NCBI GenBank assembly: GCA_003052455.1 | Contig: QAPD01000033.1 | Span: forward strand, 22,038 to 86,037 | Direction: 5' to 3' | Origin: Sphaerisporangium cinnabarinum | GTDB lineage: Bacteria; Actinomycetota; Actinomycetes; Actinomycetales; Cellulomonadaceae | DNA length: 64,000 bases | Shown here: positions 1 to 64,000 of the stretch, piece by piece | Position numbering within the stretch: the stretch's first letter is position 1 | Layout of the letters: each line of letters opens with the position of its first letter | Position numbers and translations under genes: made by a program | The notes under the pieces: model-generated | What the model saw: only the letters and a program-made list of their open reading frames with translations | What the model was told of the DNA's origin: nothing | The model's database searches: none

Positions 1-72
1 CGCGACGGCGCCGAGGACGCGTCCCCACTCGGTGCGGAACGCGTCCTCGACGGGGTCCGTCGCGGGCGTCAG
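1..72 (-). CDS. ECF sigma factor, N-terminal fragment (runs off window)
   Basis: Reading the minus strand from position 72 leftwards gives LTPATDPVEDAFRTEWGRVL, which matches the start of ECF sigma factors of the kind that travel with YCII-domain proteins (the family usually opens with a short tail and then DPVExAFRxEWGxV). The gene begins 1 nt after the YCII stop codon, so the two are probably co-transcribed. No in-frame ATG, GTG or TTG lies near the start. The best candidate is a CTG at 70-72, so the start is uncertain. Only about 24 codons are inside the window, and region 2/4 helices cannot be checked. Confidence 0.55.
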   Translation of the reverse strand, partial: MTPATDPVEDAFRTEWGRVLGAVA

Positions 73-73
73 C

Positions 74-430
74 TCAGGACCCGTCGAGGTCCAGCGGCCA
101 CGCGGGGTGCAGCTCGATCGCGCCGCCGTACGCCATGGGGTGCTCGGACGCGATGGCGATCGCGGTGTCCAGGTCGGGGGCCTCGAGGACGTCGAAGCCC
201 GCGATCGACTCCTTCGTCTCGGAGAACGGCCCGTCCGTGACGAGCACCTTTCCGCCCCGGACCCGCACGCCCACGGCGTCCTCGGGCGGGCGCAGCCGGT
301 CGCCGACCACCGCGGCGCCGCTGCCGTAGTGCCGCCCGACCCACTCCTCGATCGGGGCCGCGGCCTCGGCCTCCTCGGGCCGCAGCCCCGGGTCGTCCGG
401 GGTGCCGAGCACGAGCATGAGGTAGCGCAT
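74..430 (-). CDS. YCII-related (DGPF) domain protein
   Basis: 118 aa. The N-terminus MRYLMLVLG and the central VTDGPFSETKE stretch (the DGPF motif that names the family), followed by GFDVLEAPDLDTAIAIA, are diagnostic of YCII-related proteins. These are small dimeric alpha/beta-barrel (ferredoxin-like) proteins that in actinobacteria are usually encoded next to an ECF sigma factor, as here. Their biochemical role is not established; a ligand-binding or accessory role for the sigma factor is the usual guess. The ATG overlaps the stop codon of a 56-aa ORF upstream by one base, with AGGACCTCTG before it, so translation is probably coupled. Confidence 0.85.
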   Translation of the reverse strand: MRYLMLVLGTPDDPGLRPEEAEAAAPIEEWVGRHYGSGAAVVGDRLRPPEDAVGVRVRGGKVLVTDGPFSETKESIAGFDVLEAPDLDTAIAIASEHPMAYGGAIELHPAWPLDLDGS

Positions 431-600
431 CAGAGGTCCTCCGCCCTCGTCGCCGCGGGCCGGCGGAGCGCCGTCGGCCCGGAGAACGCCACGTCGGCGG
501 CGGACGTCCCGTCCCCGACGCTGCGCCCGTCACGGTATCGCGCACGGTCCGGCGGGTGCTCGCGGTCCGCCGCGAGGATCGTCTCCAGGAACGTCGTCAT
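430..600 (-). CDS. Small hypothetical protein, coupled to the YCII gene
   Basis: 56 aa, beginning MTTFLETILAADREH and ending RRPAATRAEDL. It was found by reading the minus strand because it is short. Support comes from an excellent ribosome-binding site (GAGAGGAGGAGG with a short spacer before the ATG at 600) and from its stop codon overlapping the YCII start (TGATG). No family is recognised. It has no transmembrane segment or cysteine motif and is rich in Asp/Arg/Ala. It could encode a short partner of the YCII/sigma-factor pair or mainly serve to couple translation. Confidence 0.6.
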   Translation of the reverse strand: MTTFLETILAADREHPPDRARYRDGRSVGDGTSAADVAFSGPTALRRPAATRAEDL

Positions 601-754
601 CGTGCCTCCTCCTCTCGCACGGCCCGAGCGGCCGTACGGCAGGACGACGAAGACCGGTCGCCGAGATCGACACCTTTCTCGCGACGATCTCCCGCAGCGC
701 GGCGCGGCGTCGTGAAGCGCCGGGGACGGGCGTACGGCCGGGCGGCCGACGGCG

Positions 755-1171
755 CTACGCGTCGTCGCCGGCCTTCGCCTCGCCCCAGCCGTACCAGCGC
801 TCGACCTCGACCCAGGCGCTGACGCGCGGGTCGGTCCGGTTCGCGTACTCGTGGCCGGTGTAGTGGCGCGAGATGCGGTCGATGTCGGCCAGGCCCTCGT
901 CGGCGCGCAGCTCGACGACGCGACCGATGAGCGTCACGTGCGTGTACCAGTTCTCGTCGAGCACGGTGAGCGAGACCCGGGGGTCGTTCCGCAGGTGCTT
1001 GAGCCGCACGCGCGACTCGTCGAGGTTGACGAGCACGCGGCCGTCGTCCTCCCAGACGTACCAGGTCGCGGCGGTGACGGGCGCGCCGTCGGAGCGCACC
1101 GTCGCCATGACGGCGGCGTTCGGGCGGCGGAGCATCTCGACGAGACGGGAGGGCAGCGGCGGACGGGACAC
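755..1171 (-). CDS. PPOX-class (split-barrel) F420/FMN-dependent oxidoreductase
   Basis: 138 aa. The sequence runs PSRLVEMLRRPNAAVMATV, then APVTAATWYVWEDDGRVLVN, then RVRLKHLRNDPRVSLTV, the layout of the pyridoxamine-phosphate-oxidase-like split beta-barrel family. In actinobacteria most members use F420 or FMN and reduce small substrates or bind cofactors; the substrate is unknown. The start is the GTG at 1171, which has AAGGAG about 6 nt upstream. The longer reading from 1348 lacks family similarity and crosses the divergent promoter of the KAS III gene. It is monocistronic. Confidence 0.85.
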   Translation of the reverse strand: MSRPPLPSRLVEMLRRPNAAVMATVRSDGAPVTAATWYVWEDDGRVLVNLDESRVRLKHLRNDPRVSLTVLDENWYTHVTLIGRVVELRADEGLADIDRISRHYTGHEYANRTDPRVSAWVEVERWYGWGEAKAGDDA

Positions 1172-1294
1172 GACGGCTCCTTCGGTGGTACGACGGCGGA
1201 CCTCCCGACGGTACGTCACCGGTGTGGCGCACGACCTCCCGGAGGTCGCACGGAGCGTTCTGACGACGAGCGGCCGCGTGACATGATCGTCCTC

Positions 1295-2320
1295 ATGCTC
1301 ACTCCCGCCACCGGCGCGGCCGGGTCGCGCATCGTCGGCCTCGGTCACTTCCAGCCCGAGAAGACGCTGACGAACGACGACATCGCGCAGCTCGTCGAGA
1401 CCAACGACGAGTGGATCCGCTCACGGACGGGCATCGTCACGCGGCACGTCGCGGACGACGACACGACCGTCGCCGACATGGCGACCGCGGCGGCCCGCCA
1501 CGCGCTCGACGACGCGGGCGTCGACCCGGCCGAGGTCGACCTCGTCATCGTCGCGACGGCGACCGCGACGGACCGCTCGCCCAACACGGCGGGCCGTGTC
1601 GCGTACCACCTGCGCACGGGGGTCATGCCCGGGCAGTCGACGCCCGAGGAGGCGTCCGAGCTGGACCTGCGGGGCGTCGTCGGGCCGGCGGTGCTCGACG
1701 TGAACGTCGCGTGCTCCGGCTTCGCCCACTCCGTCGGCCTCGCCGACCAGGCGATCCGCGCCGGCTCGGCGCGCACGGCCGTGGTGATCGGCGCGGAGAA
1801 GCTCACCGCGTTCACCGACTGGACCGACCGCAGCACGTGCATCCTCACCGCCGACGGCGCCGGGGCGGCCGTGCTGCGCGCGACGGACGAGCCCGGCGTC
1901 GGCCCGGTCACCTGGGGCTCCGAGCCCGACCTCACCCCGGCCGTGCTCATCGAGGCACCGCAGGAGAAGTTCGCCCAGGACGGCCGCGCCGTCTTCAAGT
2001 GGGCCATCACGCGCGCCGCCGAGCGCGCGCGCACCGTCGTGGAGCGCTCCGGCGTCTCGCTCGACGACATCGAGGTGCTCGTCGCGCACCAGGCGAACCT
2101 GCGCATCATCGAGCCCCTCGCGAAGGCGCTCGGGCTGGAGTCCAAGGTCGTCGTCACGGACATCGTCGAGTCCGGCAACACGTCCGCGGCGTCCATCCCG
2201 CTCGGGCTCTCCAAGTGGTGGCACGCGGGCAAGATCCCCGCGGGCGTCCCCGCGCTCCTCTTCGGCTTCGGCGGCGGCTTCGCGTGGGCGGGCCAGGTCG
2301 TGGAGACGCCGAACCGCTGA
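1295..2320 (+). CDS. 3-oxoacyl-ACP synthase III family protein (lone KAS III)
   Basis: 341 aa, typical for FabH-type thiolase-fold condensing enzymes. The catalytic triad is complete: Cys140 in ACSGFA, His265 in AHQANL and Asn295 in ESGNTSA. The GGGFAWAG end is also conserved. KAS III normally condenses acetyl- or branched acyl-CoA with malonyl-ACP. Here there is no acpP, fabD or fabF beside it, so this may be an accessory enzyme rather than the housekeeping FabH. The start at 1295 has no Shine-Dalgarno; CATGAT at 1282-1287 could be the -10 of a leaderless transcript. An in-frame ATG at 1283 is the alternative start. Confidence 0.85.
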   Translation: MLTPATGAAGSRIVGLGHFQPEKTLTNDDIAQLVETNDEWIRSRTGIVTRHVADDDTTVADMATAAARHALDDAGVDPAEVDLVIVATATATDRSPNTAGRVAYHLRTGVMPGQSTPEEASELDLRGVVGPAVLDVNVACSGFAHSVGLADQAIRAGSARTAVVIGAEKLTAFTDWTDRSTCILTADGAGAAVLRATDEPGVGPVTWGSEPDLTPAVLIEAPQEKFAQDGRAVFKWAITRAAERARTVVERSGVSLDDIEVLVAHQANLRIIEPLAKALGLESKVVVTDIVESGNTSAASIPLGLSKWWHAGKIPAGVPALLFGFGGGFAWAGQVVETPNR

Positions 2321-2360
2321 CGCGGTAGGCACCGCCCCTGCGGGGAGCAAGAATGGGGCC

Positions 2361-3410
2361 ATGCCTCTCGCCCCGCGCTACCTCGCCGCCGACGACCGCT
2401 ACGACACGATGACCTACCGGCGGACGGGGCGCAGCGGCCTCGACCTGCCCGCGATCTCGCTCGGTCTGTGGCACAACTTCGGCGACGTGAACCCGTTCGA
2501 GACCCAGCGCGCCGTGCTGCGCCGCGCGTTCGACCTCGGGATCACCCACTTCGACCTGGCGAACAACTACGGCCCGCCCTACGGCTCGGCGGAGGAGAAC
2601 TTCGGCCGGCACCTCGCGCAGGACCTCGGCGCGTACCGCGACGAGCTCGTCATCTCGTCGAAGGCCGGTTACGACATGTGGCCCGGTCCCTACGGCGACG
2701 GCGGCTCGCGCAAGTACCTGCTCTCCTCGCTCGACCAGTCGCTCCGGCGGATGAACCTCGACTACGTCGACGTCTTCTACCACCACCGGCCGGACCCGAG
2801 CACGCCGCTCGAGGAGTCCATGCGCGCGCTGCACGACGCCGTCCAGCAGGGCAAGGCGCTGTACGTGGGCGTCTCCAACTACTCGCCCGCGCGCACGCGC
2901 GAGGCCGCGGGGATCCTCGCCGACCTCGGCACCCCGCTGCTCATCCACCAGCCGAGCTACTCGATGCTCAACCGCCACGTCGAGGACCCGGCGCACGAGG
3001 ACGCGTACGACGGCGGGCAGACCGAGTCGCTGCTCGACGTCGTGGGCGACCTCGGCGTCGGCACCATCGTGTTCTCGCCGCTCCAGCAGGGCCTCCTCAC
3101 GGATCGCTACCTGTCCGGGTCGGCGCCCGAGGGGTCGCGCGCGGCCCGTCCGGACTCGCCGTTCCTGTCCGAGAAGAACCTCGACGAGACGTACCTGGAG
3201 CGTGCCCGGGCGCTGAACGAGATCGCGGGCGCCCGCGGCCAGACCCTCGCGCAGCTCGCCCTCGCCTGGGTGCTGCGCGACGAGCGCGTCACCTCCGCCC
3301 TCGTCGGGGCGAGCAGCGTCCGTCAGCTCGAGAACAACGTCGCGGCGCTCTCCGCGCCGCCCCTCACCGACGACGAGAAGGCCACCATCGAGTCCGTCCT
3401 CGCGAGGTAG
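2361..3410 (+). CDS. Aldo/keto reductase, YghZ/L-glyceraldehyde-3-phosphate reductase type
   Basis: 349 aa, the usual length for this AKR subfamily. Family signatures include YRRTGRSGLDLPAISLGLWH, FDLANNYGPPYGSAEENFG (catalytic Asp and Tyr), SSKAGYDMWPGPYG (catalytic Lys) and YHHRPDPSTPLEE (catalytic His), with a C-terminal NADPH site around LVGASSVRQLENN. Characterised relatives reduce L-glyceraldehyde 3-phosphate and other aldehydes, so a detoxification role is likely. The start is the ATG at 2361, preceded by a GGGGAGCAAG ribosome site. The last codons (Ala-Arg-stop) fall inside the first unit of a 20-bp repeat array. It is convergent with the ABC ATPase gene. Confidence 0.88.
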   Translation: MPLAPRYLAADDRYDTMTYRRTGRSGLDLPAISLGLWHNFGDVNPFETQRAVLRRAFDLGITHFDLANNYGPPYGSAEENFGRHLAQDLGAYRDELVISSKAGYDMWPGPYGDGGSRKYLLSSLDQSLRRMNLDYVDVFYHHRPDPSTPLEESMRALHDAVQQGKALYVGVSNYSPARTREAAGILADLGTPLLIHQPSYSMLNRHVEDPAHEDAYDGGQTESLLDVVGDLGVGTIVFSPLQQGLLTDRYLSGSAPEGSRAARPDSPFLSEKNLDETYLERARALNEIAGARGQTLAQLALAWVLRDERVTSALVGASSVRQLENNVAALSAPPLTDDEKATIESVLAR

Positions 3411-3480
3411 AGCCGCCGGTCGCGAGGTAGAGCCCGCGGCGTTCTACCTCGCGTCGGGAGGTTCTACCTCGCGGGTCAGC
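3401..3480. repeat. 20-bp repeat array, two forward and two inverted units
   Basis: Four consecutive 20-bp units fill 3401-3420, 3421-3440, 3441-3460 and 3461-3480. The first two carry CGCGAGGTAGAGCC and the last two carry GTTCTACCTCGCG, so the block is an imperfect inverted repeat that could fold as RNA. Both convergent genes end within it: the aldo/keto reductase stops in unit 1 (TAG at 3408) and the ATPase stops in unit 4. A bidirectional terminator function is an inference. Three similar arrays occur elsewhere in the window. Confidence 0.8.
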
Positions 3481-4273
3481 GGAAGCGCTGGACGGCGAGC
3501 GGAGCGGCCTCCGCGAGCCCGCGGACGGCCGGGTGGTCGGCGCCCGGGGCGGTGCCCGCGAACACGTCGCGCAGCGACCCCGACGCCACGAACGTCCCGT
3601 CGGCGAGCACGTGCACGGTGGGGCACATCCGCTCGACGAGCTCGAGGTCGTGCGAGACCAGCAGCACGGCGGTGCCGAGGGCGGCCGTCGCGTCGGCGAG
3701 GCGGCGCACGACGTCGCCGCGCATCGCGGGGTCGACGGCGGTGAGCGGCTCGTCGAGGAGGAGCGCCCGGGGGCGCGTCGCGAGCGCGACGGCGAGCGCG
3801 ACGCGCTGCTTCTCGCCGCCCGAGAGCGACTGCACGGTGCGCGGCGCGTAGCGGGGTTCGAGCGCGACGTCGCCGAGCAGGTCCTCGACGGACCGCCCGC
3901 TCGGGCGGCCGGCGCGTCGCGCGTCCTTGAGCGCCGCGGACAGCGTGCGGTCCACCGTCCAGCGGGGGTCGATGCCGATGCCGGCGAGACCGTCCTGGGA
4001 GACGCGGCGCACGTCCGCCGCGAACTGCTTCTTGTCCCGGCGGGAGAGCTTGCCGACCGTCCGCTCGGCGTACGTCACGTGGCCCGCCGTCGGGCGCACG
4101 AGACCGACGAGCGCGCGCACGATCGTCGACTTCCCGGCACCCGACTCGCCGACGATCCCGACCGGCGCGGTGCCGGGGGTCACGTCGAGGTCGATGCCGT
4201 GCACGACGTCGGGACCTCCGTAGCCGGCCGCGAGGCCGCTGGCGCGCAGGAGGGGGGTCGTCGTCGTGCTCAT
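3476..4273 (-). CDS. Solitary ABC transporter ATP-binding protein (Dpp/Opp-like)
   Basis: 265 aa. Walker A is GESGAGKST, the signature is LSGGEKQR, Walker B is ALLLDEPL and the H-loop is VSHD. The order and spacing resemble the peptide/nickel (DppD/F, OppD/F) ATPases. The ATG at 4273 has AGAAGG upstream. No permease, binding protein or second ATPase is adjacent, so its partner must be encoded elsewhere, or it is an orphan. The C-terminus lacks the long oligopeptide-family tail. Its stop codon lies inside the 20-bp repeat array. Confidence 0.85.
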   Translation of the reverse strand: MSTTTTPLLRASGLAAGYGGPDVVHGIDLDVTPGTAPVGIVGESGAGKSTIVRALVGLVRPTAGHVTYAERTVGKLSRRDKKQFAADVRRVSQDGLAGIGIDPRWTVDRTLSAALKDARRAGRPSGRSVEDLLGDVALEPRYAPRTVQSLSGGEKQRVALAVALATRPRALLLDEPLTAVDPAMRGDVVRRLADATAALGTAVLLVSHDLELVERMCPTVHVLADGTFVASGSLRDVFAGTAPGADHPAVRGLAEAAPLAVQRFR

Positions 4274-4520
4274 GGGTCACCTTCTGGTCGTCGGGGTCCG
4301 GGCGGGCGGTCCGGGCTCCCGCTCGTCCGACGAACGACGCTACCGCGGAGTTCCGTGGTGTCGGTCACGGGGCTCGTCCGACGACGCCCGGGAGCCCGGC
4401 GCACGAACGGGTCCCGGCGCGCGATAGCCTGAGGCACGCGAATCGGGATCCTCGAGCCAAGGTGGTCCGTCGACCGCAGCACGGCAGCCGTCTCCGGACG
4501 TGCTGCCTGGACGGAGGATC

Positions 4521-6806
4521 GTGACCAGGACGGTCGACGAGCCGGAGCTTCTCGCGCCCGGCGAGGCGGTGGACCTCGACAACTGCGCCCGCGAACCCAT
4601 CCACGTCCCCGGCATGATCCAGCCGCGCGGGGTCCTGCTGGTGGTCCGCGAGGCGGACGGCGTGCTGCTCCAGGCGTCGGCGAACGTGGAACGGCACCTC
4701 GGCGTCCCCGCGGAGGAGCTCGCGGGCCGGCCGCTCGCCGACGTGCTCGGCGCGGCGCCCGCGCGCGACCTGCTCGAGCACGCGGCGGACGGCGCGGACC
4801 TCGCGACGCGCAACCCCGTGACCCTGCACCTCGACCGCTGGGACGGCAGGCCGCTCGACGTCGACGCCGTGCTCCACCGGCCCCCGCTGCCGGCGGAGGG
4901 GCCGGGGTCCGAGCCGGTGCTCGTCGTGGAGATCGAGACCGCGTCGGGCGCGCGCCCGCTGACGTTCCCCAACACCTACCTCGCCGTCCGGCAGGCGCTG
5001 CGCGACCTCGAGCGCGCCGCGACGCTCGACGAGCTGTACGACGACGCGGCCCGGCACGTGCGCGCCCTCACGGGCTTCGACCGCGTGATGATCTACCGCT
5101 TCGACGCCGCGTACAACGGCGAGGTCGTCGCCGAGGCGCGCCGGGACGACCTCAACGCGTTCCTGGGGCTGCACTACCCGGCGTCGGACATCCCGCCGCA
5201 GGCGCGCGCTCTGTACGAGAAGAACTGGATCCGGCTCATCGCGGACGTGGACTACACGCCGCAGCCGGTCGTCCCGACGCTGCTGCCCACGACGGGCGCG
5301 CCGCTCGACCTCACGTACTCGACGCTGCGCAGCGTCTCGCCGATCCACCTCGAGTACCTGCGCAACATGGGCGTGCGGGCGTCGATGTCGATCTCGCTCC
5401 TGCGCGACGGCAGGCTGTGGGGGCTCGTCGCGTGCCACCACTACTCCGGGCCGCACGAGCCGCCCTTCGAGGTCCGCACCGCCGCGGAGTTCCTCGGGTC
5501 TGCGCTCTCCGTCCGGCTCGTCTCCCAGGCGGAGGACGAGCGGGAGATCGAGGTGCGGCGCGCCGAGGGCGTCCTCGCGCACCTCGCCGCGGACAGCCGT
5601 GACGAGAGCGTCCCCATCGGCATCGCCCTGACGCGCTCGGGGTGGCTGCGGCGCCTCGTCCGGGCCGACGGTGCCGTCGTCGTCGCGGAGGGCGGCCTCA
5701 TCGCGGTCGGCAACGTGCCCGACGAGGACGGGTGCCGTGCGCTCGTCGCGTGGGTCCTCGGGCACGGCGAGGACCTGGTCGCGACCGACGCCCTGCACCG
5801 GGACGCGCCCGACGTCGCGGCGCTCGTGCCCGACGTCGCGGGCGTCCTCGGGATCGTGCTGCCCGAGGGGCAGGTCGTGCTGTGGGTGCGCGACGAGGTC
5901 CTGCGGCACGTGGACTGGGGCGGCGACCCGTACAACAAGGAGATCGCGCGCGGCGAGGACGACTCGGTGCGGCTCAGCCCGCGCAAGTCGTTCGAGCGGT
6001 GGCGCGAGGTCGTGCGCGGGCACAGCCTGCCCTGGACGTCGGACCAGACGGACGTCGCGACGTCGTTGCGCGGCCACCTCGTCGAGGCCCTCTACCTGCG
6101 CGGGCGCAAGGCGGTGCGGGCGACGGAGGAGCTCCAGCGGAGCCTCCTGCCCGCGCTCCTGCCCGACGTCCCGGGGTGGACGCTGCAGTCGCGCTACGAG
6201 TCGGCGGGCACGGGACTCGTGGGCGGCGACTGGTACGACGCGCTCGTGCTGCCGTCGGGGCGGCTCGCGCTCGTCGTGGGTGACGTGACGGGCCACGGGC
6301 TCCAGGCCGCGGCGACGATGGGCCAGCTCGGGACGACGCTGCGCGCCGCGCTCGTGAGCACGGGCTCCGCGGTCGAGGCCGTGACGCTCCTGGGCGAGGT
6401 CGCGCGCTGGACGCTCCCCGGCGAGGTCGCGACGATCGCCGTCGCGGTGCTGGACCCGGTGACCGGCGTCGTCGAGCACGTGTCGCTGGGGCACCCGCCG
6501 CTGCTCGTCGTCGCGCCCGACGGCACCACGAGCTGGACGGAGAGCGCGATCGTGCCGCCGCTCGGGCTCGTGGACCGCGTGCCGCCCGCGCAGCACGTCC
6601 AGGTGCCGCCCGGCGGCGCGCTCGTGCTGTACAGCGACGGTCTCGTGGAGCGGCGCGAGGAGTCGATCCTCGACGGGCTCCGGCGGCTCGCGGCGTTCTT
6701 CGCGGCGGAGCCGGGGACGGTCGACGTCGACGGCGTCGTCGCCGCTGCGCGCGACCCGCGCTCCGCGGACGACGCGACCCTGCTCCTGGTGCGTCGCGAC
6801 GCCTGA
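4521..6806 (+). CDS. Bacteriophytochrome with PP2C (SpoIIE-type) phosphatase output
   Basis: 761 aa. Order: PAS (about 20-125), GAF (about 150-315), PHY (about 330-510), SpoIIE-type PP2C phosphatase (about 545-760). Cys22 in DNCAREPIHVPG is the expected biliverdin attachment site. YPASDIPPQA (Asp223) and LWGLVACHHYSG are GAF chromophore-pocket motifs, and LSPRKSFERW is the PHY tongue. The output domain has GGDWYDA and VGDVTGHG metal-site motifs and ends YSDGLVERR...SADDATLL. It should be a red/far-red photoreceptor that dephosphorylates an anti-anti-sigma protein, and the convergent STAS/kinase pair is the obvious candidate partner. The GTG at 4521 has GGAGG just upstream; a GTG at 4500 is less likely. 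No heme oxygenase gene is nearby. Confidence 0.92.
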   Translation: MTRTVDEPELLAPGEAVDLDNCAREPIHVPGMIQPRGVLLVVREADGVLLQASANVERHLGVPAEELAGRPLADVLGAAPARDLLEHAADGADLATRNPVTLHLDRWDGRPLDVDAVLHRPPLPAEGPGSEPVLVVEIETASGARPLTFPNTYLAVRQALRDLERAATLDELYDDAARHVRALTGFDRVMIYRFDAAYNGEVVAEARRDDLNAFLGLHYPASDIPPQARALYEKNWIRLIADVDYTPQPVVPTLLPTTGAPLDLTYSTLRSVSPIHLEYLRNMGVRASMSISLLRDGRLWGLVACHHYSGPHEPPFEVRTAAEFLGSALSVRLVSQAEDEREIEVRRAEGVLAHLAADSRDESVPIGIALTRSGWLRRLVRADGAVVVAEGGLIAVGNVPDEDGCRALVAWVLGHGEDLVATDALHRDAPDVAALVPDVAGVLGIVLPEGQVVLWVRDEVLRHVDWGGDPYNKEIARGEDDSVRLSPRKSFERWREVVRGHSLPWTSDQTDVATSLRGHLVEALYLRGRKAVRATEELQRSLLPALLPDVPGWTLQSRYESAGTGLVGGDWYDALVLPSGRLALVVGDVTGHGLQAAATMGQLGTTLRAALVSTGSAVEAVTLLGEVARWTLPGEVATIAVAVLDPVTGVVEHVSLGHPPLLVVAPDGTTSWTESAIVPPLGLVDRVPPAQHVQVPPGGALVLYSDGLVERREESILDGLRRLAAFFAAEPGTVDVDGVVAAARDPRSADDATLLLVRRDA

Positions 6807-6820
6807 GGTGCCCCCGGGGA

Positions 6821-6840
6821 GCGCGGCGGCCGAGCCGCGC
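6821..6840. terminator. Hairpin between convergent genes
   Basis: GCGCGGC (6821-6827) pairs perfectly with GCCGCGC (6834-6840) around a 6-nt loop. It lies just after the phytochrome stop codon and before the stop of the opposing kinase gene. No U-tract follows, as is common in high-GC actinobacteria. Confidence 0.6.
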
Positions 6841-6869
6841 GGCGGGGGAGGGTGCGTGACGGCGGGGCG

Positions 6870-7343
6870 TCAGCCGATCGGGAGGAGCGCGCTGCGCACG
6901 CCGGCCCCGCCGCGGAAGACGGGGACGTCGAAGCGCGCCCAGACGTGCTTCTCGCCGGTGCCGGCCCGGAACCAGCCGACGGCCGTCGAGGCGCGCTGCG
7001 CGAGCACGAGGCCGAACCCGCCCGCGCCCGGCGACCGCCGGCCCGCGACGACGGGGACGTCCGGCGAGTGGTCGACGACGTCCACGACGAGCTCGCGCCC
7101 GTCGCTGAGCAGGCGCACCTGCGTCGGGGGGAGGCCGTGGCGCAGCGCGTTCGTCGCGAGCTCGCTCGCGACGAGGACGACGCGCTCGGGCGTGGCCTCG
7201 AGCGCGCGGTCCGCGGGCAGCGGGGCGCCGGTGAGCATGCGGTGCAGGCCCTCCCGCAGGGTGGCGAGGTCCGCCAGCGTGCGCAGCGGCCAGGCACCGA
7301 TCTCGACGAAGCCGGGCGGTACCGCCGCGTGGGCGAAGGTCAC
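6870..7343 (-). CDS. RsbW/SpoIIAB-like ATP-binding anti-sigma kinase
   Basis: 157 aa GHKL-fold protein. The N-box is VASELATNALRHG, and the G-box is DHSPDVPV followed by GAGGFGLVLAQR. In partner-switching modules this fold phosphorylates a STAS protein and binds a sigma factor. It starts with GTG at 7343, overlapping the stop of the STAS gene upstream (GTGA), so the two proteins are made together. No sigma factor gene is adjacent, so the final target is unknown. It is convergent with the phytochrome-phosphatase. Confidence 0.85.
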   Translation of the reverse strand: MTFAHAAVPPGFVEIGAWPLRTLADLATLREGLHRMLTGAPLPADRALEATPERVVLVASELATNALRHGLPPTQVRLLSDGRELVVDVVDHSPDVPVVAGRRSPGAGGFGLVLAQRASTAVGWFRAGTGEKHVWARFDVPVFRGGAGVRSALLPIG

Positions 7344-7675
7344 GCCTCGTCCTCGGCAGGTCCGGCGTCGTCGGTGAGCTCGAACAGCTCGGCGACGCCG
7401 CTGAGCTCGAGCAGGTCGCGGACACGGCGCGGGACGCGCTCCAGCACGGGTGCCCCCGAGCCGGCCGTGGCGGCGTGGTAGAGCAGGCGCAGGCCGCCCG
7501 AGTCCATGAAGGTGACCGCTCCGAGGTCGATGTGGATGCGCCCGTCGGCCGACTGCGCGAGCCGCAGCAGCTCGTCCTCGCGCCGGGCCTGGACCGCGGC
7601 GTCGATCTCGCCGCGCATGGTCCAGCGCGTGCCGCCGGCCGTCGTCAGGACGTCTCCGCTCGTGGTGGGGGTCAC
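7340..7675 (-). CDS. STAS-domain anti-anti-sigma factor
   Basis: 111 aa. IHIDLGAVTFMDSGGLRLL contains the conserved D-S-G motif whose serine is the phosphorylation site in SpoIIAA/RsbV proteins. It starts at the GTG at 7675 with GGAGGAG upstream, and its stop overlaps the kinase start. The kinase should phosphorylate it and a PP2C protein should dephosphorylate it. The phytochrome-PP2C encoded 530 bp away on the other strand is the natural candidate (inference). Confidence 0.87.
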   Translation of the reverse strand: MTPTTSGDVLTTAGGTRWTMRGEIDAAVQARREDELLRLAQSADGRIHIDLGAVTFMDSGGLRLLYHAATAGSGAPVLERVPRRVRDLLELSGVAELFELTDDAGPAEDEA

Positions 7676-7705
7676 GGTGGTGGGCTCCTCCTCGGTCCCG
7701 GCACT

Positions 7706-7730
7706 GTACCGGGCACCCGGGATACGGTAC
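7706..7730 (-). promoter_or_regulatory. Nested palindrome upstream of the STAS-kinase operon
   Basis: GTACC (7706-7710) pairs with GGTAC (7726-7730), and CCGGG (7709-7713) pairs with CCCGG (7716-7720). The palindrome sits about 30-55 bp upstream of the STAS start codon, where an operator or -35 region would lie. No binding protein can be assigned. Confidence 0.35.
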
Positions 7731-7794
7731 GCGGCTCCGCCGACGCACGCGAGGCAGTGTCGCGGCGTGGCCGCGATCGTCGGGTGACGTGCCT

Positions 7795-7825
7795 CTCCCG
7801 CGCCGCGGAGGGCGGCGCGGGGGAG
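7795..7825 (-). terminator. Stem-loop downstream of the GH30 gene
   Basis: CTCCCGCGCCGC (7795-7806) pairs with a right arm ending GCGCGGGGGAG (to 7825) with a small bulge. It lies about 80 nt past the GH30 stop codon on the minus strand and is the best terminator candidate for the galactan operon. Confidence 0.5.
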
Positions 7826-7902
7826 CCACGACGAGGGCCGCACGGCGGGCCGGGACGGCGTCGCGGACGACGCCGACCCGACCCGCCGGGCGGCCGGACG
7901 GC

Positions 7903-10900
7903 TCAGCAGGAGCGCGCGTCGAACGCGACCTCGAGCGGCGCGAACCCGTCGACCGTCACGACGGCCGTCCCGCCCGGGACGGACGCCGCGCGCGACGCGA
8001 ACGACTGGTAGGCGCTCGCGCCCGGCGCCACCGCGGCGACCGTGCGCGTGCCGTACGGCGTCGCGAGCGTCACGTCGAGCGGCGCGTCGCCGTCGTTCGT
8101 GGCGCGGACCGCGACGTACACCTTGCCGGCCAGGCACCGCGTCTCGGCGGTGACCGTCACGGGCGCCGTCCCGGCGTCGGCCGTCCAGCGCAGGGCGTAC
8201 GCCCGCTGCGTGCCGTCCTCGGCCGTGACGCGCACCGTCGTCGTGCCGGGCACGCCGTCGGCGGACTCGACCGCGACCGTCGCCCAGGGGTCGTGCGCGA
8301 CCGCCTCGACGGCGGGCACGCCGCCCGTGACCGGCACGTCGTACGTCGTGACGGCCGGGTCGAACCCGGCGAGGGGCTCGCCGGCCACGGTGATGCCCGA
8401 CGCCGCGGCGTCGGTCCCCGTGCCCGGCACCTTGGCGAGCACCTCGATCTCGGAGACCACCAGGTGGGTGTTCGGCCGCGCCGTGAGGACGACGCGCACG
8501 GACGACGTCCGCACGTCCGCGGGGATCTCGACCGCGGGCGCGGGGCCGTCCGGCGAGGCATCCACCGTGACGGGCGCGCCGACGTCGGTCCACGTGCCGT
8601 CCACGAGCGCCTGGAGCCGGACGGACTGCGCCCAGCTCGCGCTGGACCCGTCCTTCCAGAAGCGCGTCACGACGCCGGTGACGTCGCGGTCGGCCGGGAG
8701 CGTGACCGTGAGCGTGTCGGACGCTCGCTTGGTGCCCGACACCCAGTTCGACCACGCCTTGTCCGTGAGGTTGCCGTTGACGACACCGCCGACGGCGTAG
8801 CCCGGCTCGGTGAACGTCGCGCTGGCGGTCGTGCCCGCGGCGAGCGCGCCGTTGGCGGACGCGGCCTCGGTCACCTGGACGCGGACGGTGGCCGGGAGCG
8901 TGGCGCCCGCCCCGGCGTCGGCCGTGCCCGTGAGCTCGACGACCCCGACGCCGTCGTACGCGCCCGCGGGGGCGTCGTCCCAGACCACGGGGCGCTCGAC
9001 CTCCGCGCCGCCTGCGGCGACCGCGGTGACGGTCGTGGGCAGGGCCGGGGTGCCGCCCGCGTACGCCTTGGCGCGCGCGGGGAGCGTGGACGTGAGCTCG
9101 TCGACGACGACGGTCGCCGTCGCGGCGACCTCGCCCCCCGTCGGCGTGGCCACCGTGCCCGCCACCTCGACGGTGCCGGGCTCGGCCCACGCGTCGTCGT
9201 CCGGCACGTCCCACGAGACGGGGAGCGCGCCGCGCGCCCCGTCACGGTAGACCGGCGTCACCGTCGCGGGCAGCTCGGGCGCGGTGCCCGGCGTCGTGAA
9301 CGCCTGGACGGGCTCGGTGCCGAGGACCGTCTCGTCGACGATCCGCCAGCGCTGGTTCACGCCGGAGTTCGCGAGGTACGTGCCCACGGGCGAGCCGTCC
9401 GCCGTCGCCTGGCCGCCGACCTCGAGGAGGGTCTTCGAGGACGCGTTGACGAGCGTGAAGGTGCCGTCGCCGGTCGTCGAGAGGATCCACTGCGCGGCGA
9501 GCGGGGTGTCCGCGACGTCGGCGGGCGCGTCCTGGAGGACGGCGGACGTGTCGGCCGCGACGGCGAGCTGGCGGCCCGTGGCCGCGTTCGTCACGGCGTA
9601 GCGCGTGCGGTGCGAGCCGGAGCCCTCGGGGGCGCCGAGCGCCGTGAGCTCCCACGCCTGCTCCGCGACGGGCGCGTCGGTGCGGATCACGACGCCCGTG
9701 CCCGACGCCGACGGCGCGAGCGAGCGGTCCGCCTGCACGCCGTCGAGGCGGTACGCGTGACCGTCCTGGACGAGCGCGGCGTCGTCCGCGACGCCGGAGA
9801 CGCCGTCGACGACGAACGTCGTCACGGACTCGGCCGGCACGACGAGCGTCGCGCTGGGGCCGTCCGTACCCGGCGTGACGGCCACCGGTTCGCCCTCGAC
9901 GAGGTAGCCGGCCGTGCTCGTGACCACGGGGGTGACGGTCGCATCGGACCCGACCGCACCGAACTTCGACAGGTCGAGCGTCACGGCGCGCTCGGCCTTC
10001 GTGGCGTTGACGTGCACGACCGTCGCGGACGTGCCGTCGGCCGACACCGCGGCCGTGCTGTTGCTGTCGTCCGAGCGGATCAGCGAGTCGCCCGGCTCGA
10101 TGTAGTGCGTGAAGTTCTGGGTCGCCCAGTACTTCGTGTTCGTGTAGATCGGGCACGTCTCGAGCGTGTCCTCGGCCGTGCAGTCGAACGGGATCTGGAT
10201 CTCGCCCCAGTTCATGCCGTTCGCGCTCTCGCCGCCGGGCGCCATGTTCGCGTAGTCCTCGACCGGCTGCCAGAACACCCACGCGCTCGGCTCGAGCTCG
10301 CGCAGGTCGTCGACGATGTGCTGCGCGCTGCCGAGGCCGGACTCCATGGTCTCGAAGTCCTGGCCCGTCGAGCTCCAGTTCCCGCCGACCTCGCTCATCC
10401 ACAGCGGCTTGTCCTCGCCCTTGGCGATGTCGCGGACCGTCGTGCGCTGGCCCGTGCCGTAGGTGTGGACGTTGAGCTGCGACACCTGGTCGCGGACCGC
10501 CTGCGGGTACGCGTTCCAGTTGGTCGCGAACGTGCCGGGGTTCGTCTCGTCCATCGCCGAGATCACGGCCTCGGTCGAGGAGCCCTCGAGCGCCGCGGCG
10601 AGCGCCGGGACGACCTTCGCCTGGAGCGCGGGGCCCATGTGGGCGCCCTCCTGGCGGCCCCCGGTCGGGTTGCCGTCGGCGCCGAGCTGCGTGCCCCAGT
10701 AGTTGGTGTTGGGCTCGTTGAACGGGTCGATCGTGTCGACCTCGATGCCGTGCGCCTCCTCGAGGCGCTCGGTCACGCCGACCAGGTACGACGCGAAGTC
10801 GTCGATGCTGTCCGTCCTGAGCTGGTCCGCGGTCGAGCTGAACCCGCCCGAGACGTAGCCGCTCACGGTCATGAACCACGGCGGCGAGTTGCTGAACGTC

Positions 10901-11511
10901 TCCCAGTGCGTGACGTCGTCCTTGATCCGGTCGACCCACCAGCGCTGCGTCGCGTCGGCGTCCTCGTCCCAGTGGTCCGGGTTCGCGGGGTCCCACCAGT
11001 CCACGTCGGTGCGCGTCGTGCCCTCGGGCGCCTTCCACCACCCGTCGACGGCGCCGCCGGCGCGCAGGTAGTCGGGCACGTCGGGCGCGTTCCCGCCGCC
11101 GACGTTGTAGCGCGCGATGTTGAGGTTGAGGCCCTCGTCGCCGAACACCATGTCCGCGAGCCGGTCGCGGATCTCGTCCGGGTAGCCGCCCGTGGCGTTG
11201 GCGAACCACACGAGGCTCGTGCCCCAGCCCTCGAACGGCGCGCCCGCGTACGACGGGTCGGGCGTCACGGTGACGCCCGCGACGTCGGCTGCGGCCGCCG
11301 TCGTGCCGGTCGCGGCGACTGCGGCGACCGCGCCACGGGGCGCGGCCTGCGCGGGCAGGGCGGCGAGCGCGCAGCCCGCGACGAGCGCCCCGGCACCGAG
11401 GCCCGCGACGACGCGGGCTCCCGTCCTGCGGGCGGCCGCACCGGCCGGGCTCGTGCGGCGCGGACCGGGTGGTCCACCCCGCGTGGTCGTGTCGGTCTCG
11501 GTCGGGCTCAT
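7903..11511 (-). CDS. Secreted multidomain GH30-family endo-galactanase-like enzyme
   Basis: 1202 aa. A signal peptide (hydrophobic about 33-51, likely cleavage after AQA near 56) precedes a GH30-like (beta/alpha)8 domain (about 80-520). The acid/base is Glu266 in FNEPN and the nucleophile is Glu374 in MSEVGG. Downstream come a ricin-type lectin-like domain (about 570-730), a bacterial Ig-like domain (about 740-870), an F5/8 type C (discoidin) domain (about 885-1030), a cadherin-like sandwich (about 1030-1115) and a C-terminal beta domain with two Cys. Related GH30 enzymes cut beta-1,6-galactan of arabinogalactan proteins. With the neighbouring GH42 and importer this fits extracellular galactan attack, but the exact linkage is an inference. 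The ATG at 11511 has GGAGGTGG; the in-frame ATG at 11556 lacks one. Confidence 0.85.
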   Translation of the reverse strand: MSPTETDTTTRGGPPGPRRTSPAGAAARRTGARVVAGLGAGALVAGCALAALPAQAAPRGAVAAVAATGTTAAAADVAGVTVTPDPSYAGAPFEGWGTSLVWFANATGGYPDEIRDRLADMVFGDEGLNLNIARYNVGGGNAPDVPDYLRAGGAVDGWWKAPEGTTRTDVDWWDPANPDHWDEDADATQRWWVDRIKDDVTHWETFSNSPPWFMTVSGYVSGGFSSTADQLRTDSIDDFASYLVGVTERLEEAHGIEVDTIDPFNEPNTNYWGTQLGADGNPTGGRQEGAHMGPALQAKVVPALAAALEGSSTEAVISAMDETNPGTFATNWNAYPQAVRDQVSQLNVHTYGTGQRTTVRDIAKGEDKPLWMSEVGGNWSSTGQDFETMESGLGSAQHIVDDLRELEPSAWVFWQPVEDYANMAPGGESANGMNWGEIQIPFDCTAEDTLETCPIYTNTKYWATQNFTHYIEPGDSLIRSDDSNSTAAVSADGTSATVVHVNATKAERAVTLDLSKFGAVGSDATVTPVVTSTAGYLVEGEPVAVTPGTDGPSATLVVPAESVTTFVVDGVSGVADDAALVQDGHAYRLDGVQADRSLAPSASGTGVVIRTDAPVAEQAWELTALGAPEGSGSHRTRYAVTNAATGRQLAVAADTSAVLQDAPADVADTPLAAQWILSTTGDGTFTLVNASSKTLLEVGGQATADGSPVGTYLANSGVNQRWRIVDETVLGTEPVQAFTTPGTAPELPATVTPVYRDGARGALPVSWDVPDDDAWAEPGTVEVAGTVATPTGGEVAATATVVVDELTSTLPARAKAYAGGTPALPTTVTAVAAGGAEVERPVVWDDAPAGAYDGVGVVELTGTADAGAGATLPATVRVQVTEAASANGALAAGTTASATFTEPGYAVGGVVNGNLTDKAWSNWVSGTKRASDTLTVTLPADRDVTGVVTRFWKDGSSASWAQSVRLQALVDGTWTDVGAPVTVDASPDGPAPAVEIPADVRTSSVRVVLTARPNTHLVVSEIEVLAKVPGTGTDAAASGITVAGEPLAGFDPAVTTYDVPVTGGVPAVEAVAHDPWATVAVESADGVPGTTTVRVTAEDGTQRAYALRWTADAGTAPVTVTAETRCLAGKVYVAVRATNDGDAPLDVTLATPYGTRTVAAVAPGASAYQSFASRAASVPGGTAVVTVDGFAPLEVAFDARSC

Positions 11512-11590
11512 CCCTGAGCCACCTCCTTCGCGTCGCTGCGAACCGGCGGGGTGCACCGGGTGCGGGTCGTTCCCGCGGGGGTCTGTCTGC

Positions 11591-11730
11591 CGAGGGAGAG
11601 CCGCGGTCCGTCGAGGGAGAGCCCAGGCCTCCGACCTCGTAGAGCCGGGGCTCTACCTCGCGGAACCACGGCTCTACCTCGCGGAACCACGGCTCTACCT
11701 CGTGGTACCGGGGCTCTACCTCGCGGTGGC
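11591..11730. repeat. 21-bp repeat array downstream of the GH42 gene
   Basis: Two forward variants CGAGGGAGAGCC start at 11591 and 11612 (21 bp apart). They are followed by GTAGAGCC/GGCTCTAC, a perfect 8-bp hairpin at 11639-11656, and by inverted units whose GGCTCTACCTCG begins at 11649, 11670, 11691 and 11712, exactly 21 bp apart. The last unit supplies the TAG stop of the GH42 gene. This is the longest of four arrays of the same family. Confidence 0.85.
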
Positions 11731-13932
11731 GGGGTGCTTCCTCGGCGGGGTCGGCGCGGCCGGGCGGCGGACGACGGCGACGCCGCGCGGCTCGAGCAGC
11801 AGCGCGCCTTCCACCGTGCCCTCCACCGCGGCCTCCGCCGTGCCGTCCGCCGTGCCATCCGTCGTGGCAGCCCTCGTGCCCGACGCCGTGAGGCGGCGCC
11901 CGGCGAGGACGTCGCCCGCGACGTCGGGTACCTCGACCGGACGGGCCGTGCGGTTGACGAGGAACCAGAAGTCGTCCGTGCCGTCGGTGCGGACCGCGAG
12001 CTCGACGTCGCCGCGGACGGCGGCGGGCAGCTCGCTGCGCACGCCCGCGTCGTCGAGCAGGCGGGCGAGCACGGGGACGAGGCCCTGGCGGCCGAACCGC
12101 GTGGAGACGTACGCGGCGGAGCCCTCGCGGGCGCCCGTGCCGTCCCCGCTGCGGACCGTCCGGCGCGTCACCGCGGCACGCCCGGCCTGCTCGCCGGTCT
12201 TGTACCAGCCCAGCACCTCGACGTCCGGGTCGACGACGTCCACCGGCTCGGTCCACACCGTGCCCTCGAGCTGCTCGCCCGCGAGCTCGACCGTCGCGCT
12301 CTCGCCGTCCAGCAGCGGGGCGAACTCCTCGACCCGGATGCCGAGCAGGTCGCGCAGCGCGCCCGGGTAGCCGCCGAGCCACGCGTGGTCGTCCTGGTCG
12401 ACGACGCCCGAGAAGTAGGTCGTGACGAGGTGGCCGCCCGCCTCGACGAACGCCGTGAGGCGGTCGCGCAGGCCGGCCGGGACGACGTGCAGCACCGGCG
12501 CCACGACGACGTCGTACGTCGCGAGGTCCGTCGCGGACGGCACGACGTCCGCGCGCACGCCGAGCGCGAGGAACGCCGAGTACCAGTCGAGCGCCTCCTG
12601 GCGGTAGCGCAGCCGGTCCGTCGGGTGGGAGTCGAGCTCGCTCGTCCACCACGAGTCCCAGTCGAAGACGATCGCGGCGCGCGCGGGCTTCTGCGTGCTG
12701 CCCGCGACGGGCGCGAGGTCGCGCAGGGTCGCACCGAGCGCGACGACGTCACGGAACAGGCGCGAGCGCTCGCCCGCGTGCGGGACCATGCCCGAGTGGT
12801 ACTTCTCCGCGCCGGCCGCGGACTGGCGCCACTGGAAGTAGCAGACCGCGTCGGCGCCGTGGGCCACGTGGGTGAGCGAGTCGCGCGCGAGCTCGCCCGG
12901 CTTCTTCGCGACGTTGACGGGCTGCCAGTTCACCGCGCTCGTCGAGTGCTCCATGAGGAACCACGGCCGGTGCCGGGCGATGCCGCCCGTGAGGTTCGCG
13001 GAGAACGACAGCTCGTCGAGCGCCTGCGGGCCGGGCAGCACGTAGTGGTCGTTGGAGACGAAGTCGAGCTCGTCCGCCCACGCGGCGTAGTCCATGCCCT
13101 TCGTCTCGCCCATGACCATGAAGTTCGTCGTCACGGGCACGTCCGGCGTGACGCGGCGCAGGATCTCCGCCTCCGCGCGCAGGTACTGCCGGAGCGCGTC
13201 GGACGAGAAGCGCTTGAAGTCGAGCTGCTGGGTGGGGTTCGGGTGCGACGCCGCGAGCCGCGGCGGGAGGACCTGGTCCCACGCGCTGTAGCGCTGCGAC
13301 CAGAACGCGGTGCCCCACGCGGCGTTGAGCGCGTCGAGCGTCGGGTAGCGGTCGCGCAGCCACGCGCGGAAGGCGGCGGCCGCGTCGTCGGAGAAGTCGT
13401 AGACGTTGTGGCAGCCGAGCTCGTTCGACACGTGCCACGCGACGAGCGCCGGGTGGTCGCCGTACCGCTCGGCCATGCGCTCCACGAGGCGCAGCGCGTG
13501 CTCCCGGAAGACCGGCGACGTCGGGCGCCACTGCTGCCGCGCGCCCGGCCACAGGGTCTCGCCCGTGCGGGTCTGCGGCAGGATCTCCGGGTGCTTCGTC
13601 GTCAGCCACGGCGGCGGCGAGGCGGTCGCCGTCGCGAGGTCGACCGTGATGCCGTGCGCGTGGAGGAGGTCCATCGCGTCGTCGAGCCACGCGAAGTCCC
13701 ACGTGTCCTCGGTCGGCTGGATGCGGGCCCACGAGAAGATCGCGAGCGAGACCACCGTCACGCCGGCCTCGCGCATGAGGCGGACGTCCTCGTCCCAGAC
13801 CTCGCGCGGCCACTGGTCCGGGTTGTAGTCCGCGCCGTAGGACAGGCCCGACGGCGCGTACGCACCGGGCTCGCCCGGCGGCGTGTGCGGCCCGGGACGG
13901 CGCAGCCAGCGGAACGGGGTGGGGGAAGACAT
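11716..13932 (-). CDS. GH42 beta-galactosidase
   Basis: 738 aa. GLSYGADYNPDQWP at the N-terminus and the active-site glutamates Glu171 (WHVSNELGCHN, acid/base) and Glu328 (WFLMEHSTS, nucleophile) identify GH42. A trimerisation domain (about 400-610) and a small C-terminal beta domain follow. There is no signal peptide, so it should act in the cytoplasm on imported galacto-oligosaccharides. Ribosome site GAGGAGCC lies before the ATG at 13932. The C-terminal tail (about 680-710) is low-complexity (repeated DGTA/EGTV), and the final Ala-Arg-stop is encoded by a 21-bp intergenic repeat unit, suggesting the tail has been extended or remodelled by that repeat. Confidence 0.93.
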   Translation of the reverse strand: MSSPTPFRWLRRPGPHTPPGEPGAYAPSGLSYGADYNPDQWPREVWDEDVRLMREAGVTVVSLAIFSWARIQPTEDTWDFAWLDDAMDLLHAHGITVDLATATASPPPWLTTKHPEILPQTRTGETLWPGARQQWRPTSPVFREHALRLVERMAERYGDHPALVAWHVSNELGCHNVYDFSDDAAAAFRAWLRDRYPTLDALNAAWGTAFWSQRYSAWDQVLPPRLAASHPNPTQQLDFKRFSSDALRQYLRAEAEILRRVTPDVPVTTNFMVMGETKGMDYAAWADELDFVSNDHYVLPGPQALDELSFSANLTGGIARHRPWFLMEHSTSAVNWQPVNVAKKPGELARDSLTHVAHGADAVCYFQWRQSAAGAEKYHSGMVPHAGERSRLFRDVVALGATLRDLAPVAGSTQKPARAAIVFDWDSWWTSELDSHPTDRLRYRQEALDWYSAFLALGVRADVVPSATDLATYDVVVAPVLHVVPAGLRDRLTAFVEAGGHLVTTYFSGVVDQDDHAWLGGYPGALRDLLGIRVEEFAPLLDGESATVELAGEQLEGTVWTEPVDVVDPDVEVLGWYKTGEQAGRAAVTRRTVRSGDGTGAREGSAAYVSTRFGRQGLVPVLARLLDDAGVRSELPAAVRGDVELAVRTDGTDDFWFLVNRTARPVEVPDVAGDVLAGRRLTASGTRAATTDGTADGTAEAAVEGTVEGALLLEPRGVAVVRRPAAPTPPRKHPATAR

Positions 13933-13990
13933 GCAGGCTCCTCAGGTGCTCGCAGAGCGGTCGGCGGCGGGGTGGGCCGCCGGCGGGGTG

Positions 13991-14063
13991 CCGCGTGGTC
14001 GCACCGGGAGGCGCGACCACGCGGCCGTCGGGGCAGGGCCGGGCGCCCTGGCGGGCGCCCGGC
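13991..14063 (-). terminator. Two tandem hairpins between binding-protein and GH42 genes
   Basis: Hairpin A: CCGCGTGGTCG (13991-14001) with CGACCACGCGG (14014-14024). Hairpin B: GCCGGGCGCCC (14038-14048) with GGGCGCCCGGC (14053-14063), 11 bp perfect with a 4-nt loop. B begins 10 nt after the binding-protein stop codon. Such intercistronic hairpins commonly stabilise binding-protein mRNA or partly terminate, which would lower GH42 expression relative to the transporter. Confidence 0.6.
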
Positions 14064-14072
14064 GGGGCCGGG

Positions 14073-15413
14073 TCACTCGGTGACGGTGAACCCCTGCTCG
14101 GTGCCGTACTTCGCGGACGCGTCCTGCCAGGCCTTCAGGCCGTCGGCGAGGGTCGTGCCCGAGACGTAGGCCTGGCCCACGGTGTCGTTGAAGATCGAGT
14201 TCGCGTAGACCTGGAACGGCAGGTACGACCAGCCCTCGACGACGTCGGACGCCGACTGTGCGAGGACCTCGTTGATCTTCTGGCCGCCGAAGTACTCGGA
14301 CTCGAAGCCCTGGAACTCGTCGGACTCCAGCTCGGCCGTCGTGGCCGGGAACGCGCCGCCGTCGACGCGCGTCTGCACGCCGTCGCCCGCGTTCGCGTAC
14401 TCGAGGAAGCCGTAGGCGAGCGCCTGGTTCGAGCTCGCGGCCGGGACGGACAGCGCGGAGCCGCCGTTCTCGGCGCTCGCGGACGCGCCCTCCTCCCACT
14501 GGGGGAGCGGCGCGACGCGCCACTTGCCGGCGCCGTCGGGCACGCCCGACTCGAGGTTCGCGGGCATCCACGCGCCGATCGCGAGCGTCGCGATCGTGCC
14601 GTTGCCGAGGCCCTGGTACCACTCGTCGCTCCACGAGCTGACGGGCGCGAGGAGGTCCTCGTCGATGAGCGTCTGCCAGGTCTCGGCGAACTGCGTGCTG
14701 CCCTCGTCCGCGAGGTCGATCGTCACGTCCGTGCCGTCGACCTGGAACGGCTGGCCGCCGGCCTGCCAGATGAGCGAGGTCGTGAAGCCGGCGTCGCCCG
14801 TGTCGTTGGTGATGTACACGTTCGGGTCGGCCGCGTGCAGGGCGCGCGCCGCCTCGACGAAGCCGTCCCACGTCGTCGGCACCTCGATGCCGTGCTGCGT
14901 GAAGACCTCCTCGTTGTAGAAGAGGGCCATGGGACCGGAGTCCATGGGCAGGCCGTAGACGCCCTCGCCCTGCTGGACGGCGTTCCACGGCCCGGGCGTG
15001 AACGTCCCGTCGAGCTCGTCGGCGCCGAACGACGACAGGTCGGCGACGGCGTCCGAGAGCGCGAACTGCGGGAGCGCGTAGTACTCGACCTGCGCGACGT
15101 CGGGCACGCCCTTGCCGGCGGCGATCGCGTTCTGCAGCGCGGTGTACTGGTCGTTGCCGGTGCCCGCGTTGACGAGGTCGACGTCGACGTTCGGGTACTC
15201 GGCCTCGAAGTCGCTGACGACCTGCTCGAGCGTGGGCTCCCAGGCCCACACCGTGAGGCTGCCGCCCTCCTCGAGGGCCGCGGCGACGTCGTCGGCCGAG
15301 CCGGCGTCCCCGCCGGAGTCGTTGCCGCCGCCCGAGCTGCAGGCGGCCAGGGCCAGCGCGACGACGCCGGTGGCGGCGACGGCGCGCAGGGCGCGGGTGG
15401 TGCGGATGGACAT
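14073..15413 (-). CDS. CUT1 sugar ABC transporter, solute-binding lipoprotein
   Basis: 446 aa. The lipoprotein signal is clear: MSIRTTRALR start, hydrophobic core, lipobox LAAC with Cys25. The mature part (GGSLTVWAWEPTLEQVVSDF...) is an extracellular solute-binding protein of family 1 (MalE-like). The ATG at 15413 follows AGAGGAA. It is third in the operon after two permeases. No ATPase gene is present, which is normal for CUT1 systems sharing an MsiK-type ATPase in actinobacteria. Ligand inferred from neighbours: beta-galacto-oligosaccharides. Confidence 0.93.
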   Translation of the reverse strand: MSIRTTRALRAVAATGVVALALAACSSGGGNDSGGDAGSADDVAAALEEGGSLTVWAWEPTLEQVVSDFEAEYPNVDVDLVNAGTGNDQYTALQNAIAAGKGVPDVAQVEYYALPQFALSDAVADLSSFGADELDGTFTPGPWNAVQQGEGVYGLPMDSGPMALFYNEEVFTQHGIEVPTTWDGFVEAARALHAADPNVYITNDTGDAGFTTSLIWQAGGQPFQVDGTDVTIDLADEGSTQFAETWQTLIDEDLLAPVSSWSDEWYQGLGNGTIATLAIGAWMPANLESGVPDGAGKWRVAPLPQWEEGASASAENGGSALSVPAASSNQALAYGFLEYANAGDGVQTRVDGGAFPATTAELESDEFQGFESEYFGGQKINEVLAQSASDVVEGWSYLPFQVYANSIFNDTVGQAYVSGTTLADGLKAWQDASAKYGTEQGFTVTE

Positions 15414-15511
15414 GAGGGTTCCTCTCACTTCGTCGTCAGACGGATCGGGCGGGGTGGGTGCGGGGGTGGTGGACGGGCCTGCGCGGTGCGTCGTGCGGCG
15501 CTGCGCGGGCG

Positions 15512-16468
15512 TCACTCCTTGACGGACCCGGCCGCGAGGCCGGACTGCCAGTAGCGCTGGAGCAGGAGGAAGGCCGCGACGAGCGGCAGGATGGTGAGCA
15601 GCGAGCCGGTGATCACGAGGTCGAAGATCGCCTCGCCGCCGGCGGTCGCGGCCTGCGCGTTCCACGCGTTGAGGCCGAGCGTCAGCGGGTACCAGTCGGG
15701 GTCCTTGAGCATGATCAGCGGCAGGAAGTAGTTGTTCCACGTCGCGACCATCGTGAAGAGCAGGACCGTGACGATCCCGGGCGCGAGCAGCGGCAGCGAC
15801 ACCTGGAAGAACGTGCGCCCCTCGCTCGACCCGTCCACGCGCGCGGCCTCGAGCAGCTCCGTCGGGATGGACTCGGCCGCGAAGACCCACATGAGGTAGA
15901 GGCCGAACGGCGAGATGAGCGACGGGATGATGACGGCCCACGGGGTGTTGGTCAGCCCCATCTGGCTGAACATGAGGAACGTCGGGACGGCCAGGGCCGT
16001 GCCCGGTACCGCGACCGCGCCGATGACCGTCGCGAACACGCCGCGCTTGCCGGGGAAGTCGAACTTCGCGAGGGCGTAGCCGCCGAGCACGGCGAGGAAC
16101 GTCGCGCCGCCGGCCCCGACCACCACGTACAGCAGCGTGTTCGCGAACCAGCGGCCGAAGATGCCGCCGTCGTAGGTGAGCGTCCGGGCGATGTTGTCGA
16201 ACAGCGCGAAGTCGCCGCTGAACCACAGGCCGAACGAGGAGAACAGGCTCGACTGCGTCTTGGACGCGTTGACGACGAGCCAGAACAGCGGCACGAGCGC
16301 GTAGAGCAGGACGATCCCGGTGAGGACGGTCAGCAGGACGCTGCGGCGCGGGCGGGCGACGCTGTGCGGGGCGCGCGAGCGCAGGCGCACGGGCTTGCGC
16401 GTCGTGGCGCTCGTCGTCGTGCGGGACGCGGCGGGGACCGCCGGGGTCGAGGGCGTCGTGGCGGTCAT
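15512..16468 (-). CDS. CUT1 sugar ABC transporter permease (MalG type)
   Basis: 318 aa with six predicted membrane helices. The EAA loop is EAARVDGSSEGRTFFQVSLP (the ATPase contact), and the C-terminal GLAAGSVKE is typical of MalG-type subunits. The ATG at 16468 uses AAGGAGG located in the last codons of the upstream permease gene, 2 nt away. The N-terminus carries an extra Ala/Thr/Arg-rich cytoplasmic stretch of about 40 residues. Confidence 0.93.
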   Translation of the reverse strand: MTATTPSTPAVPAASRTTTSATTRKPVRLRSRAPHSVARPRRSVLLTVLTGIVLLYALVPLFWLVVNASKTQSSLFSSFGLWFSGDFALFDNIARTLTYDGGIFGRWFANTLLYVVVGAGGATFLAVLGGYALAKFDFPGKRGVFATVIGAVAVPGTALAVPTFLMFSQMGLTNTPWAVIIPSLISPFGLYLMWVFAAESIPTELLEAARVDGSSEGRTFFQVSLPLLAPGIVTVLLFTMVATWNNYFLPLIMLKDPDWYPLTLGLNAWNAQAATAGGEAIFDLVITGSLLTILPLVAAFLLLQRYWQSGLAAGSVKE

Positions 16469-16470
16469 CG

Positions 16471-17409
16471 TCAGGCCTCCTTGCGCATGCCGCGCAGCTG
16501 GACGACGTAGGCCACGATCATCGTGAGGACGCCCATGATGATGGCGACGGTCGCCGAGTAGTTGTACTGCTGGCCGGAGAACGACAGCGAGTAGGCGTAC
16601 AGGTTCGGGGTGAAGTACGTCGTGATCGCGTTCGGCGCGAGGCTCTGCAGGATGCTCGGCTCGTTGAAGAGCTGGAACGAGCCGATGATCGAGAAGATCG
16701 TCGCGATGACGAGCGAGCCGCGGATCGCGGGGATCTTGATCGCCCGGACGACCTGCCACTGGGACGCGCCGTCGAGCTCGGCGGCCTCGTAGAGCGAGGT
16801 CGGCACGACGCGCAGCGCCGAGTAGAAGATGAGCATGTTGTAGCCCACGAACTCCCAGGTCACGATGTTGCCGATCGACAGCAGCACCCAGTCGGGGGAG
16901 AGCGGGTTCGGGATCGCCGTGCCGAGCGCGTCGTTGATGTTCGCGACGAGGCCGAACCGCGTCCCGTACATGAAGCCCCACATGAGCGTCGCGACGACGG
17001 CCGGGACGGCGTAGGGGAGGAAGATCGAGATCCGGAAGAAGTTCCGCCCGTACAGGCGCCCCGAGTCGATCGCGAGCGCGACGAGCAGCGCGATGCCGAG
17101 CATGATCGGGACCTGGACCACGAGGAACAGCCCGACGCGCGAGACCCCGGACCAGAACTGCGGGTCCGAGAACGCGCGGGCGTAGTTCTCGAACCCGACG
17201 AACTGCGTGCCGCCCACCATCTGGGTGCGGAACAGGCTGAGGTAGATCGAGTACGCGATCGGCGCGAGGAACACGAGCGCGAAGACCGCCATGAACGGGC
17301 CCACGAAGCCCCAGCCGGTCCACGAGCGCCGTCGGCGCCGCGCCGGGAGGGACGAAGGAGCGCCGACCGGTGGCCGGAGCGCTGCCACGGGTGGGGACGT
17401 CGTCGTCAT
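16471..17409 (-). CDS. CUT1 sugar ABC transporter permease (MalF type)
   Basis: 312 aa, six predicted helices. The EAA motif is EAAELDGASQWQVVRAIKIP. It is the first gene of the galactan operon. The ATG at 17409 has GAGGACC upstream. The reading frame is open back to 17481, but that extension crosses an operator and is not likely translated. Two LacI-type operators lie 47-95 bp upstream, so this promoter is the expected target of the divergent LacI regulator. Confidence 0.93.
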   Translation of the reverse strand: MTTTSPPVAALRPPVGAPSSLPARRRRRSWTGWGFVGPFMAVFALVFLAPIAYSIYLSLFRTQMVGGTQFVGFENYARAFSDPQFWSGVSRVGLFLVVQVPIMLGIALLVALAIDSGRLYGRNFFRISIFLPYAVPAVVATLMWGFMYGTRFGLVANINDALGTAIPNPLSPDWVLLSIGNIVTWEFVGYNMLIFYSALRVVPTSLYEAAELDGASQWQVVRAIKIPAIRGSLVIATIFSIIGSFQLFNEPSILQSLAPNAITTYFTPNLYAYSLSFSGQQYNYSATVAIIMGVLTMIVAYVVQLRGMRKEA

Positions 17410-17455
17410 GCTGTGGTCCTCGTCATCGGGGGTCGGCGACATCCGTCGTCGCCGT

Positions 17456-17469
17456 TGTTTGCGTAAACA
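17456..17469. promoter_or_regulatory. LacI-family operator 1
   Basis: TGTTTGCGTAAACA, a near-perfect palindrome with the central CG typical of LacI/GalR family operators. It lies between the transporter operon and the divergent LacI gene. Confidence 0.85.
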
Positions 17470-17490
17470 TGAGCATGGCACGAGGTTCGG

Positions 17491-17504
17491 TGTTTACGCA
17501 AACA
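17491..17504. promoter_or_regulatory. LacI-family operator 2
   Basis: TGTTTACGCAAACA, the reverse complement of operator 1. The two centres are 35 bp apart, so dimers bound to both would not lie on exactly the same helical face unless the DNA is bent. One site probably controls the operon and the other the regulator gene. Confidence 0.85.
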
Positions 17505-17583
17505 TCGCCTACTGTGGGTCGTGACCGGCCACGACGCCGGTCCGGCACGGGTACTGTGCCGACACCACGAGGACGAGGACGCC

Positions 17584-18651
17584 ATGACCGACGGGCTCGA
17601 CGACGAGACCCCCGCCCTGACGCGCCCCGGGGGAGCTGCCGTCCGCACGGCACGGCGCGTCTCGATGGCCGACGTCGCGCGCGTCGCCGGCGTCTCCGCG
17701 CAGACCGTCTCCCGCGTCTCCAACGGCCACCCGGGCGTCGTCGAGACCACCCGCTCGCGCGTCCTCGAGGCGATGAGCGAGCTCGGCTACCGGCCCAACA
17801 GCGCGGCCCGTGCGCTGAAGAGCGGGTCGTTCCGCACGATCGGCGTCATCCTCTTCTCGCTCGCGACCACGGGCAACGTCCGCACGCTCGAGGCCATCGC
17901 GACCTCGGCCGCCGCCGAGGGCTACGCCATCACGGTCATCCCCGTCGCCGCCCCCACGCAGGACGGCGTCCACGGCGCCTTCACGCGCCTCGGCGAGCTC
18001 GCGGTCGACGCGATCATCCTGCTCATGGAGGTGCACCTCCTCGACGTCGCGAAGGTCCGCCTGCCGCCCGGCGTGCAGGTCGTCGTGGCGGACTCCGACG
18101 CGGGCGAGAGCTACGCCGTCGTCGACACCGACCAGGCCGACGGCACCCGCCAGGCCGTGCGCCACCTGCTCGACCTCGGGCACCGGACCGTGCACCACCT
18201 CGCGGGGCCCGCGCTCTCGTTCGCGGCCGAGCGCCGCACCTCCGCGTGGCGAGCGACGCTCGAGGAGGCGGGCCGCGAGGTCCCGCCGATCGAGCGGGGC
18301 GACTGGTCGCCGTCGTCGGGGTACGAGGCCGGGCTGCGCCTCGCCCGTCGCGACGACCTCACCGCCGTGTTCGTCGCCAACGACCAGATGGCCCTCGGGC
18401 TCGTCCGGGCCCTGCACGACTCCGGCCGACGGGTCCCGCAGGACGTGAGCGTCGTCGGGTTCGACGACCTGCCCGAGTCCAGCGAGTTCCTGCCCCCGCT
18501 CACGACCGTCCACCAGGACTTCGCCGAGGTCGGGCGCCGGCTCGTCGAGCAGGTGCTCCGGCAGGTGCGCGAGAACGTCCACGAGGCCGGCACCCGCCTC
18601 GTCCCGACCCGCCTCGTCGAGCGAGCGAGCACCGCCCCGCCCCCGACATAG
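17584..18651 (+). CDS. LacI-family regulator of the galactan locus
   Basis: 355 aa. The helix-turn-helix is at about residues 27-50 (SMADVARVAGVSAQTVSRVSNG), followed by a hinge and a periplasmic-binding-protein-like sensor domain ending VSVVGFDDLPES...PPLTTVHQDF. It starts at the ATG at 17584 with GAGGACG upstream. The two LacI operators immediately upstream face the transporter operon, so it likely represses importer, GH42 and GH30 genes until a galactan-derived sugar is present, and may autoregulate. Confidence 0.92.
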   Translation: MTDGLDDETPALTRPGGAAVRTARRVSMADVARVAGVSAQTVSRVSNGHPGVVETTRSRVLEAMSELGYRPNSAARALKSGSFRTIGVILFSLATTGNVRTLEAIATSAAAEGYAITVIPVAAPTQDGVHGAFTRLGELAVDAIILLMEVHLLDVAKVRLPPGVQVVVADSDAGESYAVVDTDQADGTRQAVRHLLDLGHRTVHHLAGPALSFAAERRTSAWRATLEEAGREVPPIERGDWSPSSGYEAGLRLARRDDLTAVFVANDQMALGLVRALHDSGRRVPQDVSVVGFDDLPESSEFLPPLTTVHQDFAEVGRRLVEQVLRQVRENVHEAGTRLVPTRLVERASTAPPPT

Positions 18652-18679
18652 AGCCCTCTCGGTGCCCGCCCCGGCCGCC

Positions 18680-18733
18680 GAGCAGGTGGTCCGGGCTCGT
18701 CCCGGTCGCCGGACGCGCGCGGACGGCCTGCTC
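18680..18733. terminator. Inverted repeat between lacI-type and ROK genes
   Basis: GAGCAGG (18680-18686) pairs with CCTGCTC (18727-18733), with an inner TCCGG/CCGGA. It lies between two genes that converge and could terminate both. Confidence 0.45.
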
Positions 18734-18753
18734 GGGCCGCCAGGATCGCCTGG

Positions 18754-19983
18754 TCAGTCGTCGGCGACCCAGGCGCTCGGGTCCTCGACGACGCCGCGCA
18801 GCACCTCGCGCGCGCCGCCCGTGAGCGCGGCGTGGTCGCCGACCGGCGCGGGCAGCAGCACGACGTCGGTCCAGGGGGCGGCGAGGACGCGCGCCCGGAG
18901 CTCGGCCTCGGCGGGGGCGCGCAGGTAGGGCAGGAGCACGGGGTAGATGCCGCCCAGCAGGACGGTGTCGATGTCCACGAGGTTGACGTAGTCGGCGAGG
19001 GCGCTGCCGAGCGCGGTCCCGGCGCGCTCGACCGCGGCGAGCGCGTCCGGCTCGCCGGCGTCGAGGGCGGCGACGAGCGCCCCGGTGGGCGCGTCGACCG
19101 GCAGGCCCGCGCCGCGCAGGAGCGCGTCCTTGCCCGCGTACTGCTCGAGGCAGCCCGTCGCCCCGCAGCGGCACCGGGGGCCGCGCGGGTCGACGACGAC
19201 GTGCCCGACCTCGCCCGTCCAGCCGTGGCGGCCGTGGAACAGGCGGCGGTCGACGACGATCGCGGACCCGATGCCCACGTCGCCCGACACGTAGAGGTAC
19301 GTCGAGGGCGCGGGCCCGGTCGCGTCGTCGGGCACGACGCCGTGGCTCGCCTGGGCGAGCGCGGCGAGCTTGGCCTCGTTGCCGATCTCGACGGCGACGT
19401 CGGGGCCGAGCCCGAGGAGGCGGACGGGGTCGAGATGGGACCAGCCGAGGTTGGGCGCGACCTCGAGCCGCCCGGCGCGGGGATCGACGAGGCCGGGCAG
19501 GGCGAGGCGCGCGCCCGCGACCGTCATGCCGTCGGCGCGGACCTGCGCGAGCAGGTCGTGCGCGATGCGGCCGAGGCGGGCCAGCACCGCGGTGGGGTCG
19601 CTGTCGTGGAGGTCGTCCGGGTCGACGTGCTCCGCGACGACGGCGCCGGTGAGGTCGAGCACCCGGCCACCGAGGTAGTCGACGTTCACCTCGAGACCCA
19701 GCCCGACGAGGGTGCGCGGCGCGGGGGCGAGCGGGACGGCGGGCCGCCCGGCGCGCTGCGGGGTGGCGGGCGGCAGCTCGGCCACGATGCCGGCGGCGAC
19801 GAGCCGGTCGACGAGCGTCGAGACGGTGGCGCGCGTGAGCCCGCTCGCGCCCGCGATGTCGGCGCGCGAGCACGGGTGCGACGCCTCGAACACGGCTCGC
19901 GCGACCAGGGCGAGGTTGTGCTCGCGCAGCGTGGCCTGGCGGGCTGCTGGGGGACCCGTCCGGGTCGCGACGCTGCGGTTCAC
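18754..19983 (-). CDS. ROK-family transcriptional regulator (XylR-like)
   Basis: 409 aa. An N-terminal winged helix (CSRADIAGASGLTRATVSTLVDRLV) precedes a ROK sugar-kinase-like domain with the zinc-binding GCLEQY region and CRCGATGC cysteines. It is divergent from xylA, the usual position of the actinobacterial xylose repressor. The GTG at 19983 lacks a Shine-Dalgarno. TAAGGT (19996 to 19991 on the minus strand) is a good -10 box at leaderless distance. Confidence 0.88.
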   Translation of the reverse strand: MNRSVATRTGPPAARQATLREHNLALVARAVFEASHPCSRADIAGASGLTRATVSTLVDRLVAAGIVAELPPATPQRAGRPAVPLAPAPRTLVGLGLEVNVDYLGGRVLDLTGAVVAEHVDPDDLHDSDPTAVLARLGRIAHDLLAQVRADGMTVAGARLALPGLVDPRAGRLEVAPNLGWSHLDPVRLLGLGPDVAVEIGNEAKLAALAQASHGVVPDDATGPAPSTYLYVSGDVGIGSAIVVDRRLFHGRHGWTGEVGHVVVDPRGPRCRCGATGCLEQYAGKDALLRGAGLPVDAPTGALVAALDAGEPDALAAVERAGTALGSALADYVNLVDIDTVLLGGIYPVLLPYLRAPAEAELRARVLAAPWTDVVLLPAPVGDHAALTGGAREVLRGVVEDPSAWVADD

Positions 19984-20084
19984 GGTCTTGACCTTACCGA
20001 CCCGTGCGGATAAGTTCAGCCGTAAGACATAAATAGGCCGGGGCCGACCGACGTCGCTCCGGCCCTCTCGACGAGGAGACCACC
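19984..20084. promoter_or_regulatory. Divergent ROK/xylA promoter region
   Basis: For xylA: -35 TTGACC (19988-19993), a 17-bp spacer, and -10 TAAGTT (20011-20016). The minus-strand -10 for the ROK gene (19996 to 19991) overlaps this -35. CTTAC (19993-19997) and GTAAG (20022-20026) form an inverted repeat across the xylA promoter and are candidate operator halves for the ROK protein. Confidence 0.55.
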
Positions 20085-21275
20085 GTGGCCGACGAGACCA
20101 CCCGACACGACGCAGACATCAACTTCTCCTTCGGTCTGTGGACCGTGGGCTGGACCGCGCAGGACCAGTTCGGCAGCGCGAGCCGCCCGGAGCTCGACCC
20201 GGCCGAGTCGGTGCGTCGCCTGGCCGACCTCGGCGCGTGGGGCTTCACGTTCCACGACGACGACGTCGTCCCGTTCGGCTCCGACGACGAGGAGCGCACG
20301 AAGCGCCTCGGCGCGGTGCGCCAGGCCGCCGAGGACACGGGCCTCGTCATCGAGATGGTGACGACGAACCTGTTCAGCCACCCCGTCTTCAAGGACGGCG
20401 GCCTCACGTCGAACGACCGCGGCGTGCGCCGCTACGCGCTCCGCAAGGTGCTGCGCAACGTCGACCTCACCGCCGAGCTCGGCGCGAAGACGTTCGTCAT
20501 GTGGGGCGGCCGCGAGGGCACCGAGTACGACGGCGCCAAGGACCTGCACTCCGCGCACGAGCGCTACGCCGAGGGCATCGACCTCACCGCGGCGTACATC
20601 AAGGAGAAGGGCTACGACCTCAAGATCGCGCTCGAGCCCAAGCCGAACGAGCCCCGCGGCGACATCTTCCTGCCGACCATCGGCCACGCGCTCGGCCTCA
20701 TCGCGAAGCTCGACAACGGCGACATCGTGGGCCTCAACCCGGAGACGGGCCACGAGCAGATGGCGGGCCTCAACTACACGCACGGCATCGCGCAGGCGCT
20801 GTGGGCGGGCAAGCTCTTCCACATCGACCTCAACGGCCAGCGCTCGATCAAGTTCGACCAGGACCTCGTGTTCGGCCACGGCGACCTGCTCTCCGCGTTC
20901 TTCACGGTCGACCTGCTCGAGAACGGCTTCCCGAACGGCGGCCCCACGTACACGGGCCCGCGCCACTTCGACTACAAGCCGTCGCGCACCGAGAACGAGG
21001 TCGGCGTGTGGGACTCCGCGCGCGCCAACATGGAGACCTACCGCCTGCTCGCACGCAAGGCCGCGGCGTACCGCGCCGACAGCCGCGTCCAGGAGGCGTT
21101 CGCGCACTCGGGCGTGTTCGAGCTGGGACAGTCCACGCTGGGCGAGGGCGAGTCCGTCGCCGACCTGCTCGCGGACCGCAGCGCGTACGAGGAGTTCGAC
21201 GTCGACGCCGCGGCGAACCGCGATTTCGGCTTCGTGCGCCTCAACCAGCTCGCGCTCGAGCACCTCATCGGCTGA
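20085..21275 (+). CDS. xylA: Xylose isomerase
   Basis: 396 aa, the length of class I actinobacterial xylose isomerases. Conserved features are [15 protein letters not shown], the catalytic His in [20 protein letters not shown], metal ligands in [10 protein letters not shown], and [11 protein letters not shown]. It converts D-xylose to D-xylulose in the cytoplasm. The GTG at 20085 has CGAGGAG upstream. The kinase gene xylB begins 1 nt after its stop codon. Confidence 0.97.
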
Positions 21276-21276
21276 G

Positions 21277-22872
21277 GTGGCCACCGACGCCAGGACGTCC
21301 GACGCCGGCGGCGAGCGCGTGCTCGTCGCCGGCGTCGACACGTCCACGCAGTCCTGCAAGGTCGTCGTGCGCGACGCCGGGACGGGCGCCCTCGTGCGCA
21401 CCGGCTCGGCCAAGCACCCCGACGGCACCGAGGTCCACCCCGACGCGTGGTGGGACGCGTTCCGCGAGGCCGCGTCCGCGGCGGGCGGCCTGGACGACGT
21501 CGCGGCGCTCGCCGTCGGCGGCCAGCAGCACGGTCTCGTCGCGCTCGACGCCGCGGGGAACGTCGTGCGCGACGCGCTCCTGTGGAACGACACGCGCTCC
21601 GCGCCCGCGGCGCGCGACCTGATCCGGGAGCTCGGCGAGGCGCGCCTCGCCGAGGGCGTCCCCGACGCCCACGACCGGGTCGAGTCCGCGACCGAGGCGG
21701 GCGCCCAGGCGTGGGCCGACGCGATCGGGTCCGTGCCGGTCGCGTCGCTCACGGTGACGAAGCTGCGCTGGCTGCGCGACGCGGAGCCGGAGAACGCGGC
21801 GCGCGTCGCGGCCGTCGCGCTGCCGCACGACTGGCTCACGTGGCGCATCGCGGGGTACGGCCCGGCGGGCGACGAGTCCGCGCCGCTCGGGCCGGACCTC
21901 GACGCGCTCGTCACCGACGCGTCCGACGCGTCGGGCACCGGCTACTACGACGCGACCAGGGACGGCGGCTCCGACGGCCGGGGCGCGTACCGCCTCGACC
22001 TGCTGGAGCTCGCGCTCGGACGGACGGACGTCGTGCTGCCGCGCGTCGTCGGGCCGTCCGCGACGGCGGGCGTCGCGCACCCCTCGGTCGCCGGGAGCGC
22101 GGTCGAGGGCGGCACGCTGCTCGGCCCGGGCGCGGGCGACAACGCCGGTGCGGCGCTCGGCCTCGGCATGGTCGCGGGCGACGTCGCGGTGTCGATCGGG
22201 ACGTCGGGCGTCGTGTCCGCCGTGACCGACGACCGCACGGCGGACGGCTCCGGCCTCGTCAACGGGTTCTCCGACGCGACGGGCCGTTACCTGCTGCTCG
22301 CGGTGACGCTCAACGCGAGCCGGGTGCTCGACGCGGCGCGTGCCGTGCTCGGCGTCGACCACGCGGGGCTGTCGCGGCTCGCGCTCCAGGCGCCCCCCGG
22401 CGCGGACGGGCTCGTGCTCGTGCCGTACCTGGAGGGCGAGCGCATGCCCAACCGTCCCGACGCGTCGGGCACGCTGCACGGCATCCGGCTCGGCACGTCG
22501 ACGCCGGAGCACCTCGCGCGCGCGTACGTCGAGGGCATGCTGTGCGGCCTCGCGGACGGGCTCGATGCGCTGCGGGCGCTCGGCGTCCGGGTCGAGCGCG
22601 TGCAGCTCATCGGCGGCGGCGCGCAGTCCGAGGCGGTCCGGCGCATCGCGCCGCAGGTCCTCGGCCTGCCCGTCGCGGTCCCCGAGCCCGGCGAGTACGT
22701 GGCCGACGGCGCCGCGCGCCAGGCGGCGTGGGTCCTCGCCGCGCACGAGGCGGGCGGCTCCGGGGCGGACGTCGCCCCGCCCACCTGGGCCGCGTCGTCG
22801 GCCACGGTGGTCGAGGCCGACCCGGTCCCGGCCATCCGCGACCAGTACGCGGCGGTGCGCGACCTCGTCTGA
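21277..22872 (+). CDS. xylB: Xylulokinase
   Basis: 531 aa FGGY-family kinase, somewhat longer than the usual 480-500. [15 protein letters not shown] is the N-terminal phosphate loop. VGGQQHGLV and LLWNDTRS are substrate/active-site segments, and [11 protein letters not shown] and [14 protein letters not shown] belong to the second FGGY domain. It phosphorylates D-xylulose. The GTG start follows the xylA stop by 1 nt with little ribosome-site sequence, suggesting translational coupling to xylA. A very strong hairpin follows the stop codon. Confidence 0.95.
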
Positions 22873-22884
22873 CCCCGCCCCCGC

Positions 22885-22941
22885 TGAGTGCATGAAACAG
22901 TCGCGTCCGAGGCCTTCGGGCGCGACTGTTTCATGCACTCA
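22885..22941. terminator. 57-nt perfect hairpin between xylB and trmL
   Basis: Left arm 22885-22905 (starts TGAGTGCATGAAACAG) and right arm 22921-22941 are perfect complements over 21 bp. The loop itself holds a further CCGA/TCGG stem around GGCCT. It lies between two convergent genes and should act as a bidirectional terminator. Its AT content and length are unusual for this genome. Confidence 0.8.
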
Positions 22942-22979
22942 CGGGGTGCCGGGGTCGGTGGGCCGGTCAGGTGCCGCGG

Positions 22980-23516
22980 TCAGGAACCGCCGGCGAAGCC
23001 CGTCTGGCGCCACGCCTCGTAGACGGCGATCGACGCCGCGTTGGTGAGGTTGAGCGACCGGCGACCGGGCAGCATGGGGATCTTCAGCTGGTCCGTGATC
23101 CGCTCGTGGGCCAGCACGTCGTCGGGCAGGCCGGTGGGCTCCGGGCCGAACAGCAGGACGTCGTCCGGCCGGTAGGTCACGTCGGTGAACGACGTCGTCG
23201 CGCGGGTCGTGAACGCGAACACCCGGCCCGGGAGGGTCGCCAGCGCGGCGTCCAGGTCCGCGTGCACCTCGACGCTCGCGAGGTCGTGGTAGTCCAGCCC
23301 CGCGCGGCGCAGCTTGGGCTCGTCCAGGTCGAAGCCCAGCGGCTCGACCAGGTGCAGACGCGCCCCGGTCACCGCGGCGAGGCGGATCGCGTTGCCCGTG
23401 TTCCCCGGGATGCGCGGCTCGAAGAACACCACGTGGGGCAGGGTCGACGGCGGTCGGGTGGCCGGGTCGGCGACGTGCGGCCGCCAGTCGGTGCGGGGGT
23501 CGGGGGTCTCGCTCAC
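22980..23516 (-). CDS. trmL: tRNA (cytidine/uridine-34 2'-O) methyltransferase
   Basis: 178 aa SPOUT-fold protein of the TrmL/CspR family. Motifs: EPRIPGNTGNAIRLAAVTG (motif 1), LLFGPEPTGLP (motif 2) and IPMLPGRRSLNLTNAASIAV (motif 3, cofactor knot). It methylates the wobble ribose of certain leucine tRNAs in bacteria. It is a single gene with a terminator hairpin downstream and a 20-bp repeat array upstream, in the position of its promoter. Confidence 0.92.
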   Translation of the reverse strand: MSETPDPRTDWRPHVADPATRPPSTLPHVVFFEPRIPGNTGNAIRLAAVTGARLHLVEPLGFDLDEPKLRRAGLDYHDLASVEVHADLDAALATLPGRVFAFTTRATTSFTDVTYRPDDVLLFGPEPTGLPDDVLAHERITDQLKIPMLPGRRSLNLTNAASIAVYEAWRQTGFAGGS

Positions 23517-23574
23517 GCCCCCGATTCTCGCAGCGCAGCGAGGGGGTGCGCCCCCGCGGCACGAGGCGCGCCCC

Positions 23575-23700
23575 GCCGAGGTAGAGGGCTGGTCTCGCCG
23601 AGGTAGCGGCGTGGTAGCCCGCCATGGCGGACCTGGGCTCTCCCTCGGTGGACCTGGCCTCTACCTCGCGGACCTCGGCTCGACCTCGGTAGCGTCGACG
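23575..23700. repeat. 20-22-bp repeat array in a divergent intergenic region
   Basis: Forward units GCCGAGGTAG start at 23575 and 23597. Inverted units with GGCTCTCCCTCG, GGCCTCTACCTCG and GGCTCGACCTCGG start near 23636, 23657 and 23677. The layout is the same as at 3401 and 39538, but this copy lies between divergent genes (trmL and a SnoaL-like gene), so the family is not confined to 3' ends. Confidence 0.75.
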
Positions 23701-23770
23701 GGTCGACGACGACCACCGTGGAGGTTCTCGTGCACCAGACCGTCCCTGCTGGCCCTGCGGCGGGCCACCG

Positions 23771-24157
23771 ATGACCGGGGAGCGCGGCCGCGAGGAGGCC
23801 ATGGCGTGGGTCGCCGCGTACGAGGAGGCGTGGCGCACGAGCGACGCCGACGCCGTCGAGCGGCTCTTCACCCCGGAGGCGACGTACCTGCGCTCGCCCT
23901 ACGACGACGAGCCCCTGCACGGCCACGACGAGATCCGGGGGTTCTGGCGCGTGGACGAGGACGCGCGCTTCACGGTGACGGCGGAGTCCGTCGCGGTGGA
24001 CGGCCCGGACGCCGTCGTGCGCCTCGAGGTCCGCTACCTCGCGCCGCGCGAGCAGGAGTACCGCGACCTGTGGGTCCTGCGGTTCGCCCCCGACGGCCGC
24101 GTCGAGCACTTCGAGGAGTGGGCCTACTGGCCCGGCCGCTCGTACAGCGCCGGGTGA
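23771..24157 (+). CDS. SnoaL/NTF2-like domain protein
   Basis: 128 aa, cone-shaped NTF2-like fold inferred from AWVAAYEEAWRTSDADAVERLF, then GHDEIRGFWRVD and a C-terminal VLRFAPDGRVEHFEEWAYW. Members are small-molecule isomerases, cyclases or ligand binders; no specific activity can be given. The start at 23771 has a weak ribosome site. The in-frame ATG at 23801 has GGAGG very close and is the alternative. Convergent with the LysR gene. Confidence 0.75.
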   Translation: MTGERGREEAMAWVAAYEEAWRTSDADAVERLFTPEATYLRSPYDDEPLHGHDEIRGFWRVDEDARFTVTAESVAVDGPDAVVRLEVRYLAPREQEYRDLWVLRFAPDGRVEHFEEWAYWPGRSYSAG

Positions 24158-24173
24158 CGGGCGACGTCGGGCC

Positions 24174-25085
24174 TCAGCGCGCGACCGGTTCGGCGGCGCC
24201 CGCGCGTGCGACCGCGCGGAGCTCGTCGAGCACCGCGCGGGTGGGCGGCGTCGACGCGGCGGCGTCACGCACGACGGCGTAGACCGACCGGACGGGCGCG
24301 GGCCGCACGACCGGGACCGCGACGAGGCCGGGCGGCAGGTGCACCGCGCCGAGCCGCGGCAGCACCGTGATGCCGATGCCCGCGCCGACGAACGCGACCG
24401 CCGTGGGGTAGTCGTGGGCCTCGACGTGGAACGGCGGGCTGAACCCCGCCGCGGTGCAGGCCTCGACGAGGTTGCGGCGGCACCAGCCGCGCGCGAAGTC
24501 GTTGTCGACCCAGCGTTCCGTCGCGAGCGCGGCGATCTCGACCTCGGGCTGCCCGGCGAGCGGGTGGTCGGCGGGGAGGACGGCGACGTACGGGTCGTCC
24601 AGCAGGTGGTGCGCCCGGAACCCGGTGCCGGGGACGAAGGCGGGCGGCGCGACGGCGATCTGCACGTCGGCGCGGGCGTCGGGGTCGTCGGGGATGGCCT
24701 CGCCCAGGGAGAGGTCGAGCCGGACCCCGGGGAACTCGGTCGTGAGCCGTCGGACGACGCGCGGCAGCCACGCGGAGCCCGCGGAGGCGAAGTACATGAG
24801 CGACAGGGTCCCGGTCCGCCCGGCGCGCAGGTCGGCGACGACGGCCTCGACCTCGCCGAGCCGCACCAGCACGCGGTCGGCCTGGGCGGCGAGCTCGAGC
24901 CCGGCGGCCGTCGGCCGGACGCCGCGCCCGGCGCGCTCGAGGAGCGCGAGCCCGGTCTCGCGCTGGAGGGCGGCCACGTGCTGGCTCACCGCGGACGGCG
25001 TGTAGCCGAGGTTGGCGGCGGCGGCCTGGACCGAGCCGCTCGCGACGACGGAGCGGAAGATCCGGAGGCGGTGCCCGTCCAGCAT
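24174..25085 (-). CDS. LysR-family transcriptional regulator
   Basis: 303 aa. The N-terminal helix-turn-helix (LRIFRSVVASGSVQAAAANL, then PSAVSQHVAALQRETG) is followed by a LysR substrate-binding domain with FSPPFHVEAHDYPTAVAFV. It is divergent from an EamA-type exporter gene, a frequent pairing in which the regulator controls the exporter. The ligand is unknown. Confidence 0.9.
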   Translation of the reverse strand: MLDGHRLRIFRSVVASGSVQAAAANLGYTPSAVSQHVAALQRETGLALLERAGRGVRPTAAGLELAAQADRVLVRLGEVEAVVADLRAGRTGTLSLMYFASAGSAWLPRVVRRLTTEFPGVRLDLSLGEAIPDDPDARADVQIAVAPPAFVPGTGFRAHHLLDDPYVAVLPADHPLAGQPEVEIAALATERWVDNDFARGWCRRNLVEACTAAGFSPPFHVEAHDYPTAVAFVGAGIGITVLPRLGAVHLPPGLVAVPVVRPAPVRSVYAVVRDAAASTPPTRAVLDELRAVARAGAAEPVAR

Positions 25086-25103
25086 CCCTCCACGCTACAG
25101 CCG

Positions 25104-25120
25104 TACTGCATCGAACGGTA
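25104..25120. promoter_or_regulatory. Candidate LysR box
   Basis: TAC (25104-25106) and GTA (25118-25120) form an inverted motif enclosing 11 bp, within the T-N11-A pattern of LysR binding sites. It sits between the regulator and exporter start codons. Confidence 0.45.
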
Positions 25121-25167
25121 GGAATACGTGCTGGTGCTGAACGGTGCGGCGGGGCGACGATCGACCC

Positions 25168-26154
25168 GTGACCGCACCCGAGACCGCCGCGCCGTCCCTC
25201 CTCCCGCCCGGGACCCCGGGACGCGCCCGCCCGACGAGGAGCACGGCCCTCGTCGTCGCGGCCGTCGGCGTCACGGTGGTCCTGTGGGCGTCCGCGTTCA
25301 TCGGCGTGCGGGCCGCCGGGCACGACTACGCGCCCGGGTCGCTCGCGCTGGGCCGCCAGCTCGCGGGCAGCCTCGGGCTCACCGCCATCGTCGCGGTGCG
25401 GTGGCTCCGCAGCGGGCACAGGCCCGTGCTGCCCCGCAGGCGGGTGCTCGCGGGCGTCCTCGCGTGGGGGGTGGGCTGGTTCAGCCTCTACAACCTCGCG
25501 CTCAACGCGGCCGAGCAGCACCTCGACGCCGGCACGACGGCGCTCCTCGTCAACGTCGCGCCCGTCCTCGTCGCGGTGCTCGCGGGCGTCCTGCTCGGTG
25601 AGGGCTTCCCCCGGCGTCTGCTCGTCGGCATGGCCTCGGCGTTCGCGGGGGTCGCGATCATCGCGGCCGCGACGTCGTCCGGCGAGCGCGACGTCCTCGG
25701 CGTGGCGCTCGGGCTCACGGCCGCCGTCCTCTACGCCGCGGGCGCGACGTCGCAGAAGCGGCTCCTCGCGCACGTCGACGCCCTCACGATGACGTGGGTC
25801 GGGTGCCTCGCGGGCACGGTCGCCCTCCTGCCGTTCGCCCCGGCGCTCGCGGCCGACGCCGCCGCCGCACCGCCGTCGTCGACGTGGGCCGTCGTGCTGC
25901 TCGGGCTCGGCCCGACGGCCGTCGCGTTCACGACGTGGGGCTACGCGCTCTCGCGGCTCAGCGCGGGCCGGGCCGCGGCGACGACGTACCTCGTGCCGCC
26001 GCTCGTCGTCGTCCTGTCGTGGCTCGTGCTCGCGGAGGTCCCCGCGGCGGTCACGCTCGCGGGCGGCGCGCTGTGCCTCGCCGGGGTCGCGGTCGCGACG
26101 CTCCCGCGGCGGCGGGTCGCCCCGGTGCCCCCGGTGCCGGCCGCGCGAGCCTGA
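25168..26154 (+). CDS. EamA/DMT-family transporter
   Basis: 328 aa with about ten hydrophobic segments in two EamA repeats (for example VVLWASAFIGVRAAG in the first and AVLYAAGATSQKRLL opening the second). EamA proteins export metabolites such as amino acids or drugs across the membrane. The GTG at 25168 is used; the GTG at 25144 is possible, and neither has a strong ribosome site. A His/Arg-poor Pro-rich C-tail follows the last helix. Confidence 0.85.
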   Translation: MTAPETAAPSLLPPGTPGRARPTRSTALVVAAVGVTVVLWASAFIGVRAAGHDYAPGSLALGRQLAGSLGLTAIVAVRWLRSGHRPVLPRRRVLAGVLAWGVGWFSLYNLALNAAEQHLDAGTTALLVNVAPVLVAVLAGVLLGEGFPRRLLVGMASAFAGVAIIAAATSSGERDVLGVALGLTAAVLYAAGATSQKRLLAHVDALTMTWVGCLAGTVALLPFAPALAADAAAAPPSSTWAVVLLGLGPTAVAFTTWGYALSRLSAGRAAATTYLVPPLVVVLSWLVLAEVPAAVTLAGGALCLAGVAVATLPRRRVAPVPPVPAARA

Positions 26155-26233
26155 CCCGGTCCGGCCGGAACGACCCGGCCCGACGTACCCTGCCCGCCCG
26201 GTGCGACACGCCCCGACCCGGCCCGCCGCGGGC

Positions 26234-27298
26234 TCAGCCCATGCGGTCGAGGTCGGCCTCACGCACCTCGTGCACGAGCGGCTCGCCCGCGCGGAAGCGC
26301 TCGAGCTCGTCGACGACGATCGCGCCCTGCGCGAGCCGGCCCTGCACGGTCGCGGCGGCGTGGTGCGGGGTGAGGAGCACGTTCCGCAGGCGGCGCAGCG
26401 GGTGGTCCTGGGGCAGCGGCTCGGCGTCGTAGACGTCCAGGGCGGCGCTGATCCGCCCGCTCGCGAGCTCGCGGACGAGCGCGTCCTCGTCCGTGAGCCA
26501 CGACCGTGCGGTGTTGACCAGCCCGGCGTGGTCGGGCAGGAGCGCGAGCTCGCGTGCGCCCAGCAGGTGGTGGGTCTCGGGCAGCACGGGCGCGTGCAGC
26601 ATCGTCACGCGGCTCGTCGCGAGCAGCTCGTCGAGCCCGACGAGCGTCGCGCCCAGCGCGGCGGCGTCGGCGGGGAAGAGGGTCGGGTCGGCGACCACGA
26701 CCTCCGCGCCGAGCGCGCGCAGCACCGCGATCGCCGCGCGCCCGGTGCGCGACGCCCCGACGACGCCGACGCGTGTGCCCGCGATCTCGTACCGCGGGGG
26801 TGCGGCCTCCGCGTCGGCCCACGGGACGCCGTCGTGCAGGGCGTTGTGGAACGCGGGGACCTGGTGGAGCAGCGCGAGCGCGAACGTCACGGAGACCTCG
26901 GCGACCGGGCGAGCCATCGCCTGGCCCGCCTGCGTCATGCGGACCCCGCGCTCCCACAGCGCGGGCGTGACGAACGGCTTGACCGAGGCGCCCGTGTGCG
27001 CGACGAGCCGCAGACCGGGGAGCCGGTCCAGGAGGTCCGCGTCCAGGGGCGGCGTGCCCCAGGAGACGACGAGCGCGTCGACGCGCTCGCGCGCCGCGGG
27101 GCTCAGCCGGTCGAGCGCGGCGCCCAGCGCCCGCGGCTCGTCGACGACGTCGAACGGGCCCGCGCCGGCCAGGCGCTCCCACACGTCCGGGGCGAACAGC
27201 TCGGCGCGCAGCCACGGCGCGACGGCGACGACCGCGCGGGCCGTCCCGGTCCCCGGGCCGGGCCCCGCGACGGTCTCCGTGCCGGGCGCGCCGGTCAC
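26234..27298 (-). CDS. D-isomer-specific 2-hydroxyacid dehydrogenase family protein
   Basis: 354 aa. The Rossmann motif is GTRVGVVGASRTGRAAI (GxxGxxG-like with Ser-Arg), the active-site Arg is in NTARSWLTDEDAL, the Glu in DVYDAEPLP, and the catalytic His in LLTPHHAA. It oxidises or reduces 2-hydroxy/2-keto acids with NAD(P). It is the last gene of the importer operon; its GTG overlaps the stop of the DHDPS-like gene (GTGA). It probably handles a keto or hydroxy acid produced in the GntR-linked pathway. The second glycine-rich position is unusual (GASRTG). Confidence 0.85.
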   Translation of the reverse strand: MTGAPGTETVAGPGPGTGTARAVVAVAPWLRAELFAPDVWERLAGAGPFDVVDEPRALGAALDRLSPAARERVDALVVSWGTPPLDADLLDRLPGLRLVAHTGASVKPFVTPALWERGVRMTQAGQAMARPVAEVSVTFALALLHQVPAFHNALHDGVPWADAEAAPPRYEIAGTRVGVVGASRTGRAAIAVLRALGAEVVVADPTLFPADAAALGATLVGLDELLATSRVTMLHAPVLPETHHLLGARELALLPDHAGLVNTARSWLTDEDALVRELASGRISAALDVYDAEPLPQDHPLRRLRNVLLTPHHAAATVQGRLAQGAIVVDELERFRAGEPLVHEVREADLDRMG

Positions 27299-28482
27299 CG
27301 CAGCCAGTCCTCGAGGTGCTCCGCGACGAGCGCGTCGTCCGCGGCGGCGAGCCACGGGTACGACGCCGTCACGCGCGTCAGCTCGTCGGCCTGCCCGGGG
27401 GAGAGGGTCTCGTCCGGGTCGAGGCACCAGATGCCGTCGAGCAGGCCCTGGCGGCGCAGCACCTCGTGCACGCCCGCGATGACGCCCGCGAAGTCGTGCG
27501 CCGCGTCGAAGACGGCCGCGTTCGCGTCGGTGAGCCCGGCCGCGCGCGCGGTGAGGGTCGCGAGGGCGGCGGCATCGGGCACGGTGGCCCCGCCGTCGGG
27601 GCCGATGCCGTGCGCCGCGTGCGCGAGCGCGAGCGTCTCGACCGCGCCCCGGGTCCAGACCGCCCACTGCCCGAGCAGACCGCCCACGAACCGGGCCGTG
27701 AAGGTCGAGGCGCGGCCCTCGGCGTCGGTCACCGGGACGTCGAGACGCTGCGTGAGGTCGGCGACGATCGCGTCGTCGTTGCCCGTGTACAGCGCGATCT
27801 CGTCGCCGCGACCCGACGCGGCGACGCCACGCAGCACGTCGATCGTGCGGTAGCGGTGGAACGGCGCGGCCTTGATCGCGACGACCGCCTCGATCGACGC
27901 GTACTCGCGCCAGAAGCCGACGGACAGGCGCGGGCCGCCGATCGCCTCCTGGAGGTAGAACCCGATGACGGGCAGCACCTCGCCGACGGCGCGGGCGCGG
28001 TCGAGCAGCACGCGCTCGACCTCCTCGCGCGAACCGGTGAGACCGGGCACGCGCGGCGCGAGCAGCACCGCGTCGTAGCCGAGCGATGCCGCGAGCTCCG
28101 CCTCCGCCACGGCCTGCCGCACGTCGCCGGCGGCGCCCGCGACCTGGACGAGCGGGCGGGGCCCGGTGTGCAGCGAGCCCGCGGGCGCGTCGCCCGCGAC
28201 CGTCGCGCGCGACACCTCGGCCGCGAGCTCGAGCACGGGCCGCAGGAGCCCGTGCTCGCGGATCTCGAACTGCGTCGTGTGGACGCCGACGGCCACGCCG
28301 CCCGCGCCCGCCGCGTGGTAGTACCGCGTGAGCGCGCGCTGGCGGCGCTCGTCGAGGCGGCGGTCGGCGTCGAGCGCGAGGGGCTGGGCCGGGATGACGG
28401 TCCCCGCGCGCAGGAGCGCGGCGACGTCGTCGGCGAGGCGCGGGGTCGCGGGCGCCGCGGCGGGGGTGCTGGGGGCCGTCAT
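27295..28482 (-). CDS. DHDPS-family (class I aldolase-like) protein
   Basis: 395 aa, longer than typical DapA (about 290). The Schiff-base Lys is in VVAIKAAPFHRY and the Tyr in VIGFYLQEAIGG, but the GTTGE motif that binds pyruvate's carboxylate reads GVHTTQFE, so it is not a housekeeping DapA. Such divergent members in sugar-acid loci cleave or dehydrate 2-keto-3-deoxy acids. Start and stop overlap the neighbouring genes (ATGA, GTGA), so it is tightly co-translated. Substrate unknown. Confidence 0.75.
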   Translation of the reverse strand: MTAPSTPAAAPATPRLADDVAALLRAGTVIPAQPLALDADRRLDERRQRALTRYYHAAGAGGVAVGVHTTQFEIREHGLLRPVLELAAEVSRATVAGDAPAGSLHTGPRPLVQVAGAAGDVRQAVAEAELAASLGYDAVLLAPRVPGLTGSREEVERVLLDRARAVGEVLPVIGFYLQEAIGGPRLSVGFWREYASIEAVVAIKAAPFHRYRTIDVLRGVAASGRGDEIALYTGNDDAIVADLTQRLDVPVTDAEGRASTFTARFVGGLLGQWAVWTRGAVETLALAHAAHGIGPDGGATVPDAAALATLTARAAGLTDANAAVFDAAHDFAGVIAGVHEVLRRQGLLDGIWCLDPDETLSPGQADELTRVTASYPWLAAADDALVAEHLEDWLR

Positions 28483-29540
28483 CAGAACGCCCCGTCGCGC
28501 ACGGCGAACTTCGTCGGCTTGCCGCTCGTCGGGAGCCCGGCGGCGAGCCACCGCGCCTGCCAGTCCACGAGCGTGCGCAGCGGCACCTGCGGGTAGCCGA
28601 ACAGCTCGTGGCAGCGCGTCGCGTCGTTGAGCAGCGCCGTCGGCGCGGGCTCGCCCGTGAACGACACCTCGCGGTCGAGGCCGCGGCCGAGGAGCTCCGC
28701 GAGGCGCCGCACCGACGCCGTCTCCGGGCCGGTGAGGTTGATCGCCGTCGCGGGCGACGACGCGAGCGCGAGCGAGCGCAGCGCGACCTCGTTCGCGTAC
28801 CCCTGCCACACGACGTTGACGTGCCCGGTCGTGAGGTCCACGGGCTCGCCCGCGAGGATCGGCGACGCGACGTCGAACAGGACGCCGTAGCGCAGGTCGA
28901 CGGCGTAGTTGAGGCGGATCGTCACGACCTTCGTGCCGCGCGAGAGCGCGGCGTGCTGGAGCACGCGCTCGCGGCCGAGGCAGCTCATCGCGTACTCGCC
29001 GACCGGCCCGACGGGGTGCTCCTCCGAGCACCCGCCGGACTCGACGGGCACGAGCGGGTAGACGTTCCCGGTGGAGAACGCCGCGATCGTGGAGTCGGCG
29101 TAGCGGCGCGCGACGTCGTGCACGAGGGCCGCGTTCGCAGCCCACGCGAGCGACGGCGCGGACGACGTGCCGAACTTGGCGCCCACCATGTAGACGACGT
29201 CGGCGCCGTCGGGCAGGGCGGCGAGGTCCGCGTCGGGCGCGAGCAGGTCGGCCGCGACGACGTTCACCCCGGCGTCGCGCAGGCGGTCGGCCTGCTCGGG
29301 GTCGGACCACCGCGAGACGGCGTGCACGGCGTCGCCCGTGCGCCCGGCCGCGTCGAGCGCCCGGCGGGCGAGGACGGTCAGGCTCGGGCCCATCTTCCCG
29401 CCCGCGCCGAGGATGACGAGGTCGCCCGAGCGGGCGGCCAGGTCCTCCACGAGGGCGGGCGACGGCGTCGTGAGCAGCTCCTCGAGCTCCGCGACGGACG
29501 TCGGGGCCTTCAGGGCGGTGGTGCTGGTCTGCGTGGTCAT
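28482..29540 (-). CDS. NAD-dependent epimerase/dehydratase-like protein, atypical active site
   Basis: 352 aa. The N-terminal Rossmann motif is LVILGAGGKMGPSL. The active-site region is FSTGNVYP...GEYAMSCLGRE. In the extended SDR family the pattern is YxxxK; here the Lys position is Cys (Tyr-Ala-Met-Ser-Cys), so normal SDR chemistry may be impaired or use another base. The ATG at 29540 has AAGGGA upstream; an ATG at 29552 overlaps the permease stop and is also possible. It lies between importer and aldolase-like genes. Confidence 0.75.
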   Translation of the reverse strand: MTTQTSTTALKAPTSVAELEELLTTPSPALVEDLAARSGDLVILGAGGKMGPSLTVLARRALDAAGRTGDAVHAVSRWSDPEQADRLRDAGVNVVAADLLAPDADLAALPDGADVVYMVGAKFGTSSAPSLAWAANAALVHDVARRYADSTIAAFSTGNVYPLVPVESGGCSEEHPVGPVGEYAMSCLGRERVLQHAALSRGTKVVTIRLNYAVDLRYGVLFDVASPILAGEPVDLTTGHVNVVWQGYANEVALRSLALASSPATAINLTGPETASVRRLAELLGRGLDREVSFTGEPAPTALLNDATRCHELFGYPQVPLRTLVDWQARWLAAGLPTSGKPTKFAVRDGAF

Positions 29541-29548
29541 GTGGTGAG

Positions 29549-30469
29549 TCATCCCTTGATGCCGGACGAGGTGACGCCCTCGACGAAGAAGCGCTGGGCC
29601 ACGAGGTACGAGGCGAAGATCGGAACGAACGAGATGGTGGCGCCCGCGAGCACCATGTTGAGCGGCACGTCCTGCTGCTGGAGCGAGGCGATGCCGACGG
29701 TCAGCGTCCAGTGGTCGGTGCCCTGGCCGATGATGAGCGGCCACAGGAAGTCGTTCCAGTGCCACAGGAAGACGAACGTGCCGAGCGTCGCGAGGATCGG
29801 CTTGCACAGCGGCAGCACGATGCGCAGGAAGATGCGCCACTCCGAGGCGCCGTCGAGCTTCGCGGCCTCGAACAGCTCGTCGGGCAGGTCGAGGATGAAC
29901 TGCCGCATGAGGAACACGGCCTGCGCGTTCGCGAGCGTCGGCAGGATCAGGCCCCAGTACGTGTCGAGCCCGCCCGCCTGCGCGATGAGGATGAACGTCG
30001 GGATGAGCGTCACGTGGTACGGGACCATGACCATCGCGAGGAACGACCAGAACATCGCCTCGCGCCCGGGGAACTTCTTCTTCGCGAACGCGTACCCAGC
30101 CATCGACGCGAGCAGCAGCACCGCGACGACGGACACGACGGAGTACACGAGCGTGTTGACGAGCCAGGTGCCGATGTTGCCCGCGCCGAGCACGCGGCCG
30201 TAGGCCTCGGTCGTGAGGTTCGTCGGCAGGAGCGACGCGGGGAAGTCGATCGCGGCGGCCGGCTTCAGCGACAGCACGACCATCGCGTAGAACGGGAAGA
30301 TCGTCACGACGGCGGCGAGCGAGAGCACGGCGTAGCGCAGCACCTTGCCGCGCAGCGACAGGTCGCTCGCGCCCTTGCGGCCGCGCCGGCGGCGGGTCGC
30401 GGTGGGGCGCACGGGCATCGCGGCGCCCTCAAGCACCCGCCCGGTGGTGGTGGGGTCGACGGCGGTCAC
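29549..30469 (-). CDS. CUT1 ABC transporter permease (MalG type)
   Basis: 306 aa, six predicted helices. EAA loop EAAKLDGASEWRIFLRIVLP and C-terminus FFVEGVTSSGIKG are typical. The GTG at 30469 overlaps the stop of the first permease gene and has GGGAGG upstream. It belongs to the second importer of the window, co-transcribed with catabolic genes under the TGCTATAGCA operator at 34355. Confidence 0.92.
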   Translation of the reverse strand: MTAVDPTTTGRVLEGAAMPVRPTATRRRRGRKGASDLSLRGKVLRYAVLSLAAVVTIFPFYAMVVLSLKPAAAIDFPASLLPTNLTTEAYGRVLGAGNIGTWLVNTLVYSVVSVVAVLLLASMAGYAFAKKKFPGREAMFWSFLAMVMVPYHVTLIPTFILIAQAGGLDTYWGLILPTLANAQAVFLMRQFILDLPDELFEAAKLDGASEWRIFLRIVLPLCKPILATLGTFVFLWHWNDFLWPLIIGQGTDHWTLTVGIASLQQQDVPLNMVLAGATISFVPIFASYLVAQRFFVEGVTSSGIKG

Positions 30470-31419
30470 TTGTCCCTCCCGATGGCGTAGCGCTGGATCA
30501 GGGCGACGACCAGCGTGACGACGAACAGCGCGACGCCGAGCGCGCTCGCGTAGCCGAGGTCGAAGTACTTGAAGCCCTGGTCGTAGATGTAGAAGACGAG
30601 GTTGTAGCTCGCCCGGGCGGGGCCGCCCGCCGTCATGACGTAGACGAGGTCGAAGATCTGGAACGACGCCGTCGTCTCGATGACGGCGAGGAAGAACAGG
30701 GTCGGCTTGAGCTGCGGCGCGATGATGAACCAGAACCGCTTCCACGGCCCGGCGCCGTCGATCGCGGCGGCCTCCTCGAGCTCGCGCGGCAGGTCCTGCA
30801 TGCGCGCGAGGAGGATGAGCATCCCGTAGCCGAAGCGCGACCAGATCGCGACCATCGCGAGCGCGGGCAGCACGAGCAGCGTGTCGCCCAGCCAGGAGTC
30901 GGTCGAGAACCCGAGCGCGCCCATGAGCTTCGACCACGGGCCGTTCGTGGAGAACACCCACGTGAACACGGTCGCGGCGAGCACGAGGCTCGTGACGACG
31001 GGCAGGAAGAACACCGAGCGGTAGAAGCCGGAGCCGCGGAACGAGCGGCGCACCATGAGCGCCATGAACGTCGAGATCGCGAGCGACACGGGGACGATGA
31101 GCACGCTCAGCACGACCGTGACGCGCAGCGCCGACCAGAAGATCGGGTCGTCGACCATGCGCCGGAAGTTCTCGACGCCCGTCCACTCGGCACCGACGCC
31201 GATGGTGTAGTCGAAGAAGCTCAGCGCGACGCCGGCGATCGCCGGGCCGAAGCGGAACAGCAGGAACAGCAGGAACGCGGGGAGGGCGAACAGCAGGCCG
31301 ATCCTCGCCTCTCGGCGCTCCAGGACGCGGCGGGTCGTGCCGCGCGGGGGCTTCGGCGCCGGGCGCCGGTCGGCCCCGTCGGCGGTCAGCCCGTCCGAGG
31401 TGGGGGCGGTCGCGGTCAT
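30466..31419 (-). CDS. CUT1 ABC transporter permease (MalF type)
   Basis: 317 aa, six predicted helices, EAA loop EEAAAIDGAGPWKRFWFIIAP. The ATG at 31419 has AGAGGAGAACCC upstream. It follows the binding-protein gene by 73 nt. The ligand is not predictable, but the surrounding enzymes suggest an oligosaccharide containing uronic or deoxy sugars. Confidence 0.92.
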   Translation of the reverse strand: MTATAPTSDGLTADGADRRPAPKPPRGTTRRVLERREARIGLLFALPAFLLFLLFRFGPAIAGVALSFFDYTIGVGAEWTGVENFRRMVDDPIFWSALRVTVVLSVLIVPVSLAISTFMALMVRRSFRGSGFYRSVFFLPVVTSLVLAATVFTWVFSTNGPWSKLMGALGFSTDSWLGDTLLVLPALAMVAIWSRFGYGMLILLARMQDLPRELEEAAAIDGAGPWKRFWFIIAPQLKPTLFFLAVIETTASFQIFDLVYVMTAGGPARASYNLVFYIYDQGFKYFDLGYASALGVALFVVTLVVALIQRYAIGRDK

Positions 31420-31492
31420 GGGTTCTCCTCTCGTACCGCGAGGTACCGCGGCGCGGGCAGCAGGGGGACGGCTGCCCGCGCCGCGGCGTCGG

Positions 31493-32767
31493 TCAGCCGA
31501 GCAGCGGGTTCGCCGCCGCGGCCGCGTCCTTCAGGGCCTGCTCCGGCGTCTTCTCGCCGATGAGCGCGGCCTGGAGCTCCGGGGCGAGCACGCCCATGAC
31601 CTCACGGGACTTCTCGTTGACCTCGCCGGCCGTCGTGTACTGGAGCGTCTCCTCGAGCGCGGACAGCACCGCGTCGTCGGCGTAGAGGCCCGACTCGCTC
31701 TCGTACGGCGAGAACCAGCCGGCGGCCTTGGCGTACTCGGCGCTCACCTCGGGCGAGGTCGCGAACGCGGCCCACTTGCCCGCGGCGTCGAGGCTGTCGG
31801 CCGTCTTGAGCACGGACAGCGAGCCGACGGTGCCGAACGCGACCGCCTCGGCCTCCTTGAGCGGCGGGAGCACGACGACGTTCTCCTCGCCCCAGAAGCC
31901 CGCGACGTCGGCCGGGCCCTGCTGCCAGGTGCACGCGATCTTGCCCTTGGCGGTGTTCGTCTGCTCGAACGCGGGGATGGTCGTCAGCAGGTCCTTCTCG
32001 ATGTACCCGCCCTCGGCGAGGTCGACCGCGAACTGCAGCGCCTCGACGCCCTCGGGGGAGTCGAACGCGACCGACGAGCCGTCCTCGGAGAAGACGGACC
32101 CGCCCGCCTGCCACAGCAGCGGGTAGAAGGACTCGTTGAGCGTCGCGTCGACCGAGCCCCAGTAGTTGGTGACGTCGTAGCCGGCGGCCTGGAACGTCGG
32201 CGCGAGCGCCATGAGGTCGTCCCACGTCTCGGGGTAGTTGCCCGCCTCGCCGACGGCCTCGAACGCCGCGGCGTTGCACACGAGCGGCTTGCTGTTCATG
32301 ATCAGCGGCGAGCCGAGCATCGCGCCGTCGACCGTGACGGCCTTCGACGCGTTCTCGCGCAGGTCGCCCACCTGGTCCGTGACGTAGTTGTCCACCGCGG
32401 CGAGGGACTTGCCGTACTTCGGGATCTGGTCCGGGATGAGGTAGACGACGTCGGGGCCCTTGTTGCCCGCGATCGCGGTCGCGAGCGTCTCGTCGCGGCC
32501 GGCCCACGGGTAGATCTCGACCTTGACGTCGACGTCGGGGTTCTCCTCCTGGAACGCGGCGACCTGCTCGTCCCAGAAGGCCTTGTGGGCGGCCTCGTCG
32601 GCGATGACGGGGTAGGTCCACATGGTGACGGAGCCGGACGCGGCACCGTCCTCGGGCGTGGGGGTGGAGCTGCCGGCACCGGCACCGCCGGCGCAGGCGC
32701 TCAGCGCGCCGAGCGTGCCGACCGCGAGCGCGGCGGTCCAGAGGCGCTTCGTCGTGCGCAGGGTCAT
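31493..32767 (-). CDS. CUT1 ABC transporter solute-binding lipoprotein
   Basis: 424 aa. Lipobox LSAC with Cys25 after a short hydrophobic core. The mature domain (SVTMWTYPVIADEAAHKAFW...) is MalE-like, solute-binding family 1. The ATG at 32767 has AAGGAG upstream. A GC-rich hairpin lies just upstream, between this gene and the Gfo/Idh gene. Paired with the two permeases downstream; no ATPase is encoded locally. Confidence 0.93.
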   Translation of the reverse strand: MTLRTTKRLWTAALAVGTLGALSACAGGAGAGSSTPTPEDGAASGSVTMWTYPVIADEAAHKAFWDEQVAAFQEENPDVDVKVEIYPWAGRDETLATAIAGNKGPDVVYLIPDQIPKYGKSLAAVDNYVTDQVGDLRENASKAVTVDGAMLGSPLIMNSKPLVCNAAAFEAVGEAGNYPETWDDLMALAPTFQAAGYDVTNYWGSVDATLNESFYPLLWQAGGSVFSEDGSSVAFDSPEGVEALQFAVDLAEGGYIEKDLLTTIPAFEQTNTAKGKIACTWQQGPADVAGFWGEENVVVLPPLKEAEAVAFGTVGSLSVLKTADSLDAAGKWAAFATSPEVSAEYAKAAGWFSPYESESGLYADDAVLSALEETLQYTTAGEVNEKSREVMGVLAPELQAALIGEKTPEQALKDAAAAANPLLG

Positions 32768-32789
32768 CGACGTGTCTCCTTGGTGAGGT

Positions 32790-32819
32790 CCCGCCCGGGT
32801 GGGCGGGTGGGGGTGGGGG
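32790..32819. promoter_or_regulatory. Intercistronic hairpin and G-run
   Basis: CCCGCCC (32790-32796) pairs with GGGCGGG (32801-32807) around GGGT. The plus strand from 32797 has five G-runs of three or more within 23 nt, a pattern able to form a G-quadruplex in the template strand of the operon. It may attenuate read-through from the Gfo/Idh gene into the importer genes. Confidence 0.5.
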
Positions 32820-32869
32820 TGCTGCTGGGCGGTTGGTGCTGTGGTGGTGCGGTCGTCGGGCCCGGCGCG

Positions 32870-34279
32870 TCAGCGCGCCGGGACGTCGACGACGGTGCGC
32901 CGGTGGCGCGACTCCTCGGCCGCGAACACGGCGAGGTGGCTCTGCAAGGACTCGACGGCGCCCGACCGGACGTGGCTCGGGTCCCCCGTCGCGACGGCGC
33001 GCACGAACGCGTCCATCACCCCCGAGTCGCCGCCGCCGTGGTCGTCGGCGGCGTTCGTGGCGCCGTGGTGGCCGCCGTCGTGCACGGTGACGCTGCCGTC
33101 GCGGAAGTCGGTCACGCGGACCTTCTCCCCGTCGCCGTCGAGGCACCCGTGGGTGCCGAAGATCTGGGTCTTGCGGTGGTCCTGCTCGGAGAACGCGGTC
33201 ATGGTGAACGTCGCCGCGCCGCCGCCCTCGAGCTCCATGGCGACGACCTGGTGGTCGACGACGTCGTTGTCCGAGGCGTAGACGCACCGGCCGTAGTCGC
33301 CGGTGCGCAGGGCCTCGACGACGCCCGCCTCGTCGGTCGCGTCCGTGATGACGGAGACGGGCCAGATCGGGCCCTTCTCGCGCAGCGTGGTCAGGTAGAG
33401 GCGGGGCGCCGAGTACGGGCACGTGGGCTCGAGCGGGCAGTCCAGGCAGCGGTCCGCCGCGCCCGCGGGCCGCTCCTCGGGCCGGAAGTGCTTCAGGGAG
33501 CCGAAGCTCGCGACCGTCGCGATCCGCTTGCCCGTGACGTAGCGGATCCAGTCGAGGTCGTGGCTCGACTTCGCGAGGAGCATCGGGCTCGACGTCTTCT
33601 CCGAGCGCCACGGGCCGCGCACGTAGGAGTGGGCGTCGTGCCACCAGCCGACGGGCTCGAGGTGCTGGACGTTGACGATCTCGCCCAGGACGCCGGAGTC
33701 GACGACGGACTTCACGAGGTCCGTGTACGGCATGTAGCGCATCACGTGGCAGACGCCGAAGAGCACGCCCGACGCCTCGACCGCGTCGACGACGTCCCGG
33801 CACTCCTCCGGGCTCGGCGCGAGCGGCTTCTCGACGAGGATCGCGTACCCCTGCGGCGCGAGCGCGACGACGGGGTCGCGGTGCTCGCGGTCCTGCGTCG
33901 CGACGATCACCATGTCCGCGAGCCGGCCCGTGCCCCCTGCGGCCCGGTCGGCGTCGCCCGCGGCGACGAGGTCGCGCCAGGTCGCGAACTCCGCGACCTG
34001 CGGCCGCGCGGCACCCGGGTCGACGGCGCGCCCGGCACCCGGGGCGGCGGCGGGAACGGCAGCCGGGTCGACGGCGAGCGCGGCACCCGGGTCGGCGGGG
34101 ACGTCGGCCTGGGCCGCGACGGCCTGGTCGACGACGAGCCCGCGCTGGTGCGCCCGAGGGTCGGCGACCGCGACCAGACGGGCGCGCTCCGGGTGCTCGG
34201 CGATCCAGCGCGCGTACGTCTGTCCGCGGTTCCCGGCGCCGACGAGGGCGACGGTGACAGGCTGGGGGGTGGGGGTCAC
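32870..34279 (-). CDS. Gfo/Idh/MocA-family oxidoreductase
   Basis: 469 aa. The N-terminal NAD(P) fold is VALVGAGNRGQTYARWI and the catalytic-site Lys is in VEKPLAP, followed by a C-terminal beta-sheet domain. A cysteine cluster RCLDCPLEPTCPY (four Cys counting the first) in the middle suggests a metal or structural site, seen in a subset of this family. It likely oxidises or epimerises a sugar or sugar acid. First gene of the operon, with the TGCTATAGCA operator about 75 bp upstream. An Ala/Pro/Asp-rich insertion follows residue 60. Start GTG at 34279. Confidence 0.88.
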   Translation of the reverse strand: MTPTPQPVTVALVGAGNRGQTYARWIAEHPERARLVAVADPRAHQRGLVVDQAVAAQADVPADPGAALAVDPAAVPAAAPGAGRAVDPGAARPQVAEFATWRDLVAAGDADRAAGGTGRLADMVIVATQDREHRDPVVALAPQGYAILVEKPLAPSPEECRDVVDAVEASGVLFGVCHVMRYMPYTDLVKSVVDSGVLGEIVNVQHLEPVGWWHDAHSYVRGPWRSEKTSSPMLLAKSSHDLDWIRYVTGKRIATVASFGSLKHFRPEERPAGAADRCLDCPLEPTCPYSAPRLYLTTLREKGPIWPVSVITDATDEAGVVEALRTGDYGRCVYASDNDVVDHQVVAMELEGGGAATFTMTAFSEQDHRKTQIFGTHGCLDGDGEKVRVTDFRDGSVTVHDGGHHGATNAADDHGGGDSGVMDAFVRAVATGDPSHVRSGAVESLQSHLAVFAAEESRHRRTVVDVPAR

Positions 34280-34346
34280 GTGTGCGGTCCTTGCTCCGTT
34301 GCGATGGTCCTGCGGGGCGGGGGTCTCCCGCCCCTGGCAGGCCTCG

Positions 34347-34366
34347 TTTGCTATTTGCTATAGCAA
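34347..34366. promoter_or_regulatory. GntR-regulon operator, site 1
   Basis: TTGCTATAGCAA at 34355-34366 is a perfect 12-bp palindrome, preceded 8 bp to the left by a half-site TTTGCTAT (34347-34354). It is upstream of the Gfo/Idh-importer operon. The same half-plus-full arrangement recurs at 49062-49080. The intergenic stretch 34280-34657 otherwise holds only a large inverted repeat. Confidence 0.8.
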
Positions 34367-34484
34367 GCCTGCCATGCCGATGTTACGCCAGATCGGCGCT
34401 CGTGTTAACTCGCGCACGACGCGATGCGGAGTTGTGACCTTTCGCGTCGCGGCTGCGGCACCGGCGCGGTGGTCGACGTGGGTC

Positions 34485-34585
34485 GGGGCCGGGGGTGGTG
34501 AGTGCGGGTCTACCATCCGCGCGGCTCGTTCCTCGCGGCGCTCCCGCCAGGCCCGCCACGACCCGCACTCACCACCCCCGGCCCC
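34485..34585. repeat. 101-bp element with 26-bp perfect terminal inverted repeats
   Basis: Arm 34485-34510 (contains GGTGGTGAGTGCGGGTC) is exactly complementary to arm 34560-34585, enclosing 49 bp with a CCGCGCGG palindrome. It lies downstream of the first beta-helix gene (minus strand). It could be a terminator or a miniature mobile element, but no target-site duplication is seen at its edges. The TGAGTGC core is shared with the hairpin at 22885. Confidence 0.75.
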
Positions 34586-34657
34586 TTCGTCGTCTCGCCT
34601 CGTGCGGTGCTCACCGCGCCGGGTCGCGCCCGGTGCGGAGAGCGGCACGAGGGCTCG

Positions 34658-36877
34658 TCAGACGACGAGGTTGCCCGTCGTGACGACGCGGTCGCCGTCG
34701 TCGGGGAACGCCGTGCGGGTGACGCCCTGCTCGACGTTGCCGCTGTGCAGGACGTACGAGTCGCCGCCCAGGGCGGACGGTGCGAGCGCCAGGGTCCCGC
34801 CCGCGAAGGTCGAGCCCGTGGCGGACCAGTTGTTGATACCGGCGTCGAGGATCACGTGCCCAGTGTCGCCCGACGGCGCGGTGCTCCGGACGCCGTCGAG
34901 CGCCCAGGTGACCGGCTTGTCCGCCTTCGCCCGGCGCAGGAAGCTCCCGCCCGCGGGCTTGCCCTCGAGCCGCGCGCCGCCGTCGAGCCGGACGGTCTGC
35001 TCGGCCGCGCCCGCCGCGACGACCGCGACGTTGCGCACGACGCCGCCGCGCACCGTGAGGTCGCCGCTCGCCGTCACCGTCCCCTCGCCCTCGGCCGCCT
35101 CGAGCGTGCACGTGTCCAGCACGACGGCGCCCTTCCCGGCGAACGACGCGTTCTTCAGCCCGTCGAGGGTCGTGCGCACGAGGTGCACCGGGTTCGTGAC
35201 GTTCGCCTGGGTGATCGCGGTGTCCGGCAGGACCGCGAAGCGCGACCCCTCGATGACGTTGGGCCGCTTCGACAGCGCCGACGCCTGGGAGATGATCAGG
35301 GTGTCGTCGGCCTGGCAGCCGCGGAGCTGCACGCCGTCGGCGTTGACCCACAGCATCCCCGAGCCCGCGAGGCCGTCCTTGCGGATGACCTGCACGTCCT
35401 CGAGCGTGAGGTCGGTGACCTTGACGCGTGCGACGAACCACGAGCACACGTGCCGCGTCACCGTGATGCGCTTGGCCGCGCCGCCCCAGGCCGCGCCCGA
35501 GTTGGCGAACGTCATGAGACCCGAGTTCCCCACGTACGTGAGGTCGTGCTCGTACTGGCCGTGCGTGACGAACGGGCCCTGATCGTCGCCGTCGCCGTGG
35601 CAGTTCTCCACGAGCCCGTACGACGACGCGGTCCAGTCGTTGAGGTGCCGCGCGTTGGTCGTGTGGCAGTCGACGACGTGCCCGTAGTTGCAGTAGATCT
35701 GCTGCGTCAGGTAGCCCGCGCCGCCCCACGTGACCGACGCCGGGTTGGTCAGCGAGCAGCCCGCCGTGCGGAAGAACGTGCTCCAGCGGCGCATGACGAG
35801 CGGCCAGAACGTCGCGACGCCGTGCACGTTCTCCACGTCGCAGCGCACCGCGTACTCGTAGGCGATCGGGTGCGAGCCGGTGTACTGGTCGCCGTCGGGC
35901 CGGCCGCGGAACGCGAGGTTGCGCACGTGCACCTGCTCGACCGGCTCGACGCGCGTCCACGTGAGCGTGCGGCCCTTCGCGAGCGACCAGCCCGCCTTGT
36001 AGTTGACGCGCACGTGGGTGGCGTCGACGATCTGCGTGATCTGGACGAGGCGCTGGAGCTCGCGCTCCCACCGGCCGGCCAGCGCGTTGACCTCGACCGC
36101 GTACCACTGGCCCACCTCGAACTGCGACGAGTCCGCGACCTCGTAGTCGTCGCGCAGCTCCGGCATCGTCGCCGTCAGGGTGTTCTTCCGGACGTCGTCC
36201 GTGACCTTCCCACGGAAGAACAGCACGGCCGCGAACGGGTCGTCCTGCCCGGCGTCCTCGATGCCCTCGGTCGTCATGAGGTGGTTGCCGAAGTCGAGCT
36301 CGAGGTTCGAGCGCGTGAACGTGTGGCGTCGCGTGAAGTTGAGGTCCGTGTGCGCCTCGACGCGCGTGACGCTCGGGTCGTGCACGAGGGCGTCGAGGGC
36401 GTCGTCGGCGGGGGTGTCGGGCCCGAAGAGGCCGAACCAGCGGAAGTCCGCGGTGCCGGTGTGCAGGGTGTGCCAGCGGCCCTTGGCTCCCGCGTCCTGC
36501 GGGGCGAGGACGGTGCCACCGTTGGCGGCGGCGGTGGACCTCGCGTCGTACCGCAGGAGCCGGGCGGCGCCGTCGCCGGCGGTCGCGTGGCCGAGGAGCT
36601 GGGCGACGGTGCCGTCGTCGAGCTTCTTGGCCTTCCAGCCGGTGAGCTGGGCGACGGTGGTGGCGACGAGGACCTCGTCGTCGGGCTTGTCGTCCTTCTT
36701 CGCCGTGAGCGGTGCGCCGGGGAGGGGCGCCGCGTGGGCGCTGCCGCTGCCGAGCGCGACGGCGCCCGCGGCGAGGGAGGCGATGCCGGCGACGCGCAGC
36801 AGGTTGCGCCGCGAGGGCGCCTGGGCGGCCTCGCCCGGCGCGGCCGTCGTCGGCTCGGTCGTGGTCTCGAGGGTCAT
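34658..36877 (-). CDS. Tat-exported right-handed beta-helix protein A
   Basis: 739 aa. The twin-arginine signal SRRNLLRVAGIASLAAGAVA ends with AHA|AP. About residues 60-150 form a helical/capping region (QLTGWKAKKLDDGT, then TADFRWFGLFGPDTPADDALD). The rest has the repeated short beta-strands of a parallel beta-helix, including ENCHGDGDDQG, THGQYEHDLTYVGNSG and NARHLNDW. The fold is shared by polysaccharide lyases, GH28-type hydrolases and epimerases; the specific activity is not recognised. It follows paralogue B by 83 nt. GAAAGGAC precedes the ATG. Being in the GntR regulon, it probably depolymerises the polymer whose oligomers the importer takes up (inference). Confidence 0.8.
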   Translation of the reverse strand: MTLETTTEPTTAAPGEAAQAPSRRNLLRVAGIASLAAGAVALGSGSAHAAPLPGAPLTAKKDDKPDDEVLVATTVAQLTGWKAKKLDDGTVAQLLGHATAGDGAARLLRYDARSTAAANGGTVLAPQDAGAKGRWHTLHTGTADFRWFGLFGPDTPADDALDALVHDPSVTRVEAHTDLNFTRRHTFTRSNLELDFGNHLMTTEGIEDAGQDDPFAAVLFFRGKVTDDVRKNTLTATMPELRDDYEVADSSQFEVGQWYAVEVNALAGRWERELQRLVQITQIVDATHVRVNYKAGWSLAKGRTLTWTRVEPVEQVHVRNLAFRGRPDGDQYTGSHPIAYEYAVRCDVENVHGVATFWPLVMRRWSTFFRTAGCSLTNPASVTWGGAGYLTQQIYCNYGHVVDCHTTNARHLNDWTASSYGLVENCHGDGDDQGPFVTHGQYEHDLTYVGNSGLMTFANSGAAWGGAAKRITVTRHVCSWFVARVKVTDLTLEDVQVIRKDGLAGSGMLWVNADGVQLRGCQADDTLIISQASALSKRPNVIEGSRFAVLPDTAITQANVTNPVHLVRTTLDGLKNASFAGKGAVVLDTCTLEAAEGEGTVTASGDLTVRGGVVRNVAVVAAGAAEQTVRLDGGARLEGKPAGGSFLRRAKADKPVTWALDGVRSTAPSGDTGHVILDAGINNWSATGSTFAGGTLALAPSALGGDSYVLHSGNVEQGVTRTAFPDDGDRVVTTGNLVV

Positions 36878-36960
36878 GGGGTGTCCTTTCGTCGGCCCGG
36901 CGCGACGGCGCGGGTGTCGGTGGGGAGGGGGATCAGGTGCCCGGGCGTCGCCCGAGCGGG

Positions 36961-39240
36961 TCACACGGTGAGGTTCGCGTCGACGAGCACGCCGTCGCCC
37001 GCGGTCGGCAGGCCCGCGCGGTCGACGCCGGTCTCGACGTTGCGCGCATGGAGGACGCGCACGCCGTCGGGCAGGTCGAGGCGACCGCCCGTGAACCGCG
37101 AGCCGGTCGCGGCGTAGCGGTCGCCGGGGCGCAGCGCGACGTGCGCGGTGCCGTCGGCAGTCCGCAGGTCGGCGCCGCGGAGCGTGACGTCCACGGCGCC
37201 CGCGCCGGTGCCGCGCGAGACGAGGGCCCCGGCCGTCGTCGTGCCCGCGGCCCGGACGCCGTCGAGCACGAGCCGCTGGTCGCGCGCGCCGCTGAGCCGC
37301 ACGCCCACGCCCTGCCACGACCCGCCCGTGACGGTGACGTCCGCCGAGCCGAGGTCGACCGGTGCGGCCGGAGCGTCGTCCGTGCCGCCGACGAGCTCGC
37401 AGTCGGTGAACGTCACGGGGCCGGCGCCGCGCAGGATCGTGCCGTCCACGCCGGTGATGCGGGTGCGCACGAAGTGCACGGGGTTCGTCACCGGCGTCTG
37501 GTGCAGCACCGACCCCGTGGGCAGCGCGAACGAGCAGTCCTCGACGACCGTCGGCCGCCGCGACAGCGACGACCGCTGCCCGACGGCGAAGAAGCCGGCC
37601 GTGCAGCCGCGCACCTGTGCGCCGTCGGCGTTGATCGTGAGCGTCGCCTGCGGGTCGAACGTCGACCGTGCGACGACGTGCACGTCGTCGAGCGTGAGGT
37701 CCGTGATCTTGGTGCCCGCGACGAACCACGAGCACGTGTGGTGCTTGACCGTGATGCGCTTGGCCGCCGTGCCCCACTGGCCGCCCGAGTTGGCGATGTC
37801 CATGAGCCCGCTGTTGCCGACGAACACGAGGTCGTGCTCGTACTGGCCGTGGGTCGTGAAGGGGTTGCCGCCCTGGTCGTCCCCGTCGCCGTGGCAGTTC
37901 TCCACGAGGCAGTACGCCGACGCCGTGAGGTCGTTGAGGTGCCGCGCGTTGTGGCTCGTGCAGTCGGAGACGCGCCCGTACAGGCAGTAGATCTGCTGCG
38001 TGAGGTAGCCGGCGCCGCCGTAGAACACCGTCGGCGGGTTGGCGACCGAGCACCGCTCCGTGACGAAGTGGGTGTTCCAACGCCGCATGATCACCGGCCA
38101 CCACGTGCGGTGGCCGTGCACGTCCGAGACGTCGCAGCGCACCGCGTACTCGAACGCGACGGGGTGGGAGCCGGTCATCTCGCGGTCGTCGGGCAGCTCG
38201 CCGTTCGCCGGGCCGTCGAAGGGCCCGGACCCGTGGAAGGTCATCGCGCGCACGTGCACCTGCTCGACGGGCTCGACACGCGTCCAGGTGAGCACGCGCT
38301 CGGCGGGCAGCTCCCAGCCGTTCTTGTAGTCGACGCGCACGTGGGTGGCGTCGACGATCTGCGTGATCTGGACGAGGCGCTGGAGCTCGCGCTCGTCCCC
38401 GCCGCCGCCCGGGCGCTCGTCCGAGCGCAGCGCCCACCACTGCCCGACGGCGAACGCGCCCGCGTCCGCGACCTCGAAGACGTCCGTGAGGTCGGGGAGC
38501 GTCGCGGCGAGGGTGCGCTGCTGCGTCTCGTCCGTCACGCGGCCCTGGAAGAACAGGACCGCCCCGAACGGGTTGTCGTGGGCGTTGCGCTCGATGCCCT
38601 CCGTCGTGACCGTGTGTCCGCCGAAGTCGAGCTCGAGGTTCGAGCGTGTGTAGGTGTGGCGGCGGGTGAAGTTGAGGTCCGTGCGGGCTTCGATGCGGGT
38701 GATGCTGGGGTCGTTCACGAGGGCGTCGAGGGCGTCGTCGGCGGGGGTGTCGGGGCCGAAGAGTCCGAACCAGCGGAAGTCCGCGGTGCTGGTGTGGAGG
38801 GTGTGCCAGCGGCCGGTGGCACCGGCGTCGGTGGGGGCGAGGACGGTGCCGCCGTTCGGGGTCGCGGTGGACCTCGCGTCGTAGCGGACGAGGCGGGCGG
38901 CGCCGTCGCCCGGCGCCGCGTGGCCGAGGAGCTGGACGACGGCGCCGTCGTCGAGCTTCTTGGCCTTCCAGCCGGTGAGCTGGGCGACGGTGGCGGCGAC
39001 GGGGACCTCGGTGTCGGGCGCGTCGTTCTTGCCCGTGGCGAGCGTTCCGGCGAGGGGTGCCGCGTGCGCGCTGGTGCTGCCGAGCGCGACGGCGCCGGCG
39101 GCGAGGGAGGCGATGCCGGCGACGCGCAGCAGGTGCCGGCGCGAGGGCGACGCCGCCGCCTCGGTGGGCGTGGGCTCGGTCGCGCCGGGGTGGCCGGACG
39201 CGGTGCGGGTGTGGGATCGGGGAGTGGACAACGGGGGCAC
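36961..39240 (-). CDS. Tat-exported right-handed beta-helix protein B (paralogue of A)
   Basis: 759 aa. Twin-arginine signal SRRHLLRVAGIASLAAGAVA, cleavage near AHA|AP. It aligns with protein A throughout: VAQLTGWKAKKLDDG, FRWFGLFGPDTPADDALD, FTRRHTYTRSNLELDFG, GAGYLTQQIYC and ENCHGDGDDQG are all shared, so the pair arose by tandem duplication. The C-terminal third diverges more, suggesting different specificity. The GTG at 39240 has GAAGG abutting it; a TTG at 39231 would be better spaced, so the exact start is open. Two operators lie 180 and 255 bp upstream. Confidence 0.78.
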   Translation of the reverse strand: MPPLSTPRSHTRTASGHPGATEPTPTEAAASPSRRHLLRVAGIASLAAGAVALGSTSAHAAPLAGTLATGKNDAPDTEVPVAATVAQLTGWKAKKLDDGAVVQLLGHAAPGDGAARLVRYDARSTATPNGGTVLAPTDAGATGRWHTLHTSTADFRWFGLFGPDTPADDALDALVNDPSITRIEARTDLNFTRRHTYTRSNLELDFGGHTVTTEGIERNAHDNPFGAVLFFQGRVTDETQQRTLAATLPDLTDVFEVADAGAFAVGQWWALRSDERPGGGGDERELQRLVQITQIVDATHVRVDYKNGWELPAERVLTWTRVEPVEQVHVRAMTFHGSGPFDGPANGELPDDREMTGSHPVAFEYAVRCDVSDVHGHRTWWPVIMRRWNTHFVTERCSVANPPTVFYGGAGYLTQQIYCLYGRVSDCTSHNARHLNDLTASAYCLVENCHGDGDDQGGNPFTTHGQYEHDLVFVGNSGLMDIANSGGQWGTAAKRITVKHHTCSWFVAGTKITDLTLDDVHVVARSTFDPQATLTINADGAQVRGCTAGFFAVGQRSSLSRRPTVVEDCSFALPTGSVLHQTPVTNPVHFVRTRITGVDGTILRGAGPVTFTDCELVGGTDDAPAAPVDLGSADVTVTGGSWQGVGVRLSGARDQRLVLDGVRAAGTTTAGALVSRGTGAGAVDVTLRGADLRTADGTAHVALRPGDRYAATGSRFTGGRLDLPDGVRVLHARNVETGVDRAGLPTAGDGVLVDANLTV

Positions 39241-39420
39241 CCTTCGTGACGTCGGGAGGACGCCGTGCGGGCGAGCGACGCGATGGCTCCGGCGGCCCGG
39301 GGCTGCGGGGTGTTCCGGGGGAGCGGTGCTGCGGGGTCGTGCGGTTCCGGTGCTGGGTAGGGGGTCAGCGGGTTCGTGCGCGTCGTTGCGACGGTGAACC
39401 GGACTCTCGGAGAGTAGCGG
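39241..39420 (-). other. Long 5' region of the beta-helix operon
   Basis: If the -10 TAGCAT inside the operator at 39421-39434 is used, the transcript starts near 39415 and has about 175 nt of untranslated leader. No riboswitch or reading frame is recognised in it. Confidence 0.4.
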
Positions 39421-39434
39421 GATGCTATGGCATC
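39421..39434. promoter_or_regulatory. GntR-regulon operator, site 2
   Basis: GATGCTATGGCATC: palindromic arms GATGC/GCATC and one change (G) in the TGCTATAGCA core. On the minus strand it reads TAGCAT, a -10 match, pointing towards the beta-helix genes. Confidence 0.7.
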
Positions 39435-39493
39435 GTCAAGAGCGAGCGTGCGCGTATCTGTGCAGGTCAGGACCCATCTGGTGCGACGACACA

Positions 39494-39504
39494 TGCCATA
39501 GCAA
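39494..39504. promoter_or_regulatory. GntR-regulon operator, site 3
   Basis: TGCCATAGCAA, one mismatch from the core TGCTATAGCA. It lies 71 bp from site 2, upstream of the same beta-helix promoter, so a repressor could bridge the two. Confidence 0.65.
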
Positions 39505-39537
39505 ACGATTCGTCGCGAGGACGCGCCCGGCGAGCAT

Positions 39538-39630
39538 GCCGAGGTGGAGCCGTCGCCGGCGAGGTAGGGCTGTGGTGGGGTGACCAGGGCTCTACCTCGG
39601 CGAACCGGGGCTCTGCCTCGTGGGGCGGGT
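39538..39630. repeat. 20-21-bp repeat array downstream of the GNAT gene
   Basis: Forward units GCCGAGGTGGAGCC (39538) and GGCGAGGTAGGGC (39558) are followed by inverted units GGCTCTACCTCGG (39588) and GGCTCTGCCTCG (39609). It starts 8 nt beyond the GNAT stop codon and is the fourth member of the family. Confidence 0.75.
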
Positions 39631-39637
39631 CAGTCGA

Positions 39638-40735
39638 TCAGAGGTAGTCGCCGGGCCAGTGGAAGCCCACCCCGGCCGCGGCGGCGTCGCGGAGGTGCGC
39701 GACGACGTCGGCCGCCGCGCGGACGGGCCGGAGCATCCCGGTCGTGTCGGTCGCGACGACGGGCGCGTCGAGCACCGCGGCGGCGAAGCGGTCGGTCAGG
39801 GCGTGCGCGGGGAGGCGCACCTCGACGCTGGGCGAGCCGTGCAGCTGCGCGCGGTGGAGCGTGGTGCGCGCGAGGGCGTCGACGACGTCGCGCGCGCGGA
39901 CCGACGCCGGGTCGACGCCGAGCTCGCGGACCTTCAGCACGTCCGGCTCGGGCTCCAGGACGACGTAGCCCATGACCTCCCCGTCGGCTGCCCGTGCGGT
40001 GAACACCTCGGCGCCGGAGTACCAGAGCGGGATGCGGTGCTCCCAGTGCTCGACGGTGCGTCGGGTGGCGAGAGGGCGCGGCCCGTCCGCCACGGTGTCG
40101 AACGCGTCGTGCAGCGCGGCGAGCTGCTCCCACCGCAGGGCGACCGACCACGCAGGCCACGGGACGCCGGGCAGGCGGTCGGTGCGGACGGTCAGGGGTG
40201 CGTCGTCCGCCGAGCCCGACGGCGGCGCCCCCGGCCCGGACGGCGCGTCGCCTGGGGTGGGAAGGCGGAACGACTCGGCAGCGAGACCGTTCACCGCGTG
40301 GGTCGCCGCGTCGTCGACCGGACGCGGTGCGCCGCGCAGGAGCGGCACGTCGAACGTCTCGAAGCCGCTCGACCGGTAGACGCCCGGGGTGCCGGTGAAC
40401 AGGAGCGCGAGGTCCGCGCCGTCCTGCTCCATCTGCTCGACGGCCCGCGCGAGCAGCGCACGGACGAGGCCCCGGCCCCGTGCCTCGGGGGCGATCGCGA
40501 CGTTGGCGACGCCGCCGGCCCGCAGCGTGTCGCCGTCCGGCCCGCCGAGCTCGCGCGGCGTCCAGTACACCGAGCCGACCACCCCGCCGTCGAGCGGGTC
40601 GAGAGCGACGTGCGTGCGGTCGAGCCGGCCGTCGTCCGTCTCGTAGACCGGCACCATGAGCGGCGCGTCGAACGCGCGGCCCCACAGGGCGTAGAGCGAG
40701 GGGACGTCGTCGGGTGTGGCGGTGCGCAGGTGCAT
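39638..40735 (-). CDS. GNAT N-acetyltransferase, Eis-like
   Basis: 365 aa. The acetyl-CoA loop is IAPEARGRGLVRALL. The length, with a second GNAT-like half and a C-terminal sterol-carrier-like region (about 280-365), matches Eis-type acetyltransferases, which modify amino groups of varied small molecules. An operator with an embedded -10 TAGCAT lies about 30 bp upstream, placing the gene in the GntR regulon. An amino-sugar or detoxification role in the pathway is speculative. A Pro/Ser/Gly-rich insertion lies around residues 165-185. Confidence 0.82.
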   Translation of the reverse strand: MHLRTATPDDVPSLYALWGRAFDAPLMVPVYETDDGRLDRTHVALDPLDGGVVGSVYWTPRELGGPDGDTLRAGGVANVAIAPEARGRGLVRALLARAVEQMEQDGADLALLFTGTPGVYRSSGFETFDVPLLRGAPRPVDDAATHAVNGLAAESFRLPTPGDAPSGPGAPPSGSADDAPLTVRTDRLPGVPWPAWSVALRWEQLAALHDAFDTVADGPRPLATRRTVEHWEHRIPLWYSGAEVFTARAADGEVMGYVVLEPEPDVLKVRELGVDPASVRARDVVDALARTTLHRAQLHGSPSVEVRLPAHALTDRFAAAVLDAPVVATDTTGMLRPVRAAADVVAHLRDAAAAGVGFHWPGDYL

Positions 40736-40768
40736 CAGGATCCCAGGGTCCGTGCCGGTGTTGACGGG

Positions 40769-40780
40769 ATGCTATAGCAA
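40769..40780. promoter_or_regulatory. GntR-regulon operator, site 4
   Basis: ATGCTATAGCAA with the perfect core TGCTATAGCA at 40770-40779. Read on the minus strand, TAGCAT (40774 to 40769) is a -10 box that would start the GNAT transcript near 40762, leaving a short leader. Confidence 0.8.
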
Positions 40781-40854
40781 AAGTAGGGTCGCGGGACGAC
40801 CGTCGGCGTGCGACGCGACGGACCGTGCGGGCCGGGCTGGGCGCGCACGGACGC

Positions 40855-40883
40855 CCCGGGTGGCGGCGGTGCCGCCATCCGGG
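40855..40883 (-). terminator. Terminator hairpin after the GntR gene
   Basis: TGGCGGC (40861-40867) pairs with GCCGCCA (40871-40877), extended by CCCGG/CCGGG across a single mismatch. It begins about 20 nt after the GntR stop codon, separating that gene from the GNAT gene. Confidence 0.6.
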
Positions 40884-40905
40884 CTCCTCCTGCGAGAGCG
40901 AGCGG

Positions 40906-41595
40906 TCAGCCGTTCGCCGCGGCGGGCTCGGCCTCGTCGTCCGTGTGGCTCGCGAGGCGCGCGGCGGCCTCGCCGATGTGCTCGGCCATGACGCGCTGGG
41001 CCGTGTCCGGGTCGCCGCCCGCGATGGCGTCGACGATGAGGTCGTGGGTGCGCGCGTGCGCGACGCGCGCCTCGGGTTCGAGCGCGGCGTTCGCGGCGCG
41101 GAGGAAGCCGGTGATGCGGCTGCGGAGCTGGGCGTTGAGCGTCATGAGCATGCGGTGGTCGGCCATCTCCCAGAGCTGCTCGTGGAAGCGCCGGTCGAGC
41201 TCGAACACGCGGGCGTTGCTGCCCTTCTCCGCCGCCTGGACCATCTGCTGGACCGTCTTGCGCAGCTTCGCCTCCTTCGCCGGGTCCCAGGCGTCCTGGA
41301 CCCGCACGACGGCGAACTGCTCCAGCAGGGTGCGCAGGCTCGAGATCTCCTCCAGGTCGCGGCTCGTGAGCGCGGCGACGCGCGCGCCGCGGTGGGGGAG
41401 CCGCTCGACGAGGCCTTCCTGGGTCAGGCGCGTGAGCGCCTCGCGCACCGGGATGTGGCTCGTGCCGAGGCGCTCGGCGAGCTTGCGCTCGACGAGCCGC
41501 TCGCCCGGCGCGAGGTCGCCGCTGAAGATCGCCTCGCGCAGCTCGACCGTGACGCGGTCGGCGACGTTCTGGTCCGGCACGCTCTTGAGCGCCAT
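40906..41595 (-). CDS. GntR-family (FCD/FadR-type) transcriptional regulator
   Basis: 229 aa. N-terminal winged helix VTVELREAIFSGDLAPGERL, then ERKLAERLGTSHIPVREAL, then RLPHRGARVAALT. The C-terminal FCD all-helical ligand domain has the expected metal-site residues (Asp/His in FELDRRFHEQLW, His in ARTHDLIVDAI and in VMAEHIGEA). FCD proteins sense organic or sugar acids. It starts at the ATG at 41595 with GGAGAAACC upstream. The perfect palindrome ATGCTATAGCAT lies between it and the divergent catabolic operon, so it is the best candidate to bind all seven operators and to repress itself. Confidence 0.9.
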   Translation of the reverse strand: MALKSVPDQNVADRVTVELREAIFSGDLAPGERLVERKLAERLGTSHIPVREALTRLTQEGLVERLPHRGARVAALTSRDLEEISSLRTLLEQFAVVRVQDAWDPAKEAKLRKTVQQMVQAAEKGSNARVFELDRRFHEQLWEMADHRMLMTLNAQLRSRITGFLRAANAALEPEARVAHARTHDLIVDAIAGGDPDTAQRVMAEHIGEAAARLASHTDDEAEPAAANG

Positions 41596-41703
41596 GGTTT
41601 CTCCGTGGTGTCGTGGGGGCGGCGGGCTCGGATCGTCGAGGGTCGGGCGCCGCTGAAGGATAGCGGCCACGGTGCCGTCCCGGGGGCGTCTCGACAAGAC
41701 AAC

Positions 41704-41715
41704 ATGCTATAGCAT
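41704..41715. promoter_or_regulatory. GntR-regulon operator, site 5 (divergent)
   Basis: ATGCTATAGCAT, a perfect 12-bp palindrome. Because it reads TAGCAT on both strands it can be the -10 box of both divergent promoters (start points near 41697 and 41722), so one bound dimer would block both. Confidence 0.85.
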
Positions 41716-41743
41716 CGGCACTCCCGAGCCCAGAGGAGGTGCG

Positions 41744-43387
41744 ATGGTCGCCCTGCACACGCGGGCCCCCGTCCCCGCGTTCGTCGGCCTGGCCGGCGTC
41801 GCCGTCCGCGACGTCACGCCCGCCCCGGGCATCCGGGCGCGCAACTGGGGCCCGGCGGACTGGGACGTCTCCGAGGGCGCCCACCGCGCGATGACGCTGA
41901 CCGCCGTCGCGCTCGCGGAGGAGCGCCCCGACCGCGGGGCCGCCGCCGAGCCCTTCGTGCTCGTGACGATCGACGGCACGTGGTGGCGCCGGGTCGACGA
42001 CGAGGCGACCTTGCGCACGACCGTGCTCGACGCGACCGGGCTGCCCGTCGAGCGCCTGCTCGTCTCGCTCTCCCACACGCACGCCGGGCCCGTCCTGTGC
42101 TCGGGCGACGCCGACCTCGCCGGCGGCGACCGCGGCGTCGAGTACCTGCACGACCTCGCCCGCGCAGCGGCCGACGCCGCCGTGGAGGCGATCGCTTCCC
42201 TCCGGCCCGCGACCCTCGAGTGGACGACCGGCCGCTGCGGCCTCGCGTCGAACCGCGAGGCGCTGCTCGACGGCTGCGCCGGCGGGGAGGCGGGGACGGC
42301 CGCGGGAGCAGCTGCGGAGAGCACGCCGCCCCGGCCCCTCGTCGGTTTCAACCCTGACGCCGGCACCCCGCGCTCGCCCGGTGCCGACCCCGCGGACGAC
42401 ACGGTCGTCGTCGGGCGGCTCACGGCGCGCCCCGCGGCCGTCGCGGACACCCGGCCCGACGGCGCCGCGCCCGTGGGCGAGCACGTCACCCTCGCGACGA
42501 TCGTCAACTACGCGTGCCACCCGACGACGCTCGCGTGGCAGAACCGGCTCGTCTCGCCCGACTACGTGGGCGCGATGCGCGACCTCGTCGAGCGCGAGAC
42601 GGGCGCCCCCGTCGCGTTCCTCCAGGGGGCGTCGGGCGAGCTCGCCCCGCGCGAGCAGTACACGGGCGACACCGCCGTCGCGGACCGCCACGGCACCTCG
42701 CTCGGCCACGCGGTGCTCGCCGCGCTCGCGGAGCTCCCGCCGCCGGGCACGGAGCTGGAGCTGACCCACGTCGTCGAGTCCGGCGCGCCGCTCGCGGTCT
42801 GGGAGCCCGCGCCGTCGGCTGCGCTCCCTGGCACCGGCACCGGCACAGCCGCCCGGCCCGACGCACGGACGCTCGCCGCCGTGGCGGAGCCCGTCACGCT
42901 CGACCTGCGCGACCTCCCGACGTGGGACGAGCTCGAGGCCGAGTGGGCCGGCATCGACCCGCGCTCGCGCGAGGAGCGTCTGCGCCGCGCGCGGAACCTG
43001 CGCGACGGCTACGTCACCGGCCCGACCGTCCAGCACCCCACGTGGGTGTGGCGCGTCGGCGAGGCGCTGCTCGTCGCGCACCCGGGCGAGGCGTACTCGC
43101 GCCTCCAGCGCACGGTGCGTGCCCACGCCGGGACGCGGCCCGTCGTCGTCGCGAACCTCACCAACGGCCCCGGCTTCGTCTACCTGCCCACGCGCGAGGC
43201 GTACGACGTCGGCGCCTACCAGGCGTGGCAGTCGCCGCTCGCGCCGGGCTCGCTCGAACGGCTGGAGCGGCACGCGTGCGCCGTCGCCGACGACGTGCTC
43301 GCCGGCACCGCCGCCTGGCCCCCCGGCGTCGGCGCGCCACGACCCGCCGCGTCCCCGACCCGTCCCGTCCCCGAGGAGGACCAGTGA
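41744..43387 (+). CDS. Neutral/alkaline ceramidase-like hydrolase (N-terminal domain family)
   Basis: 547 aa. The pattern AGVAVRDVTPAPGI, SLSHTHAGP, NYACHPTTL and AFLQGASGELAP matches the metal-binding N-terminal domain of neutral/alkaline non-lysosomal ceramidases, which hydrolyse an amide bond with a zinc ion. Here there is no signal peptide and the gene leads a sugar-acid operon, so a ceramide substrate is unlikely; many bacterial members in carbohydrate loci are uncharacterised. The ATG at 41744 has GAGGAGGT. Its stop overlaps the next gene (GTGA). The mid-region about 185-215 is an Ala/Gly/Pro-rich insert. Confidence 0.75.
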   Translation: MVALHTRAPVPAFVGLAGVAVRDVTPAPGIRARNWGPADWDVSEGAHRAMTLTAVALAEERPDRGAAAEPFVLVTIDGTWWRRVDDEATLRTTVLDATGLPVERLLVSLSHTHAGPVLCSGDADLAGGDRGVEYLHDLARAAADAAVEAIASLRPATLEWTTGRCGLASNREALLDGCAGGEAGTAAGAAAESTPPRPLVGFNPDAGTPRSPGADPADDTVVVGRLTARPAAVADTRPDGAAPVGEHVTLATIVNYACHPTTLAWQNRLVSPDYVGAMRDLVERETGAPVAFLQGASGELAPREQYTGDTAVADRHGTSLGHAVLAALAELPPPGTELELTHVVESGAPLAVWEPAPSAALPGTGTGTAARPDARTLAAVAEPVTLDLRDLPTWDELEAEWAGIDPRSREERLRRARNLRDGYVTGPTVQHPTWVWRVGEALLVAHPGEAYSRLQRTVRAHAGTRPVVVANLTNGPGFVYLPTREAYDVGAYQAWQSPLAPGSLERLERHACAVADDVLAGTAAWPPGVGAPRPAASPTRPVPEEDQ

Positions 43388-44181
43388 CCACCCCCGCCCT
43401 CGACGCCCCGCGCGTCCCGCTCGCCGTCGTCACCGGGGGAGCGGCCGGCATCGGCCGTGCCGTCGCCGAGCGTCTCGCGACCGACGGGTTCCGGGTCGTG
43501 TGCGCGGACGTCGTGCAGCACGACCTCCCCGCGCTCGACCTCGGCGCCGTCCCCGACGCGCCCGGACTCGTGTGGGCCTCGCTCGACGTCACCGACCACG
43601 CCGCCGTGCGCGCCGCGTTCGACGACCTCGCGGACGCGTTCGGCGGGATCGACGCGCTCGTCAACAACGCGGGCATCCAGCGCCACCGCGCGCTCGAGGA
43701 CCTCACGTGGGACGAGTGGTCGGCCGTCGTGGACGTCAACCTGCACGGCGTCTTCGCGTGCCTCCAGGCCGCGGGCCGCCACATGCTCGCGGCGGGCCGG
43801 GGCGCCGTCGTCAACATCTCGTCCGTCTCGGCCCGCGGCTCCGCGGGACGGGCTCCGTACTCCACGACCAAGGCCGCCGTCATCGGGCTGACTGCGACCG
43901 CGGGCGCCGAGTGGGCCGCGCGCGGCGTGCGGGTCAACGCCGTCGCGCCCGGCTACATCGACACGGGCGTGTTCCGCCAGGGCGTCGCGCAGGGCACGCT
44001 CTCGGAGGAGACGATCCTCGCGCGCATCCCCGCGCGCCGGCTCGCCCAGCCGGAGGAGATCGGGAACGCGGTGAGCTGGCTCGTGTCCGACCAGGCCGCG
44101 TACATGGTCGGCCAGACCGTCTACGTCGACGGCGGGTTCCTCGTCGACTACGGCGTGCCGCTCGCCAAGAAGCCGGAGTGA
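43384..44181 (+). CDS. Short-chain dehydrogenase/reductase (SDR 1)
   Basis: 265 aa classical SDR. Cofactor loop TGGAAGIG, NNAG, catalytic Ser in NISSVSA and YSTTK; C-terminal YVDGGF. Close relatives in oxidative deoxysugar loci are sugar 1-dehydrogenases or 2-keto-3-deoxy-acid 4-dehydrogenases. Which step it performs cannot be told from sequence. The GTG at 43384 overlaps the previous stop codon. Second gene of the four-gene operon. Confidence 0.9.
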   Translation: MTTPALDAPRVPLAVVTGGAAGIGRAVAERLATDGFRVVCADVVQHDLPALDLGAVPDAPGLVWASLDVTDHAAVRAAFDDLADAFGGIDALVNNAGIQRHRALEDLTWDEWSAVVDVNLHGVFACLQAAGRHMLAAGRGAVVNISSVSARGSAGRAPYSTTKAAVIGLTATAGAEWAARGVRVNAVAPGYIDTGVFRQGVAQGTLSEETILARIPARRLAQPEEIGNAVSWLVSDQAAYMVGQTVYVDGGFLVDYGVPLAKKPE

Positions 44182-45488
44182 GCGTGGTGCCCGCCGCGCG
44201 CGTCGTCGCCGTCCGCACCGCGACGACGGTCGTCCCGCTGCCGCAGCCGCTGCGCCTCGGCGCGATGACGGTCGAGCGCCGCGAGTACGTCGGCGTGCGC
44301 GTCGTCGCCGAGACGGACGACGGCCGCACCGTCGCCGGGGAGTCGTACGCGCTCACGCGCGAGGCGCCCATGGCCGAGGTCGTGGACCGGCTCGTCGCCC
44401 CGCACGTGGTGGGCCGCGAAGTCGTGGCGTCCGACGGCGTCGCCGCGCGCCAGAGCGTCGGCGCCGCGTGGGACGCGGCCTTGCGCGGGTCCGCGATCGT
44501 CGGTCGTGTGGGCCTCGTGCGGCGCGCGATCGGCCTGGTCGACGTCGCGCTGTGGGACCTCGCGGGCCGCCTCGCCGGGCGTCCGGTGTGGTCCCTGCTC
44601 GACGACGGCCAGCACCTCGCCGGGTCCGCGGGGCCGGGTGTCGGCGGCGACAGGGACGCTCCGTCGCGTGCTGTCGCCGGGAGCCCTCGCGACGTCTCGT
44701 CCGTGGCCGTCGCGGTGCCACGCCCCGCGATCCTCGTCGCGGCGTACCCGACGCCCGGCCGCACCGCGCGCGACGTCGCGGAGGAGGTGCTCGCGCACGC
44801 GCGCGCCGGGTGGCCGCTGCTGAAGATCTCGCGCTCGCCCGACCGTGCGCTCATGCGCGACCTGCTCGCGATCCTGCGCGCCGAGCTGCCCGACGTCACC
44901 GGCCGTCCGACCGTCGCGGGGCGCAGCGGCGTCGTCGTCGACGTGGGCTTCGGCTGGCGCGACACCGACGAGGCGCTCGCGGACCTCGACGCGTGGGGCG
45001 TCACGGGTGCGGCGGGGGAGAGCGCGCCCGCGCTCGCGTGGCTCGAGGACCCGCTGCTGCCCGAGGACGCGGCCGGCGCGGCGCGCGTCCGCGACGCGTC
45101 CGGGCTGCCGCTCTCCGTGGGCGACGAGGTGACCGACCCCGAGGTCTTCGCCCGGCTCGACGCGCAGGGCGCGCTCGACGTGCCGCGCGTCGACGTCGTC
45201 GCGATCGGCGGCATCACGCCCGCCGACCCGCTCGTGCGCGCGTGGGCCGCGCGGGGGAAGGTCGTGTCCAGCCACGTGTACCCGGAGGTCAGCGTGCACC
45301 TGGGCGGAGCGGCGGGCATCGGCGTCGAGACGTTCGACCGCTCGCCCGCGGGCAACCCCTACGACCCCGCACCGCTGCTCGTGCGCGGCGGTCCCGTGTT
45401 CGACGGCGGCCACGCGACCCCGCCGGACGCGCCCGGCCTGGGCTTCACGCTCGACCCCGACCGCTTCGACCTGGAGGCAGCCCCGTGA
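44178..45488 (+). CDS. Enolase-superfamily enzyme, mandelate racemase subgroup
   Basis: 436 aa. Barrel motifs: PLLKISRSPD (Lys at the MR Lys166 position; the preceding Lys of KxK is replaced by Leu), metal ligands Asp in VVDVGFGW, Glu in LEDPLLPED and Glu in VGDEVTD, and His in SSHVYPEVSVHL (MR His297 position). Members dehydrate sugar acids to 2-keto-3-deoxy acids or epimerise them. The operon context favours an acid-sugar dehydratase. An unusual Gly/Ala/Arg-rich insert of about 35 residues (about 150-185) has no counterpart in the family. Start chosen at the GTG overlapping the SDR stop; GTGs at 44184 and 44187 are alternatives. Confidence 0.82.
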   Translation: MSVVPAARVVAVRTATTVVPLPQPLRLGAMTVERREYVGVRVVAETDDGRTVAGESYALTREAPMAEVVDRLVAPHVVGREVVASDGVAARQSVGAAWDAALRGSAIVGRVGLVRRAIGLVDVALWDLAGRLAGRPVWSLLDDGQHLAGSAGPGVGGDRDAPSRAVAGSPRDVSSVAVAVPRPAILVAAYPTPGRTARDVAEEVLAHARAGWPLLKISRSPDRALMRDLLAILRAELPDVTGRPTVAGRSGVVVDVGFGWRDTDEALADLDAWGVTGAAGESAPALAWLEDPLLPEDAAGAARVRDASGLPLSVGDEVTDPEVFARLDAQGALDVPRVDVVAIGGITPADPLVRAWAARGKVVSSHVYPEVSVHLGGAAGIGVETFDRSPAGNPYDPAPLLVRGGPVFDGGHATPPDAPGLGFTLDPDRFDLEAAP

Positions 45489-46324
45489 CCGGACCGTCGG
45501 CTGGACCCGTGAGCAAGCAGCGCAGCGTCGTCGTCACCGGCAGCGGCAAGGGCATCGGCCGCGCCGTGGCCGCGCGCCTCACCGCCGACGGGTGGACCGT
45601 CGTCGGGCTGGAGCGCACCCCCGGCTCGGGGACGGTCGAGGAGGGGGTGTGCGTCGGCGTCGTGCTGGGGGACTCGCGTGACCGCGAGACCCACCGCGAG
45701 GCCGCGCGGGCCGCGCGCGACCTCGCACCGCTCGCCGGGTGGGTGAACAACGCGGGCATCACCGTCCGCACGCCGCTGCACGCGCTCGCCGACCCGGAGC
45801 GGGCGGCGCAGGTCGAGCAGGACGCGCGCGACGTCGTCGAGATCAACGGCCTCGGCTACCTCTGGGGCTGCGCCGCCGCCGTCGAGGCGTTCACCGACCA
45901 GGTGAGCGGCGGGTCGATCGTCAACATCGGCTCGATCCACGGCCGCGCGGCGTTCGCCGACCACGCCGCCTACGAGCTGACGAAGGGCGGCATCGACGCG
46001 CTCGCGCGCTCCGTCGCCGTGACGTACGGGCGGTACGGCATCCGCGCCAACACCGTCGCCCCGGGCGGGGTGCGCACCCCGCACCTCGACGCGCAGATCG
46101 CGCGCGCCGCCGACCCCGCCGCCGAGGAGCGCGCCCTCGCCGAGGGCCCGCCGCTCGGCCGCATCGCCGAGTCCGCGGAGATCGCCGCCCTCGTCGCGTT
46201 CCTGCTGTCCGACGAGGCGGGCTACGTGTCCGGCCAGTCGATCGCCGCCGACGGCGCCTGGACCGCGTCGTTCGGCAACCCGCCCCACGACCCGGACCTC
46301 GACGCGCGGTACGGCCTCACCTGA
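45485..46324 (+). CDS. Short-chain dehydrogenase/reductase (SDR 2)
   Basis: 279 aa. Cofactor loop TGSGKGIG, VNNAG, Ser in NIGSIHG and AYELTK; C-terminal SIAADGAW. It is distinct from SDR 1, so the two probably catalyse different oxidation steps (for example sugar dehydrogenase and 2-keto-3-deoxy-acid dehydrogenase). The GTG overlaps the previous stop; a GTG at 45509 is an alternative. Last gene of the operon; the lower-GC island begins immediately after it. Confidence 0.9.
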   Translation: MTGPSAGPVSKQRSVVVTGSGKGIGRAVAARLTADGWTVVGLERTPGSGTVEEGVCVGVVLGDSRDRETHREAARAARDLAPLAGWVNNAGITVRTPLHALADPERAAQVEQDARDVVEINGLGYLWGCAAAVEAFTDQVSGGSIVNIGSIHGRAAFADHAAYELTKGGIDALARSVAVTYGRYGIRANTVAPGGVRTPHLDAQIARAADPAAEERALAEGPPLGRIAESAEIAALVAFLLSDEAGYVSGQSIAADGAWTASFGNPPHDPDLDARYGLT

Positions 46325-46361
46325 CCGGCGGGATCACCGACGCACGGCGGACCGTCACCCT

Positions 46362-47456
46362 CTAGAGATAGTGGTGGACGGTCTTGCGCACGTGCTCAGC
46401 GTGCTCGTAGATCTCGTCGAGGGACGTGATCGGGTGCCGCGTCTCGACCTTGTTCTCGTCGAACAGGCCGAGATACCTCTGCCCGGTGTTGAAGTGCAGG
46501 CGCGCGATCGGCTTGCGGTTGTTGTCGTCCAGCAGGACGCCCATGTAGCTCTTGGTGTCACGATGCACGATCCGGGCCGGTGAGACCTCGCTGCACGCGA
46601 TCGCACGGATGATCTGATACCCCTCGATCTCGTCGAGAGTCGTCTCGATACCCCGGTCGTCCGGGCGCGCCGCTTCGGCGACACTCTCCTGCGCTGCCTC
46701 GGTGCCAGTCATCGGGACGCTGTCCGCGTCCGGGTACGCCTGGCCACCGAGCGCCGCCTTCAGCCTGTCGTTGACCTGGTCGGCGAGGAACTGCTTCATC
46801 GCCTTCGCGACGAGAATCCTGAACTGCTCCTTCACCTTCTGCGTGAACGAGCCGTCATACACCCGGTTCGTGAGCGCCTTGATCCACTCGTCGTCCGGCT
46901 CGCGGAACTGAGCGGCGAGCGCACGCTTCAGGGCGCCGATGTACTTGAGCTCTTCCGCAGCACTGACGACGGACTCCAGATCGAACGTGTCCTTCGTGAG
47001 CTTCTGCACCTCGGGGATGAGCGTCTCGTCCAGGTCGAGCAGATCGAGCTGGAGGAAAGGCTTCTCGTCCATGCGGTTGGGCTTGTCGAGGTCGGTGAAG
47101 AAGTGGAAGTGCTGCCCATTCGTGAGGATGGCGATCCGGGCGTTGGTCGTGGCGAAGTAGCGGAACAGCTGGGAGGCGTGGTTCAGGCTCAGCGGCGAGC
47201 CGATCGTCTTCGCCTCGACGAGCATCTGGAGCTCGCCGTCCTTGACGATCGCGTAGTCGATCTTCTCGCCCTTCTTCGTTCCGACGTCCGCCGTGAACTC
47301 GGGGATCACCTCGTTCGGGTTGAAGACGTCGTACCCGAGTACCAACGAGATGAACGGCATGACGAACGCGTTCTTCGTCGCTTCCTCGGTGCCGATCGTC
47401 GCCTTCTGCTGCTGGATCTTCGTCGCCAATGACGCCAGTCGTTCGCCGATCTCCAC
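46362..47456 (-). CDS. Type I restriction HsdR N-terminal-like protein (orphan)
   Basis: 364 aa. EKIDYAIVKDGELQMLVEAK contains the D...ExK nuclease pattern of the HsdR_N-type PD-(D/E)xK fold (Asp in KIDYAI, Glu and Lys in VEAK). The rest (GQHFHFFTDLDKPNRMDEKP) is typical of stand-alone restriction-endonuclease-like proteins; no helicase, HsdM or HsdS is nearby. Base composition is clearly different from its neighbours (57 % G+C on line 46801-46860 against 73 % at 45241-45300), and it uses more A/T-ending codons, so it was probably acquired by transfer. GTG at 47456 with GGGGGAG. A defence role is possible but unproven. Confidence 0.8.
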   Translation of the reverse strand: MEIGERLASLATKIQQQKATIGTEEATKNAFVMPFISLVLGYDVFNPNEVIPEFTADVGTKKGEKIDYAIVKDGELQMLVEAKTIGSPLSLNHASQLFRYFATTNARIAILTNGQHFHFFTDLDKPNRMDEKPFLQLDLLDLDETLIPEVQKLTKDTFDLESVVSAAEELKYIGALKRALAAQFREPDDEWIKALTNRVYDGSFTQKVKEQFRILVAKAMKQFLADQVNDRLKAALGGQAYPDADSVPMTGTEAAQESVAEAARPDDRGIETTLDEIEGYQIIRAIACSEVSPARIVHRDTKSYMGVLLDDNNRKPIARLHFNTGQRYLGLFDENKVETRHPITSLDEIYEHAEHVRKTVHHYL

Positions 47457-47550
47457 AGTGAGCTCCCCCTGGTCGTGCCGTTGCGAAAGGTTGCGGGGAG
47501 CCTAGTGCGCTGTCTCGGACATGGACAGAGCGAGGCGCTAGCCTCAGCGG

Positions 47551-47724
47551 GTGAATATCGGGAGCCGCGCAGAAGCCTCTGAGGCGGACGACCTGGCCCA
47601 CCTGGCGGAGGCGGCCGACGATCTGGCAGACCTCCGCGCCGCGCAGGCCGCTCGCGACGAGCTGAGCGGCTCGGGGGCTGCGGTGCCCTGGGAACAAGTC
47701 AAGGCTGACCTCGGCCTCGTGTGA
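47551..47724 (+). CDS. Small antitoxin-like protein (RelB/Phd type)
   Basis: 57 aa, start GTG at 47551, ending AAVPWEQVKADLGLV. Acidic helices (EADDLAHLAEAADDLADLRAA) followed by a VPWEQVKADLGL tail resemble the toxin-binding end of RelB/Phd-type antitoxins, which usually continue straight into a RelE toxin gene. Here only a short possible remnant of the toxin follows. It is too short for a full DNA-binding domain and may itself be truncated at the N-terminus. Part of the low-GC island. Confidence 0.5.
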   Translation: MNIGSRAEASEADDLAHLAEAADDLADLRAAQAARDELSGSGAAVPWEQVKADLGLV

Positions 47725-47813
47725 GGCACCGGTTCGGGGTCGCACTCGCCTCGCCTCGGCGGGTGCAGAAGATCGCCTGTCTCGCGGGCCACCGCCGCGG
47801 GGCCTGCCGGTAG
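47721..47813 (+). pseudogene. Possible RelE-type toxin remnant
   Basis: Starting at a GTG that overlaps the antitoxin stop (as a toxin gene would), 30 codons read RHRFGVALASPRRVQKIA and then stop. The VALASPRRVQKIA pattern is reminiscent of the N-terminal strand and helix of RelE toxins, but catalytic residues and two thirds of the protein are missing. Evidence is weak, and it may be non-coding. Confidence 0.3.
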
Positions 47814-47823
47814 GCCGGGGGCG

Positions 47824-48156
47824 TCAGCCCTTGACCATGCTCGCGCGGGTGATGAGACCGTCGCGGACCTCGAACGTCCCGATGGTCTCGCCGGTGCCGT
47901 TCGACGTCGTGACGAGCTCGCGCGCGACGAGCCAGCGGTCGCCGAAGGTCACGGACGCGTCGATGACGCAGTGCAGCGCGGTGTCCTCGAACCGGCTCGC
48001 GTAGAACGCGCGCAGGGCGTCGCGGCCGACGATCGGTTCGGGGGTCACGCCGCTCACGACGGCGTCGGGCGCGTAGGTCGCGCAGAAGCCGTCGAGGTCG
48101 CGGATGTTGAAGGCGTCGACCTGGGCGGTGACGACGGCGGACGGGGACGTGCTCAT
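47824..48156 (-). CDS. SnoaL/NTF2-like (steroid isomerase-like) protein
   Basis: 110 aa. AFNIRDLDGFCATYAPDAVV, GRDALRAFYASRF and GTFEVRDGLITRASMVKG give the NTF2-like pattern of small isomerases or lyases. The ATG at 48156 has CGAGGAGGCACCC upstream. It lies 48 nt after the SDR 3 stop on the same strand and is likely co-transcribed from the operator-controlled promoter, so it may act on an intermediate of the same pathway. Confidence 0.78.
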   Translation of the reverse strand: MSTSPSAVVTAQVDAFNIRDLDGFCATYAPDAVVSGVTPEPIVGRDALRAFYASRFEDTALHCVIDASVTFGDRWLVARELVTTSNGTGETIGTFEVRDGLITRASMVKG

Positions 48157-48204
48157 GGGTGCCTCCTCGGGCAGGGGTGGGCGAGTGTTGCGGCGGACCG
48201 GCGG

Positions 48205-49017
48205 TCAGTCGATCCGGACGCCGCCGTTGACGTCGTACGTCGCGCCCGTGACGAACCCGGCGCGCGGGGAGGCGAGGGACGCGACGACCCAGGCGACGTC
48301 GTCGGGCGTGCCGAAGTCCCCGAGGGGGATGGACGCGGTGAGCCCGGCGCGGGCGTCGGGGGCGAGCTGGTCGGTGATCGCGCTCGTCACGGGGCCGGGC
48401 GTCACGGCGTTCACGCGGATGCCCTCGCTCGCGAGGATGCGCGCGAAGGAGCGCGTGATCGCGAGGATCGCGGCCTTGCTCGCGGCGTAGTGCACGCCGG
48501 TCTTCAGCGCGCCCTGCTCGCCCGCGATGGACGAGAGGTTGACGATCGCGCGGTCGCGCGCGGCCCGCTCGTCCGGCGTGACCGTGGCTCCGGCTGGCGA
48601 CGGACGGCCCGCGCGCAGCAGCGGCAGCGCGGCGCGCGACAGCACGAACGTGCCGCGCGCGTTGGTCTCCATGACCAGGTCCCACTCGTCGAGCTCGATG
48701 TCGTCGAGGGCGCGGTAGGGGCACACGCCGCCGTTGTTGACGAGCACGTCGAGGCGTCCCCACGCGTCGGTCACCTCGGCGACGAGCGCCTCGACGGACG
48801 CGGTGTCGCGCAGGTCGAGGCGCGAGACGCGCGTCGCGGCGCCCTCCGCCTCGCACCGGGCGGCGGTGGCGCGCGCGCCGGCCTCGCCGCCGGTGTACGT
48901 GAGCCAGACGTCGTGCCCGTCGCGCGCGAGCTGGAGGGCGGTGGCGGCGCCGATGCCGGAGCTGGCGCCGGTGACGAGGGCGAGGCGGCGACGGGCGCCG
49001 TCCGGGGCAAGGGTCAT
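48205..49017 (-). CDS. Short-chain dehydrogenase/reductase (SDR 3)
   Basis: 270 aa. TGASSGIG cofactor loop, VNNGGV (Ala to Gly in the NNAG motif), Ser in NLSSIAG, HYAASK and C-terminal YDVNGGVRID. It is related to 3-ketoacyl-reductase-like sugar dehydrogenases. The ATG at 49017 has no Shine-Dalgarno; the minus-strand -10 TAGCGT inside operator site 6 is 6 nt upstream, so the mRNA is probably leaderless. An Ala/Pro/Glu insert follows residue 140. Divergent from the CtBP-like dehydrogenase. Confidence 0.88.
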   Translation of the reverse strand: MTLAPDGARRRLALVTGASSGIGAATALQLARDGHDVWLTYTGGEAGARATAARCEAEGAATRVSRLDLRDTASVEALVAEVTDAWGRLDVLVNNGGVCPYRALDDIELDEWDLVMETNARGTFVLSRAALPLLRAGRPSPAGATVTPDERAARDRAIVNLSSIAGEQGALKTGVHYAASKAAILAITRSFARILASEGIRVNAVTPGPVTSAITDQLAPDARAGLTASIPLGDFGTPDDVAWVVASLASPRAGFVTGATYDVNGGVRID

Positions 49018-49023
49018 GAGCCC

Positions 49024-49035
49024 ACGCTATAGCAT
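49024..49035. promoter_or_regulatory. GntR-regulon operator, site 6
   Basis: ACGCTATAGCAT, one base from the perfect palindrome. On the minus strand ATGCTATAGCGT ends in TAGCGT, a -10 box whose +1 would be the A of the SDR 3 start codon. Confidence 0.8.
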
Positions 49036-49061
49036 CCGACCGGCCCGAGGGTTGGTCGAGG

Positions 49062-49080
49062 GTGCTATTTGCTATAGCAT
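49062..49080. promoter_or_regulatory. GntR-regulon operator, site 7
   Basis: Half-site GTGCTATT followed by TTGCTATAGCAT (49069-49080), the same layout as site 1. TAGCAT (49075-49080) is a -10 box placed 7 nt before the ATG at 49088. Confidence 0.85.
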
Positions 49081-49087
49081 TCCTCGC

Positions 49088-50092
49088 ATGACAGCCGACA
49101 CCGTCGTCATCACCGACTGCGACCTGCCCGGGACCGCGTGCGAGGACACCCTGACCGCCGCCGGGCTGCGGGCCGTGCGCGCCGCCGCGCGCACCGAGGA
49201 CGAGGTGATCGCCGCCGTCGAGGAGGCCGCCGCGAGCGGGTCCGCGCCCTCCGCGCTCGTCGTGCAGTGGGCCCCCATCACGGCCCGCGTGCTCGACGCC
49301 GTCGCCGGGCCGGGCGGGGTGCGCATGGTCTCGCGCATGGGCATCGGCTACGACATGGTCGACGTCGCGGCCGCCACCGAGCGCGGCGTCGCCGTCGCCA
49401 ACACCCCGACCTACTGCATCGAGGAGGTCGCGAGCCACACGGTCGCGATGATCCTCACGCTCGACCGCGGCCTCGTCGCCTACGACCGCGCGCTGCGCGC
49501 CGGCACGTGGGCCCCGACGGCGCAGCACGCCGCGCGCCTGTCCAGCACCGTCGTCGCCGTCATCGGGTACGGGCGGATCGGGTCCGAGGTCGCGCGCTCC
49601 GCCCGCGCGCTCGGCTACCGCGTGCTCGTGCACGACCCGTTCGTCGACCCGCAGGCCGTGGCGTCCGACGGGCACGAGGCCGTGGGGATCGACGAGGCCG
49701 TCGCGCGCGCCGACGTCATCACGCTGCACGCGCCGCTCACCGAGTCGACGCGCCACCTGCTCGACGCCCGCACCCTCGCGGCCGCGAAGCCCGGCGTGCG
49801 GGTCGTCAACACGTGCCGCGGGCCGCTCATCGACGAGGACGCGCTCGCCGACGCGCTCGCGTCCGGCCACGTGGGCTCGGCTGCGCTCGACGTCTACGCG
49901 ACCGAGCCGCTGCCCGCCGACTCGCGCCTGCGCACCCTGGACAACGTGCTGCTCACCCCGCACGCCGCGTGGTTCTCGCCCGAGGCCATGCAGGACCTCC
50001 CCGTGCACACCGCGCGCAACGCCGTCGACTTCCTCGCGGGCCGCCCCGTGCCGTCGATCGTCAACCCGGACCACGCGCGCGCCCTCGCCTGA
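49088..50092 (+). CDS. C-terminal-binding-protein-like D-2-hydroxyacid dehydrogenase
   Basis: 334 aa. VAVIGYGRIGSEVARSARAL is the NAD loop; Arg in NTCRGPLIDEDAL, Glu in VYATEPLP and His in LLTPHAAWFS form the catalytic set. NTPTYCIEEVASHTVAMIL is characteristic of the CtBP/PGDH branch. It oxidises a 2-hydroxy acid or reduces a 2-keto acid. No ribosome site; the -10 in operator site 7 predicts a leaderless mRNA starting at the ATG. It is followed by the FAH-hydrolase gene after 38 nt. Confidence 0.9.
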   Translation: MTADTVVITDCDLPGTACEDTLTAAGLRAVRAAARTEDEVIAAVEEAAASGSAPSALVVQWAPITARVLDAVAGPGGVRMVSRMGIGYDMVDVAAATERGVAVANTPTYCIEEVASHTVAMILTLDRGLVAYDRALRAGTWAPTAQHAARLSSTVVAVIGYGRIGSEVARSARALGYRVLVHDPFVDPQAVASDGHEAVGIDEAVARADVITLHAPLTESTRHLLDARTLAAAKPGVRVVNTCRGPLIDEDALADALASGHVGSAALDVYATEPLPADSRLRTLDNVLLTPHAAWFSPEAMQDLPVHTARNAVDFLAGRPVPSIVNPDHARALA

Positions 50093-50130
50093 GGACCCGC
50101 GCCACCCGCCCCGACCTAGGAGACCCACCC

Positions 50131-50985
50131 GTGCAGCTCGTCCGACTCGGCCCCCTCGGCCAGGAGCGTCCCGCCGTCCGCGAGGACGGGGTCGTGTACT
50201 CCCTCGACCCGCTCACCCGTGACATCGACGGCGCGTTCCTCGCGGCCGACGGCGTCGGCCGGGTCCGTGCGGCGCTCGCCGCGGGCGCGCTGCCCGTGCT
50301 CGACGGCGCGGACGAGCTGCGCGTCGGCGCGCCCGTCGCCCGGCCGACGGCCGTCGTCTGCATCGGGATGAACTACGCGGAGCACGCCGCCGAGTCCGGC
50401 TCGACGCCGCCCGACGTCCCGATCGTCTTCTGGAAGCACTCGAACACGGTCGTCGGCCCGCACGACGACGTGCTCGTGCCCCCCGGCGCGACGACGGTAG
50501 ACTGGGAGGTCGAGCTCGGCGTCGTGATCGGCCGCCGGGCGCGCTACCTGTCGTCCCCGGAGGAGGCGCTCGACCACGTCGCGGGCTACGTCCTGTCGCA
50601 CGACGTCTCCGAGCGCGACTACCAGATGAAGGTCTCCGGCGGTCAGTGGTCGAAGGGCAAGAGCTGCGAGACGTTCAACCCGCTCGGCCCGTGGCTCGTC
50701 CCCGCCGACGAGGTGGACGTCCAGAACCTCGGGCTCCGGTCCTGGGTGAACGGCGAGCCTCGCCAGGACTCGACGACGGCCGACATGATCTTCGACGTCG
50801 CCTACCTCGTGCACCACCTGTCGCAGTACATGGTCCTCGAGCCGGGCGACCTCATCAACACCGGCACCCCGCAGGGTGTCGCCCTGTCCGGGCGCTTCCC
50901 CTACCTGCGGGCGGGCGACGTCGTCACGCTCGAGATCGACGGCCTGGGCCGCGCGGAGCAGCGCGTGCGCGACGCCGTCCGCTGA
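50131..50985 (+). CDS. Fumarylacetoacetate-hydrolase-family protein, 2,4-diketo-3-deoxy-sugar-acid hydrolase-like
   Basis: 284 aa. VCIGMNYAEHAAESG, VDWEVELGVVIG (metal-binding Glu residues), and HDVSERDYQMKVSGGQWSKG followed by KSCETFNPLGPWLV are the pattern of the FAH branch that splits 2,4-diketo-3-deoxy-L-fuconate/rhamnonate into pyruvate and lactate or glycolate in oxidative deoxysugar pathways. This is the strongest single clue to the pathway type. GTG at 50131 with TAGGAG upstream. Co-transcribed with the hydroxyacid dehydrogenase. Other beta-diketo acids remain possible substrates. Confidence 0.85.
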   Translation: MQLVRLGPLGQERPAVREDGVVYSLDPLTRDIDGAFLAADGVGRVRAALAAGALPVLDGADELRVGAPVARPTAVVCIGMNYAEHAAESGSTPPDVPIVFWKHSNTVVGPHDDVLVPPGATTVDWEVELGVVIGRRARYLSSPEEALDHVAGYVLSHDVSERDYQMKVSGGQWSKGKSCETFNPLGPWLVPADEVDVQNLGLRSWVNGEPRQDSTTADMIFDVAYLVHHLSQYMVLEPGDLINTGTPQGVALSGRFPYLRAGDVVTLEIDGLGRAEQRVRDAVR

Positions 50986-51000
50986 GCCTCGCGCGGCTCC

Positions 51001-51873
51001 TCAGCCCGCGAACGGCAGGGCCGGGAGGCCTCGGACCCCCGGGTCCGCCACGAACAGCGACCCCGACGCGGCCTCGTCCGCGTCGGGGTCGTCCAGCCCC
51101 TGGCGCGACGTCGTGACGAACAGCCGGTCGAGCTCGTCGCCGCCGAACGTGCACGCGCTCACCTGCGACACCGGGAGCGGGACGACGGCGTCGAGCGTGC
51201 CGTCGGGGGAGTAGCGCCGGACCGCGCCGCCGCCCCACAGCGCCACCCACACGCCGCCCTCCGCGTCGACCGTGAGGCCGTCCGGCATGCCCTCGTCGGG
51301 GTCGATCGCCACGAACGGCCGGCGCCGCACGAGCCCGCGCGGGTTCTCCGCGGCCGGGACGACGTCGAGCACGTCGATCCGCCGCGTCGCCGAGTCGACG
51401 TAGTAGGCCCGCGAGCCGTCCGGCGAGAACCCGAGCCCGTTCGACACCTCGACGCCGTCGAGCACGACGCGCGCCGACCCGTCCGCCTCCACCCGGTACA
51501 GCGCGCTCGAGCGCTCGCCCTCGGCCTGGCCGCCCACGTAGAACGCGCCGTCGGGCGCCGCCGCCCCCTCGTTGAGGCGGACCGTCGGGTCGTCGACGAG
51601 CGTCGCGAGCGGGCGGACCGGAGCGTCGTCGCCGTCCGCCACCGCGACCGACCGCGCGAGCCCGACGACGAACCCGCCCCCGGTCCGCGGCCGCACCACG
51701 GCCGCGTGGTCGCCCACGTGGAGGCGGTCGACGCCGCCGTCGGGCCGGAGCGTGAGGAGGTCGCCCGCGAGCATGTCCACGTACCGCAGGCCGCCCCAGC
51801 CCGGCCACCACACCGGGCCCTCCGCGTGGTAGGCGACGGGACCGGTGACGTTCTCGACGGAGATCTCAGGCAT
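51001..51873 (-). CDS. SMP-30/gluconolactonase-family protein
   Basis: 290 aa six-bladed beta-propeller. Metal-binding residues: Glu in AYHAEGPVWW, Asn in LNEGAAAPDG and VSNGLGFSPDG, and Asp in GMPDGLTVDAEGG. SMP-30 proteins hydrolyse sugar lactones to aldonic acids, the step between a sugar dehydrogenase and an acid-sugar dehydratase, so it completes the pathway set. It is convergent with the FAH gene (15 nt apart). No operator was seen at its own promoter, so regulation may differ. Confidence 0.88.
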   Translation of the reverse strand: MPEISVENVTGPVAYHAEGPVWWPGWGGLRYVDMLAGDLLTLRPDGGVDRLHVGDHAAVVRPRTGGGFVVGLARSVAVADGDDAPVRPLATLVDDPTVRLNEGAAAPDGAFYVGGQAEGERSSALYRVEADGSARVVLDGVEVSNGLGFSPDGSRAYYVDSATRRIDVLDVVPAAENPRGLVRRRPFVAIDPDEGMPDGLTVDAEGGVWVALWGGGAVRRYSPDGTLDAVVPLPVSQVSACTFGGDELDRLFVTTSRQGLDDPDADEAASGSLFVADPGVRGLPALPFAG

Positions 51874-51915
51874 CCGACCATTCTCGCCGAGGGCCGTCGC
51901 CCCGCGCGGCGGGCG

Positions 51916-51921
51916 TAGGGT
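51916..51921 (+). promoter_or_regulatory. -10 box of the trpS leader
   Basis: TAGGGT fits TANNNT and ends 6 nt before the leader-peptide ATG at 51928, so the attenuator transcript probably begins at that codon. It lies between the divergent SMP-30 and trpS genes. Confidence 0.5.
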
Positions 51922-51927
51922 GGACGC

Positions 51928-51969
51928 ATGATCACGCAGAGCTGGTGGTGGCTGCCTCCGCAGCCGTGA
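51928..51969 (+). CDS. Trp-rich leader peptide
   Basis: 13 residues, MITQSWWWLPPQP, with three consecutive tryptophans. Ribosome stalling at the Trp codons when charged tRNA-Trp is scarce would expose the antiterminator. It is upstream of a tryptophanyl-tRNA synthetase gene, a known target of attenuation in actinobacteria. Confidence 0.9.
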   Translation: MITQSWWWLPPQP

Positions 51970-52013
51970 CCAGTCCTGCCCACGTCCCGAGCTGCGCGCC
52001 GCAGCCGGGACGT
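51950..52013 (+). promoter_or_regulatory. trpS transcription attenuator
   Basis: Segment 1 GGCTGC (51950-51955) pairs with segment 2 GCAGCC (51960-51965). Segment 2 (CGCAGC 51959-51964) can instead pair with segment 3 GCTGCG (51991-51996) as antiterminator. Segments 3 and 4 form the terminator: ACGTCCCG plus GCTGCG pair with CGCAGC plus CGGGACGT (51982-52013) with one bulged A and a 3-nt loop. No U-run follows. Confidence 0.85.
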
Positions 52014-52081
52014 CGTCATGTCCGGGCCGGTCCGGTCCTCGACCGGGCGTGGTGCGTGGCTCCCCACCGAAGGAGAGCATC

Positions 52082-53215
52082 ATGACCACGACCCTCGACC
52101 CCGCGCCGTCGGCCCTCCCGTCTGCGACGCCGTGCGGGCCGTCGGCGTCGACCGCGTCCGTCGCGGCGGCCCGCGAGCGGTCCGCGCAGATCGAGGCCCG
52201 GCTCGCGACCGACCCGTCCGGCTTCCGCGTCCTCACCGGCGACCGCCCGACGGGCGCGCTGCACCTCGGGCACTACCTCGGCACCCTCGCGAACCGCGTC
52301 CGGCTGCAGGACGACGGCGTCGAGGTCGTGCTCGTCGTCGCCGACTACCAGGTCATCACCGACCGCGACGACGCGGGAGACCTGCGCGCCACCGTGCGCG
52401 AGGTCGTCCTCGACTACCTCGCGGCCGGGATCGACCCCGCCCGCACGACGGTCTTCGCCCACTCCGCGGTCCCGGCGCTCAACCAGCTCCTGCTGCCGTT
52501 CCTCAGCCTCGTCACGACCGCCGAGATCGAGCGGAACCCGACCGTCAAGGCCGAGGCCGTCGCGGCCGCCGCACGGCAGGGCCGACCCATGAGCGGCCTG
52601 CTCTTCACCTACCCCGTGCACCAGGCGGCCGACATCCTGTTCTGCCACGGCAACCTCGTGCCCGGCGGGCAGGACCAGCTCCCGCACGTCGAGCTCACGC
52701 GCACCGTCGCACGACGCTTCAACCGGCGCTACGCCGCCGCGCAGCCGTACTTCCCCGAGCCGGACGTCCTGCTCGCCCCCGCGCCCACCGTGCTCGGCAC
52801 CGACGGGCGCAAGATGAGCAAGTCCGCGGGCAACGCGCTCGAGCTGCGCGACGACGAGGACGCCACCGCGCGCTTCGTCCGCCGCCACCGCACCGACTCC
52901 GAGCGGCACGTCACGTACGAGCCCGAGCGTCGGCCCGAGGTCGCGAACCTCCTCACGCTGGGCGCGTTCGCCGCCGGGACGACGCCCGAGGCCCTCGCCG
53001 ACGAGGTCGGTGCCGCCGGGGCGGGCCGGCTCAAGCAGGTGGTGACCGAGGCGCTCGTCGAGCACCTGCGCCCCCTGCGGGCGCGCCGTCGTGCCCTCGC
53101 CGCGGGCGACGGGCCCGACCCGCTCGACGTGCTGCGCGAGGGCAACGCCCGCGCGGACGCGACCGCCGAGCGCACCCTGGCCGAGGTCCGCGAGCTCATG
53201 GGCACCGCCTACTGA
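52082..53215 (+). CDS. trpS: Tryptophanyl-tRNA synthetase
   Basis: 377 aa class I synthetase. The HIGH-like motif is HLGHY at 61-65 and KMSKS is at 244-248; VADYQVITDRDD and GGQDQLPHVELTR lie in the active site. It charges tRNA-Trp. The ATG at 52082 has GAAGGAGAGC. Controlled by the leader/attenuator just upstream, so it may be an inducible second copy rather than the only housekeeping enzyme (inference). Its stop overlaps the stop of the convergent methyltransferase gene by 7 bp. Confidence 0.95.
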   Translation: MTTTLDPAPSALPSATPCGPSASTASVAAARERSAQIEARLATDPSGFRVLTGDRPTGALHLGHYLGTLANRVRLQDDGVEVVLVVADYQVITDRDDAGDLRATVREVVLDYLAAGIDPARTTVFAHSAVPALNQLLLPFLSLVTTAEIERNPTVKAEAVAAAARQGRPMSGLLFTYPVHQAADILFCHGNLVPGGQDQLPHVELTRTVARRFNRRYAAAQPYFPEPDVLLAPAPTVLGTDGRKMSKSAGNALELRDDEDATARFVRRHRTDSERHVTYEPERRPEVANLLTLGAFAAGTTPEALADEVGAAGAGRLKQVVTEALVEHLRPLRARRRALAAGDGPDPLDVLREGNARADATAERTLAEVRELMGTAY

Positions 53216-53874
53216 TCCGCTTGGCGGAGCTCCGCGCGCCACAGCCCGCGCCCGCCCGGCGCGGACCGGCCCAGCCGCTCGACCGAGACGGCGACGAGCC
53301 CGTCCTGGCCGAACGCGTCGATCTCGGCTCGGGTGAGGGGCCAGGGCGGCCCGTCGTCGTCGGGCTCGTCAGCGACGGCCTGGATCACGAGGAGCGTGCC
53401 GCCCGGCGCGACGAGGGAGCGCACGCCGGCGGTGAGCTCGGCGCGGACGACCCGGTGCACGGCCTGGACCGTGTAGACCTCGACGACCAGGTCGAAGGCC
53501 CGGCGCCACGCAGCGGGCAGGTCGAGCAGGTCGCCGACGGCGTACGTCACCGTCGACCCGGGGCGACGGTCGCGCGCGGCGGCGACCGCGGACGGCGCGA
53601 CGTCGAACGCGGTCGTGACGTAGCCGAGCCGGGACAGGTGCTCCGCGTCGGCGCCGAGCCCGCACCCGACGACGACCGCCGTGCGGTGCTCCCCGTCCGG
53701 CGGAGTGACGACCCGCTCCGCCAGCGCGGGGTGCGGGTCGTCGTGTTCCCACGGTGTCGTCACGGTGCCGCTCGCCGCGGACGCCCAGAGCTGCTCGAAC
53801 CAGGCCGTCGGGTGGGCGGCGTCCGCCCTGCCCAGCAGGTCGGCCTCGGACTGCCAGGGGCGTCGTTCGACCAT
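53209..53874 (-). CDS. Class I SAM-dependent methyltransferase (TPMT-like)
   Basis: 221 aa. AVVVGCGLGADAEHLSRLG is motif I (SAM binding), followed by FDVAPSAVAAARDR and YAVGDLLDLP. The ASAASGTVTTPWEHDDPHP opening resembles thiopurine-S-methyltransferase-like proteins. The substrate is unknown, possibly a thiol, halide or metalloid. It follows pckG on the same strand after a terminator hairpin. Confidence 0.85.
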   Translation of the reverse strand: MVERRPWQSEADLLGRADAAHPTAWFEQLWASAASGTVTTPWEHDDPHPALAERVVTPPDGEHRTAVVVGCGLGADAEHLSRLGYVTTAFDVAPSAVAAARDRRPGSTVTYAVGDLLDLPAAWRRAFDLVVEVYTVQAVHRVVRAELTAGVRSLVAPGGTLLVIQAVADEPDDDGPPWPLTRAEIDAFGQDGLVAVSVERLGRSAPGGRGLWRAELRQADQ

Positions 53875-53890
53875 GCGACCGACACTAGCC

Positions 53891-53907
53891 GCGCCCGGCC
53901 CGGGCGC
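53891..53907 (-). terminator. Terminator hairpin after pckG
   Basis: GCGCCCG (53891-53897) pairs with CGGGCGC (53901-53907) around GCC, beginning 7 nt past the pckG stop codon. Confidence 0.65.
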
Positions 53908-53913
53908 ACGCGG

Positions 53914-55854
53914 TCACGCGCCCAGCCGGTCCCGCAGCCGCGCGAGCTGCGCCCAGAGCTCGTCGGGCACGCGGTTGCCGAAGGTGTCGAAGAACTCGGC
54001 GGTCAACTCGGCCTCGGCGAGCCACTGCTCGGGCGAGACGTCGAACAGGGCGTCGAGGTCGGCGTCGTCCAGGTCGAGGCCGCCGAGCTCGAGCGCGCCG
54101 GGCGCGGGGAGCAGGCCGACGGGGCTCTTCACGGCGCCGCTGTCGGTGCGGACGCCGCGCGAGCGGTCGACCTGTGCCGCGATCCACGCGACGACGCGCG
54201 CGTTCTCGCCGAACCCGGGCCAGAGGAACCGACCGCCGGCGTCCTTGCGGAACCAGTTGACCTGGAAGATCTTGGGGCGCTTCTCGGGGTCGAGGGAGGC
54301 GCCGACGCGGAGCCAGTGCGCCCAGTGGTCGGCCATGTTGTAGCCGCAGAAGGGCAGCATCGCGAACGGGTCGCGGCGCAGCGCGCCGACGGTGCCCTCG
54401 GCGGCGGCGGTCTGCTCGGAGGAGATGGTGGCGCCCATGAAGACGCCGTGCTCCCAGCCGTACGCCTGCGCGACGAGCGGGACGTTGGTCGCGCGGCGCC
54501 CGCCGAACACGATCGCGTCGATCGGGACGCCGTCGGGGTCCTCCCAGGAGTCGGCGATCGTCGGGCACTGCGCCGCGGAGACGGTGAACCGCGAGTTCGG
54601 GTGCGCGGCGGGGCGGCCGGCGTCGGGCGTCCAGTCCTGGCCGGTCCAGTCGATCAGGTGCGCGGGCGGCTCGGGGGTCAGGCCCTCCCACCAGACGTCG
54701 CCGTCGTCGGTGAGCGCGACGTTCGTGAAGATCGTGTCGCGCGCGAACGTCTCGACGGCGGCGGGGTTGGTCTCGACGCCGGTGCCGGGCGCGACGCCGA
54801 AGAAGCCGGCCTCGGGGTTGATCGCGCGCAGGCGGCCGTCGGGGCCGGGGCGCAGCCACGCGATGTCGTCGCCGATGGTCTCGACGGTCCAGCCGGGGAT
54901 CGTCGGTCGCAGCATCGCGAGGTTGGTCTTGCCGCACGCGGACGGGAAGGCCGCGGCGAGGTGGTAGGCCCGGCCCTCGGGCGACGTCGCGCGGATGAGC
55001 AGCATGTGCTCGGCGAGCCAGCCCTCGTCGCGCGCCATCGCGGAGGCGATGCGCAGCGCGAAGCACTTCTTGCCGAGGAGGGCGTTGCCGCCGTACCCGG
55101 AGCCGTACGACCAGATCTCGCGCGTCTCCGGGAAGTGGACGATGTACTTCGTGTCGTTGCACGGCCACGGCACGTCCTCGGAGACCGCCCCGGTGTCGTC
55201 GACGAGCGGCGCGCCCACCGAGTGCACGGCCGGGACGAACGCGGCACCGGCGTCGATGAGGTCCATGACGGCGGTCCCGACGCGCGTCATGATCCCCATG
55301 CTGACGACGACGTACGGCGAGTCGGTGACCTGGATGCCGACCTGGGAGATGGGGCCGCCCACCGGGCCCATCGAGAACGGCACGACGTACATCGTGCGGC
55401 CGCGCATCGAGCCCTCGAACACGCCGCGGAGCTCGGCGCGCATGGCCTCCGGCTCGCGCCAGTTGTTGGTCGGGCCGGCGTCGACCTCCTCGCGCGAGCA
55501 GATGAACGTGCGCGACTCGACGCGCGCGACGTCGCTCGGGTCGGAGCGCGCGAGGTAGCTCCCGGGGCGCAGCTCCGGGTCGAGGGGCAGGAGCGTCCCG
55601 GCGTCCACGAGGAGGTCGGTGAGGCGCTGCTTCTCCGCCGCGGAGCCGTCGCACCAGACGATCGCGTCCGGCTCGGTGAGGGTCGCGATCTCCCGCACCC
55701 AGGCGCGCGCGTCGCGCGGACGAGGGTCGGCCGTGCCGCCTCGCTGCCCCGGCGACCGGTCCGTCGACAGCCCGGCGAGGTCGGTCTCGACGTCGTCGAG
55801 CAGCGCGGCCTGGCGGGTGCGGCGGGTCTGGCGGGGGCCTGCGGCGGTGGTCAT
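53914..55854 (-). CDS. pckG: Phosphoenolpyruvate carboxykinase (GTP)
   Basis: 646 aa, slightly longer than usual (about 610) because of an N-terminal Arg/Thr-rich extension. Diagnostic segments: [13 protein letters not shown] (kinase-1a/P-loop), [13 protein letters not shown] (kinase-2), [15 protein letters not shown], and [12 protein letters not shown] (GTP-site residues). It converts oxaloacetate to PEP in gluconeogenesis, consistent with growth on acids or pyruvate-yielding pathways nearby. ATG at 55854 with GAGGAGAACCC. Divergent from the RamB-like regulator, whose family controls acetate/glyoxylate and gluconeogenic genes. Confidence 0.96.
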
Positions 55855-55951
55855 GGGTTCTCCTCGCTCGGCGGGTGGGCGGTGCTGTGCCTCCAGCCTC
55901 ACGCCGAACCGGCGTGGATTTCGCCTCAGAACGCTGTGAAGATTCGTCGAT

Positions 55952-55968
55952 CTTGACGTACTGTCAAG
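55952..55968. promoter_or_regulatory. Palindrome over the ramB-like promoter
   Basis: CTTGAC (55952-55957) and GTCAAG (55963-55968) are perfect inverted halves around GTACT, ending 2 nt before the ATG. TACTGT (55959-55964) inside it is a -10 box at leaderless distance (6 nt). It may be an autoregulatory site of the XRE protein. Confidence 0.6.
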
Positions 55969-55970
55969 CC

Positions 55971-57467
55971 ATGGCCAGCACGACGTCGTCCAGCCGTCCC
56001 GGGGACCGCCCCGAGGCTCAACCCACGGCCCAGGCGGACCTCATCACGCTCGGCCGGCGCGTGCGGCACTTCCGCACCGCGCGCGGCCTCACCCTCGACG
56101 CGCTCGGCGAGGCCGTGGGCACCGCGCCGAGCCTGCTGTCGATGATCGAGAACGGGCGCCGCGAGCCGCGGCTGTCGCTCCTCCAGCAGCTCGCCCAGGC
56201 GCTGGACGTCCCGGTGACGGACCTGCTCACGGACGAGCCGCCGTCGCGCCGCGCCGCGCTGGAGATCGCGCTCGACCGCGCCCAGCGCGGCCCGCTGTTC
56301 GCGGGCCTCGGGCTGCCCGCCGTGAAGGCCAGCCAGAAGCTGCCCCTGCCGGTGCTCGAGAACCTCGTGGGCCTGCACGCCGAGCTCCAGCGCCGCGCCA
56401 CCGAGGCGGTCGCGACCCCCGAGGAGGCGCGCCGCGCCAACACCGAGCTCCGCCTCGAGCGCCAGGCGCGCGACAACTACTACCCGGAGATCGAGGCGCT
56501 CGCCGAGGAGATGACGCGCAAGGCCGGGTACACCGTCGGCGCGCTCACCCACCGCACCGTCGCGCGGATGGCCGAGCAGCTGGGCTTCACCATCTGGCAC
56601 GTCGACGACCTGCCGCACTCGACGCGCACCGTCACCGACCTGGAGAACGGGCGCATCTACCTGCCGCCCGCGTCGATCCCCGGCGGCCACGGGCTGCGCT
56701 CGCTCGCCCTGCAGGCCATCGCGCACCGCGTGCTCGGGCACGAGCGGCCGCGCTCCTACGCCGAGTTCCTGCGCCAGCGCGTCGAGATCACGTACTTCGC
56801 CGCGTGCTGCCTCATCCCGCAGACCGCGGCCGTCGACTTCCTGGAACGGCGCAAGCGCGAGAAGGACCTCGCCGTGGAGGACCTGCGCGACGCGTTCGGC
56901 GTGACCCACGAGGCCGCCGCGCAGCGCTTCACGAACCTCGCGACCGTGCACCTCGGCATCCCGCTGCACTTCCTGCGCGTCGGCGACGACGGCGCCCTGT
57001 TCCGCGGCTACGAGAACGACGGCCTGCCCCTGCCCGCCGACGTCACGGGCTCGATCGAGGGCCAGATGGTGTGCCGCAAGTGGGCCGCCCGCGAGGCGTT
57101 CACGCGCCGCGACCGCGCGCAGGAGTCGTACCAGTACACCGACACGCCCGCGGGCACGTTCTGGTGCTCCACGCAGACCGGCACGACGACGTCCGGCCAG
57201 TTCTCGATCGCCGTCGGGGTGCCGTTCGCGTCGGCGAAGTGGTTCCGCGGCCGGGACACGACGGTGCGGCGGCAGTCGTCGTGCCCGGACGAGTCGTGCT
57301 GCCGTCGCCCGGCCGCGGACGCGGCCGCGCGCTGGGAGGACGCGTCGTGGCCCAGCGCGCGCATGCACCAGCACGTGCTCTCCGCGCTCCCGAGCGGCGC
57401 GTTCCCCGGCGTCGACGCCACGGAGGTCTACGCGTTCCTCGCCAAGCACGCCCCCCGAGACGCCTGA
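55971..57467 (+). CDS. RamB-like XRE/IrrE-domain transcriptional regulator
   Basis: 498 aa. N-terminal XRE helix-turn-helix (about 25-80: [20 protein letters not shown], then [14 protein letters not shown]), a linker, an IrrE N-terminal-like metallopeptidase-fold region ([20 protein letters not shown]; the expected HExxH reads AIAHRVLGH, so peptidase activity is doubtful) and a C-terminal short-chain fatty acyl regulator domain with Cys-rich [11 protein letters not shown]. The layout matches RamB, which controls acetate and glyoxylate metabolism in corynebacteria and mycobacteria. Divergent from pckG. Probably leaderless and possibly autoregulated. Confidence 0.88.
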
Positions 57468-57488
57468 CCGGACGCCGGGCGAGCGCGC

Positions 57489-58559
57489 TCAGGCGACCGT
57501 CCGGCCCGAGAGCGTCGCGACCTGCCGGTGCACCTGCGCCGTCTCGATCTCCGACCGCAGCGCGACGCGGTCGAGCCCGACGGCCGCCGCCTGCGCGACC
57601 GGGCCGAGCACCATGCGCAGGTCCGCGACGGCGTCGAGCGCGGCCCGCCGCGTCGTCGCCCGCTCGGCGCTCGCCGTGACGAGCGACAGCGCCAGCCCGA
57701 GGTCCTCGGCGACGAGCTCGCGCGGGGAGAGCAGCGTCGACGCGATGCGCGCGAGCGTGCCGACCTGCCGGCCGAGCTCGCGCGCGGCCGCCCGGCCGCG
57801 CCCCAGGCGGGCCGCGCGCTCGCCGAGCTCGCGGGCCACGAGGGCCGACGACGCGTCGCGCAGGTCCTCGACGTAGGCCCGGGACTCGCCCGGCCCGGCG
57901 AGGGGCCGGTGCACCCGGTCGAGCGACCACGCCGGGTCGCGCCCGTCGGCCCGCAGGTGCCGGTCGAGGTCCACCGCGTCGAGCGCGGCGTCGGCCCCGC
58001 CGGCGAGCCACGCCTCGACCCGCGCCACGTCCGCCGGGTCGTCGACGTCGAGCCCCACGGTCGACAGCACGTCGAGCCAGGTCCCGGTCCGTGCGTCGAA
58101 GAGCGGGACGAGGTCGTGGTCCTCCGGTCCGACGGGGCGCACGAACCGGTCGTGCGCCGGGTCGTGCAGCAGGACCCACTCCTGCCCGTCGAGGGTCACC
58201 GGGCTCGCCTCGGTGAGCTCGAGCACGACGCGCAGCGCCCACTCGTCGTAGGTCTCGCCCCACGTCTCGCCCGTCACCGGGTCGCGCAGGACCCGCGGCG
58301 TGCTCAGGCGCTCGGGCAGCCAGAGGAGCGGGTGCCACATCGCCTCGGGGCGCACCGTCGCCCACCGTCGCCGACCCGCGGGCACGGTCCACGGCAGGGG
58401 GAGCGGTGACGCGGACAGGGGCGAGAGCAGCAGCTCGCCGTCGGCCAGGCCGGCGAACGCCTGCCAGCGGTGCAGGCGGGCCACCGTCTCGATCGCGGAC
58501 GCGGGGAGCAGGAGGCCCGCTCCCGGTCCGGCGTCGAACGTCCGGCGTCTGTGCTCCAC
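57489..58559 (-). CDS. Hypothetical protein
   Basis: 356 aa, not recognised. GTG at 58559 with GAGAGGAC upstream. It has Trp-rich early segments (MWHPLLWLPERLSTPRVL, TYDEWALRVVLEL), acidic middle (DDPADVARVEAWLAGG) and a helical C-terminal half (ELGERAARLGRGRAAARELG), which may form coiled coils. There are no membrane segments. It is divergent from another unknown gene at 58722, and the two may work together. Convergent with the RamB-like gene, 22 nt apart. Confidence 0.7.
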   Translation of the reverse strand: MEHRRRTFDAGPGAGLLLPASAIETVARLHRWQAFAGLADGELLLSPLSASPLPLPWTVPAGRRRWATVRPEAMWHPLLWLPERLSTPRVLRDPVTGETWGETYDEWALRVVLELTEASPVTLDGQEWVLLHDPAHDRFVRPVGPEDHDLVPLFDARTGTWLDVLSTVGLDVDDPADVARVEAWLAGGADAALDAVDLDRHLRADGRDPAWSLDRVHRPLAGPGESRAYVEDLRDASSALVARELGERAARLGRGRAAARELGRQVGTLARIASTLLSPRELVAEDLGLALSLVTASAERATTRRAALDAVADLRMVLGPVAQAAAVGLDRVALRSEIETAQVHRQVATLSGRTVA

Positions 58560-58721
58560 AGGGGTCCTCTCGTCGTGGTGGTCTCCACGCCTATGCGGCG
58601 GGGGCGCGCGCCAACCTGCGCGCACGACCTCGAACCACGTGCGGGTGAGTGTGACGGACGTCACGTCGCTGTGGGGCTGCGAGCGGCCGATTTTCGCGCG
58701 GGCGCCGCACACACCCTCGCC

Positions 58722-59978
58722 ATGCACACCTCGACCGTCGCCACCGACGTCCCCGCCCCCCGTACCCACGACCGCGCGAGCGACGAGCTCGACCGCCTCA
58801 CCACGGACCTCGCGCTGCGCGTGCGCTCGGGGACGCTCCCCGAGCGCGAGGCCCGCATGGCGGTCTTCGAGGCCGTCTTCCGGACCGGGATCATCCCGTC
58901 CGAGACGCTGCGGTACTGCCACCGGCACGACGTCGCGCGGTTCCTGCACGACGACATGGTCGAGGCGGCCGTCGACTTCTACACCCGCAAGCTCCTCGAC
59001 CTCCCGAGCGCCGACGGCGCGGCCGGGGACTCGACGGGGCGCAACGGCACCAAGTTCTTCGACCTCGAGGTGTTCGCCGACGGCGCGAGCGCGGCCGGCT
59101 CGATCCGCCAGGCGCTCGGCGACTACACGCTCATGCACCGCACGCTCCTGCGCAGCGTCCGCAGCGCGCGCCGGGTGGGGCAGATCGTGTCGACCGACCT
59201 GCTGGAGGGCACGGTCGACGACGAGGGCCGGCTCGCGGGCCTCCTGCACGAGCTCCCGGTCGTCCCCGACCCCGCGACGGACGTCGTCGACGCGGGCCGC
59301 TCCGCGCAGCTCGAGCAGCTCTACGAGACGCACGTGAGCGCGGCCGCGCGGCAGCGTGGCGTGCTCCGCACCCAGATCGACGCGGGCGCGATCCGGGAGG
59401 CGTTCGACCTGCCCGAGCTCGACCGTCCGCTCGACCCGGACGCTCGCGCGCGGATGCTCGGATGGGTCGAGGAGGACGAGGACCTCGCCCTGCGCTCCGT
59501 CGTCGGGCTCCTCGCCCCGACCGACGAGCGCCGTGCGGTCCTGCTCGGCCGGCTCTGGGCGGCGTTCGACCGCGACCGGCTGCAGACCGTCGCCGACCAC
59601 GAGTACGGCGCGCGGATCGCGCACCTCCTCGTCCGCGACGCGCTCGCCGACCGCGCGCGGCCCGGCCGGCCCGCCGTCTCCCGCACCCGCGTCGCCGTCA
59701 AGCAGGCCGTCGCGGGCTGCGGTGCGGACGCCGCCTGGGTGACCGAGCTCACCGCCGTCTTCCTCGAGCACGAGCACGAGGCGCGCTCCGCGTGGGACCC
59801 CGACCACGGGTCCGGCGAGTCGACGCGCGACGCGGCGCGGTACCTCGACGCCCTGACGGCGGCCGCGGCCCTGCCCGGCGCCCCCCTGGGTGCGACGCCG
59901 CTCGCCGTGCGCCGCGCCCTCGCCGACCTGGTCGCCGCGGCGCGCACGGGTGGCCAGAAGCGGTCGCTCGTCGCATAG
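58722..59978 (+). CDS. Hypothetical protein, helical
   Basis: 418 aa, not recognised. Predominantly charged helices (EREARMAVFEAVFRTG, SAQLEQLYETHVSAAARQRG, LDPDARARMLGWVEEDEDLALR), no signal peptide or transmembrane segment, and no clear catalytic motif. The ATG at 58722 has no Shine-Dalgarno. The next gene (60031) follows after 52 nt with its own strong ribosome site, and the chemotaxis genes lie beyond. Lineage-specific; function unknown. Confidence 0.7.
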   Translation: MHTSTVATDVPAPRTHDRASDELDRLTTDLALRVRSGTLPEREARMAVFEAVFRTGIIPSETLRYCHRHDVARFLHDDMVEAAVDFYTRKLLDLPSADGAAGDSTGRNGTKFFDLEVFADGASAAGSIRQALGDYTLMHRTLLRSVRSARRVGQIVSTDLLEGTVDDEGRLAGLLHELPVVPDPATDVVDAGRSAQLEQLYETHVSAAARQRGVLRTQIDAGAIREAFDLPELDRPLDPDARARMLGWVEEDEDLALRSVVGLLAPTDERRAVLLGRLWAAFDRDRLQTVADHEYGARIAHLLVRDALADRARPGRPAVSRTRVAVKQAVAGCGADAAWVTELTAVFLEHEHEARSAWDPDHGSGESTRDAARYLDALTAAAALPGAPLGATPLAVRRALADLVAAARTGGQKRSLVA

Positions 59979-60030
59979 GACCTCACGACCACCGACGCGC
60001 CTCGCCCGCGAGGCACCGAGAGGAGACCCC

Positions 60031-60246
60031 ATGGCCGCCGTCCCGGCACGCCCGCGCACGACCATCGCGGAGCGCTGCGCCCCGCTGAACAAGGAGCTCG
60101 CCCGGCGCCGCTCCGGCTCGCCGCTCAACCCGCGCGACGTGCACGAGCTCATCGCCTCGCTGGTCGAGGAGCTCGTCCTGCAGGGCATGACGCGCCCGGA
60201 GGCCGCGGGGCTCGTGAACCGCGCCGCGCAGAAGGCGACCGCCTGA
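60031..60246 (+). CDS. Small hypothetical protein
   Basis: 71 aa, MAAVPARPRTTIAERC..., basic N-terminus followed by NPRDVHELIASLVEELVLQG and MTRPEAAGLVNRAAQKATA, two probable helices. AGAGGAGACCCC before the ATG supports it as a real gene. It is co-directional with the upstream unknown gene and with cheA. No family recognised; a small adaptor or DNA/RNA-binding role cannot be distinguished. Confidence 0.65.
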   Translation: MAAVPARPRTTIAERCAPLNKELARRRSGSPLNPRDVHELIASLVEELVLQGMTRPEAAGLVNRAAQKATA

Positions 60247-60418
60247 CACCACCCAGGACGACCCGCGCCCCACGACGCGGCACCGCGTACCGACAGTGCG
60301 CGATGACCGCCCGTGCCGAACGGGTCGGCCACCCGGGCACCCGCGGGGGTACCCGGTCCGCACGCCGGAGACCGGCGACGAGACAGACGCACGCCAGACA
60401 TGGCGGGGAGGTACGGAC

Positions 60419-62719
60419 GTGGACGAGATGGACGAGATCGTCCACGAGTTCCTGGTCGAGTCCTACGAGAACCTCGACCAGCTCGACCAGGACCTCGTGG
60501 CGCTCGAGAGCGACCCGTCGTCGCGCACGCTGCTGAGCAGCATCTTCCGCACGGTGCACACGATCAAGGGCACGAGCGGCTTCCTCGGGTTCGGCAACCT
60601 CGAGCGCGTGTCCCACGTGGGCGAGTCGCTCCTGTCGGAGCTGCGCGACGGCGAGCGGGCGATGGACCAGCCGACGGCGGACGTCCTGCTCGCCCTCGTC
60701 GACACCTTGCGCGCCATCCTCGCGAAGGTCGAGTCCGGCGTCGGGGACGACCTCGACGTCGACCCGATGGTCGCGCGGATCGTGGCCGTCCAGGACGGCA
60801 CGGCGGCACCGGAGCCGGACGTCGCGACCGATGCCTCGACCGACGTCGCGCACGACGTCGCCCCCGAGACCGACCCGGAGCCCACGCCCGTCCTCGACCC
60901 GGACGGCACAGCCGCGCCCGACCTCGCCCCCGCGCCCGTCGCGGCACCGCCCGCCGTCGAGCCGGCGCCCGCGCCCGCCGTCGGACCGGCGCCCGCGCCC
61001 GAGCCGGCACCCGAGCCCGAGCCGCACACCCGCAACGCCGCGGACGGCTCGATCCGGGTGGACGTCGACCTCCTCGACACGCTCATGCGGCAGGTCGGCG
61101 AGCTCGTGCTGGTGCGCAACCAGATCGACCGGATCGCCGGAGCGGGCGAGGACCAGGAGACCAAGCGCTCTGCGCAGCGCCTCAGCCTCATCGCGTCCGA
61201 GCTGCAGGAGGGCGTCATGAAGACGCGCATGCAGCCGATCGAGCACGTGTGGTCCAAGATGCCGCGCGTCGTGCGCGACCTCGCGAAGATGCTCGGTCGC
61301 GACGTCCGGATCGAGATGACGGGTGGCGACACCGAGCTCGACCGCTCCCTGCTCGAGGCGGTGAAGGACCCGCTGACGCACCTGGTGCGCAACGCCGTCG
61401 ACCACGGGATCGAGGCGCCCGAGGACCGGCGCCGCGCCGGCAAGCGGCCCCAGGGGCTCGTGACGCTGCGCGCCTACCACTCGAACGGCCAGGTCGTCGT
61501 CGAGATCACGGACGACGGCGCGGGCATCGACCCCGAGAAGGTCGGGCGCACCGCCGTGGCCAAGGGGCTGCGGACCGCGGGCGACGTCGCCGCGATGGCC
61601 CCGTCCGAGCTGCTCGACCTGCTGTTCCTGCCCGGCTTCTCGACGGCCGCGAAGGTCACCAACGTGTCCGGGCGCGGCGTCGGGATGGACGTCGTGCGCA
61701 CGAACATCGAGGCCATCGGCGGCTCGGTCGACGTCGAGTCGACGGTCGGGACCGGGACGACGTGGCGCATGCGGATCCCGCTGACGCTCGCGATCATGCC
61801 CGCGCTCACGGTGATGTGCTGCGGCGCGGTCTACGCGATCCCGCAGGTCAGCCTCCTCGAGCTCGTCGCCCTCGGCGACCAGCACGGCGAGATCGAGCAC
61901 GTCGGCACCGCGCCCGTCTTCCGGCTGCGGGGCACGCTGCTGCCGCTGCTGTCGCTCTCCGAGGTGCTCGGGCTCGACCCGGAGTCCGAGGGCCGCGTCA
62001 TCGCGGTCGTCGAGGCGGACGACCAGCGCTTCGGCGTGATCGTCGACCGCGTCCTCAACATGGAGGAGATCGTCGTCAAGGCGCTCGCGAACCGGCTCAA
62101 GCAGATCGGCATGTACTCCGGCGCGACGGTGCTCGGCGACGGCGGGGTGGCGCTCATCCTCGACCTCCAGGCGATCGCCCGCAAGGTGCTCACGTCCGAC
62201 GCCGCGGACCTGGCCCGCGCGTACGCGCAGGACACGACGGAGAGCGTCGCGACCGTCGAGCAGATGCTCGTCGTCGGGGCGGGGGACCGCCGCGTGGCGA
62301 TCCCGCTCTCCGCGGTGACGCGGCTCGAACGGATCCGTTCCGAGACGATCGAGCAGGTCGGCTCGCGCGAGGTGCTCCAGTACCGCGGCGCGCTGCTGCC
62401 GCTCGTGCGGCTCGACCAGCTCCTGGGGGCGGCGGGCGGCCCGCCCGCGGACGAGCTCGACATCGTCGTGTACACCCGCGCGGGGCGCAGCATCGCGATG
62501 GCGGTCACGGAGATCTTCGACATCGTCGAGGACGACGCGCGCCGGCGCAGCGACATCGACGGCCACGGGCTCACGGGGTCGACCGTCCTCAAGGACCGCG
62601 TCACGGAGCTGCTCGACGTCCGCAGCGCCGTCCAGGCGGCGGACCCCGGCTTCTACGACGACCTCGACCCCTTCGACGACGCGACGGCCGCCGACCTGTC
62701 GCTGGCAGGTGCCCGATGA
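60419..62719 (+). CDS. cheA: Chemotaxis histidine kinase CheA
   Basis: 766 aa. HPt domain with phospho-acceptor His47 (FRTVHTIKGTSGFLG); an 80-residue Ala/Pro/Glu linker (about 125-205); dimerisation helices (LLDTLMRQVGELVLVRNQI); HATPase (HLVRNAVDHGIE N-box, DDGAGIDPEKV, GRGVGMDVV); then two CheW-like domains (about 458-595 and 614-750). Two C-terminal CheW domains are less common than one. No P2 (CheY-binding) domain is obvious. GTG at 60419 with GGGGAGG. ATGA overlap with cheW. Confidence 0.95.
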   Translation: MDEMDEIVHEFLVESYENLDQLDQDLVALESDPSSRTLLSSIFRTVHTIKGTSGFLGFGNLERVSHVGESLLSELRDGERAMDQPTADVLLALVDTLRAILAKVESGVGDDLDVDPMVARIVAVQDGTAAPEPDVATDASTDVAHDVAPETDPEPTPVLDPDGTAAPDLAPAPVAAPPAVEPAPAPAVGPAPAPEPAPEPEPHTRNAADGSIRVDVDLLDTLMRQVGELVLVRNQIDRIAGAGEDQETKRSAQRLSLIASELQEGVMKTRMQPIEHVWSKMPRVVRDLAKMLGRDVRIEMTGGDTELDRSLLEAVKDPLTHLVRNAVDHGIEAPEDRRRAGKRPQGLVTLRAYHSNGQVVVEITDDGAGIDPEKVGRTAVAKGLRTAGDVAAMAPSELLDLLFLPGFSTAAKVTNVSGRGVGMDVVRTNIEAIGGSVDVESTVGTGTTWRMRIPLTLAIMPALTVMCCGAVYAIPQVSLLELVALGDQHGEIEHVGTAPVFRLRGTLLPLLSLSEVLGLDPESEGRVIAVVEADDQRFGVIVDRVLNMEEIVVKALANRLKQIGMYSGATVLGDGGVALILDLQAIARKVLTSDAADLARAYAQDTTESVATVEQMLVVGAGDRRVAIPLSAVTRLERIRSETIEQVGSREVLQYRGALLPLVRLDQLLGAAGGPPADELDIVVYTRAGRSIAMAVTEIFDIVEDDARRRSDIDGHGLTGSTVLKDRVTELLDVRSAVQAADPGFYDDLDPFDDATAADLSLAGAR

Positions 62720-63129
62720 CCACGCAGCAGCTCGTGACGTTCACGCTGGCCGACCGGCTGTGCGGGATCCCCGTCGACCGGGTCCAGGAGGTCCTGCCGG
62801 GTCGGGCCCGGACGCGCGTGCCGCTCGCGCCCGACGACGTCGGGGGCCTCGTCAACCTCCGCGGGCAGGTCGTGCTCTCCGTCGACCTGCGGCGTCGCCT
62901 CGGCATGGCGGCCCACGACGCGGACCAGATGATGGTCGTCGTCTTCGTCGGCGACGAGACCGTGAGCCTGCTCGTCGACACGATCGGCGACGTGCTCGAG
63001 GTCGACGCCGACCAGTTCGAGACGCCGCCCCAGACGCTCCCCGAGGAGCTGCGCGCCGTGATCCGCGGCGCGTACAAGCTCCCCGACCGGCTGCTGCTCG
63101 CGCTCGACGTCGACGCCGCGGCGTCCTGA
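62716..63129 (+). CDS. cheW: Chemotaxis coupling protein CheW
   Basis: 137 aa. LVTFTLADRLCGIPVDRVQEV, GGLVNLRGQVVLSVDLRRRLG and LLVDTIGDVLEVD are the CheW fold signatures. It links receptors to CheA. The ATG overlaps the cheA stop (ATGA), and the receptor gene starts 55 nt downstream, giving a cheA-cheW-mcp operon. Confidence 0.95.
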   Translation: MTTQQLVTFTLADRLCGIPVDRVQEVLPGRARTRVPLAPDDVGGLVNLRGQVVLSVDLRRRLGMAAHDADQMMVVVFVGDETVSLLVDTIGDVLEVDADQFETPPQTLPEELRAVIRGAYKLPDRLLLALDVDAAAS

Positions 63130-63184
63130 GCCCGCCGGGCTCGCCCTTCCCTCTTCTCGACCCTCGTCCCCTCAGGAGCCACCG

Positions 63185-64000
63185 ATGTCCACGCTCGAGA
63201 CCCCCCGGCCCACGCGCCGGCGTCGCTTCGCCGACTTCTCCGTCCGCACGAAGATCCTCACCGCGCTCGGCGTGCTCGCCGTCGTGCTCGTCCTCGTCGT
63301 GGCCTTCGCCCTGCAGAGCCTGCGGTCGACGTCCGACGACACGGCCTCGGTCGCGAGCGTGGCGAGCTCGCTCCTGCGCAGCAACGCGGAGGTGGACCAC
63401 GGTGCCCAGGAGGCGTGGCGGCTCACCTACCAGTACGACATCGTCCAGGGCGAGGCCCGCGAGCAGACCGTGGAGCAGATGGCCGCGACGGACGCCCTCG
63501 TCGAGGAGCAGATCGGCGTGATCGACGCGGTGCTGTCCGCCGACGGGGTGGACGAGCCGAACTGGACCGCGTTCAAGGAGAGCTGGGCCGAGTGGCTCGC
63601 CTTCCGCGACGCGACGCTCATGCCGGCCGTGGAGGCCAAGGCGGTGACGCCCGAGATCCAGGCGGCCAACGACGAGATCATCGCGTCGTACCGGACCTCG
63701 CTGGCGGCGTCCGGCGACGCGGTGTACGCCTACCTCGACACCGTCGCGGACGACGCCGCGGCGAAGGCCACGCGGGCGTTCCTCCTCATGATCGTCGTCG
63801 CCGCCGTCGGGCTCCTGCTCGCGGTCGTCGTGGGCGTGCGCGTCGCGAACGGCATCCGGCGCTCCGCCGGCACGGTGCAGCACGCGCTCGGCGCCCTCGC
63901 CTCGGGCGACCTCACCGTGCGGGCGCAGGTGGAGGCCCGTGACGAGCTGGGGCAGATGGCTGCGGCGTTGACGAGTGCGCAGGAGAACTTGCGGGGGATC
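63185..64000 (+). CDS. Methyl-accepting chemotaxis protein, N-terminal part (runs off window)
   Basis: 272 codons are inside the window; the gene continues past 64000. Cytoplasmic Arg-rich start, TM1 about 24-44 (LTALGVLAVVLVLVVAFAL), a helical periplasmic 4HB-type sensor domain (about 45-195), TM2 about 197-218 (LLMIVVAAVGLLLAVVVGV), and the start of a HAMP domain (ALASGDLTVRAQVEARDELG). The signalling domain lies outside. AGGAGCC precedes the ATG. It shows that the organism is probably chemotactic. Confidence 0.93.
   Translation, partial: MSTLETPRPTRRRRFADFSVRTKILTALGVLAVVLVLVVAFALQSLRSTSDDTASVASVASSLLRSNAEVDHGAQEAWRLTYQYDIVQGEAREQTVEQMAATDALVEEQIGVIDAVLSADGVDEPNWTAFKESWAEWLAFRDATLMPAVEAKAVTPEIQAANDEIIASYRTSLAASGDAVYAYLDTVADDAAAKATRAFLLMIVVAAVGLLLAVVVGVRVANGIRRSAGTVQHALGALASGDLTVRAQVEARDELGQMAAALTSAQENLRGI

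What the first reader, a model, noticed from the sequence alone, without database searches (positions are those of the whole stretch)
34347..49080. Seven TGCTATAGCA palindromes define an undescribed GntR regulon of about 20 catabolic genes
Copies at 34355, 39421, 39494, 40769, 41704, 49024 and 49069 have zero or one change in the 10-bp core. Such AT-rich palindromes should be very rare by chance in DNA of about 73 % G+C. I saw them only in intergenic promoter regions of this one cluster, including the space between the FCD-type GntR gene and its divergent operon. Together they connect an importer operon, two exported beta-helix enzymes, a GNAT, a ceramidase-like hydrolase, three SDRs, an enolase-superfamily enzyme, an FAH hydrolase and a CtBP-like dehydrogenase. 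That the GntR protein binds them is inference.
Basis: partly seen in the sequence, partly recalled or inferred. Interest (0 to 1): 0.88.

Follow-up and report, generated by a model that had tools for sequence, protein, structure and literature searches.

The report
New gene switch for sugar catabolism
In a Cellulosimicrobium genome, eight near-identical copies of the DNA palindrome TGCTATAGCA lie in front of predicted operons of about 20 genes, 19 in one cluster plus a distant serine-breakdown gene, and a GntR-family protein encoded in that cluster likely binds them to keep a predicted sugar-degradation pathway off, through a predicted change in its DNA-reading helix.

Summary
All seven palindromes exist (0.08 expected in 64 kb), all are intergenic, and the whole 4.39-Mb genome has only one more place within one mismatch. 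That eighth place lies before sdaA (L-serine dehydratase) and recurs at the same spot in other Cellulosimicrobium and in Oerskovia.

Of 150 genomes of the family, exactly the 15 with this GntR (85% identity or more) carry 4-6 exact copies; the other 135 carry 0 or 1. sdaA carries the site in 13 of 14 GntR carriers that have sdaA and in 0 of 8 congeneric non-carriers. Orthologues of 55-68% identity in other families and orders keep the motif beside gntR (4 of 4; one at 48% does not); 15 distant paralogues have none.

The operator lacks the GT...AC core usual in this subfamily. It shares its centre with Atu1419's 10-mer, with the base pair read by Arg45 inverted, and this GntR has His47 there. 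An exact third half-site occurs in 35 of 110 sites, only at a 2-bp gap. Operators overlap predicted promoters, so repression is likely. Binding, effector and substrate are untested; the enzymes suggest a non-phosphorylative diketo-hydrolase sugar pathway.

The parts
34356..34365 (.). operator, exact TGCTATAGCA; promoter of the GFO-SBP-permease-permease-epimerase-395aa-HDH1 operon
   Evidence: 77 bp before the predicted start; promoter-like TTAACA-17-TAACAT at 34408-34380 minus
34349..34353 (+). third half-site TGCTA, 2-bp gap from the palindrome
39423..39432 (.). operator TGCTATGGCA in the 17-bp spacer of the predicted BH1-BH2 promoter
39411..39439 (-). predicted core promoter of BH1-BH2: -35 TTGACG (39439-39434), 17 bp, -10 TACTCT (39416-39411)
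   Evidence: TTGAC and the TA of the -10 are the same in all 9 aligned genomes; the consensus scan did not list it
39494..39503 (.). second operator TGCCATAGCA, 71 bp further upstream of BH1; seen in the 8 Cellulosimicrobium clusters only
40770..40779 (.). operator, exact; GNAT promoter, directly after a -10-like TACTTT
41705..41714 (.). operator, exact; between gntR and the divergent ceramidase-like operon
49025..49034 (.). operator CGCTATAGCA; 7 nt before the SDR3 start codon (minus strand)
49070..49079 (.). operator, exact; 8 nt before the HDH2 start codon, no Shine-Dalgarno seen by eye (predicted leaderless)
49063..49067 (+). third half-site TGCTA, 2-bp gap from the palindrome
40906..41595 (-). 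FCD-type GntR regulator, 229 aa, recognition helix SHIPVREA (His47), likely metal-site residues D134, H138, H184, H206
   Evidence: Pfam GntR and FCD above cut-off
26234..27298 (-). 2-hydroxyacid dehydrogenase HDH1 (last gene of importer operon)
27295..28482 (-). 395-aa protein, no family; weak match to N-acetylneuraminate lyase/DapA
28482..29540 (-). NAD-dependent epimerase-like
29549..30469 (-). ABC permease B
30466..31419 (-). ABC permease A
31493..32767 (-). solute-binding protein
32870..34279 (-). Gfo/Idh/MocA oxidoreductase (first gene of importer operon)
34658..36877 (-).
36961..39231 (-). BH1, similar to BH2 at its N-terminus (by eye); predicted exported
39638..40735 (-). GNAT acetyltransferase
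41744..43387 (+). ceramidase-like hydrolase
   Evidence: Pfam below cut-off; profile hits neutral ceramidase 2zws, E 3.3e-6
43384..44181 (+). SDR1
44184..45488 (+). enolase-superfamily (mandelate racemase type) enzyme
45509..46324 (+). SDR2
47824..48156 (-). SnoaL-like protein
48205..49017 (-). SDR3
49088..50092 (+). D-isomer 2-hydroxyacid dehydrogenase HDH2
50131..50985 (+). FAH-family hydrolase, nearest solved relative L-2,4-diketo-3-deoxyrhamnonate hydrolase

Best explanation
The seven TGCTATAGCA palindromes, with an eighth before the unlinked gene sdaA, are likely the operators of the FCD-type GntR protein encoded at 40906-41595, which is predicted to repress about 20 genes by occupying their promoters until a pathway intermediate, probably a sugar acid, would release it. 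Shown by sequence: the sites, their near-absence elsewhere in the genome at one mismatch, their conservation at the same promoters, their co-occurrence with this GntR, and the third half-site at a fixed 2-bp gap. Inferred: a GntR dimer binds the 10-bp palindrome, and a second dimer may use the third half-site where it exists (GFO and HDH2 promoters). His47 stands where Atu1419 has Arg45, and the operator has C3:G8 where Atu1419's operator has the G3:C8 read by that arginine, so an Arg-to-His change likely goes with the inverted base pair. Repression is inferred because operators lie inside a predicted -35/-10 spacer (BH1), directly after a -10-like element (GNAT) or 7-8 nt before start codons without a visible Shine-Dalgarno (SDR3, HDH2). 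The enzymes suggest import and non-phosphorylative oxidation of a sugar to a 2,4-diketo-3-deoxy acid that the FAH hydrolase would split into pyruvate and a hydroxy acid. SdaA would then turn serine, derived from the substrate or from hydroxypyruvate, into pyruvate.
For: Rarity: 7 sites vs 0.08 expected; 7 of 8 genome-wide places lie in the cluster. Co-occurrence: 15 of 15 GntR carriers have 4-6 exact sites, 135 of 135 others have 0-1. Syntenic conservation in three genera: cores 59/60, 59/60 and 60/60 identical against 119, 132 and 163 of 348 flank bases (sites were picked with at most one mismatch, which favours the core); alignments. Unlinked sdaA: site in 13 of 14 carriers with sdaA and in MAG G146, 0 of 8 congeneric non-carriers (Fisher 2.8e-5, not corrected for kinship). 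G098/G106 and G085 are nested among carriers on the sdaA tree and lack both GntR and site, most simply by loss. Orthologues at 55-68% identity: sites beside gntR in G390, G350, G1089 and L136 (4 of 4); in G390 and G350 all genome-wide places (3 of 3, 4 of 4) are in the cluster. Control: 0 of 15 distant FCD-GntR loci have a site within 1.5 kb, 18 of 19 orthologue loci do. Third half-site: 35 of 110 sites at a 2-bp gap, 0 at gaps 0-1 and 3-14 (many rows are close kin). Recognition helix: SHIP[VI]REA in 119 of 120 listed homologues, no His there in 15 paralogues, aligned with Atu1419; Arg45-G3 contact from passages of PMC7797058.
Against: No binding or expression data. Cluster and GntR travel together (the same 6 of 396 genomes), so in-cluster co-occurrence is confounded; only sdaA and the rearranged loci break this, and on the sdaA tree there are just 3 well-supported independent contrasts (sign test p 0.25). 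G078 has the GntR and sdaA but no site at sdaA; G714 (48% identity) has no site within 1.5 kb of gntR and only 1 of its 4 places in the cluster, although it has the SHIPVREA helix. The neighbouring SMP30 lactonase gene has no site. The consensus promoter scan lists only the GFO promoter and none at BH1, GNAT, gntR, ceramidase-like, SDR3 or HDH2; the BH1 promoter rests on my reading of the alignment, and its -10 matches TATAAT at 3 of 6. The pathway and sdaA's role are inference; no NCBIfam equivalog cut-off was met by the GntR, the FAH hydrolase or the enolase-like enzyme.
Confidence: 0.85

Rival explanations
1. The GntR protein binds these palindromes but activates the operons with its effector bound, as the FCD regulator CitO does with citrate.
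For: CitO is an FCD-family activator according to its abstract (PMC4746285, abstract start in listing). Most operons have poor matches to the promoter consensus.
Against: Operators lie inside the predicted BH1 spacer, directly after the GNAT -10-like element and 7-8 nt before start codons, which are blocking positions. Atu1419 represses from comparable positions (PMC7797058, passages).
Confidence: 0.08
2. The palindromes are the site of another regulator, or a shared promoter element of one sigma factor, and merely travel with gntR.
For: TATAGCAT resembles a -10 element in the HDH2 promoter (by eye). Cluster and GntR are inherited together.
Against: At BH1 and GFO other sequences look like the -10. 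In L136 and G1089 the motif sits right before gntR among other genes. The sdaA site is missing where GntR is missing. In G390 and G350 the importer operon, next to a different regulator-like gene (by eye), has no site.
Confidence: 0.05
3. The sdaA site is an inherited sequence similarity at that promoter without regulatory meaning.
For: Position and spacing to the start codon are the same in both genera, compatible with one ancestral site. Few independent contrasts. Carrier G078 lacks it.
Against: Flanks diverge while the palindrome stays; the Oerskovia copies are perfect; 0 of 8 congeneric non-carriers keep it.
Confidence: 0.12
4. Chance or base composition: the palindromes mean nothing.
For: None found.
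Confidence: 0.01

Closest known systems
Atu1419 of Agrobacterium fabrum (FCD/VanR-type GntR repressor, PMC7797058; passages read)
   Same: Same domain pair; three copies of one 10-mer palindrome (ATGTATACAT) that overlap the -10 or lie between -10 and -35; central TATA; zinc site (Asn and three His there, D134/H138/H184/H206 here by alignment).
   Different: Arg45 reads G3 there; here His47 and C3 (TGCTATAGCA). Different genes (hydroxycinnamate there). Tetramer and looping shown there, untested here. A third half-site at a fixed gap here.
FadR-subfamily GntR operators as surveyed by Suvorova et al. 2015 (PMC4494728; passages and sections 10 and 17 read)
   Same: Short A/T-rich palindromes, extra weaker half-sites 7-12 nt from the site centre (here 9.5), sites in divergons.
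   Different: Their consensus is TKGT/ACMA with GT...AC; here the core is GCTATAGC without GT/AC. BioR and NanR are their examples of FadR-subfamily exceptions, with other motifs.
DgoR of E. coli (D-galactonate repressor, PMC7674646 abstract start in listing)
   Same: FadR-family GntR with a divalent metal in a sugar-acid pocket, acting at inverted repeats that overlap the promoter of a sugar-acid operon.
   Different: Different operator and genes; ligand unknown here.
Non-phosphorylative diketo-hydrolase pathways for L-rhamnose and L-fucose (PMC11199699 abstract start in listing; further steps recalled)
   Same: SDR, enolase-superfamily, SDR, FAH hydrolase and SMP30-type lactonase side by side; FAH nearest to L-2,4-diketo-3-deoxyrhamnonate hydrolase 8gsr, E 1.1e-61.
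   Different: No equivalog cut-off met (FAH 267 against 500 bits); extra ceramidase-like, SnoaL, 2-hydroxyacid dehydrogenase and predicted exported proteins; substrate unknown.

Membership tests
GntR superfamily, FCD (FadR/VanR) type | N-terminal GntR winged helix and C-terminal FCD domain | tested here: met
   PF00392 67.0 bits (cut-off 27.0), PF07729 78.6 bits (24.3)
GntR superfamily, FCD (FadR/VanR) type | metal-site residues (Asp/Asn and three His) in the FCD domain | tested here: met
   D134, H138, H184, H206 invariant in 4 orthologues and in the matching regions of Atu1419; metal binding itself not testable
GntR superfamily, FCD (FadR/VanR) type | binds operators near its own gene | not testable with these tools
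   needs gel shift; sequence evidence
Canonical GT/AC operator group of the FadR subfamily | operator with TKGT...ACMA boxes | tested here: not met
   consensus WTGCTATAGCAW, no GT/AC in the core; consensus from PMC4494728
Canonical GT/AC operator group of the FadR subfamily | Arg in the recognition helix at the Atu1419 Arg45 position | tested here: not met
   His47; SHIP[VI]REA in 119 of 120 listed homologues
Named GntR regulators of NCBIfam (PhnR, NanR, LldR, GlcC, UxuR, ExuR etc.) | curated cut-off of the model reached | tested here: not met
   21 models matched, none at its cut-off; best TIGR03338 111.5 against 271.5 bits
Diketo-hydrolase sugar pathway | SDR, dehydratase, SDR and FAH hydrolase genes together, with a lactonase | tested here: met
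   order conserved
Diketo-hydrolase sugar pathway | certified 2,4-didehydro-3-deoxy-L-rhamnonate hydrolase | tested here: not met
   NF053535 267.1 against 500 bits
Diketo-hydrolase sugar pathway | substrate turnover | not testable with these tools
   needs enzyme assays

The most novel reading that the evidence does not exclude
A clade of FCD-GntR repressors with the recognition helix SHIP(V/I)REA has switched operator specificity by an Arg-to-His change paired with an inverted base pair (xxGTATACxx to xxCTATAGxx). It reads arrays of half-sites with a 7-bp period (two, three, and four in a Propionibacteriales MAG) with stacked dimers, and couples a new sugar-oxidation pathway to L-serine deamination at an unlinked locus, with the sdaA operator lost where the regulator is lost.
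Probability: 0.4. Interest if true: 0.68.

Novelty: new variant of a known kind. Interest (0 to 1): 0.52.

Why it matters
It is an unusually clean predicted regulon: nearly no background sites in a 4.4-Mb high-GC genome, relatives that lack both the regulator and the remote operator, and a defined clade of homologues. It offers a ready test of a specificity switch in a large bacterial regulator family (one residue, one base pair). Its sdaA link and gene content also give a handle on an unassigned sugar-oxidation pathway found in at least two actinobacterial families.

Tried and rejected
Structure prediction of BH2 and the ceramidase-like protein was not available, so the beta-helix reading of BH1/BH2 and the active sites were not tested. 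Sequence searches of BH2 against solved structures gave nothing significant (best E 0.029; best E 0.08, a capsule depolymerase). The 'peptidase C14' names that sources give to BH2's relatives find no support in my Pfam scans, and I do not adopt them.

The palindrome as a -10 element in general: set aside, since at BH1 and GFO other sequences look like -35/-10 pairs; the consensus scan lists only the GFO one. An intrinsic-terminator-like hit at 40801-40787 and one at 34335-34353 were not pursued. Places with two mismatches in the window are few and inside genes. Remote one-mismatch places in relatives other than sdaA: four of them (G124:C12, G124:C13, G078:C9, G043:C32) were looked at and taken as background; the rest were not fetched.

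Papers: searches showed no description of this motif or regulon in their listings, which for 45, 67, 69, 89 and 105 show only the best 8-12 of many papers; one search lists all 19 papers that contain the ten letters, whose titles and abstract starts concern other subjects (texts not read). PMC12288454 was searched for operator terms only (hits in its reference list). This covers only the open-licence library; regulon databases such as RegPrecise were not searched.


Full report
OBSERVATION. Seven matches to TGCTATAGCA with at most one mismatch are in the window at 34356, 39423, 39494, 40770, 41705, 49025 and 49070; dinucleotide shuffles give 0.08 on average. The window has 74% G+C, with 7.9% non-coding DNA between 26234 and 50985; all seven sites are non-coding by my gene calls. 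Allowing two mismatches adds five places, all inside genes (12 in all, 2.0 expected, sd 1.6). In the whole genome (4,387,525 bases, 134 contigs) there are eight places within one mismatch, seven of them here. The tool's control there, the pattern read backwards, has 87 places and is no matched control.

THE EIGHTH SITE. It lies at G000:C35:23091 (TGCTATAGCG), 33 nt before the first of two possible start codons of sdaA, L-serine ammonia-lyase (TIGR00720, 585 bits, cut-off 345), with tag (DNA-3-methyladenine glycosylase I) on its other side. The same position before sdaA carries the palindrome in six further Cellulosimicrobium carriers and MAG G146 with one mismatch, and in six Oerskovia genomes, where it is perfect. 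The sdaA promoters of eight congeneric genomes without this GntR, and of G003, lack it; G019 has sdaA but its start was not recognised by my pattern and was not aligned; G007 has no match to sdaA. Carrier G078 (C. terreum) has sdaA without the site, and carrier G072 (Isoptericola) lacks sdaA. On a tree of 23 sdaA genes (a gene tree), GntR and site each need four changes; G098/G106 and G085 are nested among carriers and lack both. Only three independent contrasts are well supported: on average 2.8 go the same way, 0 the other way and 0.2 do not differ (sign test p 0.25), so this is good but not statistically decisive on its own.

CO-OCCURRENCE. In 150 genomes drawn from the family, 25 have at least one exact palindrome. 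GntR orthologues of 85% identity or more occur in 15, the same 15 that have 4-6 exact copies. Ten others have one copy (one of them, G146, is a 75%-complete assembly that holds part of the cluster) and 125 have none. With one mismatch allowed, the 15 carriers have 6-10 places, and 15 of the 135 non-carriers, chosen by me from the same genera, 0-5 (G146 is among them with 3). The genera are Cellulosimicrobium, Isoptericola and Oerskovia. Caveat: the ceramidase-like gene and this GntR come and go together (the same 6 of 396 genomes of the order). Close homologues are rare: 6 of 396 (order) and 2 of 396 (phylum) at 1e-35, 4 of 394 (class) at 1e-40.

FOOTPRINTS. Sites occupy the same positions in all 15 clusters as far as the contigs reach: before GFO, BH1 (two sites in the eight Cellulosimicrobium, one elsewhere; BH2 in G072, where no BH1 was called), GNAT, between gntR and the ceramidase-like operon, and two between SDR3 and HDH2. 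In G023 and G095 parts of the cluster lie on other contigs (loci L093 and L097). In ungapped comparisons anchored on the site, 59, 59 and 60 of 60 core bases are identical between genera, against 119, 132 and 163 of 348 flank bases; the core figure is favoured by the way sites were picked. Over 102 cluster and 13 sdaA sites the consensus extends to WTGCTATAGCAW. Nine of the 15 genomes, chosen for diversity, were aligned per promoter. They show TTGAC, 17 bp, TA with the operator in the spacer at BH1; a TA at -10-like position directly before the operator at GNAT; TTAACA-17-TAACAT just upstream of the operator at GFO in the Cellulosimicrobium rows and G072 but changed in Oerskovia; and start codons 7-9 nt after the palindrome, without a Shine-Dalgarno that I can see, at SDR3 and HDH2. 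The consensus scanner lists only the GFO promoter; the BH1 -10 (TACTCT) misses its threshold.

THIRD HALF-SITE. GFO and HDH2 operators have an extra TGCTA two bases before the palindrome (34349, 49063). In 110 sites of 22 sequences, an exact extra half-site occurs 35 times at a 2-bp gap and never at gaps 0-1 or 3-14; many of these rows are close relatives. The Propionibacteriales MAG has it on both sides (L136). Extra half-sites 7-12 nt from the centre were reported for this regulator family before (PMC4494728, section 17), so the phenomenon is known in kind.

BEYOND THE FAMILY. GntR orthologues with 60% (G390), 56-57% (G350), 55% (G1089) and 68% (L136) identity all have sites with at most one mismatch next to gntR. 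Shuffles of those stretches reach at least one site in 5, 0 and 1 of 2000 for L136, L139 and L140 (the L140 stretch included 131 bases of gntR; not run for G1089). In G390 and G350 (probably Microbacterium: the contig length of G390 equals that of Microbacterium sp. 1.5R) the cluster is rearranged, and all genome-wide places, 3 of 3 and 4 of 4, stay at gntR, ceramidase-like or BH1, and SDR3/HDH2 promoters. In L136 the neighbour is, by eye, a peptide-type solute-binding protein instead. G714 (48%) is an exception: no site within 1.5 kb of gntR, and 1 of 4 places in the cluster, about 9 kb away, between a TTGACA and a TTTACT. Fifteen distant FCD-GntR loci (32-41% identity) have no site within 1.5 kb.

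WHY THIS SEQUENCE. Atu1419 binds ATGTATACAT; Arg45 contacts the essential G3 (PMC7797058, passages). Phmmer aligns His47 of this GntR with that Arg. TGCTATAGCA keeps the central TATA and turns G3:C8 into C3:G8. SHIP(V/I)REA is in 119 of the 120 homologues listed (of 359 found; one had no match to my pattern), and in G714; the 15 paralogues have Arg (13) or Val (2) there. This is a correlation, and the mechanism is my inference.

WHAT IS REGULATED. Seven predicted units, 19 genes, plus sdaA: GFO-SBP-permA-permB-Epim-395aa-HDH1, BH1-BH2, GNAT, gntR, Ceram-SDR1-Enol-SDR2, SDR3-SnoaL, and HDH2-FAH (operon limits inferred from spacing). SDR, mandelate-racemase-type enolase (with the end SSHVYPEVSVHL, which resembles mandelate racemase as I recall it), SDR and an FAH hydrolase nearest to L-2,4-diketo-3-deoxyrhamnonate hydrolase, with an SMP30 lactonase next door, are the parts of a non-phosphorylative diketo-hydrolase pathway (steps partly recalled). 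FAH, enolase-like enzyme and GntR miss every NCBIfam cut-off, so the sugar is open. If the hydroxy acid released were glycerate, HDH2 could make hydroxypyruvate and a transaminase serine, which SdaA would deaminate to pyruvate. A serine-bearing substrate would do as well. Both are conjecture.

VERDICT. Observation confirmed, interpretation supported and extended. A GntR regulon is a known kind of thing; the non-canonical operator with the His47 helix, the fixed third half-site and the unlinked sdaA operator make it a new variant.

Noticed in passing
46325-47823: The SDR2-SnoaL spacer is an insertion spot: a 364-aa gene with a type I/IIG restriction-like domain here and in G129, four other genes in G078, several in most Oerskovia, no called gene in G124, G112 or G072.
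   Followed up: partly
L136:2386-2409: In a Propionibacteriales MAG a 68%-identical GntR has four half-sites with a 7-bp period (TGCTATTCGCTATAGCATGTAGCA) between gntR and a divergent gene that looks by eye like a peptide-type solute-binding protein.
   Followed up: partly
34658-39231: BH1/BH2 carry twin-arginine-like signals (by eye); BH2's relatives are widespread in actinobacteria, often named 'peptidase C14' by sources and tagged PF27114 in precomputed domains, though my Pfam scans give no such family.
   Followed up: partly
51001-51873: SMP30-type lactonase gene kept beside FAH in the clusters but without an operator of its own.
   Followed up: partly
27295-28482: Conserved 395-aa protein of the importer operon without any Pfam or NCBIfam family; only a weak match to N-acetylneuraminate lyase/DapA.
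   Followed up: no
L142/L143 (G390), L144/L145 (G350): In two Microbacterium-like genomes the importer operon has no palindrome and lies next to a different regulator-like gene (by eye), so part of the regulon seems rewired.
   Followed up: no
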